The notes below the pieces were generated by a model. That model saw only the letters and a program-made list of their open reading frames with translations. It made no database searches and was not told the origin of the DNA. A stretch of 55,242 nucleotides of DNA from an uncultured Eubacteriales bacterium (GTDB lineage Bacteria > Bacillota > Clostridia > Christensenellales > Aristaeellaceae): positions 90,935-146,176 of the forward strand of contig CACWLP010000002.1 of assembly GCA_902761755.1 (NCBI GenBank), in the 5' to 3' direction. Of this stretch, positions 1-55,242 are shown piece after piece (position 1 is the stretch's first letter; each line of letters begins with the position of its first letter). The position numbers and the translations under genes were made by a program.

Positions 1-1
1 C

Positions 2-76
2 ATCGCGGTGCTGGCCGTGCCGACGGCGCTGGGAATGCTGCTGAGAAAGGAAGGCGGCCAAAGTGGACAAGCGTGA
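2..76 (+). CDS. C-terminal end of an unidentified, probably membrane, protein (partial)
   Basis: An open frame enters from the left edge and stops with TGA at 74-76. The 24 visible residues start with a hydrophobic stretch (IAVLAVPTALGMLL) followed by a short basic and polar tail, as in the last transmembrane helix of a membrane protein. Its stop overlaps the GTG start of the next gene by 14 nt, which suggests translational coupling. Too little is visible to name a family. Confidence 0.4.
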   Translation: MAVLAVPTALGMLLRKEGGQSGQA

Positions 77-275
77 TATCGACCGCATCAACGAGCTGGC
101 GAGGAAAAAGAAAACCGTGGGGCTCACCTGGGATGAACTGGAGGAGCAGACCCGGCTTCGCCGGCAGTACATCGACGAATTCAAGGCGAACCTCAGGGCC
201 ACGCTGGATCAGGTATATATCGAGCGGGAGGACGGCACCTACGAAAAGCTGCAGAAAAAGCCGCCGCTGAACTGA
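63..275 (+). CDS. DUF896 family protein (YnzC-like)
   Basis: This 70-residue cytoplasmic protein has the DUF896 pattern: an N-terminal ARINELA-like helix (here DRINELARKKK), a conserved central WDELEEQTRLRRQYID segment, and a short basic end. The family is small and widespread in Firmicutes; Bacillus YnzC is known from the SOS operon, but the biochemical role is not established. The start is GTG at 63, with AAGGAAGG about 9 nt upstream. It overlaps the end of the preceding gene. Confidence 0.85.
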   Translation: MDKRDIDRINELARKKKTVGLTWDELEEQTRLRRQYIDEFKANLRATLDQVYIEREDGTYEKLQKKPPLN

Positions 276-283
276 CCGCGGCG

Positions 284-334
284 GCCGCCGGATGAAACGC
301 CGCAAATTTGCCGCCGGATGAAACGCCGCAATTT
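284..334 (+). repeat. Short tandem duplication upstream of a promoter
   Basis: A 26-nt unit (284-309) is followed directly by a 25-nt copy (310-334) that lacks one A of an A-triplet. Both read GCCGCCGGATGAAACGCCGC then AAATTT or AATTT. The second copy ends just before the -35 box at 339. It looks like a recent slippage or duplication. Confidence 0.85.
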
Positions 335-338
335 GTGC

Positions 339-367
339 TTGCTGTTTTGGCGGTTTTCTTGTATAAT
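339..367 (+). promoter_or_regulatory. Promoter of the PrsA-like lipoprotein gene
   Basis: TTGCTG at 339-344 and a perfect TATAAT at 362-367 are 17 bp apart, a standard housekeeping promoter. It lies 40 nt upstream of the ATG at 408. Confidence 0.75.
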
Positions 368-407
368 AATCAAGTTGGATCAAAAACAGATTGGAGATGT
401 CCGGACG

Positions 408-1691
408 ATGCAGAAAAAATCCTTGCTGGTGCTGCTGTTGGCGCTGATGTTGATCCTCAGCGGCTGCGCCCTGACCCGGGTGAACGAAGAAAAAGATCTG
501 GCCCGCACCATTATCGATGTGAACGGGGAAACCGTGGATAAGCGGACCTTCGTAACCGCCGTCAACAACCTCTGGAACCAGTATCAGAGCTATAATCAGT
601 ATTACGCTCAGCTGGGCATGGAAGGCGCATATCCCACGGATGCGGACACGGTGATCAAGAACACCGCGGACACGTACGTATCCACCCTGGTGGTTCGCCA
701 GAAGGCCCACGAACTGGGCATGTTTGACTTTACCGATGAAGAAAAGGCCCACGTGCAGGAGCACGCCAAGGAAGAGTATGACAGCTATGTGCAGCAGGTG
801 ATCAGCACCTTCCTGAGCGACAGCACCCTGGAAGGGGACGAGCTGACGGCCGCCGCCGAAGCCTACATGAAAGAGCATGGGCTGAGCTCCATGGAGGATT
901 TCGTGAAGGACGCGGAAAACGAAGTGGCCGTTGAAAAGCTGGAAGAGAGCATCACGGCGGACGTGACGGTGACCGACGAGGAAGTGACCGCCTCCCTGAC
1001 GGAAAAGGCCGACGCCGCGAAAACCCAGTACGAAACGAATCCGGACGCCTACGGCAGCACCGTCAACAAGAAAGGCACCGTGTATTACGCGCCGGCGGGC
1101 TACCGGATGGTGAAGCAGATCCTGGTGGGCGTTTCCGAGGAAGAGGCTCAGGCCATCAAGGAAGCCCGCACTGCCCTGACCACGGCGGAAAACGCCGTCG
1201 CCAATGCCGCGGAGGACGCGGATATGGACGCGCTCAACGCCGCCGTGACCGAAGCCCAGGAGAAGCTGGAGGCGGTGAAAGCCCCCGCCCTGGCCGCTGT
1301 GAAAGCAAAGGCCGAGGAAGTGTACGGCCTGGCCACTGCCGAGGGCGCGGATTTCGACGCCCTGATCGCCGAGTACAACACGGATACGGGCATGCCCGAA
1401 AACGGCTATGCCGTGCGGGAAGGCTACTCCCTGTTCGTTGAGGAATTCACCAACGCGGCCATGGCGCTGAAGAACATCGGGGATGTGAGCGTGCCGGCGG
1501 AATCCGATTACGGCTACCACATCATCCGCTACGAAGCCGACGTGGAAGAGGGCGTGCAGGATACGGAAGCCGTCCGGACCTCGATCCGCGAGGGGCTGCT
1601 GTCCACCAAGAAAAACGAAAAGAGCACCGAAACGGTGAAATCCTGGGTGGACGCCGCGAATGTGAAGCTGTACCTGGACAAAGTAAAGTAA
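408..1691 (+). CDS. PrsA/SurA-like foldase lipoprotein (parvulin-type)
   Basis: This 427-residue protein has a lipoprotein signal (MQKKSLLVLLLALMLILSGC, cleavage before Cys). An N-terminal SurA-like helical segment follows (about 25-200), then a parvulin-type region: GYRMVKQILVGVSEEEA, and later FDALIAEYNTDTGMPENGY and the YGYHIIRY end. An Ala/Glu-rich coiled-coil insert of about 60 residues separates the two halves of the parvulin domain, an arrangement found in clostridial PrsA-like proteins. It probably folds secreted proteins on the outer face of the membrane. I chose the ATG at 408, not an upstream one, because it has GGAG 11 nt before it and begins the signal peptide. Isomerase activity is inferred from family. 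Confidence 0.8.
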   Translation: MQKKSLLVLLLALMLILSGCALTRVNEEKDLARTIIDVNGETVDKRTFVTAVNNLWNQYQSYNQYYAQLGMEGAYPTDADTVIKNTADTYVSTLVVRQKAHELGMFDFTDEEKAHVQEHAKEEYDSYVQQVISTFLSDSTLEGDELTAAAEAYMKEHGLSSMEDFVKDAENEVAVEKLEESITADVTVTDEEVTASLTEKADAAKTQYETNPDAYGSTVNKKGTVYYAPAGYRMVKQILVGVSEEEAQAIKEARTALTTAENAVANAAEDADMDALNAAVTEAQEKLEAVKAPALAAVKAKAEEVYGLATAEGADFDALIAEYNTDTGMPENGYAVREGYSLFVEEFTNAAMALKNIGDVSVPAESDYGYHIIRYEADVEEGVQDTEAVRTSIREGLLSTKKNEKSTETVKSWVDAANVKLYLDKVK

Positions 1692-1709
1692 GGATCGCGC
1701 AAATGCAAA

Positions 1710-1748
1710 GCCAGGGCCGGAGGATCAGCCTCCGGCCCTGGCTTTTTG
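1710..1748 (+). terminator. Rho-independent terminator
   Basis: A perfect 15-bp stem (1710-1724 with 1730-1744), a 5-nt loop and a TTTTT run follow the foldase gene by 20 nt. It separates convergent transcription units. Confidence 0.9.
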
Positions 1749-1786
1749 TCTGCGGCCGCCCGGCGATAAAATCCGGGCGCGGCCTG

Positions 1787-3394
1787 TTATTCCGCGACAG
1801 TGAACTCCTGGGTGTCCGCCAGGCAGCCGTCGATATACAGCCGGAGCGTCATCCGGGCCCCATGGGCGCCGGCGCAGCGCCAGTATTCCAGGAGCAGGGG
1901 GGAGATGTAGATTTTCCGGACGATGTCGTTCTTGGTATTGGTCACCTGGAGAGGCACGTCCCGGACGAACGTCCAGCCCTCCGGGGTGGTCAGCACGAAA
2001 GTGAAGGCATATTCTCCGGCATAGCTCTCCCCGATCTGGGCGATCTTGCAGAAATAGTACGCGCCGCTGTCATTTTTCAGGTGGGCGGTGCCGATGGGGA
2101 CGGACGAGGACTCCACCTGCTCGCCGAGCCCCACCTGTTTCACCAGGTGCACGCCGTTGGCCTGACGCTCGTTGCCGTTGGGAATGATCTTCACGGGGGA
2201 TTCATTCCATCCTTCCGACCGGGCTGTGACGGCATACTGACTGTCGATCACCGCGGGGAACACCTGCTCCGCGGGGTTATAGTAAACGGCCACGGGGAAA
2301 GCGGTTTCCGGCGGAGCGGGAATCGAAGCGCCCTTTTCGCCGCTGCCGCAGATCTCCAGATGCCGGTCCGGATTGCCGGGGAACTGCCAATAGACGGCGT
2401 AATATCCGCCGGGATGGGAAGCGGCGAAATCATTCCAGGTCACCCGGACAATGTTTGCGCCGTTGATATCGAGCACATAAGGCTTAAGATCGGTCAGCCA
2501 CTGGCCGTCCCTGGGCGCGCCGTTCATGGCGATGCAGGCGTCGTCCAGCAGGGCGTAAGCCTCATAGGCCAGCTGCTGGGGGGGATATTCCATAACGTCC
2601 ACCAGGCGGTCGTAAGCCTCCAGCGCCAGGCAGCGGGCGCCGAATACCCAGCCGTACGGATCGGTGCCGGCGTCCGGGCCTTGATCCAGGATGCTCATGA
2701 GCGAAAGGATCGTCCGCATGGCTTCCGTCCGCTTCTGCTGCGATTCCTGATGGCCGGAGTAGGGCGTGGACGCGTTCAGATCTTCCCAATAGCAGATGCG
2801 CTGATCCAAAGACTGGGCGACCGCATCCAGCTTTGACATGACGGGACGCGGATCAAAGGAATACGCGGCAGCGGCGGAGGCTTCCGTCCCGGCGGTCACG
2901 GCGGGATTGGCATCCGCGGTATCGGATCCCGGAACAGGGGTGGGATGGGAAGCGCCGCCGCCCGGCGTGAAGCCCGCTTCCGAAGGCACCAGGAACAGGA
3001 TGTCCTTGCCGTAATCCAGGAGGATATAGCCGGTCAGCTTCCTGCCCTGAACGGTCCAGGTGAACATCATCTGATCGAAAGCGCCGATCCTGTCGGGGGA
3101 CCCGGCGGAGGTGATGCGGCCTACGGGGGTGATGCCGGAAGAGCAGAGCAATTCGGAATATGCGGCCTCGAACTCGGCGCGGTCGGCCGGCTGGGGATAA
3201 TAATACGCGTCGAACAGCGCGTCGCCGTAGGGCATGGACATCTGATACAGTTCGCCCGGGCCGCTCAGTACCAGGGCCGGATCGGGCACGGCGACGGAGA
3301 CTTCCGCTTCCCGGATGGGGGGCAGCCCCTCACCCAGCGCGGCGCAGCCGGTCAGCAGCATCGCGGCCAGGAGCAGCGTGAAGATTTTTTTCAT
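1787..3394 (-). CDS. Unidentified secreted lipoprotein
   Basis: This 535-residue protein has an N-terminal lipoprotein signal with lipobox LLTGC. A probable extracytoplasmic domain follows (about 20-150), then a Thr/Pro/Ala-rich linker (about 150-190), a helical region (190-310), and a C-terminal part with repeated beta-strand-like segments (ANIVRVTWNDFAASHPGGYYAVYW). I do not recognise a family. The start was set at the ATG at 3394 because it opens the signal peptide and has AAAGGAAG about 8 nt upstream; an upstream ATG would put 18 charged residues ahead of the signal. It is probably anchored to the outer membrane face and transcribed alone. Confidence 0.65.
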   Translation of the reverse strand: MKKIFTLLLAAMLLTGCAALGEGLPPIREAEVSVAVPDPALVLSGPGELYQMSMPYGDALFDAYYYPQPADRAEFEAAYSELLCSSGITPVGRITSAGSPDRIGAFDQMMFTWTVQGRKLTGYILLDYGKDILFLVPSEAGFTPGGGASHPTPVPGSDTADANPAVTAGTEASAAAAYSFDPRPVMSKLDAVAQSLDQRICYWEDLNASTPYSGHQESQQKRTEAMRTILSLMSILDQGPDAGTDPYGWVFGARCLALEAYDRLVDVMEYPPQQLAYEAYALLDDACIAMNGAPRDGQWLTDLKPYVLDINGANIVRVTWNDFAASHPGGYYAVYWQFPGNPDRHLEICGSGEKGASIPAPPETAFPVAVYYNPAEQVFPAVIDSQYAVTARSEGWNESPVKIIPNGNERQANGVHLVKQVGLGEQVESSSVPIGTAHLKNDSGAYYFCKIAQIGESYAGEYAFTFVLTTPEGWTFVRDVPLQVTNTKNDIVRKIYISPLLLEYWRCAGAHGARMTLRLYIDGCLADTQEFTVAE

Positions 3395-3460
3395 GGATGC
3401 ATCTTCCTTTCGCAAGTATTTTTTGGTTTGGCTCGGCATCGCCGGCATATATCTGCGTCC

Positions 3461-3489
3461 ATTATAGCATGTTTTTTCCGGGCGGAAAA
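3461..3489 (-). promoter_or_regulatory. Extended -10 promoter of the lipoprotein gene
   Basis: On the minus strand TGCTATAAT (3461-3469) is an extended -10 element, with a weak TTTTCC at the -35 position (3484-3489). The same TGCTATAAT form recurs upstream of several genes in this window. Confidence 0.6.
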
Positions 3490-3505
3490 GGGGAAAGCGT
3501 GCGTT

Positions 3506-5968
3506 TCAGCCATGGGGAGACGCTGTTTTTCCGGCCGTTTGCCGCAGGATCTCCGCCGCGTCCTGCAAGGGGCGGGTGTATCCCTCCAGCATCCGGGCTT
3601 TCGCCGCCAGGCCCCGGGAACGGGAGCTCAGGCAGATCTGGCATTTGCCCTGGGCGTTGCGGGCTTCCTGGATCAGGTTCATGGCGGCGGAATTGCCGTC
3701 GAACACCAGAAGCAGCGCGGGCATGCGGTTGAAAATCTCGTTGGCGAAGCACTTGTACAGCCCCATGCCGGAGCTTTCGTCGGAAAGCACCGCCTGGACC
3801 TGAGAATCGCGCAGCCGGGCAAGCTCCTGCCGGGTGAGGCGGCCCGGCACCACGGCGAACACGGAAAAGCGCCCCGCCGCCTGCTGCGCCAGATAGCCTT
3901 CCTGGCCCGCGAGGGTGTGGCCTACCACGAAAAACACCCGCCGGGGATCGGATACGGAAAGCAGGGAATCGATCAGCTCCCGGTCCCGGGGCTGCACCTG
4001 GGTGCGCCGGCCGGAAGAATTGAAGCTGCCGCCGGCCACCACCACGGGCAGCATGCCTTCCGGCAGCGGGGAAAAACGGCCCGCCAGCCCTTCCTCGGCG
4101 CTGACCTTGCCCCCCGGCTGCCGCCACAGGTCCCGGGGCGTATGGGCCCCTTCCCGGAGGGCCTGGGCGTAGAAGCGCGCGATATCCCCGCCGGGGCAGC
4201 GGGCGTGGAACTGCCCGGCGCGCTCCGCGAACACGTGCATGCTGTCAGCAAGCAGGGCGTCTTCCGCCCGGCGCATGGCGCACAGCTCCTGATGGGAGAG
4301 GTTCAGCAGCTTTTCCAGGCTCAGCTCCTCGTCGATGGAATTGGTGCCGTAGAGCGCGCCGCCGTCCGTGCCCTGGACGCACCGGATGCCGGCGTGCAGA
4401 TATTGCCGCAGGGGATGGCGCTCCAGGCGGCTCAGGTTGTTGAGGCGCACGTTGGAAGTGATCTGAAATTCCAGCGTCACGTTCATGCGGCGCATTTCCT
4501 CCAGCAGCTTTTTGCCTTTCGCGCCGCCCAGATCGCTGGTATACAGGCCGTGGCCGATGCGAAGGGCCGGCGCGGGCTGCCCCGGGCGCAGGGCGTCGGC
4601 CACGCAGCGGATGCTGTTGGCCACGTTGCCCCGCAGGCTGTCGTTTTCCCCGGCGTGGATGCGGATCACGAAGCCCGGATGCTCCCCGGCGATGGCGGTG
4701 AGCTCCCGGATCACGCTGCGCAATTCCAGGATATCGTTGATCTCCTCGCCCACGATGTCGCTGCCCGCCACATACGGATCTCCGGCGATGACCCGCAGGC
4801 AGCGCAGGTTCTCGTCCAGGTAATCGTTGGGGGTGACCCGGCTGCGCCCCAGGGTCAGCGGGATGCGCCGGATGCCCGCCAGGAAGCGCAGCGTCACCCC
4901 GGTTTCCCGGGTGACGGCGGGCATGATCTCGTGGATCTGGCGCAGCTGATCGGGGAATACGTCCATCTTGACCAGGGCGGTATCGGAGATCTCGGCGTAC
5001 ACGATGCCGTGCCTGCGGTATTCCCGGGCGATCCACAGAAGCAGATCCTGGTACAGGGTGTTCTGGCGGTAGCGGGGGTCTTCCCGGTCCCGAAGCATCT
5101 GCTCCGCGTAGGCGCGCACCTCCCGGTCCGGGATGCCCTCCGTGTTGACGCCGCTGAAGGGGCGGGCGTCCGGCGCGGCCTTGGTGAACACGTAGCGGTA
5201 CAGGTACACCTTTTCCAGGTCCGCGAACACCGCCTGGCCGTCCTTGGGGATGGTGAGGGAATTGCGGATCTTTTCGATGTTGCCCGGGGCGTCCCCGGGA
5301 TTGCCCAGGATCAGATCGGCGAAATTGATGTACGTCCTATCGTCGATCTGCCGGTCCCGGTGCCGGTCCGTGAGGGGAACGTCCTTCAGCCGGCTTTCCG
5401 TTTCCGCCCGGTCGGCTTCCAGCTGGGCGGTCTGGTCCAGGGTGCAGCGGAGGTTCAGCTTTTTGACGTAATAGTACGGATAGCGGATCTGGTGCACGAT
5501 CCCCAGGGCGATCAGCGCGTCCGGGGGCAGGTTCCCGTTCATGTGGGTGTGCAGATCGGTGCGGAATTTGCAGTCGCTGCGGATATAGGTTTTCACGATG
5601 GTTTTTTCCACGCCCAGGCGATAGTCCTTCGTCTGGCTCATGAGGGTCTTTGAAATGGCGGGGATGGAGGCCTTCAGTTCCACCTTGCCGTCGGGGTAAA
5701 TATTGGCGATCTTCGTATTCCCCAGGCGCAGGATGTACATTTTCCGGTTGTCCCCGTCAAAATAGCAGGGGATCTCGTCCCGGATCACCTTGAGCCCCTG
5801 CCCGTCCTCCGCCGTTTCCAGGCCGCAGAGCCGGGCCAGATTGCAGATCAGGTTGCCGGTATGGTGATTGGGAGTGCGGATCAGATAGTGCATCCTGTCG
5901 CCTTCCAGGAACAGCTCCACCACGATATCCTTTTCCCGGTCCAGGTAGAATCGCTGAAAAAAGATCAT
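3506..5968 (-). CDS. Adenosine-deaminase-like metal hydrolase fused to a C-terminal Rossmann-like domain
   Basis: This 820-residue protein has three parts. Residues 1-130 are an unrecognised N-terminal domain. About 131-600 is an adenosine deaminase-type TIM barrel: DLHTHMNG (His140, His142), IRIHAGEN (His438, Glu441), RIGHG (His473) and QGTDGGALYG (Asp535). These match the zinc ligands and catalytic Glu of the ADA family. The usual second Asp of the TDD motif, which contacts the purine in ADA, is Gly536 here. Residues about 638-800 (PVVVAGGSFNSSGRR onward) look like a Rossmann/SLOG-type nucleotide-binding fold; this is pattern judgement only. A canonical ADA has about 340 residues, so this is much longer. 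The start is the second ATG (5968), since GGAAAGG sits 9 nt upstream of it and directly abuts the first. A nucleoside or nucleotide deaminase is plausible but the substrate is unknown. Confidence 0.7.
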   Translation of the reverse strand: MIFFQRFYLDREKDIVVELFLEGDRMHYLIRTPNHHTGNLICNLARLCGLETAEDGQGLKVIRDEIPCYFDGDNRKMYILRLGNTKIANIYPDGKVELKASIPAISKTLMSQTKDYRLGVEKTIVKTYIRSDCKFRTDLHTHMNGNLPPDALIALGIVHQIRYPYYYVKKLNLRCTLDQTAQLEADRAETESRLKDVPLTDRHRDRQIDDRTYINFADLILGNPGDAPGNIEKIRNSLTIPKDGQAVFADLEKVYLYRYVFTKAAPDARPFSGVNTEGIPDREVRAYAEQMLRDREDPRYRQNTLYQDLLLWIAREYRRHGIVYAEISDTALVKMDVFPDQLRQIHEIMPAVTRETGVTLRFLAGIRRIPLTLGRSRVTPNDYLDENLRCLRVIAGDPYVAGSDIVGEEINDILELRSVIRELTAIAGEHPGFVIRIHAGENDSLRGNVANSIRCVADALRPGQPAPALRIGHGLYTSDLGGAKGKKLLEEMRRMNVTLEFQITSNVRLNNLSRLERHPLRQYLHAGIRCVQGTDGGALYGTNSIDEELSLEKLLNLSHQELCAMRRAEDALLADSMHVFAERAGQFHARCPGGDIARFYAQALREGAHTPRDLWRQPGGKVSAEEGLAGRFSPLPEGMLPVVVAGGSFNSSGRRTQVQPRDRELIDSLLSVSDPRRVFFVVGHTLAGQEGYLAQQAAGRFSVFAVVPGRLTRQELARLRDSQVQAVLSDESSGMGLYKCFANEIFNRMPALLLVFDGNSAAMNLIQEARNAQGKCQICLSSRSRGLAAKARMLEGYTRPLQDAAEILRQTAGKTASPHG

Positions 5969-6010
5969 GCCGCCCATCCTTTCCGGCCTGCCGCACGTTT
6001 GTTTTTCTGC

Positions 6011-6039
6011 ATTATAGCATAGAATCCCGGCGCGCTCAA
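6011..6039 (-). promoter_or_regulatory. Promoter of the deaminase-like gene
   Basis: On the minus strand TTGAGC (6034-6039), 17 bp, then TATAAT (6011-6016) with a TGC extension. It fires divergently from the flavodoxin promoter 60 bp away. Confidence 0.7.
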
Positions 6040-6072
6040 CTGAAAAAAGCCGGCGGTTTTTTCCGCCCGCGC

Positions 6073-6101
6073 TTTCAATTCCCGCCGGGGTTTGCTATAA
6101 T
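6073..6101 (+). promoter_or_regulatory. Promoter of the flavodoxin-MATE operon
   Basis: TTTCAA (6073-6078), 17 bp, then TATAAT (6096-6101) preceded by TGC, an extended -10. It lies 38 nt upstream of the flavodoxin start. Confidence 0.65.
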
Positions 6102-6139
6102 GGAAGCGGAATCAAACGGAACGACAGGAGGAAACGGGC

Positions 6140-6571
6140 ATGAAGACCGCCGTGGTTTATTATTCCCATCATCACGGGAACACCAAAAAGCTGCTGGACG
6201 CCCTGCCGGAGGACGTGACGCTACTGGAAGCGGAGGGGAAGGAAACGGATCTGTCCGCCTATGACCGGATCGGTTTCGCCTCGGGCATCTACGGCGGGTC
6301 CTTCGCCCCGCAGGTATTGGAATTTGCGAAAAAATACCTGCCGGAAGGGAAGGACGTATTCTTCGCCGCCACGGCCGCCATGAAGCTCAAGGGGCATTTC
6401 AAGGCCATCCGCCGGGTGTGCGAGGGGAAAAACTGCCGCGTGCTGGGGGAATACCTCTGCCAGGGCTACAACACCTTCGGGCCCTTCAAGCTGGTGGGCG
6501 GCACCTCCAAGGGCCATCCCACGAAAGAGGAAACCGACGCCTTCCGGGCGTTTTACGATGCCCTCGGCTGA
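6140..6571 (+). CDS. Flavodoxin family protein
   Basis: This 143-residue protein opens with MKTAVVYYSHHHGNTKKL, the flavodoxin FMN phosphate-binding loop (S/T-x-H-G-N-T-x-K form). It continues with the alternating strand-helix pattern and an aromatic SGIYGGSF loop that would flank the isoalloxazine ring. It is cytoplasmic and should carry electrons using FMN. AGGAGG lies about 9 nt before the ATG. The next gene starts 28 nt downstream, so the two are probably co-transcribed. Confidence 0.85.
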   Translation: MKTAVVYYSHHHGNTKKLLDALPEDVTLLEAEGKETDLSAYDRIGFASGIYGGSFAPQVLEFAKKYLPEGKDVFFAATAAMKLKGHFKAIRRVCEGKNCRVLGEYLCQGYNTFGPFKLVGGTSKGHPTKEETDAFRAFYDALG

Positions 6572-6599
6572 CGGGCCGGCGCAGAAAGGAAGCGGTGCA

Positions 6600-7964
6600 A
6601 TGTCCGCCGCAAGAGGCGATTTTTCCAAAGGATCGGTGCCGGCCCTGATCATGCGGCTGGGAACGCCCATCATGCTGGCCGAGCTGGTGCACGTGCTGTA
6701 CAGCGTGGTGGACCGCATGTACATCGGCCGCATGCCCGACGGCGGCACCCTGGCGCTGACGGGCATCGGGGTGTGCTTTCCGCTGATCACGCTCATCGGC
6801 GCGTTTGCCAACCTGTGCAGCACCGGCGGGGCCACCCTGGCCACCATCGCCCGGGGGGAGGGCGACGACGCCCGGGCGCAGCGCATCATGGAAACGGCGT
6901 TCACGGGGCTGCTGGGGATCGGCGTATTCCTGACGGCGGTCCTCTATTTCACCGCGCCCGTGACGCTGCGCCTGCTGGGCGGGGATGAGGAAACCCTTGC
7001 CCCCGCGCTCTCCTATTTCCGGGTGTACGTGCTGGGCACGGTGCCGGTGCTGATCAGCCTGGGGATGAACGCCTACATCAACGCCCAGGGCTTTCCCCGG
7101 GTGGGGATGGTGACGGTGCTGCTGGGGGCGGCGCTGAATATCGCGCTGGACCCGCTGTTCATTTACGCTCTGGATATGAAGGCGCAGGGCGCGGCGCTGG
7201 CCACCGTGATCTCCCAGACTGCCGGCGCGGCGTGGGTGCTCCTGTTCCTGTGCGGCAAAAAGCCGCCGCTGCGCCTGCAGCGGCTGAAAATCGACGGGAA
7301 AGAAATGCGGTCCATCCTGAAGCTGGGTGTCACGGGCTTTACCTTCAAAGTCACCAACAGCCTGACCCAGGCCATCGTGAACATCATGCTTAAGGCCTGG
7401 GGCGGGGCGCTGAGCACCCTGTACGTGGGGGGCATGAGCCTGATCAATTCCCTGCGGGAGATCATGAGCCTGCCCACCAACGGCGTCACCGCCGCGGGCC
7501 AGAGCGTGATGAGCTACAATTACGGGGCGAAGGAATACCGCCGGGTGTCGGACTGCATCTGGTTCATGTTCCTGTGCGGGCTGGTCACCAACGTGTGCAT
7601 GTGGGCGCTGGTCATGCTGGCGCCGGAGCCCCTGATCTGCATTTTCTCCAACGATCAGGCCCTGATCCGCACCGCGGCGGAATGCGCCCGGATCTATTTC
7701 GGGGCCTTCCCCTTCATGGCGCTGCAGATGGCGGGGCAGTCCACCTTCGTGGCGCTGAATTATCCCCGCTACGCCCTGTTCTTCTCCCTGCTGCGCAAGG
7801 TGCTTCTGGTGGCGCCGCTGACGCTGCTGCTGCCCGGGCTGGGCCTGGGGGTCCACGGCGTTTTCTGGGCGGAGTTCTTAAGCCAATTGACCGGCGCGTC
7901 CCTGTGCTTTATCACCATGCACCGCCTGATCTGGCGGCACATGAAGGAAGGCCGGGGGGCGTAG
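6600..7964 (+). CDS. MATE family efflux transporter
   Basis: This 454-residue integral membrane protein has about twelve hydrophobic segments in two similar halves. MATE features are visible: GTPIMLAELVHVLYSVVDRMYIG at the first helix and the second-half counterpart near VTGFTFKVTNSLTQAIVN. The family exports cationic drugs or metabolites using Na+ or H+ gradients; the substrate here is unknown. The ATG at 6600 was chosen because AGAAAGGAAG precedes it; the in-frame ATG at 6558 lies inside the flavodoxin gene. Transcription is probably from the promoter at 6073. Confidence 0.9.
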   Translation: MSAARGDFSKGSVPALIMRLGTPIMLAELVHVLYSVVDRMYIGRMPDGGTLALTGIGVCFPLITLIGAFANLCSTGGATLATIARGEGDDARAQRIMETAFTGLLGIGVFLTAVLYFTAPVTLRLLGGDEETLAPALSYFRVYVLGTVPVLISLGMNAYINAQGFPRVGMVTVLLGAALNIALDPLFIYALDMKAQGAALATVISQTAGAAWVLLFLCGKKPPLRLQRLKIDGKEMRSILKLGVTGFTFKVTNSLTQAIVNIMLKAWGGALSTLYVGGMSLINSLREIMSLPTNGVTAAGQSVMSYNYGAKEYRRVSDCIWFMFLCGLVTNVCMWALVMLAPEPLICIFSNDQALIRTAAECARIYFGAFPFMALQMAGQSTFVALNYPRYALFFSLLRKVLLVAPLTLLLPGLGLGVHGVFWAEFLSQLTGASLCFITMHRLIWRHMKEGRGA

Positions 7965-7971
7965 GGGGCTG

Positions 7972-8049
7972 GAACCTATGTCCGCAATTCGCAATAGGGC
8001 CGCATGTTTGCTTTTGCTTCATGCGGCCCTTTGTTTATCGGGCCTGCGC
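7972..8049 (+). repeat. 78-nt structured direct repeat, copy 1
   Basis: This segment starts with GAACCTATGTCCGCAATTCG and shares its first 29 nt exactly with copy 2 at 9805. It then forms an 11-bp hairpin (AGGGCCGCATG pairs with CATGCGGCCCT) and ends GGGCCTGCGC, as copy 2 does. The GAACCTATG start is the complement of a tRNA T-loop, as in the tRNA-Val gene here. It marks the left edge of a low-GC islet. Confidence 0.7.
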
Positions 8050-8067
8050 GATGTAGTTTTTCATCAT

Positions 8068-8096
8068 AAAAAACCGCCTCCCAGATGGAAGGCGGC
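8068..8096 (-). terminator. Terminator of the XRE regulator gene
   Basis: On the minus strand a CCGCC...GGCGG hairpin is followed by TTTTTT. It lies about 45 nt past the stop of the XRE gene. Confidence 0.65.
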
Positions 8097-8140
8097 GGGA
8101 TTGGAAGGGAATTCAGGTTTTTTCTTTCAAAATCACAAAA

Positions 8141-8455
8141 TTATGCTTTTTCATTCAGGGCTTTCACTAATTCGCTGACAAGCCGCTTATTGCGATTATT
8201 CAGTTTGCTCCATTGATGGATCAGCTGCCGTTGTTCGTCCGTCAGGCCCATTTCGTTTTCAACATCAAAAAACTGTGGCAAAGTCATCCCCATGCCCTTG
8301 CAAATGCTTTCCAGGGTGCCGATGGAAGGCTCCGTATTCCGCTTGAACATATTGCGAACCGTGCTCCACGGAATGCCCGCTTCCTTCGCCACCTTGTAAA
8401 TCGTCCAGCCGCGTTCATCCATAAGCTGCTGTAAGCGTTCCTTCACGTCCATCAT
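8141..8455 (-). CDS. XRE-family helix-turn-helix regulator
   Basis: This 104-residue protein has an N-terminal HTH domain: VKERLQQLMDERGWTIYKVA, the recognition helix IPWSTVRNMFKR, and SIGTLESICKGMGMTLPQFF. A helical C-terminal half (about 65-104) probably dimerises. The start at 8455 is preferred because AGAGGTGAT lies 7 nt upstream; an ATG 3 nt earlier is possible. It is divergent from a consensus promoter 60 nt away, so it may control itself and the lipoprotein operon. Its low GC matches the islet, not the surrounding chromosome. Confidence 0.8.
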   Translation of the reverse strand: MMDVKERLQQLMDERGWTIYKVAKEAGIPWSTVRNMFKRNTEPSIGTLESICKGMGMTLPQFFDVENEMGLTDEQRQLIHQWSKLNNRNKRLVSELVKALNEKA

Positions 8456-8514
8456 ATCACCTCTTGCTGATATGATACCCGCAAATCGGGAGATAAAAAA
8501 CCTTTCAGATGGAC

Positions 8515-8543
8515 TTGACATTATGTGTAAAATGGGCTATAAT
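8515..8543 (+). promoter_or_regulatory. Consensus sigma-A promoter
   Basis: Perfect TTGACA (8515-8520), a 17-bp spacer and perfect TATAAT (8538-8543). It drives the lipoprotein and zinc-ribbon genes and is the strongest promoter in the window by match to consensus. Confidence 0.9.
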
Positions 8544-8599
8544 CAATTTATGATTTGGAGTGCGCCCACATCTACTCAGAATGGAGGGGAAAACACTTT

Positions 8600-9139
8600 A
8601 TGAGGAAAGTTCTGCTCATTTTCTGCCTATGTCTTTGTATATTCATTCTCTTCGGTTGTTCTAATAGTCCTACTGCCACGCCAACAAACACGCCAATCCC
8701 AACGGATATACCTGCGCCAACCTCCAGCACGGTTTCAGTTGATATCACACCCGAGAATTTCGAAAAATATTTCGATGTCTCTGTAGATGTTTCCAATCAG
8801 TCCACAAGTAATGAAAGTTATTCATTTGGTGTTAAAAGCCTTGACTTATCTGGAAATGTGACATTAACTATTACGTCAAAAATACCTTGTGAGTTGCACA
8901 ATGTGCAGTTTTCAATTACTGCAACAGGTGGAAGCTATATAGGCATGACAAACATGAATGAAAAAAATCTGTCCTTCAGAGGAACAATGCCCCAAAGCGG
9001 TTCCTATTCATCGTCAAAACAAGTTTCCTTTTCTGGCTTAACTTGGGTTGGCAGTGATTACGAAATCAAGTATTATTGTTTTAGTGATGCAATAAAGTTA
9101 GCAAGCGGCTTTATTGTTGTGGATGTGCGTGACCAATAA
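8600..9139 (+). CDS. Unidentified small lipoprotein with a Thr/Pro linker
   Basis: This 179-residue protein has a lipoprotein signal ending ILFGC, then a Thr/Pro-rich linker (TPTNTPIPTDIPAPTSS). A compact beta-rich domain of about 130 residues follows, with no family I recognise (YFDVSVDVSNQSTSN, then alternating strands). It should be tethered outside the cell. The ATG at 8600 has GGAGGGG about 12 nt upstream and begins the signal peptide. It is low in GC, like its neighbours, and probably co-transcribed with the zinc-ribbon gene 33 nt downstream. Confidence 0.65.
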   Translation: MRKVLLIFCLCLCIFILFGCSNSPTATPTNTPIPTDIPAPTSSTVSVDITPENFEKYFDVSVDVSNQSTSNESYSFGVKSLDLSGNVTLTITSKIPCELHNVQFSITATGGSYIGMTNMNEKNLSFRGTMPQSGSYSSSKQVSFSGLTWVGSDYEIKYYCFSDAIKLASGFIVVDVRDQ

Positions 9140-9172
9140 TCATATATAAACTATCGGAATGGAGGAATCAAA

Positions 9173-9544
9173 ATGGCACTCATCAAATGTCCCGAATGTG
9201 GAAAAGAAGTATCTGACAAGGCAGAATCCTGTATCCATTGTGGCGCACCTTTGAAAGAAAAGCCACCGGAACCAGTTTACGTCTCCTTCCCGCAAGTTTC
9301 TTCATTCACTGGAAAAGGTACAGTGTATTACAATGGCAAATCTGAATCGTGCGCTCCAGGCGGTACTGTCTGTATTGAGATTTCTGGACCTACAATTATT
9401 GAGGTCAAGATGAACTCCTACTTTGGAAGGCCATCCTTACAGGTAAAACCAGGTGATAAAGTTCAGGTTACTCTTAGTGCCCTTGGGAAAATCAGCCTGT
9501 CCAAAGTATCTGCATTGGGAACTAACATCTCCAAGAACTGGTAA
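9173..9544 (+). CDS. Zinc-ribbon domain protein
   Basis: This 123-residue protein starts with a CPECG-13-CIHCG zinc ribbon (residues 6-26), then a Pro-rich linker and a beta-rich domain of about 90 residues (KGTVYYNGKSESCAPGGTVC onward). There is no signal peptide. The zinc-ribbon plus accessory-domain form is common in Firmicutes proteins of unknown role. GGAGG lies about 8 nt before the ATG. It follows the lipoprotein gene and ends before a strong hairpin. Confidence 0.7.
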   Translation: MALIKCPECGKEVSDKAESCIHCGAPLKEKPPEPVYVSFPQVSSFTGKGTVYYNGKSESCAPGGTVCIEISGPTIIEVKMNSYFGRPSLQVKPGDKVQVTLSALGKISLSKVSALGTNISKNW

Positions 9545-9562
9545 TCAAAACGAAACCTAATG

Positions 9563-9591
9563 AAAATGGTGGGGCATTACCCCACCATTTT
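9563..9591. terminator. Bidirectional terminator
   Basis: A perfect 12-bp stem (AAAATGGTGGGG with CCCCACCATTTT) and a 5-nt loop, A-rich on one side and T-rich on the other. It would end transcription from the zinc-ribbon gene. It also overlaps the 3' end of the recombinase remnant coming the other way. Confidence 0.8.
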
Positions 9592-9753
9592 GATATACTT
9601 ATAGACTGTTGGTCTGCTCAACCTGCATATCCTCGCCAACTCCGTTACCGTCATGGAGCCATTGGCATAGGATAGATTATACTTGATGAACACAGCGGGA
9701 AGGTCTGCCTTGGTGGTGGGCCTTCTTCTGATTTGGCGGCATTTGGCGTGGGA
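9577..9753 (-). pseudogene. Serine recombinase C-terminal remnant
   Basis: Translated on the minus strand, this frame ends ADLPAVFIKYNLSYANGSMT then VTELARICRLSRPTVYKYIK and a stop. The last part is the helix-turn-helix of the resolvase/invertase family (LARICRLSRPTVYKYI). Only about 59 codons remain; the frame runs back into a stop at 9793 and no catalytic domain is present. It is a decayed end of a mobile-element recombinase and suggests how the 8-10 kb islet arrived. Confidence 0.7.
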
Positions 9754-9804
9754 ATTAATTAGCTCATTACAACAGTTTCGGGTTTGGCGGGATTAGCAGG
9801 GCTC

Positions 9805-9882
9805 GAACCTATGTCCGCAATTCGCAATAGGGCTGCGGCTTCGCTGCCGCTTGCCGTGGCCCTTTGCTCATTGGGCCTGCGC
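9805..9882 (+). repeat. 78-nt structured direct repeat, copy 2
   Basis: It has the same length as the copy at 7972, with an identical first 29 nt and identical last 10 nt (GGGCCTGCGC). The middle has diverged but still folds: AGGGCT pairs with GGCCCT around an inner GCGGC/GCCGC hairpin. It is preceded by GGATTAGCAGG, the complement of a tRNA acceptor end, so the repeat is joined to a tRNA-3'-like sequence. Confidence 0.65.
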
Positions 9883-9952
9883 CTCGCTTCATCGCCCACC
9901 GGGCGCGCTCGGCTCCGGCCCCTCCACGATGTGCCATCGTGTCGGAACAGGC

Positions 9953-10029
9953 GTTCGAGCCCTACTAATCCCATTGGAAAAGGCACCCGCGAGGGGTGCC
10001 TTTTCCAATGGGATTAGTAGGGCTCGAAC
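9953..10029. repeat. Perfect 36-bp inverted repeat made of two tRNA 3' ends
   Basis: 9953-9988 is the exact reverse complement of 9994-10029, with a 5-nt loop. Each arm holds the T-arm and acceptor 3' strand of a tRNA (GTTCGAGCCCTACTAATCCC) plus GGCACCC/GGGTGCC. On the minus strand the central hairpin followed by CTTTTCC is probably the original terminator of the tRNA-Val gene before prophage insertion. The outer arms show a second tRNA 3' end facing the first. Confidence 0.9.
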
Positions 10030-10051
10030 CTATGACCTCCACGATGTCAAC
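10006..10051 (+). other. attL, left prophage attachment site
   Basis: A 46-bp perfect match to 42563-42608. It corresponds to tRNA-Val from the acceptor 3' end into the anticodon loop (on the minus strand). The match stops at C10051, after which the two sides diverge. The intact tRNA lies at attR, so this copy is the displaced host 3' end. Confidence 0.92.
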
Positions 10052-10147
10052 ATAGAATTGGCATAAGCGCCTTTAGGGGGCTTTTGCGTGTAATCGTTGA
10101 AAAATAAGGGAAAATCGGGGATGCGGTTTTTCATAGACGGTCAGTTT

Positions 10148-11374
10148 TCAGCCGGTTTTTTCCGGTTTTTCCGGGTCTTTGTGTCCACTTTTGTGCCCGG
10201 ATGATGCTGACTGAAATTCTGTGTCCAGGGCGTCCGCCACGGTGGCCTGGAGACCGGGCATGAGATACCCGTACAGATCCATGGTGATCTTGATGCTGGC
10301 GTGGCCCAGGCGTTCCTGGATGACCTTCGGCTGGATGCCCATGCGGATCAGCATGGCTGCGTGGGTGTGGCGCAGATCGTGGAAGGTGGCCTGGGGGACA
10401 GGGGAACGGAGGACGGCCGGATCGACGGGCCGGCCTTTTTCTTTTGCCTCCTGGAGCCGGCGGGCATTTTCCGCCGCCCGCTGATCGTTGATGCGGTCGA
10501 TAAGGCGCCGGACGGCCTGGGGGTAACTGTCCAGGCGGTAGGGCTCGCCGCTGCGGGAAACGCAAACGCGCTCGCCGGCGCGGGGGAGGGCGGCCAACGC
10601 ATCCATGACGAAACGGGGCATGCTGACGGTGCGGCTGCTGCCGATGGTCTTCGTGTCCTTGAGGATCTCTTTGCCCTTGGCGGTGCGGGTGATGGCCTGG
10701 CGCACGGTGACGGTGCGGCGCGAAAAATCAACGTCCCGCCAGCGCAGTGCCGCTACCTCCTCCCGGCGCAGCCCGCCGTACAGCGCCAGGAGCAGCGGCA
10801 CATGGAACGCCTGGCTGGCCGACGCCGCCGCCAGGTCCCGGATATCATCGTCCGTCAGGATCGCCTGCTGGCGTTTTGGCGTTTTCGGCAGCTGCGCCCC
10901 TTGCAGCGGGTTCACGGGGATCAGCTGGTGCCGGAATGCCCAGGACAGGGACAGCCGCAGGGGCTCCGTCAGGGACACGGCGGTGCGCCTGGCAATGGGA
11001 CGGGCCCCGCCGCCGCCGGCCTCCAGGGCGCTGATGAGGGCCGAAAGAGTGCCCGGGCGGACGCGGCGCACCGGCAGGGCGTACACGTCCGTCTTGGCCA
11101 GGCGGTCGATGGCGTCGCTGTACTTGGCGCGGGTGGAGGCGGCCAGGGCGCCGCAATGATCGGAAAACCAGCGCTCCATGATCTGGCCGCAGGTGTTTTT
11201 ATCGCCGTTCACGTCGATGCCGGCGTTGCTTTTTGCCTCCAGGCTCTTGGCGGCCTGCATGGCGTCCTCCCTCCGGGCAAAGCCGCCGACACGCTTTTGC
11301 CGCTTCCGGCCCATTTCATCCTCGTACCAATAGCGGACGCACCAGACGCCGCCGCGCTGACTGACGGATGCCAT
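10148..11374 (-). CDS. int: Prophage tyrosine integrase
   Basis: This 408-residue integrase has an N-terminal AP2-like arm-binding region (VSQRGGVWCVRYWYEDEMGR), a SAM-like core-binding domain (about 60-160) and a catalytic domain. The active-site set is visible: Arg in ALYGGLRREEV, HDLRHTHA (His and Arg), GHASIKIT (His) and the nucleophile in DLYGYL. It catalyses integration and, with an excision factor, excision. The start at 11374 was chosen for the AAAGGAGG 7 nt upstream. Its stop lies 97 nt from attL, the usual phage layout. Confidence 0.95.
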   Translation of the reverse strand: MASVSQRGGVWCVRYWYEDEMGRKRQKRVGGFARREDAMQAAKSLEAKSNAGIDVNGDKNTCGQIMERWFSDHCGALAASTRAKYSDAIDRLAKTDVYALPVRRVRPGTLSALISALEAGGGGARPIARRTAVSLTEPLRLSLSWAFRHQLIPVNPLQGAQLPKTPKRQQAILTDDDIRDLAAASASQAFHVPLLLALYGGLRREEVAALRWRDVDFSRRTVTVRQAITRTAKGKEILKDTKTIGSSRTVSMPRFVMDALAALPRAGERVCVSRSGEPYRLDSYPQAVRRLIDRINDQRAAENARRLQEAKEKGRPVDPAVLRSPVPQATFHDLRHTHAAMLIRMGIQPKVIQERLGHASIKITMDLYGYLMPGLQATVADALDTEFQSASSGHKSGHKDPEKPEKTG

Positions 11375-11451
11375 GACGAGCCTCCTTTTCGTTTGCATAG
11401 GTTATTTGCTGGGATGCTTCAGTATATGCTTTTTCCTTGGATCAATCTGCT

Positions 11452-12138
11452 CTATTCTTTCAGTCTTTTTGAAAACACCGGGCGCAGATAATTCTTGTTC
11501 ATCGACTGGTTATTCCCAAAGAAGACAATTTCAGATTTTGAAAGGCTGTCTTTTTTTACTTTGAAAGATATTAATTCCATCGTACAGCAAAGATCTGCGA
11601 CTTGAAACAGTCTATATTGTGAAGGTTCAACTTTTCTAAACTCTACCTGTAATAGATGAGTACCAAGAACGCCGACAAGGATCCTTGTTAATTCCGTTTG
11701 CCCGTTATCATAATATACAATAGTGCGATCGAAACGATCAAAAAGATCATGATTTGACAATACAAATTCGGACAGCTTTCTGGATAATGCAAACGTCAAC
11801 GAAACAACATCTGTTTTCGTATTCTTCTCAACGATAAAGGAAGTATATGAGATCGGCAAAGACCGCGTAAAAGAGACCAGATAGCCCAACAGCTTCCTGC
11901 GTTCCTGCACGTCTAAAGGCAAATAATCCAATTCCTTTCGGATGATTGGCATTGTATGGAAACAATGGGACGGCGGGAACGGAGAATAAATCAACCGATC
12001 TTCCAGCTTCTGCGCCTGATCAGCGATACTTTTCGATTGGTCATGAAACACAAGGGAAAACAGATAATAAGGCGAATGCGGCTCGAAACGCCCAAAACTT
12101 CCTGATTCATCGATGAAGATGCTAAGTATATTGCTCAT
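11452..12138 (-). CDS. DUF3800 domain protein
   Basis: This 228-residue protein has the DUF3800 hallmarks: IFIDESGSFG near the N-terminus, IVYYDNGQTEL (about 165) and FQVADLCC (about 195). These acidic positions are consistent with the RNase-H-like fold proposed for the family; the function is unknown. GC is clearly lower than in the neighbouring phage genes, as in a moron. The start at 12138 has GGAGG 8 nt upstream, and a terminator-like hairpin sits just above that site. It lies between the integrase and the repressor, where lysogeny-expressed accessory genes are often found. Confidence 0.8.
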   Translation of the reverse strand: MSNILSIFIDESGSFGRFEPHSPYYLFSLVFHDQSKSIADQAQKLEDRLIYSPFPPSHCFHTMPIIRKELDYLPLDVQERRKLLGYLVSFTRSLPISYTSFIVEKNTKTDVVSLTFALSRKLSEFVLSNHDLFDRFDRTIVYYDNGQTELTRILVGVLGTHLLQVEFRKVEPSQYRLFQVADLCCTMELISFKVKKDSLSKSEIVFFGNNQSMNKNYLRPVFSKRLKE

Positions 12139-12153
12139 TTGTATCCTCCAAAT

Positions 12154-12179
12154 AAAAAACGGCGGGGAACTTCCCCGCC
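12154..12179 (-). terminator. Hairpin with U-run just before the DUF3800 start
   Basis: On the minus strand GGCGGGG, loop AAGTT, CCCCGCC, then GTTTTTT. The T-run ends about 15 nt before the ATG. It could terminate transcription from the membrane-protein gene or act as an attenuator in the DUF3800 leader. The sequence just above it (GTTTGAGCCGGGTCCACCCA on the minus strand) again resembles a tRNA 3' end. Confidence 0.6.
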
Positions 12180-12348
12180 ATGGGTGGACCCGGCTCAAAC
12201 GAGCAGCCCAACTCACTGATAGTAATATACCATGCGGGTGAAACTTATTCAATGGAAAATCTGGACTTGTTTTTAACATTATTGTAATCAATGAATCATA
12301 TTATTTCGTGATTAGCAATCTATGCCTCAGCTAAAGGCGGCCCGCCGG

Positions 12349-12379
12349 CCCCGGACGCGCTAAGCGCATCCGGGGTTTT
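12349..12379 (+). terminator. Terminator-like hairpin between minus-strand genes
   Basis: CCCCGGA-c-GCGC, loop TAA, GCGC-a-TCCGGGG, then TTTTGTTTT on the plus strand. The U-run is on the plus strand although the flanking genes run minus. It may block readthrough from the other side or be a relic. Confidence 0.5.
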
Positions 12380-12382
12380 GTT

Positions 12383-13309
12383 TTATTCAAACAAATAGAC
12401 ATAAGGGATAGAACGCAGCTCGTCGTCCTCATCGACCCGCGCAATATAAACAGAAACTTCATCCTCCCCGGCTTGGTTCACCAAATCCGCAGCACAAGCA
12501 GGGAGATAGCCGATGCATGCCCCGGTTTCGTCCTCAACGGCGTACTTTTCCTTATCGTAATCATAAGAGAGGGTGCATCCTGTGCCTGCCTGGCAGCCGA
12601 TAAGATTGCTTTGGATCTCCTCGTTCTTTACGCCGGTCAGCCGATATGCTTTCGCGTCCGGATTCCGCTTCAGCATGTATTGGAGCTGGTCGCGATAGAA
12701 AAACAACCCAAAGTACGCCACGTCTTTCTTTTCGTCGTCTGTGCCGGTGATTACCGCGCGGATCAGGTCGCCGTTACGCTGCCAATCGCCGATCATCCGG
12801 GATAGCTTTTCCTGATCGACGGTACCGACGGCTACGCTTCCGCACAGGGCAGACTGATCCTCCCCCTGCTTTTCAAACGACAGCGCCTGCCCCAGAAGGG
12901 TGCTGATCGGCACGCCTTCCTTCACGCGCAGAGGCACGTCATCGTAATGGTATACGCATTTCATGCCGTTCTCGTAAGCCGGCATATTCAGCGTGCCGGT
13001 GAGAACCGCGTCCAGATATGCGGGCACAGGCAAACCGGCCTTCTGGGCTTCGACTTTGACAGTTGCGGCTTTGAGCTCACGCTCATATTCTTCCCGCCGA
13101 CGCTGGGTCGCATCGGCCCGCTTCTTTTCCTCATGCCGCCGCTGCGCTTCTTTCTGCTTTTCAGCATTGGCGGCTTCAGCTGCCGCCAGTGTTTGCTTTT
13201 CTTTCCGCTTGGACCGAATGTTTGCCGCGACAATCAGAATAATAGCCACAGCGGCCAGCATGATCGTGAGGGCGTCGGCCCGGGTGAGCCTTTCAATTAA
13301 GTTTTCCAT
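12383..13309 (-). CDS. Membrane-anchored coiled-coil protein with a HIRAN-like C-terminus
   Basis: This 308-residue protein has one transmembrane helix near the N-terminus (LTIMLAAVAIILIVAANI, about 14-31). A charged Lys/Glu/Arg coiled coil follows (32-90), then a cytoplasmic region. The last 50 residues (YAVEDETGACIGYLPACAA ... VYIARVDEDDE) resemble the HIRAN/IGxLP pattern, which is weak evidence. It lies directly downstream of the CI-like repressor and is probably expressed with it in the lysogen. A role in host physiology or superinfection exclusion is possible but inferred from position only. Confidence 0.6.
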   Translation of the reverse strand: MENLIERLTRADALTIMLAAVAIILIVAANIRSKRKEKQTLAAAEAANAEKQKEAQRRHEEKKRADATQRRREEYERELKAATVKVEAQKAGLPVPAYLDAVLTGTLNMPAYENGMKCVYHYDDVPLRVKEGVPISTLLGQALSFEKQGEDQSALCGSVAVGTVDQEKLSRMIGDWQRNGDLIRAVITGTDDEKKDVAYFGLFFYRDQLQYMLKRNPDAKAYRLTGVKNEEIQSNLIGCQAGTGCTLSYDYDKEKYAVEDETGACIGYLPACAADLVNQAGEDEVSVYIARVDEDDELRSIPYVYLFE

Positions 13310-13328
13310 TGCAGCTTCCTCCGTTCAT

Positions 13329-13697
13329 CTACGCTTGGCTTTCCAGCCCGGAAACAGCGTCAGATTGTTTATATATTTTAGTGGCCATGGCCATTGTTTG
13401 CAGAATGTATTCTTTTCCTTGCTGGTTAAGGGACCGGAAGTCCTTGATGAGCTGCTGCTCTGCGAGGCTGATCCCTTGACCGGGCTTTTTTGTTTGTTCT
13501 GACTGAACACCGCGTCCCAGTAATTCATCTGTGGACGTCTGCAACAGATCTGCCAGGCGCAGCAGGTTTTCATAGGAAGGCATACGTTCTCCCGCCTCCC
13601 AGTAAGCGACAGCCTGTACAGACACCTTCAGCAGCATGGCGATTTCTTTCTTTTCCATACCCCGCAGCCTGCGGTATTTTTCGATTTGGTTTTTCAG
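13329..13697 (-). CDS. CI-like XRE repressor
   Basis: This 122-residue protein has an N-terminal HTH (IEKYRRLRGMEKKEIAMLLK, recognition helix VSVQAVAYWEAGERMPSY, then LLRLADLL) and a C-terminal helical part (ISLAEQQLIKDFRSLNQQGK) likely for dimerisation. No peptidase domain is present. The start is unusual. A GTG at 13706 overlaps its own SD, while AGGGGTGAT is ideally placed (8 nt) for a CTG at 13697, giving a protein that begins (M)KNQIEKYRRLRG. Either start is possible. It faces the Cro-like gene across four 13-bp palindromes that it probably binds. Confidence 0.85.
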   Translation of the reverse strand: MKNQIEKYRRLRGMEKKEIAMLLKVSVQAVAYWEAGERMPSYENLLRLADLLQTSTDELLGRGVQSEQTKKPGQGISLAEQQLIKDFRSLNQQGKEYILQTMAMATKIYKQSDAVSGLESQA

Positions 13698-13715
13698 TTT
13701 TATCACCCCTGTTCT

Positions 13716-13744
13716 ATTTTACAACTGCATGTTGAGAAGGTAAA
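13716..13744 (-). promoter_or_regulatory. Leftward promoter of the repressor
   Basis: On the minus strand TTTACC (13739-13744), 17 bp, then TAAAAT (13716-13721). An operator-like palindrome at 13722-13734 lies between the two boxes, next to the -10, so repressor binding would autoregulate it. Confidence 0.65.
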
Positions 13745-13813
13745 TAAAAATATTTCAACAAACTGTTGACGGATTGCAACAGATTGTTGTATAATGGCGA
13801 CAACAGATTGTTG
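13722..13813. promoter_or_regulatory. Four 13-bp operators of the lysis-lysogeny switch
   Basis: Three perfect palindromes of the form CAACA-NNN-TGTTG lie at 13756-13768, 13777-13789 and 13801-13813. An imperfect copy (CAACTGCATGTTG) lies at 13722-13734. They are placed over the leftward -10, the rightward -35, the rightward spacer, and the start/SD region of the Cro-like gene. Adjacent centres are 34, 21 and 24 bp apart. The arrangement is that of a lambda-like switch; the proteins that bind are inferred to be the two flanking XRE proteins. Confidence 0.85.
13766..13795 (+). promoter_or_regulatory. Rightward early promoter
   Basis: TTGACG (13766-13771), 18 bp, TATAAT (13790-13795). Operators overlap the -35, fill the spacer and follow the -10. 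It drives the Cro-like gene and the early operon. Confidence 0.8.
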
Positions 13814-13825
13814 GAGGGATGAACG

Positions 13826-14023
13826 GTGCGTCTTTGGATGCGAAAAATCAGGGTTGCGCAAGGGCTGACGCTTCAGGATATTGCCAACGCAGCCGGGGTG
13901 TCGGTGCAATCCGTTGCATATTACGAATCCGGGGAGCGGACCCCGACCGTTCCGGTCGCAAAGAAAATCGCCAATTTTCTCGGTATTAACTGGACCCAAT
14001 TTTTCGAAGACAAATCCGCTTGA
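13826..14023 (+). CDS. Cro-like XRE regulator
   Basis: This 65-residue protein is almost only an HTH domain: MRKIRVAQGLTLQDIANAAG, recognition helix VSVQSVAYYESGERTP, then KKIANFLGINWTQFF. The recognition helix is very close to that of the divergent repressor (VSVQ[AS]VAY[WY]E[AS]GER), so both probably read the same 13-bp operators. The start is GTG at 13826, with GGAGGG 7 nt upstream. Its stop codon is part of a perfect 31-nt palindrome. Confidence 0.88.
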   Translation: MRLWMRKIRVAQGLTLQDIANAAGVSVQSVAYYESGERTPTVPVAKKIANFLGINWTQFFEDKSA

Positions 14024-14049
14024 AATTTCCACCGGGTGGAAATTTCAAG
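14019..14049. repeat. Perfect palindrome, AAATTTCCACC family, copy 1
   Basis: 15-nt arms (14019-14033 and 14035-14049) flank a single central G. The core is AAATTTCCACC-G-GGTGGAAATTT. Related copies are at 22422, 22503 and 30950. It overlaps the stop of the Cro-like gene and sits just ahead of the SD of the next gene. There is no U-run, so it is not a classic terminator. Confidence 0.85.
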
Positions 14050-14070
14050 GGGAGAACGGAGGTTTATTCC

Positions 14071-14325
14071 ATGTTCAAGGAATTGGTCAAGACCATGGGC
14101 TTTCTGTACACCTACGCCAGCCGGGCCAGGGGGAAGCTGACCCGGGGGCAGCTGCAGGAGATCAAGAACACAGGCGCCACCCTGACGGTGAACGCGGAAA
14201 ACGTGCTGGGGGACCGGCAGCCGCTGACAAAAGACGAACGGGTGGACCTGGAGCAGGCCGTGATGATGGAGCAGCACATCATTGAGGTGGTGCAGTACAT
14301 CATCGGGCAGGAGACCATGGGATAG
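14071..14325 (+). CDS. Small phage protein, unknown
   Basis: This 84-residue, mostly helical cytoplasmic protein (MFKELVKTMGFLYTYASRAR) has an acidic C-terminal helix rich in Met and Gln (LEQAVMMEQHIIEVVQYI). I recognise no family. GGAGG lies about 10 nt before the ATG at 14071; an upstream in-frame ATG at 14020 would translate through the palindrome and is unlikely. The following 100 nt (14326-14433) contain a GC-rich stretch (CCTCGGCTGCG...CGCTCGGGATGACAG) resembling a dispersed repeat, and no gene. Confidence 0.6.
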   Translation: MFKELVKTMGFLYTYASRARGKLTRGQLQEIKNTGATLTVNAENVLGDRQPLTKDERVDLEQAVMMEQHIIEVVQYIIGQETMG

Positions 14326-14433
14326 CTCCACAAACGGAGGAGGTCCCTCGGCTGCGTTCTGCTGGCGCTCCACTGCGCTCGGGATGACAGCGTGGGATTT
14401 ATACAGGCAGGCAGACGCAGAAGGAGGCTAAGC

Positions 14434-14703
14434 ATGCAGAATACTTATCTGACCCCCAAGGAAGCGGCGGCGGAAATGGGCATCAGCGTGGCCACCATCA
14501 CCCGGTGCGTCAAAAACGGCGCGCCGGTGCACCGGTGGGGATCCACGGGATACCGGTATCGGATCGACGTGGGCGAATTTGTGCGCTGGATGGAGCGCCA
14601 GGGCGCCCAGGCCACCCGGGAGCGGGACCGGGCCCGGCATTACGACCCCTATGACGTGGAGGCCATGGCCGCGCGCCGGCGGGCGGAGATCCGGGCCCTG
14701 TAA
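14434..14703 (+). CDS. Excisionase-like small HTH protein
   Basis: This 89-residue protein has an HTH_17/MerR-type DNA-binding pattern: YLTPKEAAAEMGISVATITR, then a turn and wing (WGSTGYRYRIDVGEFVRWM). A basic, Arg-rich tail follows. Such proteins act as excisionases or small regulators in temperate phages; which applies here is not shown by the sequence. AGGAGG lies 7 nt before the ATG at 14434. Confidence 0.7.
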   Translation: MQNTYLTPKEAAAEMGISVATITRCVKNGAPVHRWGSTGYRYRIDVGEFVRWMERQGAQATRERDRARHYDPYDVEAMAARRRAEIRAL

Positions 14704-14722
14704 GCCGCGGAGCGGCTTTCCC

Positions 14723-14884
14723 ATGCGCGGCGAATGGTTCCGGCTGTATCCTGATGAAATGAATGGAGGTGGATGGCCTCTCTCATGGAAGGATGTGCCC
14801 TTACAGCCGCCCGGATCGTTACCGAGGCTGCGCGCCAATGTTCCTTGGGCACCGGATTATTCCGGGGAGACGGATGGGTTTTAG
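14723..14884 (+). CDS. Possible 53-residue ORF, doubtful
   Basis: An open frame (MRGEWFRLYPDEMNGGGWPL at its start) lies in the 544-nt stretch between the Xis-like gene and the DUF3102 gene. Only GGAGCGG 12 nt upstream could serve as SD. It has no recognisable domain. It may be real or the decayed end of another gene. Confidence 0.22.
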   Translation: MRGEWFRLYPDEMNGGGWPLSWKDVPLQPPGSLPRLRANVPWAPDYSGETDGF

Positions 14885-14998
14885 GAGGCCCTGAACGAAG
14901 CCCCACAAGCTGCACGGCGTCGATTGCGTGAGTTGGCGGACGCTCACAAGAGGCAGTGTTCAAACCGCATGGCAGCCGGGAAAGACCGACGTTCTCAT

Positions 14999-15133
14999 GC
15001 AGTCTTAGCTCAGGGGATAGAGCGCCTGAAAATCCGTCACGTGTGCACACGTAAGCGTATGGAATATAATCCGACGAAACGCAAGAAGAACGGTATGCAG
15101 GAGGCGCTGGTTCAATTCCGACAGACTGCGCCA
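14999..15133 (+). ncRNA. tRNA-like gene with an enlarged, branched anticodon arm
   Basis: The ends fold as a tRNA. A perfect 7-bp acceptor stem (14999-15005 with 15123-15129) ends in encoded GCCA. There is a 4-bp D stem with loop AGGGGATA (15008-15023). The T arm has loop TTCAATT (15106-15122, one C-A mismatch). The D-arm resembles bacterial tRNA-Arg. The normal 17-nt anticodon arm is replaced by about 76 nt (15025-15101). Here CCTG pairs with CAGG, an inner CCGT pairs with ACGG, and two hairpins branch (ACGTG/CACGT and GCGT/ACGC). No normal anticodon loop is evident. It could be a tRNA with a small insert or intron, a decayed tRNA, or a tRNA-mimic RNA. Confidence 0.6.
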
Positions 15134-15150
15134 GCGGGTTGATCACCCGC
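15134..15150 (+). terminator. Small hairpin after the tRNA-like gene
   Basis: GCGGGT, loop TGATC, ACCCGC follows the CCA end directly, then GTTCATTCT. The U-run is weak. It may terminate or define the 3' end of the tRNA-like transcript. Confidence 0.4.
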
Positions 15151-15157
15151 GTTCATT

Positions 15158-15218
15158 CTCCCCTGTAAGGCCGCAAGGCCCCGCCCCGGGTTCGCCAGCC
15201 GGGGCGGTTAAGGGGGAG
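15158..15218 (+). ncRNA. Foldable three-helix leader before the DUF3102 gene
   Basis: A closing helix CTCCCC/GGGGAG (15158-15163 with 15213-15218) encloses two hairpins. The first is GGCC-GCAA-GGCC (15169-15180, a GNRA tetraloop). The second has a 9-bp stem, CCGCCCCGG/CCGGGGCGG (15181-15189 with 15199-15207). It ends 30 nt before the start codon. The structure is predicted by eye; a regulatory role is inference. Confidence 0.45.
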
Positions 15219-15247
15219 TAAGAAGAAACGGAAGGGGAGTATGTGAA

Positions 15248-16141
15248 ATGAGCATGGAGAACTTGCCGGGCCGGAGCCTGGCGGAGATCCGGGCCAGCCT
15301 GGGGGCGCACATCCGCATGGCGGCGGAAAGCTGCATCCTGGCGGGGCAGGATCTGATCGAGGCCAAGGATCAGCTGGGCCGCGGGCAGTGGCTGCCGTTC
15401 CTGAACGAGTTTGGGATCAGCAGCAGCACCGCGGCCAACTGGATGAAGGTGGCCCGGGAGGTGAGCCTGGAAAGCCCGCTGGCGCGGATGCGGTACGGGA
15501 AGGTGCTGGCGCTGCTGGCCGTGCCTGCGGAAGAGCGGGAGGCCTTCGCCGAGGAAATCCACGCCGAGGACAAGAGCACCGAGGAGATCAGGCGCCTGAT
15601 CGCCGAGCGGGACAAGGCCGCCGAGGCCGCCAACGCGGAGACCACCAGGGCCGAGCAGATCGGGCGCGACCGGGACTACTGGAAAACCCAGGCCGGGTGC
15701 ATTGAGCAGGAGCGGCAGGCCGCGCAGCGCCGGGCCGACGCGCTGGACAAACAGATCGAAGAGCTGATCCGCCACCCGGAGACCGTGCCGCCGGCGGACT
15801 ACGAGGAATTGAAGCGCAAGGCCACCGACGCGGACAGGAACCTGGACGACGCGCTGCTGGCCGCCCGGGACGCGGAGCAGCGCGCCAGGGACGCCGAGGA
15901 CAGGCTGGCCATGATGGAGGCCCGGGGCGGCGGAAAGCCGATCCTGGGCGATCTGGAGCGGCTCACAGACGCGGTGAACCGGTTTATCAGCGACACCCAG
16001 ATGATGGCCGTGAACCCCGGGGAGCTTGCCCGGCGGGAGAAGGAAACCGACGCGATCATCCGGCGGCTTTCCAGGCACGTGATCGAGCTGCAAAAGGCCG
16101 TGGGCGAAGCCGCCTTCCAGGCTGAGGGGGCGGTGGTATGA
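15248..16141 (+). CDS. DUF3102 domain phage protein
   Basis: This 297-residue protein begins with a DUF3102-type domain (residues 10-75: LAEIRASLGAHIRMAAESCI, then GRGQWLPFLNEFGISSSTAA and NWMKVAREV). That domain is found in phage and ICE early genes and resembles a DNA-binding helical module. A long charged coiled coil follows (about 115-220, rich in Ala, Glu, Arg, Asp). The C-terminal 60 residues are helical. AAGGGGAG precedes the ATG at 15248, and a second ATG two codons later is possible. The stop overlaps the next start (ATGA), so the two are coupled. Confidence 0.75.
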   Translation: MSMENLPGRSLAEIRASLGAHIRMAAESCILAGQDLIEAKDQLGRGQWLPFLNEFGISSSTAANWMKVAREVSLESPLARMRYGKVLALLAVPAEEREAFAEEIHAEDKSTEEIRRLIAERDKAAEAANAETTRAEQIGRDRDYWKTQAGCIEQERQAAQRRADALDKQIEELIRHPETVPPADYEELKRKATDADRNLDDALLAARDAEQRARDAEDRLAMMEARGGGKPILGDLERLTDAVNRFISDTQMMAVNPGELARREKETDAIIRRLSRHVIELQKAVGEAAFQAEGAVV

Positions 16142-16653
16142 GAAACGTATTGGAGCAGCTGCTCGTCCTGACCCAGGAAGAGCACGAGGAAAAACACGGG
16201 GCCACCTCATCCGTCGGCTGCGCCGACACCTTCCCCTCAAGGGGAAGGCATGAGGACGGCGGGGCTTTTCTGGTGCCCGAGGAATCCGCCCGGCAGCTGA
16301 GCGTGCAGGTGGCGCAGCTGGGGCGGATCGTGGCCGTGCTGGCCCGGCGGATGGAGGACATGGAAGCGCAGAGCGCCCGCCTGATCACCGTCAGCCACGC
16401 CCAGGCGCTGCAGCTTGGGAAGCTGATCAGGGGCAAGGCCCAGGCCGTGGCCCAGCGGTACGGATTGCCTGCGGACAGCGAAAAGAAGATCCGCGCAGCC
16501 ATCAAAAAGGAGCTGCTGACGCGCATCGGCGTCCGGGATCTGCACGATACGCCCCTGGCTGCATGGGACAGGGCCGCGGGGATCATCGACGGTTTTAGCA
16601 GTATCGGTTTGATTATGGAAATAAGAAAAGGAGAGAATCAAAATGGAAAATGA
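16138..16653 (+). CDS. ORF6C-like phage protein carrying an in-frame repeat insertion
   Basis: This 171-residue protein ends with an ORF6C-like domain (about 85-160: ARLITVSHAQALQLGKLIRG, then KKELLTRIGVRDLHDTPLAA). That domain is known from phage antirepressor-type proteins. The N-terminus is helical. Residues about 22-38 (ATSSVGCADTFPSRGRH) are encoded by a dispersed genomic repeat at 16203-16250 and look foreign to the fold. The frame stays open through it. The start overlaps the preceding stop (ATGA). The end overlaps the next gene by 11 nt. Confidence 0.65.
   Translation: MRNVLEQLLVLTQEEHEEKHGATSSVGCADTFPSRGRHEDGGAFLVPEESARQLSVQVAQLGRIVAVLARRMEDMEAQSARLITVSHAQALQLGKLIRGKAQAVAQRYGLPADSEKKIRAAIKKELLTRIGVRDLHDTPLAAWDRAAGIIDGFSSIGLIMEIRKGENQNGK
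16203..16250 (+). repeat. Dispersed repeat inserted inside a gene, copy 1
   Basis: This 48-nt element starts CACCTCATCCG, has a small hairpin (GTCGGC...GCCGAC) and then CACCTTCCCCTCAAGGGGAA with an internal CTTCCCCT/AGGGGAAG hairpin. The same element is at 53656-53704 outside the prophage, with only the first hairpin different. Confidence 0.8.
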
Positions 16654-16920
16654 ACAGTATTACATCGTGCGATGCGACCGGGCCGGGGTGTTTTTCGGGA
16701 AAATCAAGGAACGCACCCACGACGAGGTGGTCATGCAGAACGTGCGCAAAATCTGGTTTTGGAGCGGGGCGGCGGCTGTGGAGCAGCTGGCCATGACTGG
16801 GCCGAAAAATCCGCAGCAATGCAAGATCACCATGGAAGTGCCGGAAATGACCGTTATGGATCCCGTGCAGATCATTCCCTGCACCCGGGAGGCTGTGGAC
16901 GTGATCCAGCAGGTGGCTGT

Positions 16921-16936
<16 letters not shown>
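16643..16936 (+). CDS. DUF6948-like phage protein
   Basis: This 97-residue protein has the pattern YYIVRCDRAGVFFGKIKE, VVMQNVRKIWFWSGAAAVEQ, LAMTGPKNPQQCKITMEV, which matches a small phage family annotated as DUF6948 (role unknown). No membrane segment is present. AAAAGGAGAG lies about 10 nt before the ATG. It overlaps the preceding gene by 11 nt and the following Gly-rich gene by 16 nt, so translation is probably coupled. Confidence 0.7.
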
Positions 16937-17715
<779 letters not shown>

Positions 17716-17745
17716 TATCCGCCCCTACGGAAAACCAGGCTTTGT

Positions 17746-17801
17746 GCTCTGCCCGAACGGGACAAGAAAGCGACACTCAAGCATCATAGAACAGTGGCGC
17801 G
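17746..17801 (+). ncRNA. Conserved intergenic element, copy A
   Basis: A CCC-GAAC-GGG hairpin is followed by AAGCG, CAAG, then CATAGAACAGTGGCGCG. The same order and core occur at 38889 and 41820. It sits between the Gly-X gene and the next early gene. Just downstream (about 17818-17850) is a stretch resembling the 3' end of the ORF6C-like gene (GCAATATCGGACTGATCATG), a probable duplication relic. Confidence 0.55.
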
Positions 17802-17858
17802 GCCCCTCGGCGGAGGGAGCAATATCGGACTGATCATGGAAATGAGGAGGTCGCAGCC

Positions 17859-18284
17859 ATGCCCAGGGCCATGAACCACCCGCCGGAGCAGATCAGCATG
17901 GCGGATCTGTTTGCGGACGGCTGGAGCACGCCGCAGCTGCCGCCGGAAGAACAGAAAGAAGGCGCAAAGGCCTGGATTCTGGAGTGCAGGGGCATTACCA
18001 ACAGCACCCGGTGGGACGCGCCCGTCCTCTACTGGCAGGTGCGCGCCCGGCAGGTGAAATTCACCGAGGATGCGATATTCAGCCAACGGTATCAGAGATG
18101 GGAGGTTGCCGCGGACAGCTGCGACGGGTTGCCGCACATGGGATGGGCCGGATTCGTCTACAATCCGACTTTTGCGCGGAAACCGAATTTTTCTGACATG
18201 ATCAAATACGTGGAGAAAAAGAACAGCTACCAGCCTGGAACACAGATCGTTTTTTGGGAACGAGAGAGGCGCGTGGAACCATGA
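17859..18284 (+). CDS. Small phage protein, unknown
   Basis: This 141-residue cytoplasmic protein begins MPRAMNHPPEQISMADLFAD and has a beta-rich centre with several Trp (WDAPVLYWQVRARQVKFTED). Sequence and size suggest a phage early protein, but I recognise no family. GAGGAGG lies about 10 nt before the ATG. The stop overlaps the next ATG (ATGA). Confidence 0.65.
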   Translation: MPRAMNHPPEQISMADLFADGWSTPQLPPEEQKEGAKAWILECRGITNSTRWDAPVLYWQVRARQVKFTEDAIFSQRYQRWEVAADSCDGLPHMGWAGFVYNPTFARKPNFSDMIKYVEKKNSYQPGTQIVFWERERRVEP

Positions 18285-18586
18285 ATAAACAGGATTGCCC
18301 GGAAACCCGGAAAGACGTGCTGGAGCTGATCCAGGCCATCGAATACGAACGGAAGAAGAGGAAGATCCCCGCCTGCAGGATGCTGGCCCGGGCGGGGATC
18401 AGCCAGCCCACGTGGTACCACTGGCTGGCCGGGGAGTGCGTGCCCCACACGGATCTGTTCCTGCGGCTGATGCTCAGCATGGGCATGGGGCTGGTGATGA
18501 AAGGCCCCACCGGGCAGATCACCGTGATCCGGCCCCGGAAAATGGACGTGAGCACGGACAAGAACGACGGGAGGGCAGGAGAATGA
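18281..18586 (+). CDS. Small HTH phage protein
   Basis: This 101-residue protein has a Cro/C1-type HTH: VLELIQAIEYERKKRKIPAC, then the recognition segment AGISQPTWYHWLAGECVPHT. It ends with a Lys/Asp-rich tail. It probably binds DNA; the target is unknown. It is coupled to the genes on both sides by 4-nt overlaps. Confidence 0.7.
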   Translation: MNKQDCPETRKDVLELIQAIEYERKKRKIPACRMLARAGISQPTWYHWLAGECVPHTDLFLRLMLSMGMGLVMKGPTGQITVIRPRKMDVSTDKNDGRAGE

Positions 18587-18936
18587 GCGAAATAGAAAAT
18601 GCACAGATCGAAAACGTGACCATCTCCATGGCGGATCATGGGTGCATTACCTTCTTTTTGAATTTGAGCGGCAACGGATGGGGCTGCGGCTTCGGCGGTT
18701 ATTGCATCGGCCACGGATACCTGGGCGCGAAGAAATTCAGCGGCTCCGGGAAGGGCATTGAGGCCATGGCCCGCATCATGGATACGGTGGGCGTTGAACG
18801 GTGGGAAGATCTGAAAGGCAAATACTGCCGGGCGAAAATCACAGGCTGGGGCGGCACCATTGACGAGATCGGGAACCTGGTCAAGGACAAATGGTTCAAC
18901 ATTAAGGCATTCTTTGGGGAAGGAGAAGACGGATGA
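18583..18936 (+). CDS. Small phage protein, unknown (IENVTISMADHGC type)
   Basis: This 117-residue protein has a Gly-rich N-terminal half (IENVTISMADHGCITFFLNL, then GWGCGFGGYCIGHGYLGAKK) and a helical middle (GIEAMARIMDTVGVERWEDL). The pattern is familiar from Firmicutes phages, where it remains uncharacterised. It starts within the preceding gene's stop (ATGA) and overlaps the next start by 4 nt. Confidence 0.7.
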   Translation: MSEIENAQIENVTISMADHGCITFFLNLSGNGWGCGFGGYCIGHGYLGAKKFSGSGKGIEAMARIMDTVGVERWEDLKGKYCRAKITGWGGTIDEIGNLVKDKWFNIKAFFGEGEDG

Positions 18937-19409
18937 CGGATCAGTGGCCGCTTTACCTGGTGGGCGACGCGGAAACCGGCGAGGCGTACGTGGCCCGGCT
19001 GATCCCGGAGCCGGAGGGCATATACGGGCCGGAAACCAGGCCGCTGGTGCAGATCCTGCGGGTGGCGGCCTATCCGCGGCAGCACGCCATCCAGGATCCC
19101 GGCGTGGCGCTGGAAATACCGGCGATTCCCAAGGGCACGTTCACCCGGCTCAGCCTGATCGCGGAGATCAGCGTGTACGACGTGGACACGGGGTCCTATG
19201 AGATCAGCCTGCGCAGGGCGCAGCAGGAAGCGCTGGAGCTGGCGGAAACCGAGAAAGAAAGGGAAATCATCCGCCGCCACATGGCGGGCGAATACTACCG
19301 CCGGCGGCTGGTGAAGAGCTATACCCGGGAAGAAGTCAAGTTCATGGTGGATCAACACGCGGGAAAGAAGCCGGAGGCTGAAAATGGGATACATCAAGAT
19401 CTGGGATGA
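18933..19409 (+). CDS. Small phage protein, unknown
   Basis: This 158-residue protein has a beta-rich first half (WPLYLVGDAETGEAYVARLI) and a long charged helix (LRRAQQEALELAETEKEREI) leading to a basic segment (YYRRRLVKSYTREEVKFM). No family was recognised. It is coupled upstream by a 4-nt overlap and overlaps the next gene by 26 nt. Confidence 0.6.
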   Translation: MTDQWPLYLVGDAETGEAYVARLIPEPEGIYGPETRPLVQILRVAAYPRQHAIQDPGVALEIPAIPKGTFTRLSLIAEISVYDVDTGSYEISLRRAQQEALELAETEKEREIIRRHMAGEYYRRRLVKSYTREEVKFMVDQHAGKKPEAENGIHQDLG

Positions 19410-20112
19410 CCAGCTGGAGAAGCTGCGGGAGTGCACCACGGAGGAAAAGGGCCTGATCCTGGAGGCGTGCATGGCGTACCAGGCGGGGGAAGAGGTGGCA
19501 TTCCCGGAGGGCGCCGACGGGCGCTTTCTTCGGCTGCTGTGGGCGTCTTTCCGGGAAATGCTGGACGCCAACAGCCGCAAGCAGGCGGCCAACGCGCAGA
19601 ACGGGGCGAAGGGCGGCCGGCCCTGCGCCGAACCGGAGGAAAACCCGGCAGAAACCGAAGAAAAACCCAACGGAAACCCAACCGAAACCCAAGGGAAACC
19701 CACGGAAGCTAAGAAACAAGAAACAGGATACAGGAAGCAGGACGAAGGAAACGGGGCTTCACACACGGAGAAGGATCCACCCCAAGTGAAGGACGCGCGC
19801 GCGCGCGAGGGCACATACGTCGATCCGGGCGGGAAAACGCGGCCCTGCCGGTATGACTGGGCGTGGATGACGAGCCTCCGGGCCCGGGCCGCCGTGGCCC
19901 AGCGGGTGATCGAGAACATATCGCCCATGCTGGATATGCGCGGCGCCGGCGACCTGCACGGGTATCTGATGGACGCCATGCAAAGCGGCGTGCCGCCGGA
20001 GTGGATCGAGGACGCGGCGGCGGGCATGAGCCGATGTACGCAGCTGCTGGCCGCGCTGAGCATGCGTTCGACTGCGCGTCTGCGCGAAAGCGCATCCGCG
20101 CTTCGCTGCTAA
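19384..20112 (+). CDS. DUF6291-like phage protein, possible replication organiser
   Basis: This 242-residue protein begins MGYIKIWDDQLEKLRECTTE, with LILEACMAYQAGEEVAFPEG and AANAQNGAKGGRP. This is the layout of phage proteins annotated DUF6291 or replisome organiser, in which an N-terminal winged-helix-like domain is followed by a low-complexity linker. Here the linker (about 80-130, Glu/Asn/Pro/Thr) leads to a C-terminal helical part (PEWIEDAAAGMSRCTQLLAA). The last 15 residues (RSTARLRESASALRC) are encoded by a GC-rich stretch that looks like a repeat fragment and may have replaced the original end. Confidence 0.65.
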   Translation: MGYIKIWDDQLEKLRECTTEEKGLILEACMAYQAGEEVAFPEGADGRFLRLLWASFREMLDANSRKQAANAQNGAKGGRPCAEPEENPAETEEKPNGNPTETQGKPTEAKKQETGYRKQDEGNGASHTEKDPPQVKDARAREGTYVDPGGKTRPCRYDWAWMTSLRARAAVAQRVIENISPMLDMRGAGDLHGYLMDAMQSGVPPEWIEDAAAGMSRCTQLLAALSMRSTARLRESASALRC

Positions 20113-20184
20113 ACTTCCTGGCCGTATAGCTCTTACGCGTCCCGTTCGGGCCGCGACGAGCCGGGGCAACACGAGCGGAGGGAA

Positions 20185-20622
20185 ATGAAGGTGCTGATCC
20201 CAAAACGTATTTTTTCACAGGTGGAGGGCGTTCTGCGCGTCCGGGACAGGCTGGAGCCGGAGGCGAAAATGGCGCTGTACAAGGCCCGAAGGGCGGCGGA
20301 CGGGGCCGCGGCCCGGCGGATCGGCAAGCAGCAGGCGCAGCGGATGGTGCGCCGGTGCGAAAAGCGCCTGGAGGCGGCCAGGCAATGGCAGGCGGTATTT
20401 GCGCTATTAGACCGCACGTTTCCCGCGGGGAGCGAGGAGGGGAAGGTGGCGGCGCTGCTCTACGGGGAAAAGCGCACCCAGGAGGAGATCTGCGCCCTGT
20501 TCCAATGCACCCGGCAGACGGTGCGCCGCCGGCGGGACAATTACGTCTGCCACTGCGCGCTGTTCGCCGCGGCGGCGGGGCTGATTCAGATCAGGGAGGA
20601 CGAGCATGACGCCGACAGATGA
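20185..20622 (+). CDS. ArpU-like late transcription regulator
   Basis: This 145-residue protein has a helical, basic N-terminal half and a sigma-region-4-like HTH: EEGKVAALLYGEKRTQEEIC, then ALFQCTRQTVRRRRDNYV. This matches the ArpU/RinA type of activator at the end of early regions in Firmicutes phages, which switches on late genes. GGAGGG lies a few nt before the ATG. The next gene starts 17 nt inside its 3' end. Confidence 0.7.
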   Translation: MKVLIPKRIFSQVEGVLRVRDRLEPEAKMALYKARRAADGAAARRIGKQQAQRMVRRCEKRLEAARQWQAVFALLDRTFPAGSEEGKVAALLYGEKRTQEEICALFQCTRQTVRRRRDNYVCHCALFAAAAGLIQIREDEHDADR

Positions 20623-20950
20623 ATTGATCCGGGCGCTGCGCGCGTGGGCGGCGGCGTTCCGGGTTAAAGACGGGATGGGTCAGCTGACAGAAGACCTGGC
20701 CGCGGCCGCTGACCGTCTGGAAGAGCTGGACGAAAGGATCGCGATCATCGGGGAGCCCGGGGCCGTGCTGATCAGCAGGAAGCTGACCGCCCAGGAGCGG
20801 GAAGCGGTCTGGGAGGCGTTCAGGTCCAATTCGCCCATCTATGCCAGCATCGAGCGCATGGGCGACCAATTCAGTATCCAGAGCCTGGGGCCGCTGCGCG
20901 TCACGGAGGACGCGGAGAAGCGGTTCTGCGGGCTGATAGAGGAGGAATAA
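20606..20950 (+). CDS. Small phage protein, unknown
   Basis: This 114-residue protein is mainly helical (ELIRALRAWAAAFRVKDGMG, then LAAAADRLEELDERIAIIG), with an acidic end. The RLEELDERIA part resembles generic phage early coiled-coil proteins. AGGGAGGA precedes the ATG, which overlaps the ArpU-like gene. The next gene starts 3 nt after its stop. Confidence 0.6.
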   Translation: MTPTDELIRALRAWAAAFRVKDGMGQLTEDLAAAADRLEELDERIAIIGEPGAVLISRKLTAQEREAVWEAFRSNSPIYASIERMGDQFSIQSLGPLRVTEDAEKRFCGLIEEE

Positions 20951-20953
20951 GCC

Positions 20954-21283
20954 ATGGCAAAAATCAGGGACTGGCTGATCCGCGCCCTGGGCGGACACAC
21001 AGAAGCGGAATGGCAGCGGGATATCGCCAGCATGCGGGGGAGCCGTACGCCCGTGAAACTGGGGCTGACCAGGCGACTGCCGGTGGGCGTGACGGCCGAG
21101 GAGTTCCTCGTACAACCGGTGGACGGCGCGGACCCGCTGATGCGGGAAAACATGGCATATCGGCTGGGACGGATGCTGCTGGATCTCGGCATGATTGATT
21201 ATCGCACGGAAGCTGGGCGCGGCGATGAGCTGAATGTGCTCCGGGCCTCGGTGTTCGTCTATCCGCCGGAGGCAGAAACGTGA
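20954..21283 (+). CDS. Small phage protein, unknown
   Basis: This 109-residue protein begins MAKIRDWLIRALGGHTEAEW and ends in a beta-rich part (VLRASVFVYPPEAET). No domain was recognised. GAGGAATAAGCC upstream provides the SD. It is in tandem with short early genes of similar size. Confidence 0.6.
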   Translation: MAKIRDWLIRALGGHTEAEWQRDIASMRGSRTPVKLGLTRRLPVGVTAEEFLVQPVDGADPLMRENMAYRLGRMLLDLGMIDYRTEAGRGDELNVLRASVFVYPPEAET

Positions 21284-21380
21284 GGCGGTGCCCATGCTAC
21301 GGCAAACGGCAAGCACATATCGACACGATCACGGCGAGGATGATTACGATAGGGCAGATGCGGCAAGGGAGGGGAAGGTA

Positions 21381-21821
21381 ATGGATAGTCGGGGAAAAGT
21401 GATAGAACATCTCAAGGAAATAGCGGAGTATTTCCGGGGGTGCAGGAACAACGCATCGTTTGCCAGCAAAGCAGAGAACCATTTCTGGGAATTGCAGAAC
21501 GCTGCGAGTGAAGCGGCTGAACTGTTGAAAGCGCAGGAACCCAGGGTGATGACGCGGGCGGAAGTTGAGGCATGGTCCGGCGCCCACCATTACGATGATT
21601 TACTGTGGGTAGACGCGCCGAAAGATGCAGCAGGTTATAACTGCGGTGATGCTCATATCGGTTGGAGCCTGATCATGAGCTCAATAGGTGGGGTCATCGA
21701 GCAAAAACGGCCGCAGGATGAATACCTTGAACTGCCAATCGAAAAATACGGAATCACCTGGCGCTGCTGGACTTCCCGCCCAACGGACGAGCAGAGGAGG
21801 GCGACACCATGGGCGGAATAG
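21381..21821 (+). CDS. Small phage protein ending in the PTDEQR tail
   Basis: This 146-residue protein starts MDSRGKVIEHLKEIAEYFRG, a helical segment frequent in phage early proteins. Its second half is a small beta-rich domain (WRCWTSRPTDEQRRATPWAE at the end). The last 13 residues match the end of the protein at 21914 in pattern (PTDEQRxAxxWxE). The ATG at 21381 has AGGGGAAGG just upstream; another ATG at 21294 would add a poorly coding-like leader. Confidence 0.6.
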   Translation: MDSRGKVIEHLKEIAEYFRGCRNNASFASKAENHFWELQNAASEAAELLKAQEPRVMTRAEVEAWSGAHHYDDLLWVDAPKDAAGYNCGDAHIGWSLIMSSIGGVIEQKRPQDEYLELPIEKYGITWRCWTSRPTDEQRRATPWAE

Positions 21822-21907
21822 AAGCGGCTGGATGGGTGATTTTTCTTGCCATAGGATTACCAATACTGCTTGCTTATTTATCTGATTGGTGGAACGGAAG
21901 GCGGTGA
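21809..21907 (+). CDS. 32-residue single-span membrane peptide
   Basis: A short frame, MGGIEAAGWVIFLAIGLPIL then LAYLSDWWNGRR, has one hydrophobic helix and an Arg-rich end. AGGAGG lies 9 nt before the ATG, and that SD is embedded in the coding end of the preceding gene. Size, SD and topology support a real small phage membrane protein of unknown role. Confidence 0.65.
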   Translation: MGGIEAAGWVIFLAIGLPILLAYLSDWWNGRR

Positions 21908-21913
21908 AGTGGG

Positions 21914-22156
21914 ATGACTAAATTCGGAAGATGGAAAAAGGTTCACGGTTATATATCGCCCGGTGGAACTCCAGCGTTTGTCTGTGGAAACTGTGGCGGG
22001 TCTGAACACCTACATGGGGTAGAATACCCTCGAAGGAAAATAATTTGTGACAACTGCGGGCAGATCAATATTTACCCATGGGAAAAAGCGTATGAAGAAG
22101 GCTCATCCTTGTGGCCCACGGACGAACAGAGGAAGGCGGTGAAGTGGAATGAATAA
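21914..22156 (+). CDS. Small zinc-ribbon phage protein
   Basis: This 80-residue protein has two CxxC pairs (CGNCGG and CDNCGQ, about 24 and 45), forming a probable zinc ribbon. It ends with the WPTDEQRKAVKWNE tail shared with the 21381 gene. An SD (GGCGGTGAAGTGGG) precedes the ATG. The stop overlaps the next start by 8 nt. Confidence 0.7.
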   Translation: MTKFGRWKKVHGYISPGGTPAFVCGNCGGSEHLHGVEYPRRKIICDNCGQINIYPWEKAYEEGSSLWPTDEQRKAVKWNE

Positions 22157-22367
22157 GCCAAACTGGCCGCTAAAAGACGAAGTAGAACATTTTCGGTGGA
22201 CAAATGATCATACACAATACCATTCCTTTGGATTCGGTTTTTGTAAAGCACAAGATAGTTGTGAACAGTGTGATTACAAAATACGAATGTTATGCAAAAT
22301 AACAACCAAGATCCACAAAGTGCGAGATAAAATCATAAAAAAACATTATGGGGTAAAGACGTGGTGA
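22149..22367 (+). CDS. Small Cys-rich phage protein
   Basis: This 72-residue protein has four Cys (FCKAQDSCEQCDYKIRMLC) in a zinc-finger-like spacing and a basic C-terminus (KIHKVRDKIIKKHYG). It is AT-rich compared with its neighbours, suggesting recent acquisition. The 227 nt after it (22368-22594) contain two AAATTTCCA palindromes and no gene. Confidence 0.6.
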   Translation: MNKPNWPLKDEVEHFRWTNDHTQYHSFGFGFCKAQDSCEQCDYKIRMLCKITTKIHKVRDKIIKKHYGVKTW

Positions 22368-22421
22368 AAAGTATCACTGGAACCTGAAAGGGCTGCGCCT
22401 GGACAGGCGGTAGAAACGCGG

Positions 22422-22446
22422 CAAATTTCCATCAGGTGGAAATTTG
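22422..22446. repeat. AAATTTCCA palindrome, copy 2
   Basis: CAAATTTCCATC, A, GGTGGAAATTTG: 12-nt arms with one G-T pair. It belongs to the same family as 14019, 22503 and 30950. Confidence 0.8.
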
Positions 22447-22502
22447 GTGTTTTCTTCCGGCGGGATGAACGTCCGCGGGGCGAGATGATGTATCATTCAC
22501 GG

Positions 22503-22527
22503 CAAATTTCCATCAGGTGGAAATTTC
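22503..22527. repeat. AAATTTCCA palindrome, copy 3
   Basis: CAAATTTCCATC, A, GGTGGAAATTTC, nearly identical to copy 2, which is 81 bp upstream. It lies about 70 nt before the second recombinase gene. Confidence 0.8.
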
Positions 22528-22594
22528 TATCCTATTTAATTCACGCGCGCGAGGAAGCGCCTGCGAATGTTCCAGAATAATAGAAAGGGAACGT

Positions 22595-23206
22595 ATGAGC
22601 ACACAGCTGCAGCCGATCAGAGACCTGGCGACGGTGCACGATATCACCGTAACCCTGAGCAAGATGGAGACCCCGCGCGGCCGGCGCATGTTTCTTGAAT
22701 GGATCGTGGGCATTAACCTGGGGCTGCGGGTCAGCGACCTGGTGGATCTGAAGGTGGGGGACATGCGGGCCAGGGAATTTACTTACCTGCCCAAGAAGCA
22801 GGCACACAAGCGCGGGGCGAAGAAGATCACCATCCCGATCCCGCTGCAGGTGCGCCGGGCGGTGGCCGCACGGTGCGAGGGAATGGCGGACGGGGATTGG
22901 CTGTTCCCCAGCAGGAAGCGCACGCCCGGCGGGAATGCAAGCCACATCACCCGCCAGGCTGCCAGGCGGGACATGGTGGAGATCGGGAGGATCTGCCATT
23001 TGGATCAGCGCATCGGCTGCCACACCATGCGGAAGACTTTCGGCTATCATTACTACCAGCGCACCCACGATATCGCCATCCTGCAGGAGTGGTTCTACCA
23101 CAGCAGCCCGGCCACCACGCTGATCTACATCGGCGTAACATTGGACAATTTCAAGAAAATGATTGACAAATCCCCGTTTGACAACATGGACGGCGTGCGG
23201 CTGTGA
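22595..23206 (+). CDS. Second tyrosine recombinase (short)
   Basis: This 203-residue protein is a catalytic domain of the phage-integrase fold without the N-terminal arm-binding domain. The active-site pieces are visible: NLGLRVSDLVDLK (Arg), LPKKQAHKRG (Lys), CHTMRKTFG (His-x-x-Arg) and LIYIG (nucleophile Tyr). The usual GH ahead of the Tyr is replaced by YHSSPATT. It lies before the HNH and terminase genes, far from attL, so it is not the main integrase. A role in DNA rearrangement or dimer resolution is plausible. AAAGGGAACGT precedes the ATG at 22595. Confidence 0.8.
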   Translation: MSTQLQPIRDLATVHDITVTLSKMETPRGRRMFLEWIVGINLGLRVSDLVDLKVGDMRAREFTYLPKKQAHKRGAKKITIPIPLQVRRAVAARCEGMADGDWLFPSRKRTPGGNASHITRQAARRDMVEIGRICHLDQRIGCHTMRKTFGYHYYQRTHDIAILQEWFYHSSPATTLIYIGVTLDNFKKMIDKSPFDNMDGVRL

Positions 23207-23274
23207 GAAAAAAGTGAACACAAATTTTGACGCGCCGAAAACCTTTGCCGCGTAAGCGTTCGCGGCGGATCGGA

Positions 23275-23319
23275 CGCCCCGGGCATAGATGAACATTGAG
23301 CCATCGCCCGGGGCGTTTT
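23275..23319 (+). terminator. Rho-independent terminator after the recombinase
   Basis: A 10-bp stem (CGCCCCGGGC with GCCCGGGGCG), a 21-nt loop and TTTTG. It separates the early region from the packaging genes. Confidence 0.75.
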
Positions 23320-23419
23320 GTGATATGGTGCCGCCAAGAGCAGCGGCCGGGGATTTTTCATCCTTTTTCCCACCGGCAGGGCGTGCATGGCGGCGCGGGA
23401 CGCCGCGGGGAGGCGGGCG

Positions 23420-23737
23420 GTGCACGAACAATTCGCGAATGCGTTCTACTCCAGCGGCGCGTGGAAACGGTGCCGCCGGGACTATGCCGACAGCGTGGGC
23501 AATATGTGCGAGCGGTGCCGGAAAAAAGGATTGATCGTGGTGGGTACCAGGGCGCGTCCGCTGGAAGTCCACCACAGGATCCCGCTGACGCTCGAAAACA
23601 TCGGCAATCCCGCCGTGACGCTGAATTGGAACAACCTGGAGCTTTTGTGCAAGGATTGCCACGAGGAGGAACGGCAGCGGCGGCAGCAGCGATGGCGCGT
23701 GGACGCGGACGGGAAAGTCACCGCCCGCGGGACGTGA
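23420..23737 (+). CDS. HNH endonuclease
   Basis: This 105-residue HNH nuclease has FYSSGAWKRCR, two CxxC knuckles (CERC and CKDC), the HNH core VHHRIPLTLENIG (His-His) and NWNNLELLC (Asn). Genes of this type sit next to terminases in HK97-like phages and are needed for DNA packaging in several of them. I prefer GTG at 23420 (GGGGAGG 6 nt upstream; gives (M)HEQFANAFYSSGAW, the typical family start) over the ATG at 23387. The 204 nt after it (to 23941) are GC-rich and hold no gene; they may contain the cos or pac site, which I cannot locate. Confidence 0.9.
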   Translation: MHEQFANAFYSSGAWKRCRRDYADSVGNMCERCRKKGLIVVGTRARPLEVHHRIPLTLENIGNPAVTLNWNNLELLCKDCHEEERQRRQQRWRVDADGKVTARGT

Positions 23738-23941
23738 ACGCGGTGGCAGGGGCTCCCGGTCGATTGACGGGCAAGGAGGCGGGGCCAGTCCGGGAGTGCT
23801 GGTCAAACAATAGCTCCACAGTGCGCACATAGGCCCCCGCGAACGCCCGCGCCCGCGGATCCGCGCCCCGCCCCCGCGCGCGGCCTGTTTTCCCCCTCCC
23901 TCCACGGACCTTTCCCGACTTGCCCGAAAGGCGGCCAACTT

Positions 23942-24286
23942 ATGCCAAAGATCACGGAAAAAAAGGAAATCGAGCGCCTGACGGCCCAGTATACCGGCCT
24001 GACGCCCCGCCGGATGGCGCTGGCGCAGGGGCTGATCGCCCAGGCTGCGCGGCTGCGCGTCCGGCTGGACGAACTAAACGCCGACATTCAGAAGAACGGC
24101 CTCACCGAGCTCTTCCAGCAATCGGACAAGGTAGACCCCTACGTGCGGGAGCGGCCGGAGGCGGCGCTGTTCGTCAAGATCGACAAGAACTATCAGGCCA
24201 TCATGCGCCAGCTGACGGACATGCTGCCCGAGAGCGATCCGGACCGGCCGGCCGACGACCTGGACGAATGGAAGGCCAATGGATAA
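23942..24286 (+). CDS. Terminase small subunit (P27 type)
   Basis: This 114-residue helical protein (MPKITEKKEIERLTAQYTGL, ending DDLDEWKANG) has the size and place of a P27-like TerS. It recognises the packaging site and delivers DNA to TerL. AAAGGCGG precedes the ATG. The stop overlaps the TerL start by 8 nt. Confidence 0.8.
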   Translation: MPKITEKKEIERLTAQYTGLTPRRMALAQGLIAQAARLRVRLDELNADIQKNGLTELFQQSDKVDPYVRERPEAALFVKIDKNYQAIMRQLTDMLPESDPDRPADDLDEWKANG

Positions 24287-25934
24287 CTACATCCTGGCCT
24301 ATTACCAGGCCATCATGAACGGCGCTGTCACAGTGGGGAAATGGGTGCGCATGCTCTACCAGCGCATCATCCAGGACCTGGACGCCGGCGAGTATTTCTT
24401 CGACCAGCGCAAGGCCAACCGGGCCATCACCTTCATCGAGCGCTTCATGCACCACAACAAGGGCAAGCTGGCGCCGGGGCGGCTGACCCTTTCCCTCTGG
24501 CAGAAGGCGGCAGTCAGCGCCATTTTCGGCCTGGTAGACGGCACCGGGCACCGCCATTTCCGGGAGGTGCTTCTGGTGGTGGGCCGCAAATGCGGCAAAA
24601 CCCTGCTGGCCGCCGGAATCATGCTCTACATGACCTACGGCGAACAGGAATTCGGCGCGGAGATCTATTGCGTCGCCCCCAAGCTGGACCAGAGCGATCT
24701 GGTGTATTCCGCCTTTAAGTTTTCCGTGGATCAGGAGCCGTCCCTTTCCCGGCGCACCCGGCCCCGGAAGAACGATCTCTACGTCCGGGAGAGCAACACC
24801 TCCATCCGCAAGATCGCCTTCAACGAGAAAAAGGCCGACGGTTACAACCCGCAGCTGACGGTGGGGGACGAGGGCAGCTCCTGGCCCGGGGAGCGCGGCC
24901 TCAAGCAGTACGAGGTCATGGTTTCCGGCACCGGCGCCCGGGAGGAGCCGCTGACGCTGATGATCACCTCTTCCGGGTACGAGGACGAGGGCATCTACGA
25001 CGAATTGTGCAAGCGCGGCACATCCTTCCTCCTGGGGGACAGCCGGGAAAAGCGGCTGCTGCCCATCCTCTACATGATCGACGACATCACCAAGTGGGAC
25101 GATCTGAACGAGCTGCGCAAATCCCTGCCCGGGCTGGGCGTTTCCGTGTCTGTCCAATTTATGATGGACCAGATCGACACCGCGTACCAGTCCTTGAGCA
25201 AAAAGGTCGAATTCATCACCAAATTCTGCTGCCTGAAGCAAAACAGCGCCCAGGCGTGGCTCCAGGCCGAGGTGGTGGAAAGGGCCTGCGGCGATCCTTT
25301 GACCCTGGAGCAATTCCGCGGCTGCTACTGCGTGGGCGGCATCGACCTGAGCAACAGCACGGACCTGACGGCCTGCGGCATCCTGGTGGAAAAAGAGGGG
25401 CGGCTCTATTACATCCCCCGCTTCTTCCTGCCGGCGAAAAAGATCAAGGACGCCGCCGCCCGGGACGCCCTGCCTTACGACCTGTACGTGCGCCGGGGGC
25501 TGATCACCCCCAGCGGGGAGAACTACATCGACTATCACGACTGCCTCAACTGGTTCACCGCCCTCATCGAGCAGTATGAGATCTATCCCCTGGCCGTGGG
25601 GTACGACCCGCACATGGCGGCTTACCTGGTGCAGGATATGAAGGCCTACGGCTTCCAGATGTACGACGTCAAGCAGGGCGAAAACCTGACCGGCGTCATC
25701 AACGAAACCCAGGGCCGTCTGGAGGACGGCACCGTCTCCATCGGGGACAACGACCTGATGAAGGTGCACCTTCTGGACAGCGCCGTCAAGGTCAACAACG
25801 AAAATAACCGGCGAAAGCTGGCCAAGCTGAACCGCTCGTCGCACATTGACGGCACCGCCACGCTGCTGGACTGCATGTGCATGCGCGCCTTCAAGCACGA
25901 CGAGATCGGCGAACAGCTGCGGAACGCAGGGTGA
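24279..25934 (+). CDS. Terminase large subunit
   Basis: This 551-residue packaging motor has an N-terminal ATPase with a Walker A-type VVGRKCGKT (about 105) and Walker B-type LTVGDEGSSW (about 195). It also has a C-terminal nuclease domain of RNase-H fold (GGIDLSNSTDLTACG near 350, with acidic residues). It cuts concatemers and pumps DNA into proheads. The last 10 residues (EIGEQLRNAG) are encoded twice in the genome, since an almost identical segment ends at 26048. The start overlaps TerS. Confidence 0.95.
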   Translation: MDNYILAYYQAIMNGAVTVGKWVRMLYQRIIQDLDAGEYFFDQRKANRAITFIERFMHHNKGKLAPGRLTLSLWQKAAVSAIFGLVDGTGHRHFREVLLVVGRKCGKTLLAAGIMLYMTYGEQEFGAEIYCVAPKLDQSDLVYSAFKFSVDQEPSLSRRTRPRKNDLYVRESNTSIRKIAFNEKKADGYNPQLTVGDEGSSWPGERGLKQYEVMVSGTGAREEPLTLMITSSGYEDEGIYDELCKRGTSFLLGDSREKRLLPILYMIDDITKWDDLNELRKSLPGLGVSVSVQFMMDQIDTAYQSLSKKVEFITKFCCLKQNSAQAWLQAEVVERACGDPLTLEQFRGCYCVGGIDLSNSTDLTACGILVEKEGRLYYIPRFFLPAKKIKDAAARDALPYDLYVRRGLITPSGENYIDYHDCLNWFTALIEQYEIYPLAVGYDPHMAAYLVQDMKAYGFQMYDVKQGENLTGVINETQGRLEDGTVSIGDNDLMKVHLLDSAVKVNNENNRRKLAKLNRSSHIDGTATLLDCMCMRAFKHDEIGEQLRNAG

Positions 25935-26015
25935 GCCGATGAGCCGGGAGGACACGCCGCAGGCGTCCGCACCGGCGAAACCGCGCGCCGCGGATGCGAG
26001 GGCGCGGGCGAGAGA

Positions 26016-26048
26016 GAGATCGGCGAGCAGCTGCGGAATGCCGGATAA
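26016..26048 (+). pseudogene. Relic of a second terL 3' end
   Basis: These 33 nt encode EIGEQLRNAG and a stop, the same peptide as the true TerL end at 25902-25934. They differ only at third codon positions and in the stop (TAA for TGA). The 81 nt between the copies have no convincing gene. This looks like a recombination scar where the terL end was replaced by a related version. Confidence 0.7.
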
Positions 26049-26064
26049 AAGGAGGAATGGGGCC

Positions 26065-27246
26065 GTGGGCCTGTTTGAGAAACTGTTTGGCCGTTTCCGG
26101 GCCGGTCAGGGGATCAGCGCTTTCTGGCAGACGCTGACAGGGTATTCCCCGGCGTTCACCAGCTGGGACGGCCAGATGTATGAAAGCGATCTGGTGCGAT
26201 CCTGCATCGACGCCCTGGCCAGGCATTCGGCCAAACTGGAGCCCACGGTGCAGGGCGCCGCGCTGCCGCATCTGCGGTCCAAGCTCCGCAGCGAGCCTAA
26301 CCCGTTCATGACCTGGTATCAGTTTTTATACCGCACCCGCACCATCCTGGAAGCGCAGAATAACTGCTTCATCATGCCCCTGTACGACGACGCGGGAAAA
26401 GAGCTGGAAGGCTATTTCCCGGTGCTGCCCTCCCGGTGCGAGCTGATCGACGGGGATGAGGACATGCCCTTCCTGCGCTACACGTTTTTGAACGGGCAAC
26501 AGGGTGCCATGCCCCTGGACCTGTGCGGCCTGCTCACCCGCCACCAGTACCAGGACGATATTTTCGGCAGCGAAAACACCGCCCTGGAGGTGCCTTTGGA
26601 TCTGATCGGCATGCAGGCCCAGGGCATCAAGGAAGGGATCAAAAACAGCGCCACCTTCCGCTTCATGGCCCGGGTGACCAATTTCACCAAACCCGAAGAC
26701 CTGGCCAAGGAACGCAAGCGCTTTAACCGTGACAACCTGCAGGGCGAATCCGGCGGCATGCTGCTCTTCCCGAACACCTATTCCGACATTCGCCAGATCG
26801 ACCAGAAGCCCTATACCGTGGACGCGGAGCAGCAAAAGCAGATCGAGACCCGGGTGTTCAACTATTTCGGCGTCAACGAGGAATTTTTGCAGAATAAGGT
26901 CTACGGCGACGCCTGGAGCGCCGTTTACGAGGGCGCCATCGAGACCTTCGCCGTCCAGCTGTCCGAGGTGCTCACCGCCATGACCTTTACCGACCGGGAG
27001 CGCAGTCAGAAAAACAAAATCATGTTCACCAGCAACCGGCTGCAATACATGACCAACCAGGAAAAGCTCCTGGTCACCGCCCAGCTGCTGGACCGCGGCG
27101 TCTTCAACCGGGACGACGCCCGGGCCGTGTGGAACCTGCCGCCGCTGCCCAACGGGGAAGGCCAGGCTTACTACATCCGGGGCGAATACAAGGACGCCCT
27201 GGACACGCAGAACCAGAAGGGGGAGAACACCAGCTATGCCTTATAA
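26065..27246 (+). CDS. Phage portal protein
   Basis: This 393-residue HK97-type portal begins MGLFEKLFGRFRAGQGISAF and has SLxRxCIDALARHSAKLEPT-like and NPFMTWYQFLYRTRT segments typical of the family. The C-terminal part carries EEFLQNKVYGDAW and FTSNRLQYMTNQEKLLVTAQ. It forms the dodecameric ring through which DNA enters. I prefer GTG at 26065 (AGGAGG about 9 nt upstream). An ATG at 25939 is in frame but lacks a good SD and would translate the terL relic region in another frame. Confidence 0.92.
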   Translation: MGLFEKLFGRFRAGQGISAFWQTLTGYSPAFTSWDGQMYESDLVRSCIDALARHSAKLEPTVQGAALPHLRSKLRSEPNPFMTWYQFLYRTRTILEAQNNCFIMPLYDDAGKELEGYFPVLPSRCELIDGDEDMPFLRYTFLNGQQGAMPLDLCGLLTRHQYQDDIFGSENTALEVPLDLIGMQAQGIKEGIKNSATFRFMARVTNFTKPEDLAKERKRFNRDNLQGESGGMLLFPNTYSDIRQIDQKPYTVDAEQQKQIETRVFNYFGVNEEFLQNKVYGDAWSAVYEGAIETFAVQLSEVLTAMTFTDRERSQKNKIMFTSNRLQYMTNQEKLLVTAQLLDRGVFNRDDARAVWNLPPLPNGEGQAYYIRGEYKDALDTQNQKGENTSYAL

Positions 27247-27838
27247 GCCCAACGAGCGCGTTTACCGCGCCATGGCGCTGCTTGAGCCCATCGAGGACGC
27301 GGCCCAGTTCCGCGTCCGGGGCTATGCCAGCACCTTTGACCGCTATGTGCTGTTTGAGGATGAGGACGGCCCGGTCTATGAGCAGATCATGCCCGATGCC
27401 TTCCAGGGCTGCGACATGTCCGACGTGATTTTGCAGTTTGATCACATGGGCAGGGTTTACGCCCGCACCACCAACGGCACCCTTTGGCTCACGGTGGATG
27501 ATCACGGCCTGCTCATCGAGGCGGATCTGAGCCAAACGTCCCTGGCCAGGCAGCTGTGGGAAGACATCAGGGCCCGGATGATCACCCGGATGAGCTTTTG
27601 CTTCATCATTGCCGACGGCGGGTACGACCAGGGCACCAACACCAATATCATCCGCCGGATCAGCAAAGTGTTCGACGTATCAGCGGTATCCATCCCGGCC
27701 AACCCCGGGACAGATATAGAGGCCCGGTGCGCCTGGGACGGAGAGATCGCAGGCATCCGCGCGGAGCGACGCGGAAAAATCCGGCGCATAAAGACCCGCA
27801 TCAAAATCGACCTGTTAGGAGGAAAAACACATGGCTAA
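27236..27838 (+). CDS. Prohead protease (HK97 family)
   Basis: This 200-residue serine protease of the U35 family has VRGYASTFDRYVLF at the N-terminus, the catalytic His in VILQFDHMGRVYA, and the Ser in RMITRMSFCFI, followed by ISKVFDVSAVSIPANPGTDI. It cleaves the capsid delta domain. The start lies 11 nt inside the portal gene. The basic end (RRGKIRRIKTRIKI) is followed by AGGAGG, which serves the capsid gene. Confidence 0.92.
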   Translation: MPYKPNERVYRAMALLEPIEDAAQFRVRGYASTFDRYVLFEDEDGPVYEQIMPDAFQGCDMSDVILQFDHMGRVYARTTNGTLWLTVDDHGLLIEADLSQTSLARQLWEDIRARMITRMSFCFIIADGGYDQGTNTNIIRRISKVFDVSAVSIPANPGTDIEARCAWDGEIAGIRAERRGKIRRIKTRIKIDLLGGKTHG

Positions 27839-29402
27839 CAAAATGACCCGCTCCCAGGCGCTGGATCGTCTCAAGGCGCTGCGGGACATGCTGGACCAGC
27901 CCGACGCCGACATCGAGGCCATCGAAGAGGAAATCCAGCAGCTGGAAGAGATCCTTTCCGAGGCAGAGGAGGCCGTGGAGGAGATCGCCGAGGAAGCAGC
28001 GGATGCCGCTGAGGGCGACGAAGAGGCGCGCAGCGACGAGGATCCGGAAGAGGAAGACGAGGAAGAGGAGCGCCCCGAGGAGCGCGTGTCCATCCTTCGC
28101 CGCCGGGCCCAGGCCCGGGCCCGGCTGATCGCCGCGGGCGGCGGCCGCGTCAGCCGCAATTTCAAGAATTTGGAGGGAAAGCCCATGAACAAAGCCTACG
28201 ATGCCGCCAGCAAGGAATACCGTTCCGCCTGGCTCAAGAACGCCGCCGTGGTGGGTGAAAACCGCCTGCTGGGCGACCTGACCGAAACCGAGAAGCGCGC
28301 CTTCACCTTCACCACCCAGAACAGCGGCAGCGTGGTGCCCACCGAAACGCTGAACCGCATCGTGGAGCTGGTGGAATCCATGTCTCCCATGCTGGACGAC
28401 GCCAACCCCAGCGCCATGACCAAGGGCTTCGGCGTGCCCCGCCACGCCTCCATCGAGGCCGGCGACGCCGCCGTCACCAGCGAGGGCGCGGCCAACAGCG
28501 ACGAAGAGGATGCCTTCAACCTGCTGGAGCTGGCCGGCGTGGAAATTAAGAAGCACGCCAACGTGACCCGGAAGATGGCCTTCCAGTCCATCGACGCTTT
28601 CGAGGATTGGCTGGTGCAGCATCTGGCGGAACGCATCGCCGTGGCCAAGGAAGGCCACATCATTTCCCGGCTGAACAACGTGACCTACGGCATCGCCGCG
28701 GCCAACAAGCTGCAGAATCAGCTCTACACCGAAGGCACCATCCGCGCCATTTTCGGCGCCATCAAGGGCCAGGGCGAGATCAAGGTGTACGCCAACCGTT
28801 ACACCATCTGGAACGGCCTGGCCGGCATCCAGACCGGCGACGGCAAGTACGCCTTCATTTCCAGCGGCAAGGAAAACCCCGAGGTGGAAGGCCTGCTCTT
28901 CGGCGCGTCCGTCCGCAGGGATGAAAACCTGGCCAACAACGTGGCCTACTTCGGCATCCCGGCCCGGCTGCTGGTGAATAACTTTGACCCCCTGACCGTG
29001 GAGCGCGACAAGGACGTCAAGACCTTCGTCACCACCATCGGCGCCTATTCCCTGTTTGACGCCGGTCTGGAGGATCCCCTCAGCTGGGTAAAGGTGGAAT
29101 TCACCGGCGCCGGCAGCATCAGCGCCATCACCGTGTCTTCCGCCGCCGGCTCTACCTCCGGCAAGACCGCGCTGACCCTGACCGGCTACACTCCCGCCCA
29201 GGGCGAAGCGTACCTGTACAAGACCGCCGAGGGCGCCGCCCCCGCCGCCGTGTACGGCGCCACGCCGGATTATACCTGGACCGCCTGGAACGGCTCTTCT
29301 CAGATCACCGCCACCACCGGCCACAAGATCACCGTGGTTTCCGTCAACGCGGACGGCAAGATCGTGGCCGCCGGCACGGCTACCGTGACCAGCAAGGCGT
29401 AA
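27831..29402 (+). CDS. Major capsid protein (HK97 fold) with delta and Ig-like domains
   Basis: This 523-residue capsid precursor has an acidic Glu-rich coiled coil (about 1-85), which is the scaffolding delta domain. The HK97-fold shell domain follows (about 120-420: SGSVVPTETLNRIVELVESM, then RMAFQSIDAFEDWLVQHLAE-like text). A C-terminal Ig-like domain runs about 430-523 (SISAITVSSAAGSTSGKTAL), probably displayed on the outside. The protease should cut near residue 115-130. AGGAGG lies 8 nt before the ATG, which overlaps the protease stop. Confidence 0.92.
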   Translation: MANKMTRSQALDRLKALRDMLDQPDADIEAIEEEIQQLEEILSEAEEAVEEIAEEAADAAEGDEEARSDEDPEEEDEEEERPEERVSILRRRAQARARLIAAGGGRVSRNFKNLEGKPMNKAYDAASKEYRSAWLKNAAVVGENRLLGDLTETEKRAFTFTTQNSGSVVPTETLNRIVELVESMSPMLDDANPSAMTKGFGVPRHASIEAGDAAVTSEGAANSDEEDAFNLLELAGVEIKKHANVTRKMAFQSIDAFEDWLVQHLAERIAVAKEGHIISRLNNVTYGIAAANKLQNQLYTEGTIRAIFGAIKGQGEIKVYANRYTIWNGLAGIQTGDGKYAFISSGKENPEVEGLLFGASVRRDENLANNVAYFGIPARLLVNNFDPLTVERDKDVKTFVTTIGAYSLFDAGLEDPLSWVKVEFTGAGSISAITVSSAAGSTSGKTALTLTGYTPAQGEAYLYKTAEGAAPAAVYGATPDYTWTAWNGSSQITATTGHKITVVSVNADGKIVAAGTATVTSKA

Positions 29403-29434
29403 GGCCGAAAAGATCTTCCGGGAGGTGAGCCCCT

Positions 29435-29725
29435 TTGACAAACCAGGAATTGCTTGACAGCGTAAAGCTTTCGCTGCCTGTGACCGATACGCGCTTCGAC
29501 GAGGATCTTTTGGATCTGATCGAGGCCGCCAAGGCGGACCTGGGGATCGCCGGGGTGACCCTCCCGGAAGCGATCGACAGCCTGAGCCGGCAGGCCGTGA
29601 AGCTCTACGTGAAAGCGTACTTCCGCATCACCGAGGATCATGACCGCCTGGTGGCCGCGTATGAAAAGCTGAAAGCTTCGCTGCAGATGTCCACCGGGCA
29701 TACGGATTGGAGGGACGGCGCGTGA
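29435..29725 (+). CDS. Head-tail connector (gp6-like)
   Basis: This 96-residue helical protein (LLDSVKLSLPVTDTRFDEDL, then LIEAAKADLGIAGVTLPEAI) matches the HK97 gp6-like adaptor family. It sits below the portal and closes the head. The start is TTG at 29435, with GGGAGGTGAG about 7 nt upstream. The stop overlaps the next GTG start. Confidence 0.8.
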   Translation: MTNQELLDSVKLSLPVTDTRFDEDLLDLIEAAKADLGIAGVTLPEAIDSLSRQAVKLYVKAYFRITEDHDRLVAAYEKLKASLQMSTGHTDWRDGA

Positions 29726-30027
29726 ACGCGGCGGACGTGATCATCCTGCTGGGGGGCAGCCCCCAGGCCCGGGGCGTGCACGCGCAGCGCACCGACGCCG
29801 AGCGCGCCGTGCCCTGCACGGTCAAATCCGTAGGCATGCGCGAAACCTATGAGGCCATGGCCAACGGCCTGCACCCGGAATACGTGTTTGAGATCGCGTA
29901 CGAATTCGATTACCTGGGCGAAAAGCGATTGCGCTTCCTGGGGGACGAATACCGCGTCATCCGCACGTATGTCACCAAAGGCGGCGGGCGGGAAATCGTG
30001 GCCGAACGGGCGGAGGTGACGGCATGA
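29722..30027 (+). CDS. Head-tail joining / head closure protein
   Basis: This 101-residue beta-rich protein (VNAADVIILLGGSPQARGVH, then FDYLGEKRLRFLGDEYRVIR) has the size, order and strand pattern of SPP1 gp16 / HK97 head-closure proteins. The start is GTG at 29722 (overlapping the previous TGA), with GGAGGG 7 nt upstream. It ends in a 4-nt overlap with the next gene. Confidence 0.8.
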   Translation: MNAADVIILLGGSPQARGVHAQRTDAERAVPCTVKSVGMRETYEAMANGLHPEYVFEIAYEFDYLGEKRLRFLGDEYRVIRTYVTKGGGREIVAERAEVTA

Positions 30028-30395
30028 CCGAATACGAAGCCCTGATCGCCGCTCTGGAAGCGACCGGCATCCCTTTTGCCGAGGACGGCTGGGACGCGGA
30101 AACGCCCCTGACCCGCCCGGCGGCGCCTTACGGCGTTTACCAGATCGAGGGCGGCGCGTCCGCCCTTTGGACGGACGACCGGCCCCGCCGGCAGACGCTT
30201 CAGGGCAGCGTGGACGTGTTCACCCTGAGCGACGGCCACACCGAAAAGCAATCCGTGCAGACGGCGCTGATCTCAAGCGGCGTCCGCTGGTATCTTTCCA
30301 GCCGCCAGTATGAAGATAACACGCGCCTGACCCACCTGGAATGGGTGTTCTACGTGGACGCGCACCCCGCGGGAGGCGGCCGCGCCAATGGCTAA
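30024..30395 (+). CDS. Tail terminator / neck protein
   Basis: This 123-residue protein (EALIAALEATGIPFAEDGWD, then DDRPRRQTLQGSVDVFTLSD and a TRLTHLEWVFYVDA strand) fits the minor neck/tail-terminator family of siphophages. It should cap the tail tube. It is coupled on both sides by short overlaps. Normally the HK97-gp10 protein precedes it; here that gene follows. Confidence 0.65.
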   Translation: MTEYEALIAALEATGIPFAEDGWDAETPLTRPAAPYGVYQIEGGASALWTDDRPRRQTLQGSVDVFTLSDGHTEKQSVQTALISSGVRWYLSSRQYEDNTRLTHLEWVFYVDAHPAGGGRANG

Positions 30396-30936
30396 GATCG
30401 ACTGCAGCGGCGCCGACGGGATCGTGAGCGCGCTGAAAACCCTGGGCAAGGAAACGCCCAAGGTGTGCAAAATGGCGCTGTACAAAGGTGCGGGCGTGCT
30501 GCTGGATCAGCTGCGCGCCGCCACCGAGGCCCTGCCCACAGAGCCGTTCCATCCGCTGCCCGGCGCGCCAAACGGCGGAGAGCCGCTGAATGTGCTCACC
30601 GAGGACGATAAGGAAGATCTGCTGGACGGGCTGGGGTTGGCGCCCTTTGACGACACCGGCGACGGCTGCTCCACAGCCGCCAGCTTCGACGGGTACAGCC
30701 GCCACAAGACGAAGAAGTATCCCAACGGCGTGCCCCTGCCCCTGATCGCCCGCAGTATCAATTCCGGTTCATCCGCCCGGCGCAAAAACCCGTTCATCCG
30801 GCGCACCGTCACCGCGGCGGAGGCTCCCGTCCAGGAGGCCATGGAAAACGAGGTGGCCGCCCAGGTGGAAAGCATCCAGCAGACCGGACGGCTGCGCCCC
30901 CTGGAGGACGGCGGCGGAAAGAACCGCCGAGCATGA
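30388..30936 (+). CDS. HK97-gp10-like tail-completion protein
   Basis: This 182-residue protein (GADGIVSALKTLGKETPKVC, then KMALYKGAGVLLDQLRAATE) matches the HK97 gp10-like family, which joins head and tail. The C-terminal half is rich in Lys, Arg and Gly (FIRRTVTAAEAPVQEAMENE). It starts 8 nt inside the preceding gene. Confidence 0.75.
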   Translation: MAKIDCSGADGIVSALKTLGKETPKVCKMALYKGAGVLLDQLRAATEALPTEPFHPLPGAPNGGEPLNVLTEDDKEDLLDGLGLAPFDDTGDGCSTAASFDGYSRHKTKKYPNGVPLPLIARSINSGSSARRKNPFIRRTVTAAEAPVQEAMENEVAAQVESIQQTGRLRPLEDGGGKNRRA

Positions 30937-30949
30937 CGCAATCATTCTA

Positions 30950-30972
30950 AAATTTCCACCCGATGGAAATTT
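30950..30972. repeat. AAATTTCCA palindrome, copy 4
   Basis: AAATTTCCACC, C, GATGGAAATTT: 11-nt arms with one mismatched step. It lies between the tail-completion and major tail genes, 27 nt before the next start. Confidence 0.8.
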
Positions 30973-30998
30973 GAACAAACGAAACGGAGGAAAAGAAT

Positions 30999-31688
30999 AT
31001 GCCTACGATCGGACTGAGGCTCCTGGTGGTGGCCGAGATCGACACCGAACCCGAGGGCCAGCGCCCCACCTACAAGCCCGGCATGGTGGCCGGCGGCATG
31101 ATGCGGGTGAACCAGAACATCACCCGCGCCGACAAGAAGCTGCCCGTGGACGACGTTATCAAGTATTCGGACAACGGCATCAAGAAGATCGGCCTGGAGT
31201 TCGGCGTGGACGACGTCAGCGACGAGGCCAGCGTCTACATGGGCTTGGAAACCAAGATCGACGGGGAAAACGACGCCCCCGACACCTATCATCTGACCGG
31301 GAAGCCCAGCAAATACCTGGGCGCCGGCACCGTGCGCGTCAAGGAAGACGAGGACGGCGTCCACACCTATCATGCCGACTGGTATCACAAGGTCCAGTTC
31401 GCCATGGACGCGGAGAGCGCCGAGACCCGCAACCCCGAGGATTCCAACTGGCAGACGCCCACGCTGAAGGCGGAGGCCTTCGGCCTGAACATCCCGGACA
31501 TCGACGAGGACTGGCCCTCCTTCCGTGAGCGCGCCGTCTTCGAGGATTACGACGACGCCGAGGCCTGGATCAAGGGCAAGGCAAACATCACCGCCGGCGG
31601 CGGCTCCGGCGGCGGCTCCGGCGGCGGCTCCGGCAGCGGCTCCGGCAGCGGCTCCGGCAGCGGCTCCGGCAGCGGCTCCGGCACTTAA
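30999..31688 (+). CDS. Major tail protein with a Gly-Ser repeat tail
   Basis: This 229-residue tail-tube protein (phi13/TP901-like) begins MPTIGLRLLVVAEIDTEPEG and has KIGLEFGVDDVSDEASVYMG and WYHKVQFAMDAESAE. The last 31 residues are almost pure GGGS/GS repeats (from about 199), encoded by a GGCNGC/GGCTCC array at 31595-31685. It makes the tail tube; the flexible tail is unusual. GGAGG lies about 11 nt before the ATG. Confidence 0.88.
   Translation: MPTIGLRLLVVAEIDTEPEGQRPTYKPGMVAGGMMRVNQNITRADKKLPVDDVIKYSDNGIKKIGLEFGVDDVSDEASVYMGLETKIDGENDAPDTYHLTGKPSKYLGAGTVRVKEDEDGVHTYHADWYHKVQFAMDAESAETRNPEDSNWQTPTLKAEAFGLNIPDIDEDWPSFRERAVFEDYDDAEAWIKGKANITAGGGSGGGSGGGSGSGSGSGSGSGSGSGSGT
31595..31685 (+). 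repeat. Gly-Ser coding microsatellite at the tail gene end
   Basis: GGCGGCGGCTCC repeats, then GGCAGCGGCTCC repeats, in frame, ending the major tail gene. The 12-nt period changes once within the array. Like the array at 16957 it is built on GGCNNC words. Confidence 0.9.
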
Positions 31689-31709
31689 CGGAAACGGGAG
31701 GGAAAAAGG

Positions 31710-32093
31710 ATGATCACCTACAAGGCAGGGACGCGCAGCTTCCCTTTGGTTTATAACCTGGACGCCATGGCCGCCCTGCAGGAAAAGCTCGGGCAGCCCG
31801 TGACCATTGAGGCGCTGTCCAATCTGCTCAAGCGCTGGGAAGACATGATCGACGTGCTGGTGATCCTCATCCGCCAGGGCAGCCTGGTCAGCGATCAGGA
31901 GCCGGAAGAGGACGACGCCGTCCGCGTGTGGCTGCGGCGCCGCCTGACGCCGGGGGCACAGCCCCGTTTGGTCGCCACGATCCTGGACACCATTACCGCC
32001 GGCCTGCGCACGGAGACGGCGGAGGAAACGGGCCGCAAAGGGAAAACCGACGCGGTCCTTGCCGAACTGGAAAAAAAAGAAGAGGCGGGCTGA
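31710..32093 (+). CDS. Tail assembly chaperone, short form (gpG-like)
   Basis: This 127-residue protein (MITYKAGTRSFPLVYNLDAM, then LLKRWEDMIDVLVILIRQGS) has the size and place of lambda gpG analogues that help tape measure and tail tube assemble. It ends in a Lys/Glu-rich segment over the slippery site. GGAGGG is placed before the ATG. Confidence 0.8.
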   Translation: MITYKAGTRSFPLVYNLDAMAALQEKLGQPVTIEALSNLLKRWEDMIDVLVILIRQGSLVSDQEPEEDDAVRVWLRRRLTPGAQPRLVATILDTITAGLRTETAEETGRKGKTDAVLAELEKKEEAG

Positions 32094-32257
32094 CCGCCCG
32101 CCAGGTGATTTCCTATGGGCTGATCGCGGGCTTAAGCTGGCCCGCCATGGGCCGGCAGACCCCGGGGCTGATCTGCGATCTGTATATCTACCGCCAGCGG
32201 TATGACGACGATCAGCACAAGATCACCCGGAAGAAAGCGGATCAGTATTACGACTAA
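31710..32257 (+). CDS. Tail assembly chaperone, frameshifted long form (gpGT-like)
   Basis: A -1 shift at A_AAA_AAA (32072-32078) joins the gpG-like frame to a downstream frame: RRGGLTARQVISYGLIAGLS, continuing to RKKADQYYD and a stop at 32257 (182 residues in total). Such a fusion is conserved in long-tailed phages, where the G:GT ratio controls tail assembly. The downstream frame has no start of its own with an SD. Frameshifting was deduced from the run and the frames, not measured. Confidence 0.8.
32072..32078 (+). promoter_or_regulatory. -1 ribosomal frameshift site
   Basis: A slippery heptamer, A_AAA_AAA, inside an eight-A run (32071-32078), with zero-frame codons AAA AAA. It lies 13 nt before the gpG-like stop. 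No pseudoknot was checked. Confidence 0.75.
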
Positions 32258-32269
32258 GGAGGCGGCGGC

Positions 32270-35134
32270 GTGGCCAAAAACGAGATCAAAACCAGGCTGG
32301 CGCTGGAAGGCGAGCGCGAATACGTAAACGCCATGAAGAGCGCGGCCGACAGCGTCAAGGTGCTGGACAGCGAGCAAAAGCTGGCCGCCGCACAGTTTGA
32401 GCTCACCGGCGACGCCCAGCAGTACGCCGCCGACAAGGCCCGGATCCTCAAGGAAAAGATCGAGGAGCAGAAAAAGGCCGTCGCCGCCGCCCAGGAGGCC
32501 GTCGAAAAGCTGAAGGACAAGGGCGTGGACCCCAACTCCAAGGCCATGGTCACCTGGAGAACCAGGCTGAATACAGCCAAGACCGCCCTGACCAAAATGG
32601 AAACCCAGCTCCAGAGCAGCGAAACGGAGCTGGTCAAGCAGGGCGAAAAGCTGGATGCAGGCACCGGCAAGGCCGGCGAGTACAGCGACGCGCTCAAGAA
32701 GATCGGCAAGGACGTGGACTATACCGCCACCATCCAGGCCATCGACCGGGTCACCGGCGCCATCGAGGGCGCGGTCAAAATGGCCGCCAAGGTGGGCAAG
32801 GCCATGTGGGACGCGGAGGGCGACGCCGCCCAGTGGGCGGATCAGCTGAACACCGCGGCCACCGCCGCCGGCATGGACGTGGAAACCTACCAGTCCTGGC
32901 AGTACGCCAGCCGGTTCATTGATACGTCGGTGGAATCCATCGTCAAGGAAACCACCCGCCTGACCACGGAGCTGGGCAGCACGTCCAGCGAAACGGCCGA
33001 GGCGTTCAATATGCTGGGCATCGTCACCCGCAACGCCGACGGCACAGTCCGGGATTCCACGGCGGTTTTCTGGGACGCCATCGACGCCCTGGGCCAGATC
33101 GAGGATCAGACCGAGCGCGGCATCAAGGCGCAGAAGCTTTTCGGCAACAGCTGGAAGGATCTGCAGCCCCTCATCGATGCCGGCAGCGCCGCCTACAAGG
33201 ATTACGCCGAGGAAGGCCGCCAGGTGGCAGTGGTGAGCAAAGCGCAGGTCGACGCCCTGCAGGGGCTGGACGACGCCAATCAAAAGCTGGTCGCCCTGGC
33301 GGATAAAACCAAATACGACTCCCTGGCCGAAATGGCCCCCGTGTTCAAAACCGTCAGCGAGGCCCTGGCGGAGGCCCTCAAGGCGCTGGACGAATTCGTC
33401 ACCAGCGAGGAGGGCCGGGCCGCCATCGGGGAGCTGAACGCCGCCCTGCAGGGGCTGATCCAGTCCTTCCTGGGGGAGGACAACGGCAAGGGCACCTTCC
33501 AGGCCATCGTCCAGGGCGCGAAGGACGCGGTGAAAAAATTCACCGACGCCCTTACCTGGATCAAGGATCACGGCAACGTGGTCAAGGACGTCCTGGTAGG
33601 CATTGCCGCCGCTTGGGCGGGGCTCAAGGTCACCTCCGGGGTGCTGACGCTTTTGCAGCTGGTCAACGCCGCCAAGGGCGTGGACTGGTCCGGCATGGGC
33701 AGGGCCTTGGGCGGCGACGGCGCGGGGCAGAAAACCCCGCCCGGCGGCGGGCTGCTGACCAAAGCCGGAGCCGCCATCAAAGGCGCGGCGAGCTCGTTCG
33801 CCGCTACGGCCGCGGGCGACGCCGTGTTTTTCAGCGCGCTGCCCGTGGCCGGCGTGCTGACGGCGGGGCTGCTGCCCGCATACCTTGCCGACCAGGCGGA
33901 CCGGGAGAAAGAGCTCAAACGCCTGAAGGAAGCCCAGGACGCGGCCCACGCGGCCGCCGAAGCGAACGGCATGGAGGACAGCGTCGCCCTGCAGCACGTG
34001 GATACCGCGGTGGCGGGGCTGGGCGAATCCGACCGGACAAACATCCTGGGCCAGAAGATCCTCGCCGATCAGGCGAACGTGGCGGCGGCGATCGATAAAA
34101 TCGTCGCGGATGAAGCGGCCGGTGGCGAGCGGGTGCTTTCCAACCGCACCAAGGCCATGATGGAATACGGCGAAATGAGCGGCATGCAGGAGCATGTGAT
34201 CCTGGACACCGCCCTTAAAGAATCCGGCGAATATCTCCAGAAAGGCGGCCGGGCCGCCCAGGAGGCCGTGGACACGGTGGAGGCGCTTTCCGACGCCCTG
34301 GATGAGATCACCGATATGCAGAATGCCGTCCGCTATCACGGCTACGGTTACGATGAGGCAGGCAATGACGTGGGGGAGGGCATCGTGCAGCTGGTGGACA
34401 GGATCATCGACGATCCCGCCCTGTACGACGCGCTCAGCGAAGCGACGAAGGCAAAGGTGGCCGAATACCTGAATGAGGAATCGGGCTTCGGCATCGGCAG
34501 CAACGATCGCATCGGGGACGCGGAGGAAATGATGAACCTCCTCTACGCGGACCTGGAAGGCGCCTTTGACCGGGCCGTGGAGGCCGGGCAGGGCGTGCCC
34601 GGCGGCATGGCCGAGGGCATCGGCGAAAACGCCAAGGACGCCGCGGACGCCGCCGCCGAAATGGCGGAGGGCGCCGTTGACGCCGCCATGCAGACCCTGG
34701 GCGAGCACAGCCCGTCCACCGTGTTCAAGGGCATCGGCGAAATGGCCGTGATCGGTCTGGCCAACGGCATTTACGGCAAGGGAGACGAGGCCATCCGCGC
34801 GTCGGAATGGCTGGCCGCCCAGGTGGAGCGGGCGCTGCGCACGCGCCTGGACATTCATTCCCCGTCCCGGGTGGCGCAGGCGCTGGGCGGGTTCTTCGTC
34901 ACCGGCTTTGCCGAGGGCGTCGAGCGCAGCCTTTCCGAGATCGACCGCGCCACCGCCCACATGGCGTCCGCCGCGGCGCGCCCGCTTTCCCGGGGAGGCG
35001 GCAGCGCAGGCAGCGCCGGGGCCGCCCCCGGCATGGTGCATGTGACGCTGGTCGTGGATAAGCAGGCCGTGGGCGAAATCGTGGCGCCGGTGGTGGACGG
35101 CTGGATCGGCGCGAAAGTGGAGGCGATGCGGTAA
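32270..35134 (+). CDS. Tape measure protein
   Basis: This 954-residue protein sets tail length. The N-terminal third is coiled coil (EQKKAVAAAQEAVEKLKDKG). Hydrophobic segments lie near 445-465 and 520-545 (VFFSALPVAGVLTAGLLPAY). Alternating Ala/Gly helices fill the rest, and a VTLVVDKQAVGEIVAPVVDG end is typical of the family. GTG at 32270 has AGGAGG about 9 nt upstream. No lysozyme or peptidase domain is evident. It follows the chaperone pair as usual. Confidence 0.92.
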   Translation: MAKNEIKTRLALEGEREYVNAMKSAADSVKVLDSEQKLAAAQFELTGDAQQYAADKARILKEKIEEQKKAVAAAQEAVEKLKDKGVDPNSKAMVTWRTRLNTAKTALTKMETQLQSSETELVKQGEKLDAGTGKAGEYSDALKKIGKDVDYTATIQAIDRVTGAIEGAVKMAAKVGKAMWDAEGDAAQWADQLNTAATAAGMDVETYQSWQYASRFIDTSVESIVKETTRLTTELGSTSSETAEAFNMLGIVTRNADGTVRDSTAVFWDAIDALGQIEDQTERGIKAQKLFGNSWKDLQPLIDAGSAAYKDYAEEGRQVAVVSKAQVDALQGLDDANQKLVALADKTKYDSLAEMAPVFKTVSEALAEALKALDEFVTSEEGRAAIGELNAALQGLIQSFLGEDNGKGTFQAIVQGAKDAVKKFTDALTWIKDHGNVVKDVLVGIAAAWAGLKVTSGVLTLLQLVNAAKGVDWSGMGRALGGDGAGQKTPPGGGLLTKAGAAIKGAASSFAATAAGDAVFFSALPVAGVLTAGLLPAYLADQADREKELKRLKEAQDAAHAAAEANGMEDSVALQHVDTAVAGLGESDRTNILGQKILADQANVAAAIDKIVADEAAGGERVLSNRTKAMMEYGEMSGMQEHVILDTALKESGEYLQKGGRAAQEAVDTVEALSDALDEITDMQNAVRYHGYGYDEAGNDVGEGIVQLVDRIIDDPALYDALSEATKAKVAEYLNEESGFGIGSNDRIGDAEEMMNLLYADLEGAFDRAVEAGQGVPGGMAEGIGENAKDAADAAAEMAEGAVDAAMQTLGEHSPSTVFKGIGEMAVIGLANGIYGKGDEAIRASEWLAAQVERALRTRLDIHSPSRVAQALGGFFVTGFAEGVERSLSEIDRATAHMASAAARPLSRGGGSAGSAGAAPGMVHVTLVVDKQAVGEIVAPVVDGWIGAKVEAMR

Positions 35135-35135
35135 T

Positions 35136-35900
35136 ATGGCCAGGCATCTGGAAGCGGCGCTGGGGGGCGTCACCCTTCGGACGGCCGCCCCGCTGACAGC
35201 GATCAATAACATCACCGAAACCCCGCGGGAGGATGCGTCCTGGGGCGCGCCCCTGGGGGCGGAGGGGCAGATCCTCCTTTCGGACCGCCGGGCGGGGAAC
35301 CTGATCACCCTGGAATTTGTGATCGAGGAGCTTTTCAACCTTGCTGCCCGCACCCAGCAGCTGGATCTGGCCAACGGCTGGGCAAAGCCGGGTTACTTCA
35401 CCCGCAGCGACCGCCCGGGAAAGCGCATCCGGGTGATCCCCGCGGAATACGCCCATATCGCTTCCGCACGGGATTTTACGGAGGTGTTCCGCCTGGGGCT
35501 GGAAGCGTCACCCTGCCCGTACTGGGAGGACGCAACGCCCACGGAACTGGCCCTGACGGGCAGCAACACCACGGGATTGATCACCGTGCCCGGCACGGCG
35601 GAAACCGTGGCGGACGTGACCGTCAGCCACACGTCCGGAACGCTGAACACCCTTACGCTTGCCCTGGGGGATACGCAGATGAGCTTTTCCGGGCTGAATA
35701 TCCCCGCCAACACGAACCTTACGCTGGATCATGACGAAAACGGAAACCTCCGGATCCGGGCGGGCAACGTAAGCAAATACGGCTGCCGCAGCGCCGGCAG
35801 CGACGACGAATTGTCCGCGCTGCCCGGGGCCCGGGCGGTGACCGTGACCGCAAACGTCACCTGCAACGTCACGCTGCAGGCGAGGGGGAGGTGGAAATAA
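35136..35900 (+). CDS. Distal tail protein (Dit-like)
   Basis: This 254-residue protein has an N-terminal beta domain (NNITETPREDASWGAPLGAE, then RAGNLITLEFVIEELFNLAA) and a C-terminal beta domain (LEASPCPYWEDATPTELALT), as in siphophage Dit hubs linking tube to baseplate. It starts 1 nt after the tape measure stop. The last base of its stop is the first base of the next ATG. Confidence 0.8.
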   Translation: MARHLEAALGGVTLRTAAPLTAINNITETPREDASWGAPLGAEGQILLSDRRAGNLITLEFVIEELFNLAARTQQLDLANGWAKPGYFTRSDRPGKRIRVIPAEYAHIASARDFTEVFRLGLEASPCPYWEDATPTELALTGSNTTGLITVPGTAETVADVTVSHTSGTLNTLTLALGDTQMSFSGLNIPANTNLTLDHDENGNLRIRAGNVSKYGCRSAGSDDELSALPGARAVTVTANVTCNVTLQARGRWK

Positions 35901-38890
35901 TGGCAGACCGCGTGCGCGCGCCGTGCCTGCTGGACGCAAGCTTCCGCGAATCGGCGCGCCTGCGCCCCACGGCATTGAGCCTTGACCTGGAAACGGAGGA
36001 CGCGTCCACCGCCCAGCTCACCATGCCGCCCCAGGCCGATGCGCTGCCCATGAACGCCTGGATCGAGCTGTTTACCTTAAAGGGCAGCGCCGGGTATTAC
36101 CGCGTCAGCCGGGACACGGAGGCGATGAAAAAGAACCGCAGCTACGTCCTGCGCCACGGCATCGACACCCTGCACGACAGCCTCTGGAAAGAGCAGCGGG
36201 ATTTTTCCGGCACCATGCAGGAATACCTGACCGCTCTGCTATCGCAGCAGACCGCCGTCTACTGGCAGCTGGGCGTCTGCGAAGACACGGGTGCCTGGAA
36301 GAAAAAGGGCATCAATTACGATCACCTGGATGATCTGCTCAACGAGGTGCGCGCCGAGCGGCAGGGGTACCTTTTCACCTACGACTTTACCACCACGCCC
36401 TGGACGCTTTCTTTCGTGGCCGCGCCGGGCACGGTGAACGCGGAAATGCGCCTGCGCCGCAATTTGGAAGGCGGCCAGATCATCCATTCCCGGGACGGCC
36501 TGGTCAACCGGCTGTACCTGAGCGTGCACACCACCAAACAGGCGGACACAGCGCCGGCCACCTGGTCCGGCGGTGAAAACAAGGGCCAGGCCACCGGCAA
36601 CACCACCGCCGCGGAGGATAAAACCACCGAAACGGAAACCGTGCTACGCGTCTATAACGACGCGGCCAGCCAGGCGCTCTACGGCGTGGTGGAAGGCCCG
36701 GCAGACATCGACACCGAGGACGTGCCGGACGTGGACGCCTGGGCGGCGGCCTTCCTGCAGGACCACGCGTCGCCCATTGGCCAGGCGTCCGCCGACGCGT
36801 GGGAGATCGTCAAATCCACCGGCGAGGAATGGGACAGCCTGGACCTGGGAAAGCTGGCCCGCATCGCGGGCCGCGGCATTGAAAAGCGCATCGTGCGGCT
36901 GCAGTATCCCGATCTGGTGAGCAGCCCCGCCCAGGCCCACGCGGATCTGAACCGCCCCCTGCCCAAGTTTTCCGAAACGCTGGCGGACCTGCGCAAGAAA
37001 ACGGACAGCGCGGCCGCCGCGGCCGGTCGCGCCTCCCGGGGCGCCGCCGTGGATAAGCAGCTGACCCACTGGGCCCAGGTGGTCCAGGAAATGAAGGAAG
37101 CCCTGGACGGCACGGGCCTGACCGACATGTGGGAAACCGGCATCGAGCTGGACGCCCAGACCGGCGCCAGGCTTTACAGCTTTTACCAGGGCCAGATCAG
37201 CGAGCGCGCCGAGCTCATCGTCAATCATGAGGCCATCCAGACGCTGGTCACCAAAACCGGCGTCAATGATTTGGGCCAGGGCGAAACGCTCTACAGCAAA
37301 ACCACCCAAACGGCGGAGGGCCTTTCGGCGGAAATCAGACGGGCCACCGACGCGGAAGGCACGCTGACCGCCAATTTGTCCGCCACCGCGGCAGAACTGC
37401 AAACCCTGTACGCCAAGACCGGCGTTAATAGCCTGGGGCAGAATGAAACGCTTTACAGCAAGCTGACCCAGACCGCCACGAACTTTAACACCCAGGTAAC
37501 GGCGCTGAGCGCGAAGGTGGACACCAAAGCCACCGTCTACCGCCAGTGGACGGACCCGGCCAGCGTCAGCGGCAACACCGTGCAGCCTGGGGATGTGTGG
37601 ATCAAGACCAACGCCATCCGCACCCTGGGCGACGCGGGCAGCCTGACGTTGAACGACATGAGCGCCTACCAGATCCGCGACATGTACGGCAGCCGCCTGT
37701 ATGTGCGCAACGGCAGCGGCGCCTGGGAATTGCAAAACGACGAGGCCTCCTCCGTGGAGCACGGCACCCAGATCGACGAAAACAACGATCAGATCAGCCT
37801 CCTTGCCTGGGACATCCAGCAGAACCAATCGGACGTGGGGGAGCTGACCGTGACGGCTAAAGAGATCACCGCCCGGGTGCAGCACGTGGAGGCCGATTAC
37901 GTTTCCACAGCCACCTTCTCCGTCCAGGCCGGGAAGATCAGCCAGATCGTCACCGCCGTAGGCAGCGACGGCCAGGTGACCGCGGCCAGCATCGCGCTGG
38001 CCATCAACCAAAGCGGCAGCGGCGCCTACATCAAGGCGGATCACGTTTACATCGCCGGCACCACCACCCTGTCCGGGCGGTTCTCCATTTCCGGCGGGGC
38101 GCTGGTGGTCAATAGCGATCTGTCCGCCACGGGGGCCATCTCCGGCGGCACCGTCTACGCCACCACTCAGCTGTCCATTGGCACGGGCACATCCGGCGGC
38201 AGCGGCAGCCTCTACTACCGCGGCAGCCAATACTACCGCCAGGGCGTCACCCTGGGCGGGTCCGGCGGGTCCATCGCCGAGGGCCATTTCCTGGGCAACA
38301 GCTCCACCACATTGAACCTGGATCATTACCACAAGATCGTGGCCACGGAGGGCACCGGGGCAAACGCGGGAAAGATCATCATCACATTGTCCGAGCCCGT
38401 CGCCACCAGCGACAGCACAAACAACACCACAAATTTTAATATCGCCGCCACGACTGCGTATCAGAACGGTGTCCTGGCGGCGAAAAACGGCGTCAAGGTC
38501 TCCGGCCCCACGTGGACCACCGCCCCGGCCTCCGGCATTACCGGCAACAGCAACACCGCCACCTTCACCACCGACGCGCCCACGCCGAACAGCGCCGCGC
38601 CCAAATCCCTGGCGCTGTACATGTCCGGCGGAAGCTGGAGCAGCGGCACCTATTATGTGTACACCACGCACACAAACAGCACCGCGGCCAACCGGATCGC
38701 GCGGTTCGCGGTCAGCAGCAACGTGCCCACCGTCAGCGCCAACGTAAGCAGCCTGGGCACGAACCGGACCGGCTATAACGACAGCGCGGGGTCCATCAGC
38801 AAAAGCGGCCTGACCGCGAATACGTATCTGGGCTTCACCATCACCTGCAACGGCCTGACCCACAAGTATTACATCGTGGTCAATGCTTAG
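35900..38890 (+). CDS. Tail-associated protein (Tal) with fibre-like C-terminus
   Basis: This 996-residue protein has an N-terminal baseplate hub (about 1-400) of the gp27/Tal kind (LSLDLETEDASTAQLTMPPQ, then YYRVSRDTEAMKKNRSYVLR). A coiled-coil region follows (430-560). It contains two similar units, KTGVN-(D/S)-LGQ-(G/N)-ETLYSK, about 66 residues apart. A beta-rich, Ser/Thr/Gly-rich C-terminus (650-996) is typical of fibres. The internal repeat suggests a trimeric shaft. GGAGG lies 8 nt before the ATG at 35900. Confidence 0.85.
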   Translation: MADRVRAPCLLDASFRESARLRPTALSLDLETEDASTAQLTMPPQADALPMNAWIELFTLKGSAGYYRVSRDTEAMKKNRSYVLRHGIDTLHDSLWKEQRDFSGTMQEYLTALLSQQTAVYWQLGVCEDTGAWKKKGINYDHLDDLLNEVRAERQGYLFTYDFTTTPWTLSFVAAPGTVNAEMRLRRNLEGGQIIHSRDGLVNRLYLSVHTTKQADTAPATWSGGENKGQATGNTTAAEDKTTETETVLRVYNDAASQALYGVVEGPADIDTEDVPDVDAWAAAFLQDHASPIGQASADAWEIVKSTGEEWDSLDLGKLARIAGRGIEKRIVRLQYPDLVSSPAQAHADLNRPLPKFSETLADLRKKTDSAAAAAGRASRGAAVDKQLTHWAQVVQEMKEALDGTGLTDMWETGIELDAQTGARLYSFYQGQISERAELIVNHEAIQTLVTKTGVNDLGQGETLYSKTTQTAEGLSAEIRRATDAEGTLTANLSATAAELQTLYAKTGVNSLGQNETLYSKLTQTATNFNTQVTALSAKVDTKATVYRQWTDPASVSGNTVQPGDVWIKTNAIRTLGDAGSLTLNDMSAYQIRDMYGSRLYVRNGSGAWELQNDEASSVEHGTQIDENNDQISLLAWDIQQNQSDVGELTVTAKEITARVQHVEADYVSTATFSVQAGKISQIVTAVGSDGQVTAASIALAINQSGSGAYIKADHVYIAGTTTLSGRFSISGGALVVNSDLSATGAISGGTVYATTQLSIGTGTSGGSGSLYYRGSQYYRQGVTLGGSGGSIAEGHFLGNSSTTLNLDHYHKIVATEGTGANAGKIIITLSEPVATSDSTNNTTNFNIAATTAYQNGVLAAKNGVKVSGPTWTTAPASGITGNSNTATFTTDAPTPNSAAPKSLALYMSGGSWSSGTYYVYTTHTNSTAANRIARFAVSSNVPTVSANVSSLGTNRTGYNDSAGSISKSGLTANTYLGFTITCNGLTHKYYIVVNA

Positions 38891-38956
38891 CGCCCGGCCC
38901 GAACGGGACGGGAAAGCGGCCGCCAAGCCACATAGAACAGTGGCGCGCGGACAAAC
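38889..38956 (+). ncRNA. Conserved intergenic element, copy B
   Basis: Starts within the Tal stop codon. A CCCG-g-CCC-GAAC-GGG-a-CGGG hairpin is followed by AAAGCGGCCGCCAAG, CCACATAGAACAGTGG and GCGCGCGGACAAACA. It ends 20 nt before the next ATG. Its parts match copies A (17746) and C (41820) in order. Confidence 0.6.
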
Positions 38957-38975
38957 AAAAAAGGAGGAAATCACA

Positions 38976-39320
38976 ATGAAACACGAGACCGTCATCAAAG
39001 CCATGCATGCCCTGAACCGCCTGGCGGGCAAGGATCTGCCCGTCAAAAGCGCCTGCGCCGTCCACCGGCTGCGGGTGCTTTTGCGCCCGGTTTGGGAATT
39101 CCACCAGGAGGAGGAAACCAAGCTGATGCGCCGGCTGATGCGGGACGGCGCGTTCATCGACGACGCCGCCCGGGAGGAATGGAACAAGCGGATCGAGGAA
39201 ATGAGCCAACTGGAAGCCGAGGGCCTGGAGATCACGCCCATCGCCCTGCCGCTTCCCGAGGACGTGACCATCACCGCCAACGACGTGGACGCCCTGGAGG
39301 GGTTCGTGAATTTCGAGTAA
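38976..39320 (+). CDS. Small late phage protein, unknown
   Basis: This 114-residue cytoplasmic or virion protein (MKHETVIKAMHALNRLAGKD, then RVLLRPVWEFHQEEETKLMR) is all-helical in the first two thirds. It resembles small phage proteins found between tail fibre and lysis genes; I cannot name a domain. AAGGAGG lies 9 nt before the ATG. Confidence 0.65.
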   Translation: MKHETVIKAMHALNRLAGKDLPVKSACAVHRLRVLLRPVWEFHQEEETKLMRRLMRDGAFIDDAAREEWNKRIEEMSQLEAEGLEITPIALPLPEDVTITANDVDALEGFVNFE

Positions 39321-39335
39321 GGGGAGGAATCATAA

Positions 39336-39752
39336 GTGCGAGAACTGATTATTGGCCAGATCGCCCTTGGCGGGTTTGACCTCGCCGGCATGATCGACCG
39401 GATCAACTATTACCACGTGGCCGGGCAGCTCACCGACGCGGAACGGGAAGAGCTGATCGCCCGGGCCAGGGAAAAGGCCGTGGAGGAAATGGAGATCGAC
39501 CCGAAAACGGAGATCCTGGCCCTGTGGGCGGCGGTGCGCGAACTGCAAAAGAAGGTAAGCGCCGGCGGCGGCGATACGCCCGTCCCAGCGGACGAATGGC
39601 CCGCCTTCGTGCAGCCGACGGGCGCGCACGACGCCTACAACACCGGTGACAAAATGACCTATACCGACGGGAAGCATTACGTTTCCCGCATCGACAACAA
39701 CGTGTGGACGCCCGAAGCGTATCCGCAGGGATGGGAGGAGCGGCAATCATGA
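39336..39752 (+). CDS. Baseplate/fibre protein with a CBM5/12-like carbohydrate-binding end
   Basis: This 138-residue protein has a helical N-terminus (LTDAEREELIARAREKAVEE) and a C-terminal domain AYNTGDKMTYTDGKHYVSRI then WTPEAYPQGWEE. This is the chitin/carbohydrate-binding module pattern (Y-N-x-G-D ... W-x-P-x-x-Y-P-x-G-W). It may bind cell-surface glycans. GTG at 39336 is the start, with GGGGAGG upstream. Confidence 0.75.
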   Translation: MRELIIGQIALGGFDLAGMIDRINYYHVAGQLTDAEREELIARAREKAVEEMEIDPKTEILALWAAVRELQKKVSAGGGDTPVPADEWPAFVQPTGAHDAYNTGDKMTYTDGKHYVSRIDNNVWTPEAYPQGWEERQS

Positions 39753-39799
39753 AGAAATCCAATACCAAAAAATACATGCGGGGGGTGGGCCCGGCATAA
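39749..39799 (+). CDS. Possible 16-residue basic peptide
   Basis: ATGA overlaps the preceding stop. MKKSNTKKYMRGVGPA is encoded, with GGGAGGAG about 8 nt upstream. A stop at 39797 ends it in the middle of a foldable GC-rich stretch (39787-39865) that resembles the intergenic elements. It may be a truncated XkdX-like gene. Evidence is limited to SD and coupling. Confidence 0.35.
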   Translation: MKKSNTKKYMRGVGPA

Positions 39800-39880
39800 A
39801 CTGAGCCCGGCTCACGGCGCCAATCAAACATTGGGGCCGGCCCCCGCAAGGGATGCTGTTAAAAAACGGGGGTGGCAGTG

Positions 39881-40309
39881 ATGGCCACCGCCAACCTAAG
39901 CCTGGACAAGCTGGCCAGCACGAACACGTTTCCCGAACTGATCACGGCCTTCAACGGAAACGCTGATAAACTGGATGCGTTTGCTGGAGCTTCCGCCGTA
40001 AACTTTACGGAAGAATCGGGGATTACCAATAACCTGTTTATTCGGAAGTCCGGGAAAGTGGTCTGCGTGAATGGGTACATCAAAAGCTCGTCCCCGCTTT
40101 CGATAGCCAGCCTATTTGTCGGTACGATAGCATCTGGTTATCGCCCAACGGAAAATGTGCGCTTTCCTGTTGCGATAGCATCTCAGCCGTATAATGTCGG
40201 CATTATTGGATATGGCATCATTGGAACTGACGGGAAACTGAACATCAAAGCAGGGAGCGATACATCAGCGACCTTTTGCTATTTTTCCTGTTCGTACATT
40301 ACACGCTAA
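39881..40309 (+). CDS. Receptor-binding/fibre tip protein, variant 1
   Basis: This 142-residue protein has an N-terminal module ATANLSLDKLASTNTFPELI then FNGNADKLDAF that is nearly the same as in the next gene (TTNLNLAKLASTDTFPTLLS). A different C-terminal beta domain of about 100 residues follows (KSGKVVCVNGYIKSSSPLSI). The C-terminal coding part is AT-richer than the start, so it was probably acquired by recombination. GGGGGTGG precedes the ATG at 39881. Confidence 0.65.
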   Translation: MATANLSLDKLASTNTFPELITAFNGNADKLDAFAGASAVNFTEESGITNNLFIRKSGKVVCVNGYIKSSSPLSIASLFVGTIASGYRPTENVRFPVAIASQPYNVGIIGYGIIGTDGKLNIKAGSDTSATFCYFSCSYITR

Positions 40310-40355
40310 ACAGCATCCCCTTTCGCGGGCTGAGCCCCCACGAAAGGAGAAAACC

Positions 40356-40811
40356 ATGGAAAATACCACCAACCTCAATCTGGCCAAGCTGGCCAGCACG
40401 GACACGTTCCCCACGCTGCTTTCGGATTTCAACGGCAATATGGACAAGATCGACGCGGCGTATGAGATTATTGGAACACGCTCATCCAGCGGCGCGCTGA
40501 CAGTCGCCAGTGTGCCGGCGTCCACCTGGACGAACGTCTGCACCCTTACGCTGGGAGCGGGCATCTACGTGGTCACCGCAGACGCCGAATACGGTTCCGC
40601 CACGGACGGCATCCGCATTCTGCTGCTGGACACCACGGAGACCACGCAATATTACTCGGCCAACAGCGTACTGGGGGCCGGGCGGGCCATCCTGTCCAAA
40701 ACCCGGATCTTTGTGTTGCCCGTGCAAACCACGCTGTATCTGCGGGTGTATCACACCTCGGCGAGCACGTTCAATATCCGCGGCGTCATCACCGCCGTTC
40801 GTATTGCGTAA
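40356..40811 (+). CDS. Receptor-binding/fibre tip protein, variant 2
   Basis: This 151-residue protein has the same N-terminal attachment module as variant 1 and an unrelated, C1q-like beta domain (SGALTVASVPASTWTNVCTL, ending TFNIRGVITAVRIA). Two tips with a shared base suggest host-range diversification. AAAGGAG lies about 7 nt before the ATG. Confidence 0.7.
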   Translation: MENTTNLNLAKLASTDTFPTLLSDFNGNMDKIDAAYEIIGTRSSSGALTVASVPASTWTNVCTLTLGAGIYVVTADAEYGSATDGIRILLLDTTETTQYYSANSVLGAGRAILSKTRIFVLPVQTTLYLRVYHTSASTFNIRGVITAVRIA

Positions 40812-40867
40812 GCTGACAAACCGAACAATCATAACATTGAGTTCAAACGGCATAAGGAGGCGCGCGC

Positions 40868-41788
40868 ATGGTCAAGGCCGCTGATTTGATCCGGCTCTTG
40901 TGGCTGGCGCTTACCGACTTCTGGGGCTACATCTGGGGCAAGCACGGGGTGCTGTGGACCCAGGAAATGCAAAACCGCGCCACCGACGCCATGGCCAAGG
41001 AATACGGCCAGCAGTGGGTGGGGCATATGGTGGCGGACTGCTCCGGGCTGGGGTATGACGCATTTCAAAAGCTGGGCGGGCACATCTTCCACGGCTCCAA
41101 CACCATCTGGAAGGAGTATGTGACGGGCCGGTGCGCGCTCAAGAACGGCAAGCGCGCCGACGGCAGGCCCATGCTGCCCGGCGACCCGGTGTTCATGAAG
41201 CGCACCAAGGGCGGCGTGGTCAAGCGCCACCACATCGGCTATTACGTGGGCGAATACGGGGGCGTGCCCATGGTGATCGAGGCCCAGGGAACCGTCAACG
41301 GCGTGTGCACCAACGTGAAGGGCCTCTTTCCGGGCCGCAGGAACGACGGCAAGGGCAAGCCCCTGACCAAATGGCACGAAACCGCCCACTGGCTGAATGT
41401 TGAATACGAGAATGGAGTGATCTACATGAACAGACCTGTCTTGAAAAAAGGCGCAGGCTGCGGCACGGACACCGCCCACCAGGACGCCGTGCGGGAGCTG
41501 CAAACGCTGCTGAAGGCAGCGGGCTGCGACCTGGAGGCAGATGGCAAATTCGGCGCGAAAACCGAATCCGCCGTCCGGGAGTACCAATCCGCCCACGGCC
41601 TGGTACCCGACGGCGTGGTGGGCGCGGCCACGTGGGACAGCCTGATCCCGGAAACCCCCGGCCAGGACGCCCCCGTCACCGACGTGCCCGGCATCGACGC
41701 CGTTTCCGTTTCCCGGGACACCCTGGCCGGGTGGCGGCGCACCATCCAGGCCGTGGCCGGGGAGATCGATAAGGTAATGGGAGCGTGA
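40868..41788 (+). CDS. Endolysin: NlpC/P60-type peptidase plus peptidoglycan-binding domain
   Basis: This 306-residue protein has an N-terminal cysteine-peptidase domain with VADCSGLGYDAF (Cys about 59), HHIGYYVGEYGGVPM (His about 123) and a downstream acidic/polar residue. A PG_binding_1 domain follows (about 200-265: HQDAVRELQTLLKAAGCDLE, then FGAKTESAVREYQSAHGLVP). A short helical tail ends it. It degrades the cell wall at lysis. No signal peptide is evident, so it needs the holin. AGGAGG lies before the ATG. Confidence 0.92.
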   Translation: MVKAADLIRLLWLALTDFWGYIWGKHGVLWTQEMQNRATDAMAKEYGQQWVGHMVADCSGLGYDAFQKLGGHIFHGSNTIWKEYVTGRCALKNGKRADGRPMLPGDPVFMKRTKGGVVKRHHIGYYVGEYGGVPMVIEAQGTVNGVCTNVKGLFPGRRNDGKGKPLTKWHETAHWLNVEYENGVIYMNRPVLKKGAGCGTDTAHQDAVRELQTLLKAAGCDLEADGKFGAKTESAVREYQSAHGLVPDGVVGAATWDSLIPETPGQDAPVTDVPGIDAVSVSRDTLAGWRRTIQAVAGEIDKVMGA

Positions 41789-41819
41789 GCACCCACTTCT
41801 CGCCGGGGAAGCAGCTTCG

Positions 41820-41918
41820 CGCTCGGCCCGCATGGGCCGAGTAAGCAGCCGCCAAGAAACATAGAACGGAAGTGCGGGCAAGCCGCCGCAAGGGGTCGCG
41901 GTCCGCGCGGACAAACAG
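41820..41918 (+). ncRNA. Conserved intergenic element, copy C
   Basis: CTCGGCCC-GCAT-GGGCCGAG (8-bp stem, so paired changes relative to copies A and B) is followed by TAAGCAGCCGCCAAG, AAACATAGAACGG and, after an extra 40 nt, GCGCGGACAAACA. It lies between endolysin and holin, ending 18 nt before the holin start. The last 13 nt match copy B. Confidence 0.6.
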
Positions 41919-41936
41919 AATCGGAGGATGAAAACC

Positions 41937-42389
41937 ATGTGGAAAAAAATCGTTGAAACCCTGGCAGCGGCCGCCGGCGCGGTGGCTTCGTTCTTTTGCG
42001 GCCTGCCGCCCATCATCTGGGTGCTGCTGGCCGTGATCACCCTGGATTACGTCACCGGCATCATCTGCGGCATCATGGGCAAAAGCCCGAAAACGGAAAA
42101 CGGCGGCCTGGAGAGCCGCGCCGCTTTCCTGGGGCTGCTCAAAAAGGCGCTGATCCTGCTGGTGGTGCTGCTGGCCGCGCTGCTGGATCGGGCCGTGGCC
42201 CTGGGCGCCGGCATCGAATTTGACGCCGTGGCGGGGGCGACGTGCCTGTGGTTTATCGCCTCCGAGGGCATGAGCGTGCTGGAAAACGCCGCCGCCATGG
42301 GCGTGCCCATCCCGAGGATCCTCCTGCAGGCGCTGGAGATCTTCAAGAGCAAAGGCGGCAGCGACAAACCGCCTGACAATCGTCAATAA
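41937..42389 (+). CDS. Phage holin
   Basis: This 150-residue membrane protein of the Bhl/TcdE-like holin_4 family has hydrophobic segments IIWVLLAVITLDYVTGIICG and ALILLVVLLAALLDRAVALG. A third weaker segment lies near 95-115. Signature residues D-Y-x-T-G are present. It permeabilises the membrane for the endolysin. ATG at 41937 is chosen because GGAGG lies 9 nt upstream; an earlier in-frame ATG abuts that SD. Confidence 0.88.
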   Translation: MWKKIVETLAAAAGAVASFFCGLPPIIWVLLAVITLDYVTGIICGIMGKSPKTENGGLESRAAFLGLLKKALILLVVLLAALLDRAVALGAGIEFDAVAGATCLWFIASEGMSVLENAAAMGVPIPRILLQALEIFKSKGGSDKPPDNRQ

Positions 42390-42440
42390 AAATATAGAAT
42401 GATATAAACGATTCACGCCCCGTATCCTCGGGTCGTTTTC

Positions 42441-42470
42441 CGTGTATCCGTGTCCACTTTTGTGTCCACT
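42441..42470 (+). promoter_or_regulatory. Candidate integrase arm-type sites at attR side
   Basis: Two copies of TGTCCACT occur here at 42451 and 42463. A GTGTCCACT also lies at 10181 beside attL, with GTGTCCA again at 10221. The match GTGTCCACTTTTGTG is 15 nt long. In the att plasmid form these would flank the core on both sides. A coding explanation is also possible: the minus-strand reading gives SGHKSGH, as in the integrase tail. Confidence 0.4.
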
Positions 42471-42562
42471 GAAGTCTAAACATCCTGTGCCCACAACGGG
42501 AGTATATAAAGCAAGATCCCCAGAAAGCGTTTATTTTCAACACTTTCCGAGGATCTTCTTTT

Positions 42563-42608
42563 CAATGGGATTAGTAGGGCTCGAACCTATGACCTCCACG
42601 ATGTCAAC
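42563..42608 (+). other. attR, right prophage attachment site
   Basis: The 46-bp copy of attL, lying inside the intact tRNA-Val gene. It restores the tRNA 3' half on the minus strand. Its end falls in the anticodon loop/stem region. Confidence 0.92.
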
Positions 42609-42639
42609 GTGGCGCTCTAACCAACTGAGCTATAATCCC
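42566..42639 (-). tRNA. tRNA-Val (GAC)
   Basis: This 74-nt gene has acceptor GGGATTA/TAATCCC, a D arm, anticodon stem CCACG/CGTGG with loop TTGACAT (anticodon GAC), and T loop TTCGAGC. CCA is not encoded. The outer T-stem pair is an A-C mismatch. It reads Val codons GUC/GUU. The prophage is integrated in its 3' half without destroying the gene. Confidence 0.97.
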
Positions 42640-42654
42640 ACGGGCAACAATGGG

Positions 42655-42683
42655 ATTATAGCATGACGCGGGGAAAAACGCAA
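42655..42683 (-). promoter_or_regulatory. Promoter of tRNA-Val
   Basis: On the minus strand TTGCGT (42678-42683), 17 bp, TATAAT (42655-42660) preceded by TGC. It lies 16 nt upstream of the tRNA 5' end. Confidence 0.75.
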
Positions 42684-42830
42684 GCCCCAATTTGCCGGCG
42701 GACTGAAATTTTCCCGTCCGGCCTCCGCGGCGTCGGCGCGGGGGCTTGCTTGGCCGCCGCTTCTGCCGCTTCACGCATAAACGCCCCTGCATTCTCATAC
42801 AAATCCAGAGAAGCGATGGGAGGGATCAGA

Positions 42831-44360
42831 ATGGAAATCGAATGGATCCGTGAAAATATGGAAACCGAACAGGTTGTTCCCCTGCAGGCGGTGCAGATCG
42901 CGGTGGAAACGGAGGCGGCGCTGCCCGGGGGCCTTCGGGAGGAGGCCCGGGTGCTCCATGCCGACGCGCTGGCCGCGGTCAGCGGCGGGGAATGGGCCGG
43001 GGGCCGGGCGGCGGTGGACGGGAAGGTGACCTTCCATGTGCTCTATACCCAGGGCGACATGGACCGGGTGCGGTCGCTGGAAGCCACGGCGGATTTTTCC
43101 CAGTCCATGACCGCGGAGGGCGCTTTGCCCGCCCAGGCCGCGGTGCACCCCCGGGCGGAGGTGATCGGCGTGTCGGCGAAGGCCTTCAACGGCCGGGTGC
43201 TGCTGCGGGCGGCGCTGCAGCTGTCCGGGGACGCGGCGGGGGTGCGCACGGTGTCCTGCCTGAAGGGCGTCGTGGACGCGCCCCAGGTGCAGCAGCTTTC
43301 CCAGACCGTTTCCCTGGAAAACACCGTGGGGGAAGGCCAGGGACAGACGCTGCTGCGGGAGGAATTCGAGCTGTCGGACGTGCTGCAGATCACCGAAACG
43401 CTGTACGCTTCCGCCCAGGCCCGGGTGGAGGACATCCTGGGCGGGGCGGACGGCCGCGCCACCGTGACCGGCACGGTTTTCCTGGAGGCCTGGCACGCTT
43501 CCGACATGCCCGGGCGGCCTTTGGTGAACACCCGGCACACCGTGCCCTTCGAGCACGTGGTGGCCCTGAGCGGCGCCCTGGGGGACGCCCTGGCCGCCCG
43601 AAGCGAGGTGCGGGATACGGCGGTGCTCAGCCAGGAAAACGAGGACGGAAGCCGGGTGCTGCGGGCGGAGGTGCAGTTGTTCAGCGAGATCAGCGCCGTG
43701 GCGGAAAAGGAAACCACGCTGCTGCGGGACGTGTTCACCCTGTCCGGGAACGGGATCGCCGCGGCGGCGGAGGAGGTGTCCGTGCGCAGCGGCACGGTGA
43801 CGGAGCAGACGGAGGCCCCGTGCCGGCTGGTGATGCAGCTGGACGCGGGCGACCCCCGGGTGAAAACGCCCCTGGCGGGGTTCGCGCTGCCGGTGATCGG
43901 CCAGGCCCGGGCGGATCACGGCGAGCTGACGGTGGAGGGCGTGATGAACCTGACGCTGATTTACCTGGCCGACGGCAGTGCCGCCCCGGTTTCCGCCAGC
44001 CAGGAAACGCCCTTCCGGGCCGTTTTCGCCACCGCGGGCCTGCCGGAGGATCACCTGGCGCTGACGGCGGGGGAGGTGGAGCTCAACGCCCTCACCGGCG
44101 ACCGGGTGGAATTCCGGTGCGCGCTGCATCTCTCCGCCGAGGGCGTGCGCCAGACGGCGGCCCGGGTGCTCACCGGGGCGGAAAGCGTGCCGGAGGGGGA
44201 AAGCGCGAAAGGGATCTGCCTGTATTACCCCCAGGCGGGGGAAGACGTGTGGGAAATCGCCAAGCGCTATCGCATGCCCCAGGACGCCATCCTGGCCCTG
44301 AACCCCCGCCTGGCGGAGCAGAAGAGCGAAGGGGCGCCGGTGCTCGTTTACAGGCGGTAA
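42831..44360 (+). CDS. SPOCS (DUF3794) and LysM domain protein
   Basis: This 509-residue protein begins MEIEWIRENMETEQVVPLQA, and three SPOCS/DUF3794-like segments follow (VDGKVTFHVLYTQGD, GRATVTGTVFLEAWHAS, GELTVEGVMNLTLIYLAD). A C-terminal LysM ends it (about 455-509: DVWEIAKRYRMPQDAILALN). This architecture is typical of clostridial spore coat/envelope assembly proteins. GGGAGGG lies 8 nt before the ATG at 42831. It converges with the next, minus-strand gene and overlaps its 3' end by 13 nt. Confidence 0.88.
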   Translation: MEIEWIRENMETEQVVPLQAVQIAVETEAALPGGLREEARVLHADALAAVSGGEWAGGRAAVDGKVTFHVLYTQGDMDRVRSLEATADFSQSMTAEGALPAQAAVHPRAEVIGVSAKAFNGRVLLRAALQLSGDAAGVRTVSCLKGVVDAPQVQQLSQTVSLENTVGEGQGQTLLREEFELSDVLQITETLYASAQARVEDILGGADGRATVTGTVFLEAWHASDMPGRPLVNTRHTVPFEHVVALSGALGDALAARSEVRDTAVLSQENEDGSRVLRAEVQLFSEISAVAEKETTLLRDVFTLSGNGIAAAAEEVSVRSGTVTEQTEAPCRLVMQLDAGDPRVKTPLAGFALPVIGQARADHGELTVEGVMNLTLIYLADGSAAPVSASQETPFRAVFATAGLPEDHLALTAGEVELNALTGDRVEFRCALHLSAEGVRQTAARVLTGAESVPEGESAKGICLYYPQAGEDVWEIAKRYRMPQDAILALNPRLAEQKSEGAPVLVYRR

Positions 44361-44752
44361 AGCGCCAGGGAAAGGGCGCAGAACGCCGCCGTGAGAAAAA
44401 AGGCCGTGCGTCTGCCCACGGGCAGCATGACGAACCGGCGGCAGCACACCGCCGCAAAAAACGCCGCCCCCGCCCAGGCCGGAAAGCCGGCCCGGAAGGG
44501 AGCGGCGCTTTGCGCTGCGCGGAGCAATCTCTCCGCAGCCGCCGGGAACAGACACCCCGCCGCCCAGCCCAGCGCGAACCGGCCGGGCCTGCGCCGCCGC
44601 TGGCGGGGATACAGGGCCGGCCTTGACTGCTCCCGGCGGCAAAGCACGGCCGTCCACAGCCCCAGCGTCAGCGCGGACGCGCCCGCGCCGCCCAGCAGCC
44701 CGGCCGGCAGCAGCACCGGGGCGGACAGGAGCAGGAAACGGGAAAGGGTCAT
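44348..44752 (-). CDS. Small polytopic membrane protein, unknown
   Basis: This 134-residue protein has about four hydrophobic segments (MTLSRFLLLSAPVLLPAGLL; SALTLGLWTAVLC; FPAWAGAAFFAAVCC; AFFLTAAFCALSLAL) separated by Arg-rich loops. The start overlaps the lipoprotein stop (ATGA), which supports a real coupled gene. I recognise no family. It overlaps the SPOCS gene's end on the other strand. Confidence 0.55.
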   Translation of the reverse strand: MTLSRFLLLSAPVLLPAGLLGGAGASALTLGLWTAVLCRREQSRPALYPRQRRRRPGRFALGWAAGCLFPAAAERLLRAAQSAAPFRAGFPAWAGAAFFAAVCCRRFVMLPVGRRTAFFLTAAFCALSLALYRL

Positions 44753-45276
44753 TCGGGGTAGACCGTCAGCTGCCGGAGGATCTCCTCCGCCTTGCGGCTC
44801 ATGTCCTCCAGGGTGGATGCGCCGTCCGTGGCGTCGGAAAGGGCGCGGATGGCCGCGGTCAGGGCCGTATTATCGGTGACGGCGGCCTTCGCGATGCTCT
44901 TTTCCACCGTCTGCACCCGCGTCAGCACCATTTTCTTCAGCCTGTCGTCCACCTGGCCCTGGTACTGGCCGGTGAGCTTCAGCCCCACCAGGGCGGTGTC
45001 CCCGGCCAGGGCCACGTCCGCCTCATCCACCTCGCTGAGCTTTTCGATGGCGTCTTCCATTTCCTCGACGGCTTTCCGCGCGTCTTCCACGGTGCGGATG
45101 GCGCTGGGCGCTTCGGATGCTTCCGGCGCGGCGGTGGGCCGGGCGGGGGACATCATGCCGGGATTGGCCGACGTGCCGGGCGTGGGCGTGGGAAGGGTGT
45201 CCGCGTTGCCGGCGCAGCCGGTGAGCACCGCGGCGGCAAGCACGGTCAGGAACAGGAACAGCCAGATCTTTTTCAT
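44749..45276 (-). CDS. YhcN/YlaJ-like sporulation lipoprotein
   Basis: This 175-residue protein has a lipoprotein signal (MKKIWLFLFLTVLAAAVLTGC), a Thr/Pro linker, then a compact domain DARKAVEEMEDAIEKLSEVD, EADVALAGDTALVGLKLTGQ and KMVLTRVQTVEKSIAKAAVT. This matches the YhcN/YlaJ family of spore-associated lipoproteins. GAGGAGG lies 11 nt before the ATG at 45276. The downstream membrane gene is coupled to it. Confidence 0.75.
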   Translation of the reverse strand: MKKIWLFLFLTVLAAAVLTGCAGNADTLPTPTPGTSANPGMMSPARPTAAPEASEAPSAIRTVEDARKAVEEMEDAIEKLSEVDEADVALAGDTALVGLKLTGQYQGQVDDRLKKMVLTRVQTVEKSIAKAAVTDNTALTAAIRALSDATDGASTLEDMSRKAEEILRQLTVYPE

Positions 45277-45353
45277 TGCAAATCGCCTCCTCGCGGCTAT
45301 TGTGCGCAGGGAGGCGATCAATTATTTTATGCAAATTTTTCTGAGGCGGGTTT

Positions 45354-47006
45354 TTATTTTTCGCCGTACAGCGTGCAGCCGCCGATGAATTCCCGCAGCA
45401 GCGAAAGCGGCGGAATATCCCGCATGGCCTCGTCCGTGGCGGGCAGGATATAATGCAGGATCTTGATCAGCCGCCGGGCCGCCAGATGATAGGGGCTGTC
45501 CTCGGGGATGGCCATGAGCAGATCGTAGGCGTAGCGCTTGAGGACGGGCAGCTCGTAATGCAGGGCGGAATTGAACATGAAATCCGCCTGCTCCTGATAG
45601 GGAAAGATCCAGGTTTCCTCGCCCCGGCGCACGCTGTTCCACATGGCCAGGGTATCCTCCGGCGGGGTGGAGCGGAACTGATGGTCCCGCACGATGCGGC
45701 GCAGCAGCCGCGCGTCCGTGGTGCGGATGCGGTTGTGGTGGTCCAGGTTCAGGCAGGTCAATTCGCTGATGTACACCTTGGCCACCAGGGCGGGATCGAA
45801 GCCCTCGTGCAGGGCGGGGTTCAGCCCGTGGATGCCCTCCATCACCAGCACCTGGTTTTTTTCCAGCTTCAGGGGATAGCCTTCGGGCGCCCGCTTCTGG
45901 GCGGTGAAATCGAAGCGGGGCATGGTTACCGTGTCGCCGCCCAGCAGGCCCGTGAGGCACCTGCGCAGCAGCGGCACGTCCAGGGCGGAAAGGGCCTCCA
46001 GATCCGGCAGCCCGTCCTTTTCCAGGGGCAGGGTTTCCCGGTCCCGGTAAAAATCGTCCAGAGAGATCAGCACCGGCCGCAGCCCCAGCACTCGCATGTG
46101 GATGCACAGGCGGTTGGAGAAGGTGGTTTTCCCGCTGGAGGAAGGCCCGGCCACAAATACCGCCCGGGCGCCCCGGCGGCGGATGCCCTGGGCGATCTCG
46201 CCGATGGACTGATCGTGCAGCGCTTCGTTCACCCGGATGAAGGACGGCAGCTCGCCCCGGACGGTCATATCGTTCAGGTCCGCGGCGTTCTGCACCCCCA
46301 GGATATCGCACCAGCGGTTGCTCTGGGCGAAGACCGAAAGGATCCCGGTGCGGGAGGCGAAGGGCGCGGGGCGCGTGGGATCGGCGGGGGAGGGGAGCTG
46401 CAGCACCATGCCGGGCTTGTACAGCCGCAGCTTGAACACCCGGCAGCAGCCCGTGGAGGGCAGCATGGCCCCGTAAAAGTATTCCGCGATGCCGCCGCAG
46501 CGGTATACATGGAAAAAATCGTAAGGCCGGTAGGCCAGCAGCCGGGTTTTATCTTCATGCCCGGTGCGGGCGAAATAGCGGATGGCCTCCTCCCGGGTCC
46601 AGGTTTCCTTTTCAAAGGGCAGGTCCTCCCGGACGATGCGGCGCATCTCCTTTTCCAGTGCCGCCAGGGTGCCGGCGTCCATTTCCCTCTCCAGCACGCG
46701 CATGTACAGCCCGTAGCCGATGGAATGTTCGATGCGCAGGTGCTCCCCGGGCAGCACCCGGTGCATGGCCAGGAGCAGGATAAAGCGCAGCGAACGCTCG
46801 TAGATCCTGCGGCCTTCCTCGTTCTGGAAGGTAATGGGATGCAGCGTGCAGTCCTTCTCCACCGGCTGGTTGAGCTCCATCACCCCGCCGCCGCAGAAGC
46901 ATCCCAGGGCGTCGGGAAGGGATTCCGGGGCCAGGGCGGAAATGGCCTCCCGCACGGTGACGGGGGCGGAAAATTCGCGCTGGCGATCCATTATGCGGAT
47001 GATCAT
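45354..47006 (-). CDS. Nucleoside kinase: TGS-like domain with uridine-kinase domain
   Basis: This 550-residue protein starts with a TGS-like N-terminal domain (about 1-60). A ThrRS-like second additional domain follows (60-250: HRVLPGEHLRIEHSIGYGLY). A P-loop kinase domain of the uridine kinase family comes next (about 285-480), with Walker A VFVAGPSSSGKTTFSNRL and LISLDDFYRDRE. It phosphorylates a nucleoside; uridine/cytidine is likely by family but not proven. AAAGGAG lies 8 nt before the ATG. It is probably in an operon with the exonuclease 13 nt upstream. Confidence 0.88.
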   Translation of the reverse strand: MIIRIMDRQREFSAPVTVREAISALAPESLPDALGCFCGGGVMELNQPVEKDCTLHPITFQNEEGRRIYERSLRFILLLAMHRVLPGEHLRIEHSIGYGLYMRVLEREMDAGTLAALEKEMRRIVREDLPFEKETWTREEAIRYFARTGHEDKTRLLAYRPYDFFHVYRCGGIAEYFYGAMLPSTGCCRVFKLRLYKPGMVLQLPSPADPTRPAPFASRTGILSVFAQSNRWCDILGVQNAADLNDMTVRGELPSFIRVNEALHDQSIGEIAQGIRRRGARAVFVAGPSSSGKTTFSNRLCIHMRVLGLRPVLISLDDFYRDRETLPLEKDGLPDLEALSALDVPLLRRCLTGLLGGDTVTMPRFDFTAQKRAPEGYPLKLEKNQVLVMEGIHGLNPALHEGFDPALVAKVYISELTCLNLDHHNRIRTTDARLLRRIVRDHQFRSTPPEDTLAMWNSVRRGEETWIFPYQEQADFMFNSALHYELPVLKRYAYDLLMAIPEDSPYHLAARRLIKILHYILPATDEAMRDIPPLSLLREFIGGCTLYGEK

Positions 47007-47019
47007 GGCAGTCTCCTTT

Positions 47020-47967
47020 TCAGGGGTTCTCGGCGGCCTGCTGGGCGGAAATCTTCTGGGCCCACTGCAGGTGCTTGGTGTGCACGTAGGGCTTGCTCTG
47101 CTCCTCGGACAGGGCGGAGGAGCGGGTCATGATCCGCTTGCCCTCGTCGTTCTTGCCGAAGGCCAGCTTCACGAAGGCCAGCCCGTGGTCCGGGCAGTCC
47201 GCCAGGGCCATGTACTGGTCGTTCCGCTGTAGCACGTATCCCTCCGGCACCGCCATGCGCTTGCCGCACACGGGGCAGGGGGGCTGCATGGCCGCGGTGC
47301 TTTTCAGGGCGTCCTTCATGCTCCGTACCCGCAGGATCGCCGTGCTTTCCTTCTTTTTCCGCTCCATGTGCACCAGCTTCCGGGGGGTCAGGGGATAATT
47401 GAGCACCTTTCCCGGATCGGGCAGCTTCAGGAACACCAGGGCGGTATAGTACGCGTCGTTGACGGCGTTGTGGAAGGGCATCGTTTCCTCGTCTGGCACG
47501 ATCTCCATTTGTTCCATGGCGGCCTTGAGGCCCTTGCGGTCCTTGGGGGAGCCGATGGCGTCGCCGAAGTACTTCTGGGCGTCGTAAATGGGGGCCAGCC
47601 GGGTTTCGCAGCCGAAGAACGTCATGTTCTGGTTCAGAACGGAAATATCGTCGCAGCCCCAGGTGAGCAGCACGTAATCGTCGCCGCACCATTTGGCGAA
47701 GGCCTCCACGGCCTCGTTAAAGCTGGGGGCCACGGACAATTCCTCCTGGGTGATGTGGGTGATCCGGGCGATGCGGGGATGCAGCCGCAGATAATGCTGG
47801 GGCTGGATCAGCTGGGAGAAGGAATCCGTCACCCGCAGGCTTTCGTCGATCCGCACCGCGCCGATCTGGATCATTTCAAACAATAATTTGCCGCCCACGC
47901 TTTTGTAGGCGGGGGAATGATAGGAAATGGGCTGGTTCCATTCCAAATCCAAAACAATGTATTGCAT
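47020..47967 (-). CDS. DEDDh 3'-5' exonuclease with a zinc-ribbon end
   Basis: This 315-residue protein has a DnaQ-like exonuclease domain: YIVLDLEWNQP (Asp/Glu), WGCDDISVLN (Asp) and FHNAVNDAYYTALVF (His/Asp), the DEDDh set. A C-terminal region carries CPVCG and a DCPDHG motif for zinc. KapD/ERI1-type enzymes trim RNA or DNA 3' ends. GGAAGGATG lies about 11 nt before the ATG. It is first in the operon with the nucleoside kinase. Confidence 0.85.
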   Translation of the reverse strand: MQYIVLDLEWNQPISYHSPAYKSVGGKLLFEMIQIGAVRIDESLRVTDSFSQLIQPQHYLRLHPRIARITHITQEELSVAPSFNEAVEAFAKWCGDDYVLLTWGCDDISVLNQNMTFFGCETRLAPIYDAQKYFGDAIGSPKDRKGLKAAMEQMEIVPDEETMPFHNAVNDAYYTALVFLKLPDPGKVLNYPLTPRKLVHMERKKKESTAILRVRSMKDALKSTAAMQPPCPVCGKRMAVPEGYVLQRNDQYMALADCPDHGLAFVKLAFGKNDEGKRIMTRSSALSEEQSKPYVHTKHLQWAQKISAQQAAENP

Positions 47968-47985
47968 CGGGGATCATCCTTCCAG

Positions 47986-48336
47986 TTACTGATCGATTTT
48001 ATATTGCCGGAACGCGTTTTCCGGCCACAGGTGCATCCGGGGAATCAAGGAGAGAATCAGCAGCGCGATGGCGATGCAGAACGGGACCCAGCCCCACCAA
48101 AGCGTCAGCACCGCAAAAACGAACGCCCCCGCCGTCCATGCGGCGAACAGCCGCCCGTAATCCCGGGCGATGGCCGCCCGGTCGTACCGGGCCTGCTCCT
48201 TTTCCGTCATGGCGTTGAAGCCCGCAATGAGATTGCAGGCTTTCTCCTTCCGCCGGAAAAACAGCGCGGCAATAACCAGGAACACCGCGCCCGTGGCGGC
48301 CAGCGTGATTGCCAGGATCACATTCGCCCCGTTCAT
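47986..48336 (-). CDS. DUF3784 membrane protein
   Basis: This 116-residue protein has three hydrophobic segments: ILAITLAATGAVFLVIAALF, AAWTAGAFVFAVLTLWWG and FCIAIALLILSLIP. The ACNLIAGFNAMTEKEQARYD motif is characteristic of DUF3784 in Firmicutes; the role is unknown. The ATG at 48336 overlaps the BaiN-like stop (ATGA). Longer frames upstream are shadows. Confidence 0.82.
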   Translation of the reverse strand: MNGANVILAITLAATGAVFLVIAALFFRRKEKACNLIAGFNAMTEKEQARYDRAAIARDYGRLFAAWTAGAFVFAVLTLWWGWVPFCIAIALLILSLIPRMHLWPENAFRQYKIDQ

Positions 48337-49595
48337 GCCTCTTCTCCCCCCAGCGCGCTTTCCGCGGCGGATTTCCCCGCCAGCGCGCCGGTGCACCAGG
48401 CGATGTGCAGGTTGTAGCCCCCGGTGTGGGCGTCCACGTCCAGCACCTCCCCGGCGAAGTACAGCCCGGGCAGGCGCTTGCTTTCCATGGTGCCGGGGCG
48501 CACGTCCCGCACGTCCACGCCGCCCCGGGTGACGATGGCCTCCTCGATGGGCCGCAGGCCGCATACCGTGAGGGGCAGGGCCTTGAAAGCGCCGGCCAGG
48601 GCCGCGCGCATGGGGGCGGTCACCTGGCTGCACGCCGTCTGCCCGGACAGGCCGCACAGGGCCGGGAACAGGGCGGCGAAGCGCTGGGGAAGCATGGACT
48701 GCAGCACGGAGGAAAGCTGCTTCTTCCCCCCGGCGGCGAGCTCCCGCACCAGCCGCGCGTCCACCTGCTCCTGCGTCAGCCCCGGTTTCAGATCCACCGC
48801 GATTTCCGCCCGGCCGCTTTCCGGCAGGTGGGCGGAGCATTCGATGGCCAGGGGGCCGGATACGCCGAAATGGGTGAAGAGCATTTCGCCCATTTCGGAA
48901 TATATCATTTTACCACAGGACCGGGCGGAAAGGCAAACATTTTTGAGGGTCAGCCCCTGCAGCTCGGCGGGCCACTTTTCCGCCGTGACCAGCCCGGACA
49001 GGGAGGGCTGCGGCGCAGCGATCCGGTGGCCCGTTTCCCCGGCCCAGCGAAAGCCGTCGCCGGTGGAGCCGGTGGCGGGATAGGAAAGCCCGCCGGTGCA
49101 GACGATGACCCGCCTGGCGGCCAGGAACCGCCCGTCTGCCGCTTCCGCGCCGATGGCCGCGCCGTTTTCCGCCGCCACGCGGCGGATTTCCGTATGCAGC
49201 AGGATGCGCACCCCGGCGGCGCGCAGGCCCTTTTCCAGCGCTTTGGTGACGTCGCTGGCGTGATCGGATACCGGGAAGGCCCGGCGGCCGCGCTCGATTT
49301 TCGTTTCGCATCCCAGCTCCCGGAGCAGGGAAAGCAGATCCTGCGGCATCAGCAGCCCCAGGGCGCTGTATAAGAACCGCGGGTTCCGGGGCACCTCCCG
49401 GAGGAATTCCTCCGCATCCTGGCAGGCGTTGGTGACGTTGCAGCGGCCCTTGCCGGTGATGTACACCTTTTTGCCCAGCTTCTCATTCTTTTCTGCCAGC
49501 GTCACTTGGGCGCCGGAGCGCGCAGCAAACAGCGCGGCCATCATCCCGGCCGCGCCGCCGCCGATCACCAGTACGTCGGATGCGTCTGTCATCAT
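48333..49595 (-). CDS. BaiN/HI0933-type FAD-dependent oxidoreductase
   Basis: This 420-residue flavoprotein has the FAD-binding VLVIGGGAAGMMAALFAARS, then GRCNVTNAC (HI0933 family signature), CTGGLSYPATGSTGDGFRWA and LYFAGEVLDVDAHTGGYNLH. The family includes BaiN, a bile acid reductase, but also many of unknown substrate. It is coupled to surE upstream (ATGATGA) and DUF3784 downstream. Confidence 0.9.
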   Translation of the reverse strand: MMTDASDVLVIGGGAAGMMAALFAARSGAQVTLAEKNEKLGKKVYITGKGRCNVTNACQDAEEFLREVPRNPRFLYSALGLLMPQDLLSLLRELGCETKIERGRRAFPVSDHASDVTKALEKGLRAAGVRILLHTEIRRVAAENGAAIGAEAADGRFLAARRVIVCTGGLSYPATGSTGDGFRWAGETGHRIAAPQPSLSGLVTAEKWPAELQGLTLKNVCLSARSCGKMIYSEMGEMLFTHFGVSGPLAIECSAHLPESGRAEIAVDLKPGLTQEQVDARLVRELAAGGKKQLSSVLQSMLPQRFAALFPALCGLSGQTACSQVTAPMRAALAGAFKALPLTVCGLRPIEEAIVTRGGVDVRDVRPGTMESKRLPGLYFAGEVLDVDAHTGGYNLHIAWCTGALAGKSAAESALGGEEA

Positions 49596-50359
49596 AGATC
49601 AAAATCCCGCAGGGCAGGCCCGAAGGCCGCGTTATGGTCGGCAAAGGCGCCCAGGAACGTGCAGGTCACGTGCCCGGCGCGCATGAGGGCGTAATCGCTG
49701 CCCTCCTCTGGTTCCTCCATGGGCACGCCGGAGGTGTCGTTGGCGGCGATCCACAGATAGGTCTGCCCCAGGGGGCTGACGCGCTTTTCGTAGCCGTCCT
49801 GGTAGTAGGCCTGGCTCAGGGGGCAGACCCGCAGGGGCTTCCATTCCTCCGGGGGAATGGCGGGGGCGTTGATGTTGATGAGGGTGAAACGGGGCAGCTT
49901 CGTATCCCGGAACTGTTCCGCCATGCGGATGGCCAGGTCCGCCAGCCGTTCCCGCATCCGGGCGTCCGCCCCCACCATGATGGATACGGCCATGGCGGGC
50001 ATATACAGCATGGCGGCTTCCCGGGCGGCGGCCACGGTGCCGCTGTAATAGGTGGCGCTGCCGGCGTTTTCGCCGTTATTGATGCCGGAAATGCAGAAAT
50101 CCACGGGGTCCCCCGTCAGATCCGGCACCACCCGGACGCAGTCTGTGGGCGTGCCCTCCACGGCGTAGGCCCGCACGCCCTCCCAGGGGATATTGTGCAC
50201 CAGCAGGGGGGTGCGCAGGGTGATGTGCTGGCTGTTGGCGCTGCACTGGCCCATGGGGGCGCTGACGGTGACCCGGTGGCCCCGGCGCAGGGCGGCGTCC
50301 GCCAGGGCGCGGAGGCCCTCGGCGTGGATGCCGTCGTCATTGGTAAGCAGGATGTGCAT
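49592..50359 (-). CDS. surE: 5'/3'-nucleotidase SurE
   Basis: This 255-residue protein has LLTNDDGIHAEGLRALA (metal-binding Asp-Asp), SAPMGQCSANSQHIT, EGTPTDCVRV and SGINNGENAGSATYYSGTVA, the full SurE signature. It hydrolyses nucleoside monophosphates and other phosphate esters using a divalent metal. Length is normal. AAGGAGCG lies just before the ATG at 50359. It is first in the operon with the BaiN-like and DUF3784 genes. Confidence 0.95.
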   Translation of the reverse strand: MHILLTNDDGIHAEGLRALADAALRRGHRVTVSAPMGQCSANSQHITLRTPLLVHNIPWEGVRAYAVEGTPTDCVRVVPDLTGDPVDFCISGINNGENAGSATYYSGTVAAAREAAMLYMPAMAVSIMVGADARMRERLADLAIRMAEQFRDTKLPRFTLININAPAIPPEEWKPLRVCPLSQAYYQDGYEKRVSPLGQTYLWIAANDTSGVPMEEPEEGSDYALMRAGHVTCTFLGAFADHNAAFGPALRDFDL

Positions 50360-50393
50360 TTTGCGCTCCTTCCTCAGATTCGACTTCCCTGCC

Positions 50394-50422
50394 ATTATAC
50401 AGGAAAAAACCGTCCGGCGCAA
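50394..50422 (-). promoter_or_regulatory. Promoter of the surE operon
   Basis: On the minus strand TTGCGC (50417-50422), 17 bp, TATAAT (50394-50399). It lies 34 nt upstream of the surE start. Confidence 0.7.
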
Positions 50423-50474
50423 GCATGCAGCGCGATCCCGGGCGCATATCCTGCCCCGAGGGGAGGAATGAGCC

Positions 50475-51242
50475 ATGGAGAAGGGATACGGCATGCTGCG
50501 GGGCCGGCAGGGGGCGGCGGGATACGTGCGGGCCGCGGGGGAAAACAGGCGCGTTTCCGTCCGGGGGCTTCCGCCGGGGGCGGAGGCGGCATTGTGGCGG
50601 ACCGAAGGGGGAAAGGCCTGCCGCTGCGCGAACGGAACGGCGGACCGGGAAGGCAACTGGGCCGCGGAAACCGACGGGGCGGGCACGCTGTTCGTAACGG
50701 CGGCGGGGCGCGTAATGCTGTGGGAGGAGGGGCCTTCGGCGGAGGAAACCTATTGCCGGTGCTGCGGCGCGCTGAAAAAGGCGGCGGAAAAACCGCAGCA
50801 AAAAAGGACGCCGTCGCCGGCGCCCCCGGAAAAGCCCGGTCCGGAAGAAAAAAACGCGGTACAGGAGCCGCCCGCGCCCCGGGAGAAACCGGCAGCGGCG
50901 GAAAGCCCCGCTACCCCGGAGCCGATCCGGCGCGCGTCGGCGGATACCCCGCCGGTGGACGCCCTGCCCGTTCTTTCCTGGCCCCGGGGGACGGAGGAGC
51001 TGCGGCCGTTTTTCGAGCTGCTGCCGCCCTTTTCGCCGTTTTACGCCCCGGGGTGGCGCTTCGTGCGCGCGCCCTCGCCCCTGCCGGGCACGGCCTACTG
51101 CGCCCTGGGGCGCTACGTTCGGGACGGACGGGTGCGCCGCGTCGCCTACGCCCTGCCCGGCACGCCCTACCGGCCCCCAGCGGAATTGCCGGGGTACCGG
51201 TATCACCTGGGCTATTGGGTGCTGGAAAAGGAGGCGGAGTGA
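50475..51242 (+). CDS. Unidentified protein with a Pro/Glu linker
   Basis: This 255-residue protein has an N-terminal domain (about 1-100) with beta strands and a CRCCG motif (about 94). A Pro/Glu/Lys-rich linker follows (100-150), then a C-terminal domain (LRPFFELLPPFSPFYAPGWR, ending RYHLGYWVLEKEAE). The layout is known from clostridial proteins of unknown role. GGGGAGG lies 9 nt before the ATG. It converges on the serine hydrolase, 13 nt apart. Confidence 0.65.
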   Translation: MEKGYGMLRGRQGAAGYVRAAGENRRVSVRGLPPGAEAALWRTEGGKACRCANGTADREGNWAAETDGAGTLFVTAAGRVMLWEEGPSAEETYCRCCGALKKAAEKPQQKRTPSPAPPEKPGPEEKNAVQEPPAPREKPAAAESPATPEPIRRASADTPPVDALPVLSWPRGTEELRPFFELLPPFSPFYAPGWRFVRAPSPLPGTAYCALGRYVRDGRVRRVAYALPGTPYRPPAELPGYRYHLGYWVLEKEAE

Positions 51243-51255
51243 GAGAGCCCGGCCG

Positions 51256-52689
51256 TTACGCTTTCACCCGTTTGTATTCCAGGTGCCCGCCGGGCACGCC
51301 GATGCCCACGCCGTCGAAAACGAGGGCGTCCTCCTTCCAGGTGAAGGCGCCGTCCAGGGTGAGGGGGGAATCGGGGGAGCGCAGCGCCACGCGCAGCTTC
51401 CCCTCCTGCCAGCCGTAAGCGCCGAACAGGCGCACCGCCGTTTTTTCGTCCACGGGCAGCATGGCGGAGAGGCCGGCCTTGCCCCGGGGCAGGTACAGGC
51501 GGATCAGCGGCCGGCCGGGGAGCTGGAGCCGGACCTCGATCTGGTCCAGCAGCGCTCGGCGCATGGAAAGGCGGATGCGCTCTCCCCGCTGCACCAGCTC
51601 AAAGACGCCGTCCGGCAGGGGGAGGCCGGTTCCATCGTCGGCGGGAAAATCATAGCGGAGGGCCGCGATGCGCGATTGCAGGGCGGCCCGCTCCTCTTCC
51701 GTGCCCGCCGGGGCGTCGAAGGCGGGGAAAACGTGCTCCCGGATCAGCCGGAATTCCGCGCCCATATCGCCGGCGGCGCAGGTGACGGCCAGGACGGCGT
51801 CCCGCTTCTCATCCACGATGCAGGCCTGGCCCATGGCCCCGTCGCCCCGGTAACGGCCGTCCATGCAGCGCCAGAACTGGAAGCCGTAGCCCTGGGCCCA
51901 TTCGTTGCCCTCCTGGGGCCGGCCTTCATAGTTGGCGATGTGCTCCCGGGTGGCCAGGTCCACCCAGCCCTCGGGCAATACCTGCTTTCCCTGCCATACG
52001 CCTTTCTGCAGCAGGCACTGGCCGAAGCGGGCGATGCTGTCCGCGGACAGATGCAGCCCGAACCCGCCGCAGCACACCCCCTGGGGGCTCTTGTCCCATT
52101 CCGGGGTTTCGATGCCCAGGGGAGAGAACAGCCGGGGGATCAGGTAGTCCCGCACGGTTTCGCCCACGGCCTGCTGCACCATGCAGGAGACCAGGTAGGT
52201 GCCGAAGGTGTTGTAATGGAAATGGGTCATGGGGGGATGGACCAGCTTGTGGCTGAGCACGTGCCGGGCCCAGGTGACGCCGGGATCATACGAAGGGGAG
52301 TCGGAAGCCTCCTCCAGCCCGGAGCCCATCGAAAGCAGCGTTTCCACCGTGACGCAGCGCAGCTCCTCCTCCCGGCCTTCCGGGATCTCCCCGGGCAGCA
52401 CCTCCGTCACGCTGCTGTCCCAGCGCAGCTTCCCTTCGCTGACGGCGAAGCCCGCCGCCGCGCTGGTGAAGGATTTGCTCAGGGAAAACAGGGCGTGGGG
52501 CGTCACGTCGTCATAGGGGGCGAAATTCATTCTGCATACGGTTTTTCCGTGGCGCAGCAGGATCAGGCTGTGAAACTGCACCTGGTCGCGGATCTTTTCC
52601 CAGGCGTCCAGGAACCGCAGAAGCCCCGCGGAGGAAACGCGCGCCTCCTCCGGCGAGGACCAGCAGGGGAACTGAAAGGAATCGGGCAT
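51256..52689 (-). CDS. Serine hydrolase of the class C beta-lactamase fold
   Basis: This 477-residue protein has the SxxK motif in LFSLSKSFTSAAAGF (Ser about 70), the YxN motif in HFHYNTFGTYLVS, and a GDGAMGQACIVD segment in place of the KTG box. Residues about 370-477 form an extra beta-rich domain. It has no signal peptide and resembles esterase/peptidase members (EstB-like), not a secreted penicillinase. GGAGGTG lies 7 nt before the ATG at 52689. Confidence 0.85.
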   Translation of the reverse strand: MPDSFQFPCWSSPEEARVSSAGLLRFLDAWEKIRDQVQFHSLILLRHGKTVCRMNFAPYDDVTPHALFSLSKSFTSAAAGFAVSEGKLRWDSSVTEVLPGEIPEGREEELRCVTVETLLSMGSGLEEASDSPSYDPGVTWARHVLSHKLVHPPMTHFHYNTFGTYLVSCMVQQAVGETVRDYLIPRLFSPLGIETPEWDKSPQGVCCGGFGLHLSADSIARFGQCLLQKGVWQGKQVLPEGWVDLATREHIANYEGRPQEGNEWAQGYGFQFWRCMDGRYRGDGAMGQACIVDEKRDAVLAVTCAAGDMGAEFRLIREHVFPAFDAPAGTEEERAALQSRIAALRYDFPADDGTGLPLPDGVFELVQRGERIRLSMRRALLDQIEVRLQLPGRPLIRLYLPRGKAGLSAMLPVDEKTAVRLFGAYGWQEGKLRVALRSPDSPLTLDGAFTWKEDALVFDGVGIGVPGGHLEYKRVKA

Positions 52690-52831
52690 ATGGGCACCTC
52701 CCCAAAGCAGGATTGTTTTCTGGAAACAGTTTACCGCAAATCGCCGCTGCCGGCAAGGGGAAACGCCCCTCTTTCCGGGGCGGGAGTATTGAAAAATCCG
52801 TAATCCCGGAAAATTTACCGAAGGAAGGCCC

Positions 52832-52860
52832 TTGAAAAAACGCCCCGGGAGGGATACAGT
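52832..52860 (+). promoter_or_regulatory. Promoter of the SDR gene
   Basis: TTGAAA (52832-52837), 17 bp, TACAGT (52855-52860), 35 nt before the ATG. Confidence 0.6.
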
Positions 52861-52895
52861 ATGCCTGTACAACGCAAAGGACGGGAGGGGCATAG

Positions 52896-53642
52896 ATGTA
52901 TCAGGCAAAGGGCAGATGGGCGCTGATCACCGGCGCGGCCCGGGGCATCGGGTATCTGACGGCGAAATTCATGGCGGAGCAGGGCTGCAACCTGATCCTG
53001 CACAGCCGGGATCTTTCCCATACGGAAAAAGTGCTTTTCGAGGTCCGCGCCCTGGGGGTGGAGGCCCGGGCTGTGGCGGCGGACCTGAACGATCTGGACC
53101 AGGTGAAGCGGATGCTCGGGGAGATCGACGCCCTGGGCGTGGATGTGGACATCGTGCTCAACAACGCGGGGCTGCAGATTGCTTATCGGACGGAATACTT
53201 CGATACCCCCGTATCGGATTACGAGATCAGCTTCCGGGTGAACACCATTTCCCCGGCCATGATCTGCTATCATTTCCTGCCGAAGATGATCGCCCGGGGT
53301 ACGGGGCGGATCGTGAACACCACCAGCGGCATCCGCCTGGAGCCCCAGCAGGCGGGCTATTCCGCCAGCAAAGCGGCGCTGGACAAGATCACCATTGACC
53401 TGGGCTCCACCGTCCAGGGCACCGACGTGCTGATCAACCTCACCGATCCCGGCTGGTGCCGCACGGACCTGGGCGGGCAGCACGCCCCCAACGCCCCGGA
53501 AAGCGCCATTCCCGGCATCGCCGTGGGCGCGTTCGTGAACGACGGGAAATCCGGAAGGTATCTGGGCGCGCAGAATTTTGCGGGCATGACGTTGAAGGAC
53601 GCGGTGAAGAAAGCCGAAGCGGAATTTGACAGCCCGTATTGA
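52896..53642 (+). CDS. SDR family oxidoreductase
   Basis: This 248-residue short-chain dehydrogenase has the cofactor loop TGAARGIG (12-19), NNAG (about 90) and catalytic Ser (NTTSG, about 150) and YSASK (about 163). The Asn and Lys of the tetrad are also present. SDRs reduce or oxidise carbonyl/hydroxyl groups with NAD(P)H; the substrate is unknown. GGAGG lies before the ATG. Confidence 0.92.
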   Translation: MYQAKGRWALITGAARGIGYLTAKFMAEQGCNLILHSRDLSHTEKVLFEVRALGVEARAVAADLNDLDQVKRMLGEIDALGVDVDIVLNNAGLQIAYRTEYFDTPVSDYEISFRVNTISPAMICYHFLPKMIARGTGRIVNTTSGIRLEPQQAGYSASKAALDKITIDLGSTVQGTDVLINLTDPGWCRTDLGGQHAPNAPESAIPGIAVGAFVNDGKSGRYLGAQNFAGMTLKDAVKKAEAEFDSPY

Positions 53643-53655
53643 GATCGGGTGGCGA

Positions 53656-53704
53656 CACCTCATCCGAGCCGCTTCGCGGCCCACCTTCCCCTCAAGGGGA
53701 AGGC
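53656..53704 (+). repeat. Dispersed repeat, copy 2
   Basis: The same element as at 16203, with GCCGCTTCGCGGC in place of the first hairpin and an identical CACCTTCCCCTCAAGGGGAA end. It directly follows the SDR gene. Confidence 0.8.
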
Positions 53705-53760
53705 AAATAGTGTCTCCCTTCCAGGGAAGACAAAAAAGGCTTCCTCTGGAGGGGAAGCTC

Positions 53761-53889
53761 CAGGGTGTCGACAAAGTCGACACCCTGCGAAAAAAGCGGA
53801 ATGGGAATTCCGCTTTTTTCGATCCATCAATTTCTTGCAAAATGGCATTTTCGCCAGCGAAAACGCTCATTTTGCGGCCAGAAATTGAT
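53761..53889. repeat. Cluster of three palindromes
   Basis: 53761-53787 is an 11-bp perfect hairpin (CAGGGTGTCGA). 53788-53821 is a perfect 15-bp stem with T-run, a probable bidirectional terminator. 53826-53889 is a long imperfect stem with nested arms (ATCAATTTCT/AGAAATTGAT, GCAAAATG/CATTTTGC, GCATTTTCGC/GCGAAAACGC). The 450-nt gap 53643-54093 holds no gene, only these and the dispersed repeat. Confidence 0.85.
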
Positions 53890-54030
53890 AGCGGAAGCAA
53901 ATTTCTCCTCGGCGACGTACATGCTGCCGCCTGCGGATGACAATCGAAGGGGCTGCGGCCCCGGTCACATTCATGGAGCGATAAAATACAAAAGGACGCA
54001 ATTTCACCGGTATGGTGTATCATTGCGCCC

Positions 54031-54059
54031 TTGTTTTCTATTCTTCCCCGTGATATGAT
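54031..54059 (+). promoter_or_regulatory. Promoter of the 54094 gene
   Basis: TTGTTT (54031-54036), 17 bp, TATGAT (54054-54059), 35 nt before the start. Confidence 0.6.
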
Positions 54060-54093
54060 GATAGCGACAAATCGGGATTTGCGGAGGTTGCAA

Positions 54094-54942
54094 GTGAATA
54101 AGATCAGAATGATTGCTGACCGCGAAACGAATTATATATATCATATGCTATCAGTAGCCAGGTGCGGTTATGACAACGACTATGGTGCAAAATATCGCGG
54201 TGATTATCCGGAGGAAGATCTTGCTACGATAAAGAAGCATGAGCGCCTGATTACGTGCGCAGGGGGATCACACTGGGGAGAACTGTATACCCTTATGCTT
54301 TGCTATCCTGCTGCGCAATGGGCTGGGGACGCAAAATCGTATTATCAGGAGATTATCCGCCAGGCTGACAGCGGAGACGTGCCGGAGCATTATCTTGCTC
54401 TTGCCCCAGCTGCGCGGGAAATAGCAGATGTCATGGTCAGAAATTACGATCACTATATCAACGATATATGGCCGGAGGACAAGAAATCACTGGAAGATTA
54501 CATTGCTCAAGTGATGCCTCTTTTTGAGCAGAGCGACTTTACCGATCGGGCAGAGACAGTTGTGGGCTGTACATTATCTGTGGAAGCATTTCATCCATCT
54601 ATGGTCACATCGATTCAACATGGTGCTGAAGCCATAGATATTTCTGAAACACATGACATTTTTGGAATTTGCCGGAGTCCGGAAGACAGTTTCCTTTTTA
54701 TCGGACATGAGTTTATTATCTACCTGCTGAAACAGGCGTTACGGGAAGAAGATGCTTTTCGGCGTTTTGAGACTTGGGAACCGACAGAAGCATTAGCGGA
54801 ATACTATCTGAAGAAACTAACCGGGAATACGCTCTTTGGCGGAGTGGAAAAATGGATCGAACTGTATTCTCAGTGTTCAGAAAAAGGGAAACCGTCCGCT
54901 GCCGAATTATACAGAAAGGCCCTTACGAAGTTGATTCCATGA
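54094..54942 (+). CDS. Unidentified low-GC cytoplasmic protein
   Basis: This 282-residue protein (MNKIRMIADRETNYIYHMLS) is helical, with conserved-looking aromatic and charged segments (YDNDYGAKYRGDYPEEDLAT; YLALAPAAREIADVMVRNYD; LFIGHEFIIYLLKQALREED). No family was recognised and no signal or membrane helix. GTG at 54094 has GGAGG 6 nt upstream. Earlier in-frame ATGs lie in the promoter. Its base composition is unlike the chromosome, so transfer is likely. Confidence 0.65.
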   Translation: MNKIRMIADRETNYIYHMLSVARCGYDNDYGAKYRGDYPEEDLATIKKHERLITCAGGSHWGELYTLMLCYPAAQWAGDAKSYYQEIIRQADSGDVPEHYLALAPAAREIADVMVRNYDHYINDIWPEDKKSLEDYIAQVMPLFEQSDFTDRAETVVGCTLSVEAFHPSMVTSIQHGAEAIDISETHDIFGICRSPEDSFLFIGHEFIIYLLKQALREEDAFRRFETWEPTEALAEYYLKKLTGNTLFGGVEKWIELYSQCSEKGKPSAAELYRKALTKLIP

Positions 54943-55003
54943 GAGGATAATTGGCAGCTGCTTGCCATCATTATTTTGATGGTTACATGGAAGGAAAAGA
55001 AAA

Positions 55004-55231
55004 ATGGACAGCATGCTGATAATTACCGATCCGAGAATAAGGAATTTGATCAAAGAAACAATGAGAATAGCCATTGAAGAAGACCATGACTTCAAGTATT
55101 ATCGAATCAGTAGAGCGTGAAATTCCAGTTTGTCGCAATATCTGTTGGAAAGAAAACTCGGAAAATATATTTTGAAGTTCCGTACTATGGGAGATGGTGT
55201 TTACGATGCATATTGGGAACTATATCTGTAA
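55004..55231 (+). pseudogene. Small gene interrupted by an in-frame TGA
   Basis: AAGGAAAAG precedes an ATG encoding MDSMLIITDPRIRNLIKETM then AIEEDHDFKYYRISRA and TGA at 55118-55120. The same frame continues coherently as NSSLSQYLLERKLGKYILKF and TMGDGVYDAYWELYL to TAA at 55231. The two halves together would give a 75-residue protein. A nonsense mutation is the simplest reading; the 38-residue short form could also be expressed. Confidence 0.5.
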
Positions 55232-55242
55232 GATCGCTTCCA

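Follow-up and report, generated by a model that had tools for sequence, protein, structure and literature searches.

We analysed a 55,242-nt stretch of DNA (the window) from an uncultured Eubacteriales bacterium. It carries a prophage, an identity backed by matches to holin, endolysin, terminase, portal, head and tape-measure proteins. Three similar elements, which we refer to as copies A, B and C, lie in this prophage (Table 1). They share a gapless 63-nt register (A 17739–17801, B 38885–38947, C 41814–41876), over which identity to A is 81% for B and 70% for C. Pairwise local scores are 66 for A–B, 36 for A–C and 58 for B–C, with shuffle maxima of 23, 26 and 25 and 0/1000 shuffles as similar for each pair, indicating that the resemblance reported in a preliminary description of the window is real. 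All three copies are in the sense orientation, directly 5' of a ribosome-binding site. The right border of copy A is approximate and lies short of the ribosome-binding site that serves the gene starting at 17859, and the stop codon of the upstream structural gene (38888–38890) falls within the first bases (GCTTAG) of copy B. The gene behind copy C had been named as a holin gene, and its PHROG match agrees. By contrast, copy B had been placed after a tail-fibre gene, whereas the sole PHROG match of its upstream gene (35891–38890) is to a minor-head-protein, over residues 56–371. We found no homologues of the proteins encoded behind copies A and B in viral contigs.

Table 1. Positions of the three copies and of the genes that follow them in the window.
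Feature	Coordinates	Strand	Description
Copy A	17739..17830	+	P2 with 5/8 pairs; AAGC...CTCAAG...CATAGAACAG; GTGGCGCGG; second hairpin CCCTC/GAGGG
Gene 3' of copy A	17859..18284	+	141 aa; no PHROG match
Copy B	38885..38956	+	P2 with 7/8 pairs; core; short GTGGCGCGCGGACAAAC end
Gene 3' of copy B	38976..39320	+	114 aa; no PHROG match
Copy C	41814..41918	+	perfect 8-bp P2; core; long P4 starting GTGCGGGCAAGC; 5' of holin gene
Holin gene 3' of copy C	41937..42389	+	PHROG 199 holin, E=5.2e-18

The pattern AAGC-N6-CAAG-N3-CATAGAAC (16 fixed bases) has three matches in the assembly to which the window belongs (2.2 Mb, 73% complete) and none for the reversed-pattern control, consistent with the AAGC/CAAG core originally described as kept in the three copies; GCGCGGACAAACA is indeed common to copies B and C. 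The shorter core CAAG-N3-CATAGAAC, with two mismatches allowed, was seen three times against 2.1 expected, a count that is not above chance (36/100 shuffles reach it), though all three matches are exact. A fourth copy had been suggested at 39787–39865; of 1000 shuffles, 145 reach its score against A, 706 against B and 294 against C, and the stretch is also missed by the core pattern search and by the covariance model R1 (see below), with filters on or off. A true fourth copy, D, lies on another contig (C1:139054) between two chromosomal genes, and thus the elements are in a prophage, as first described, but are not confined to it. It was a search with the 15-nt core that led to copy D; as a search key by itself this core was rejected, matching 36/396 genomes of the order versus ~53 for the reversed-pattern control (hand count).

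Structure and distribution of the unit

The unit comprises two hairpins, P2 and P4, and a short variable joiner that holds a TCAAG...ATAGAAC core. In some members of the family the joiner folds into a third hairpin, P3; as a universal helix P3 was rejected, pairing across the wide set reaching only 58.4% of cells. In copies A–D, 84.4% of 32 P2 cells are paired versus 73.5% in shuffled alignments (0/500), confirming the presence of a GC hairpin with changed but paired bases, and three of eight pairs are changed on both sides, which 23/500 shuffles reach. The P2 pairs given in Table 1 were read by hand from the A–D alignment. Folding of single copies is modest for B and C (z -2.4 and -2.1) and not exceptional for A (z 0.49).

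We built the covariance model R1 from 20 copies found in genomes G412, G418 and G420, to which the genome of the window contributed none. In the R1 alignment 12/19 pairs change on both sides, a number reached in 0/500 shuffles, and pairing in 124 distinct matches is 83.5% versus 66.0% when shuffled. P2 and P4 are kept by compensatory change, and the covariation is strong. The apex of P4 reads GCGNAGC, with N variable, in 84 of the 124 distinct matches versus 3.4% in shuffles; GCGNAGC is an exceptionally stable DNA mini-hairpin. A tandem G.A/A.G foot in P2, which we take to resemble that of Pseudomonas REPs, is found in 42 and 43 of the 124 distinct rows at the two positions. Used as an indicator of the folding strand, wobbles number 154 for G.U versus 82 for A.C, a difference dominated by a few columns.

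R1 identified units in 26/29 genomes of the genus (65–96% complete; 150 candidates scored per genome), with 23/26 positive outside the model-building set, and in 1/271 other genomes of the family. The richest genomes have at least 38 (G396), at least 27 (G421), at least 21 (G412), at least 13 (G410) and at least 12 units (G408). The family consists of structured units of ~86–96 nt: 129/131 R1 matches are 73 to 96 nt long, the remaining two being short pieces, and unit lengths are often not multiples of three. In the window, R1 finds copy C (E=0.0029) and misses copies A and B, even with filters off and E up to 10. A profile from the same 20 copies, run over 110432 positions with four column cuts, ranks C first, A second and B third of all positions on 27 core columns; with the other cuts the ranks of A/B/C are 2/5/1 (34 columns), 6/20/1 (23 columns) and 192/13/1 (87 columns). 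A bridge unit (G000:C12, L293; R1 E=2.1e-5) has a standard P2 and 29 identical nt of P4 in common with copy D. The genome of the window has a doubtful extra match at C5:84966 (L106; R1 E=0.16). Of nine genome-contig stretches, three (L119, L121 and L124) were judged by eye to be chance, as was one match in G418 (L111). Rfam gave no match at gathering score, in agreement with the view that no known riboswitch or ribozyme is involved, and in the literature searched we found no paper naming RUG10975, and none treating this repeat among three listed, the latter judged by title and the start of the abstract.

Arrangement of units and comparison of filled and empty sites

A second dispersed palindrome is found empty, i.e. 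without the unit, in 27/29 genus genomes (control 0). Its arms also enclose one, two, three or four units, with tandem head-to-tail arrays of 2–4. The two parts occur separately too: the palindrome stands alone in genus genomes and in adk leaders, and the unit is found without arms in the proS leader, the prophage and primase-like genes. No arms were seen around copies A–C. The unit also lies behind a T-box terminator, and units precede RnfD-like, DnaJ-like and GH32-like genes in two genomes each (names assigned by eye). With a home-made gene finder applied to 111 places in 100 hand-chosen loci, 95 placed units had a right-hand gene, which runs towards the unit in 62 cases and away from it in 33. 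Of nine rows classed as inside a gene, five fit sense leaders better, giving a tally of 62 versus 38 and indicating that orientation to transcription is not fixed; reading the translations left L201 as the only real in-frame case of the nine. Two primase-like ORFs of G410 contain three 90-nt units in frame, and such cases were seen in no other genome; the two G410 units that were scored give a negative codon score, in contrast to positive scores on either side.

We compared filled and empty sites at four loci. The proS leader has the unit in 4/25 cases and lacks it in 21/25; between G000 and G418/G410 a G-C pair of its P2 becomes A-U, with an A.C mismatch in G408. Among adk leaders, 5 have unit and palindrome, 6 have the palindrome alone and 14 have neither. 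The second G410 ORF, which is D5-like primase, is filled in one case, and all eight homologues spanning the site are without the segment (the partial homologues L296 and L303 stop short of it); no target duplication is defined there. At the holin site, copy C stands against empty junctions of 4–5 nt in two related phages. The lysins of these two relatives are 29–36% identical, and loss at copy C is therefore a possible alternative to insertion. Taken together, the site comparisons indicate that the unit was probably inserted at the proS, adk, primase and holin sites. Because no relatives were found for copies A and B, we can only infer that these are insertions as well.

A probable mobile repeat of the genus and its alternatives

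Copies A, B and C very likely arose by insertion of a small non-autonomous mobile repeat that resides in the host genus, and they probably ride along in the phage instead of serving it as a dedicated RNA switch. Rickettsia palindromic elements (RPE) are small palindromic repeats that occur both intergenically and in frame inside genes. The unit described here likewise has both locations, including the in-frame insertion in the second G410 ORF; RPE, however, belong to Rickettsia, whereas the in-frame cases here are in two phage-type ORFs of G410. The best reading is a non-autonomous mobile repeat that appears to be built like the pneumococcal BOX element. BOX of Streptococcus pneumoniae carries tandem boxB copies, variable in number, between boxA and boxC, is structured if transcribed, can encode ORFs, and in one case is joined to two T box riboswitches (PMC3049150). 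The likeness lies in the inverted palindrome arms around 0–n tandem inner units (1–4 in filled cases) and in insertion into a T-box leader; the difference is that in this genus inner unit and arms can each be found without the other. The likeness is one of architecture, and no homology is claimed. A MITE would be expected to have terminal inverted repeats like those of an insertion sequence in the same genome, and to duplicate its target; here the outer palindrome is also seen by itself, and at the primase site no duplication was defined.

The unit may spread as hairpin-forming DNA, moved in trans by a host or phage enzyme, and would prefer hairpin-rich non-coding sites. The prophage would have gained copies A–C from the resident family of the genus; their hairpins would then end up in an mRNA leader, with any effect on expression a by-product. 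A bolder proposal, which we regard as tentative and rather unlikely, is a new class: a single-stranded-DNA hairpin element that enters palindrome loops and DNA behind terminators, grows in tandem, needs no Y1 transposase, has GCGNAGC as its recognition fold, and is carried and fed by phages.

Against a mobile repeat, R1 misses copies A and B, the other profile cuts are weaker, neither a target duplication nor a mobilising enzyme was found, and the sense position of all three copies before genes also fits a cis-acting role. A cis-regulatory RNA, a riboswitch- or anti-terminator-like leader controlling the three prophage genes, would be consistent with this placement directly before ribosome-binding sites, with the covarying hairpins, and with leader copies that persist at orthologous positions (in four genomes for proS, five for adk and two for each of three other genes). 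We nevertheless judge it improbable, given the orientation tally, the number of proS leaders without the unit, the units in frame in ORFs and the lack of an Rfam match.

Repeats of the REP/REPIN type, mobilised by a RAYT (a Y1 tyrosine transposase), would explain the arrays and the G.A/A.G foot of many P2 hairpins, which we assume to be REP-like. This reading is highly unlikely: a Y1 transposase (PF01797) is present in 10/29 genus genomes and was not found in the five unit-richest (G396, G421, G412, G410 and G408), which are 71–88% complete, leaving a RAYT unsupported as the mover. Nor was a GTAG or CGTC tag noticed in passing at a unit end. REP repeats with RAYT are dispersed hairpins that also lie inside replication genes (PMC3733652), as the unit does; the unit differs in having two hairpins and ~90 nt, and in the limited occurrence of the transposase.

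That the copies serve the phage itself as linkers for recombination or hotspots of exchange is suggested by B and C, which form direct repeats bracketing ~2.9 kb, and has very little probability in view of the many copies in other genomes of the genus and of the viral contigs, where two family patterns led to one contig (the collection may omit records near the genome of the window). That contig (L381, P4 pattern) holds a 26-nt piece matching R1 (E=0.01) in unrelated sequence and was judged chance, as was the one stretch found with the first viral pattern. The gap pattern GCTT...CATAGAAC gave 59 stretches in viral contigs, none with a hairpin by eye. The unit is dispersed through the genus in either orientation, in tandem, and is variable at orthologous sites; for this reason the phage roles proposed in the preliminary description, whether in RNA regulation, in processing or as hotspots for gene exchange, are unsupported.

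Relics of a coding sequence are extremely unlikely. In their favour, the frame of the following gene runs open through copy B (ORF 38883–39320), copy A stays open in the corresponding frame for the 90 nt that were translated, and units lie in frame in the two G410 ORFs. Against them, a stop interrupts that frame in copy C, unit length is variable and frequently no multiple of three, the two scored G410 units have negative codon scores, and the hairpins change in a compensatory manner. Coding constraint on one frame without covariation, which had been named in advance as pointing to such relics, is thus not what we observed.

Conserved, covarying hairpins before phage genes mimic regulators; here they apparently belong to a mobile repeat of the lineage, which calls for caution in RNA discovery from covariation alone. 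The series of sites in the genus, from no palindrome to palindrome, palindrome with unit and tandem units, makes modular repeat growth traceable site by site. The in-frame insertions add ~30 residues to phage-type primases.

Copies in the prophage and elsewhere in the genome

A direct-repeat search bore out the three prophage copies noticed in the preliminary description, which form one gapless 63-nt family at 17739 (copy A), 38885 (copy B) and 41814 (copy C). Identity to copy A was 81% for B and 70% for C, and the local alignment of each pair exceeded 1000 of 1000 dinucleotide shuffles. The fourth copy proposed at 39787-39865 did not stand, its local alignments not exceeding all 1000 dinucleotide shuffles. 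In the 2.2-Mb assembly, the pattern AAGC-N6-CAAG-N3-CATAGAAC (16 fixed bases) had three matches, against none for its reversed control. PHROG matches to terminase, portal, major head, tape measure, endolysin and holin supported the prophage setting. The gene upstream of copy B, whose stop codon falls within the copy, matched only a minor head protein among PHROGs, leaving its earlier label of tail fibre unconfirmed.

Confinement to one prophage was not upheld, since a fourth exact core match was found on another contig of the same genome (copy D). Its flanks carry a hairpin in the same position and the GCGCGGACCAAC end. Copy D is bordered on one side by the 3' end of a PolC-type DNA polymerase III gene and on the other by an RseC-like gene, also at that gene's end (both names assigned by eye). 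Over copies A-D, 84.4% of the cells of hairpin P2 were paired, as against 73.5% in shuffles, and both sides were changed in three of eight pairs, in agreement with the changed but paired bases described initially.

A structured repeat family in the genus

Matches to the 15-nt core occurred in 36 of 396 genomes of the order, which is not above the control (~53, hand count). A longer pattern, whose control gave 0, had matches in four of the 29 genus genomes: four times in the window's own genome, seven times in G412 and once each in G420 and G418, the single G418 match being seemingly due to chance. A scan of genome contigs returned nine stretches, five of them from RUG10975, a rumen MAG, where they occupy the contig places of G412, and one from the MAG SRR873601_bin.84; the other three were judged chance. 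The motif of hairpin P4, with up to two mismatches, was found 19 times in G412, six times in G418, twice in G420 and three times in the own genome, where two of the three look unrelated; controls were 0 in all four genomes.

We aligned 20 copies from G412, G418 and G420 (alignment A5) and built from them the covariance model R1. Hairpins P2, P3 and P4 were 92.1% paired in this alignment, with 12 of 19 pairs changed on both sides; none of 500 shuffles equalled it on any of five measures, and slid partners were 16-57% paired. R1 detected units in 26 of the 29 genus genomes (E <= 0.001; per-genome counts are lower bounds), among them 23 of the 26 that had played no part in building it. In a draw of 300 genomes of the taxonomic family, with stricter filters and E <= 1e-4, 25 of 29 genomes within the genus had matches versus 1 of 271 outside. 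Over 100 chosen loci, R1 gave 131 matches, 124 of them distinct, with 97.7% of cells paired in P4, 87.8% in P2 and 58.4% in P3 (slid-partner controls, 22-46%), in an alignment whose fitting to the model favours structure.

R1 matched copy C (E=0.0029) and copy D (E=0.045 to 0.14), with no match to copies A and B in the window. When a gapless profile made from these 20 outside copies was used to rank all 110432 window positions, C, A and B took ranks 1, 2 and 3 on 27 core columns, 1, 2 and 5 on 34 columns, 1, 6 and 20 on 23 columns, and 1, 192 and 13 on all 87, a test with some circularity because the first outside copies were found via the window's core. Copy C and the G412 copies continue to match into GGCAAGC, seven bases past the search pattern. 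Another unit of the own genome (C12:34930) has a standard P2 adjoining a palindrome arm and shares 29 identical P4 bases with copy D, tying the prophage subfamily to the wider family. On direct sequence similarity, copies A and B are linked to the family via C and D.

Presence and absence of units at matching sites

Comparisons of matching sites point to insertion, and not inheritance alone. Genome G410 has, at one locus (L201, G410:C31), two neighbouring primase ORFs of phage type, one CHC2-type and one D5-type (names given by eye), that together hold three in-frame 90-nt units, each unit adding ~30 residues. These residues were lacking in 8 of 8 D5-type homologues spanning the site, a count that leaves out two partial homologues not reaching it. 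The nearest likeness to this in-frame behaviour is that of the Rickettsia palindromic elements, with no homology claimed. In the proS leader, 4 of the 25 loci that were read (five more, partial or weak, are left out) have a unit directly behind the T-box terminator; in four genomes it lies between terminator and ribosome-binding site. By eye, proS leaders of the genus (L195, L207, L256, L312-L336) have T-box-like sequence. Upstream of adk (25 loci in 23 genomes, leaving out one further weak locus), palindrome and unit occurred together in five, the palindrome alone in six and neither in 14.

At the copy C site, 148 nt separate endolysin and holin. The gap is 4 and 5 nt in two relatives, whose holins have 83% and 81% identity and whose endolysins have 29% and 36%. 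In a third, which lacks an endolysin match and has a 61% identical holin, a possible stop precedes the holin by 18 nt. R1 detected no unit in these three relatives. No relatives were found for copies A and B, and insertion there is inferred. The inserted prophage hairpins are presumably positioned in mRNA leaders, where they may affect translation or stability.

Setting of the units and neighbouring features

Units occur singly or in tandems of two to four, and are often enclosed in the loop of another dispersed palindrome, GGGGAAACCRYTCTTT...AAAGARYGGTTTCCCC. Unit-free copies of this palindrome were present in 27 of 29 genomes, numbering as many as 58 in a genome, with 0 in the control. The palindrome, with left flank GCTTTCTCGGAAGGGGG, is genus-wide (for example, at loci L342 and L348); upstream of adk in G410, the left part of the palindrome is tandemly repeated. 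At 111 merged places, our home-made gene finder had the right-hand gene running towards the unit in 62 and away from it in 33; it called nine units inside a gene and made no right-hand call in seven. Of the nine, L135, L206, L241, L258 and L265 make better sense as sense leaders, and L201 is a genuine in-frame case.

The tip GCGNAGC was present in 84 of the 124 distinct matches (57 GAA, 20 GCA and 7 GTA) and, together with sites beside or within hairpins, hints that DNA hairpins are involved. As a test for a REP/RAYT system, we searched for Y1_Tnp, which was found in 10 of the 29 genomes and not in the five richest in units. Unit layout is nearest to BOX (PMC3049150), a likeness of layout without claimed sequence homology, and hairpin style to REPs (PMC3733652), again with no homology claimed.

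Other features of the window (window coordinates)
Feature	Position	Strand	Remarks
Rfam DUF3800-XI RNA	12164-12210	-	53 bits, E=5.5e-9; near left part of window
Palindrome AAATTTCCAyC..GTGGAAATTT	14019-14045, 22419-22445, 22500-22526, 30946-30972		Four copies, 74-100% identical
GGC-based repeat array, long, 12/18-nt spacing	16909-17325		Within ORF 16672-17715, shortly before copy A

The GGC-array product appears Gly-rich by eye. In G412, a SAM riboswitch (L115, positions 20-109) lies ~1.3 kb from a unit. Two copies of the AAATTTCCAyC palindrome, which may be an operator or a recombinase site, are identical and lie 81 nt apart.
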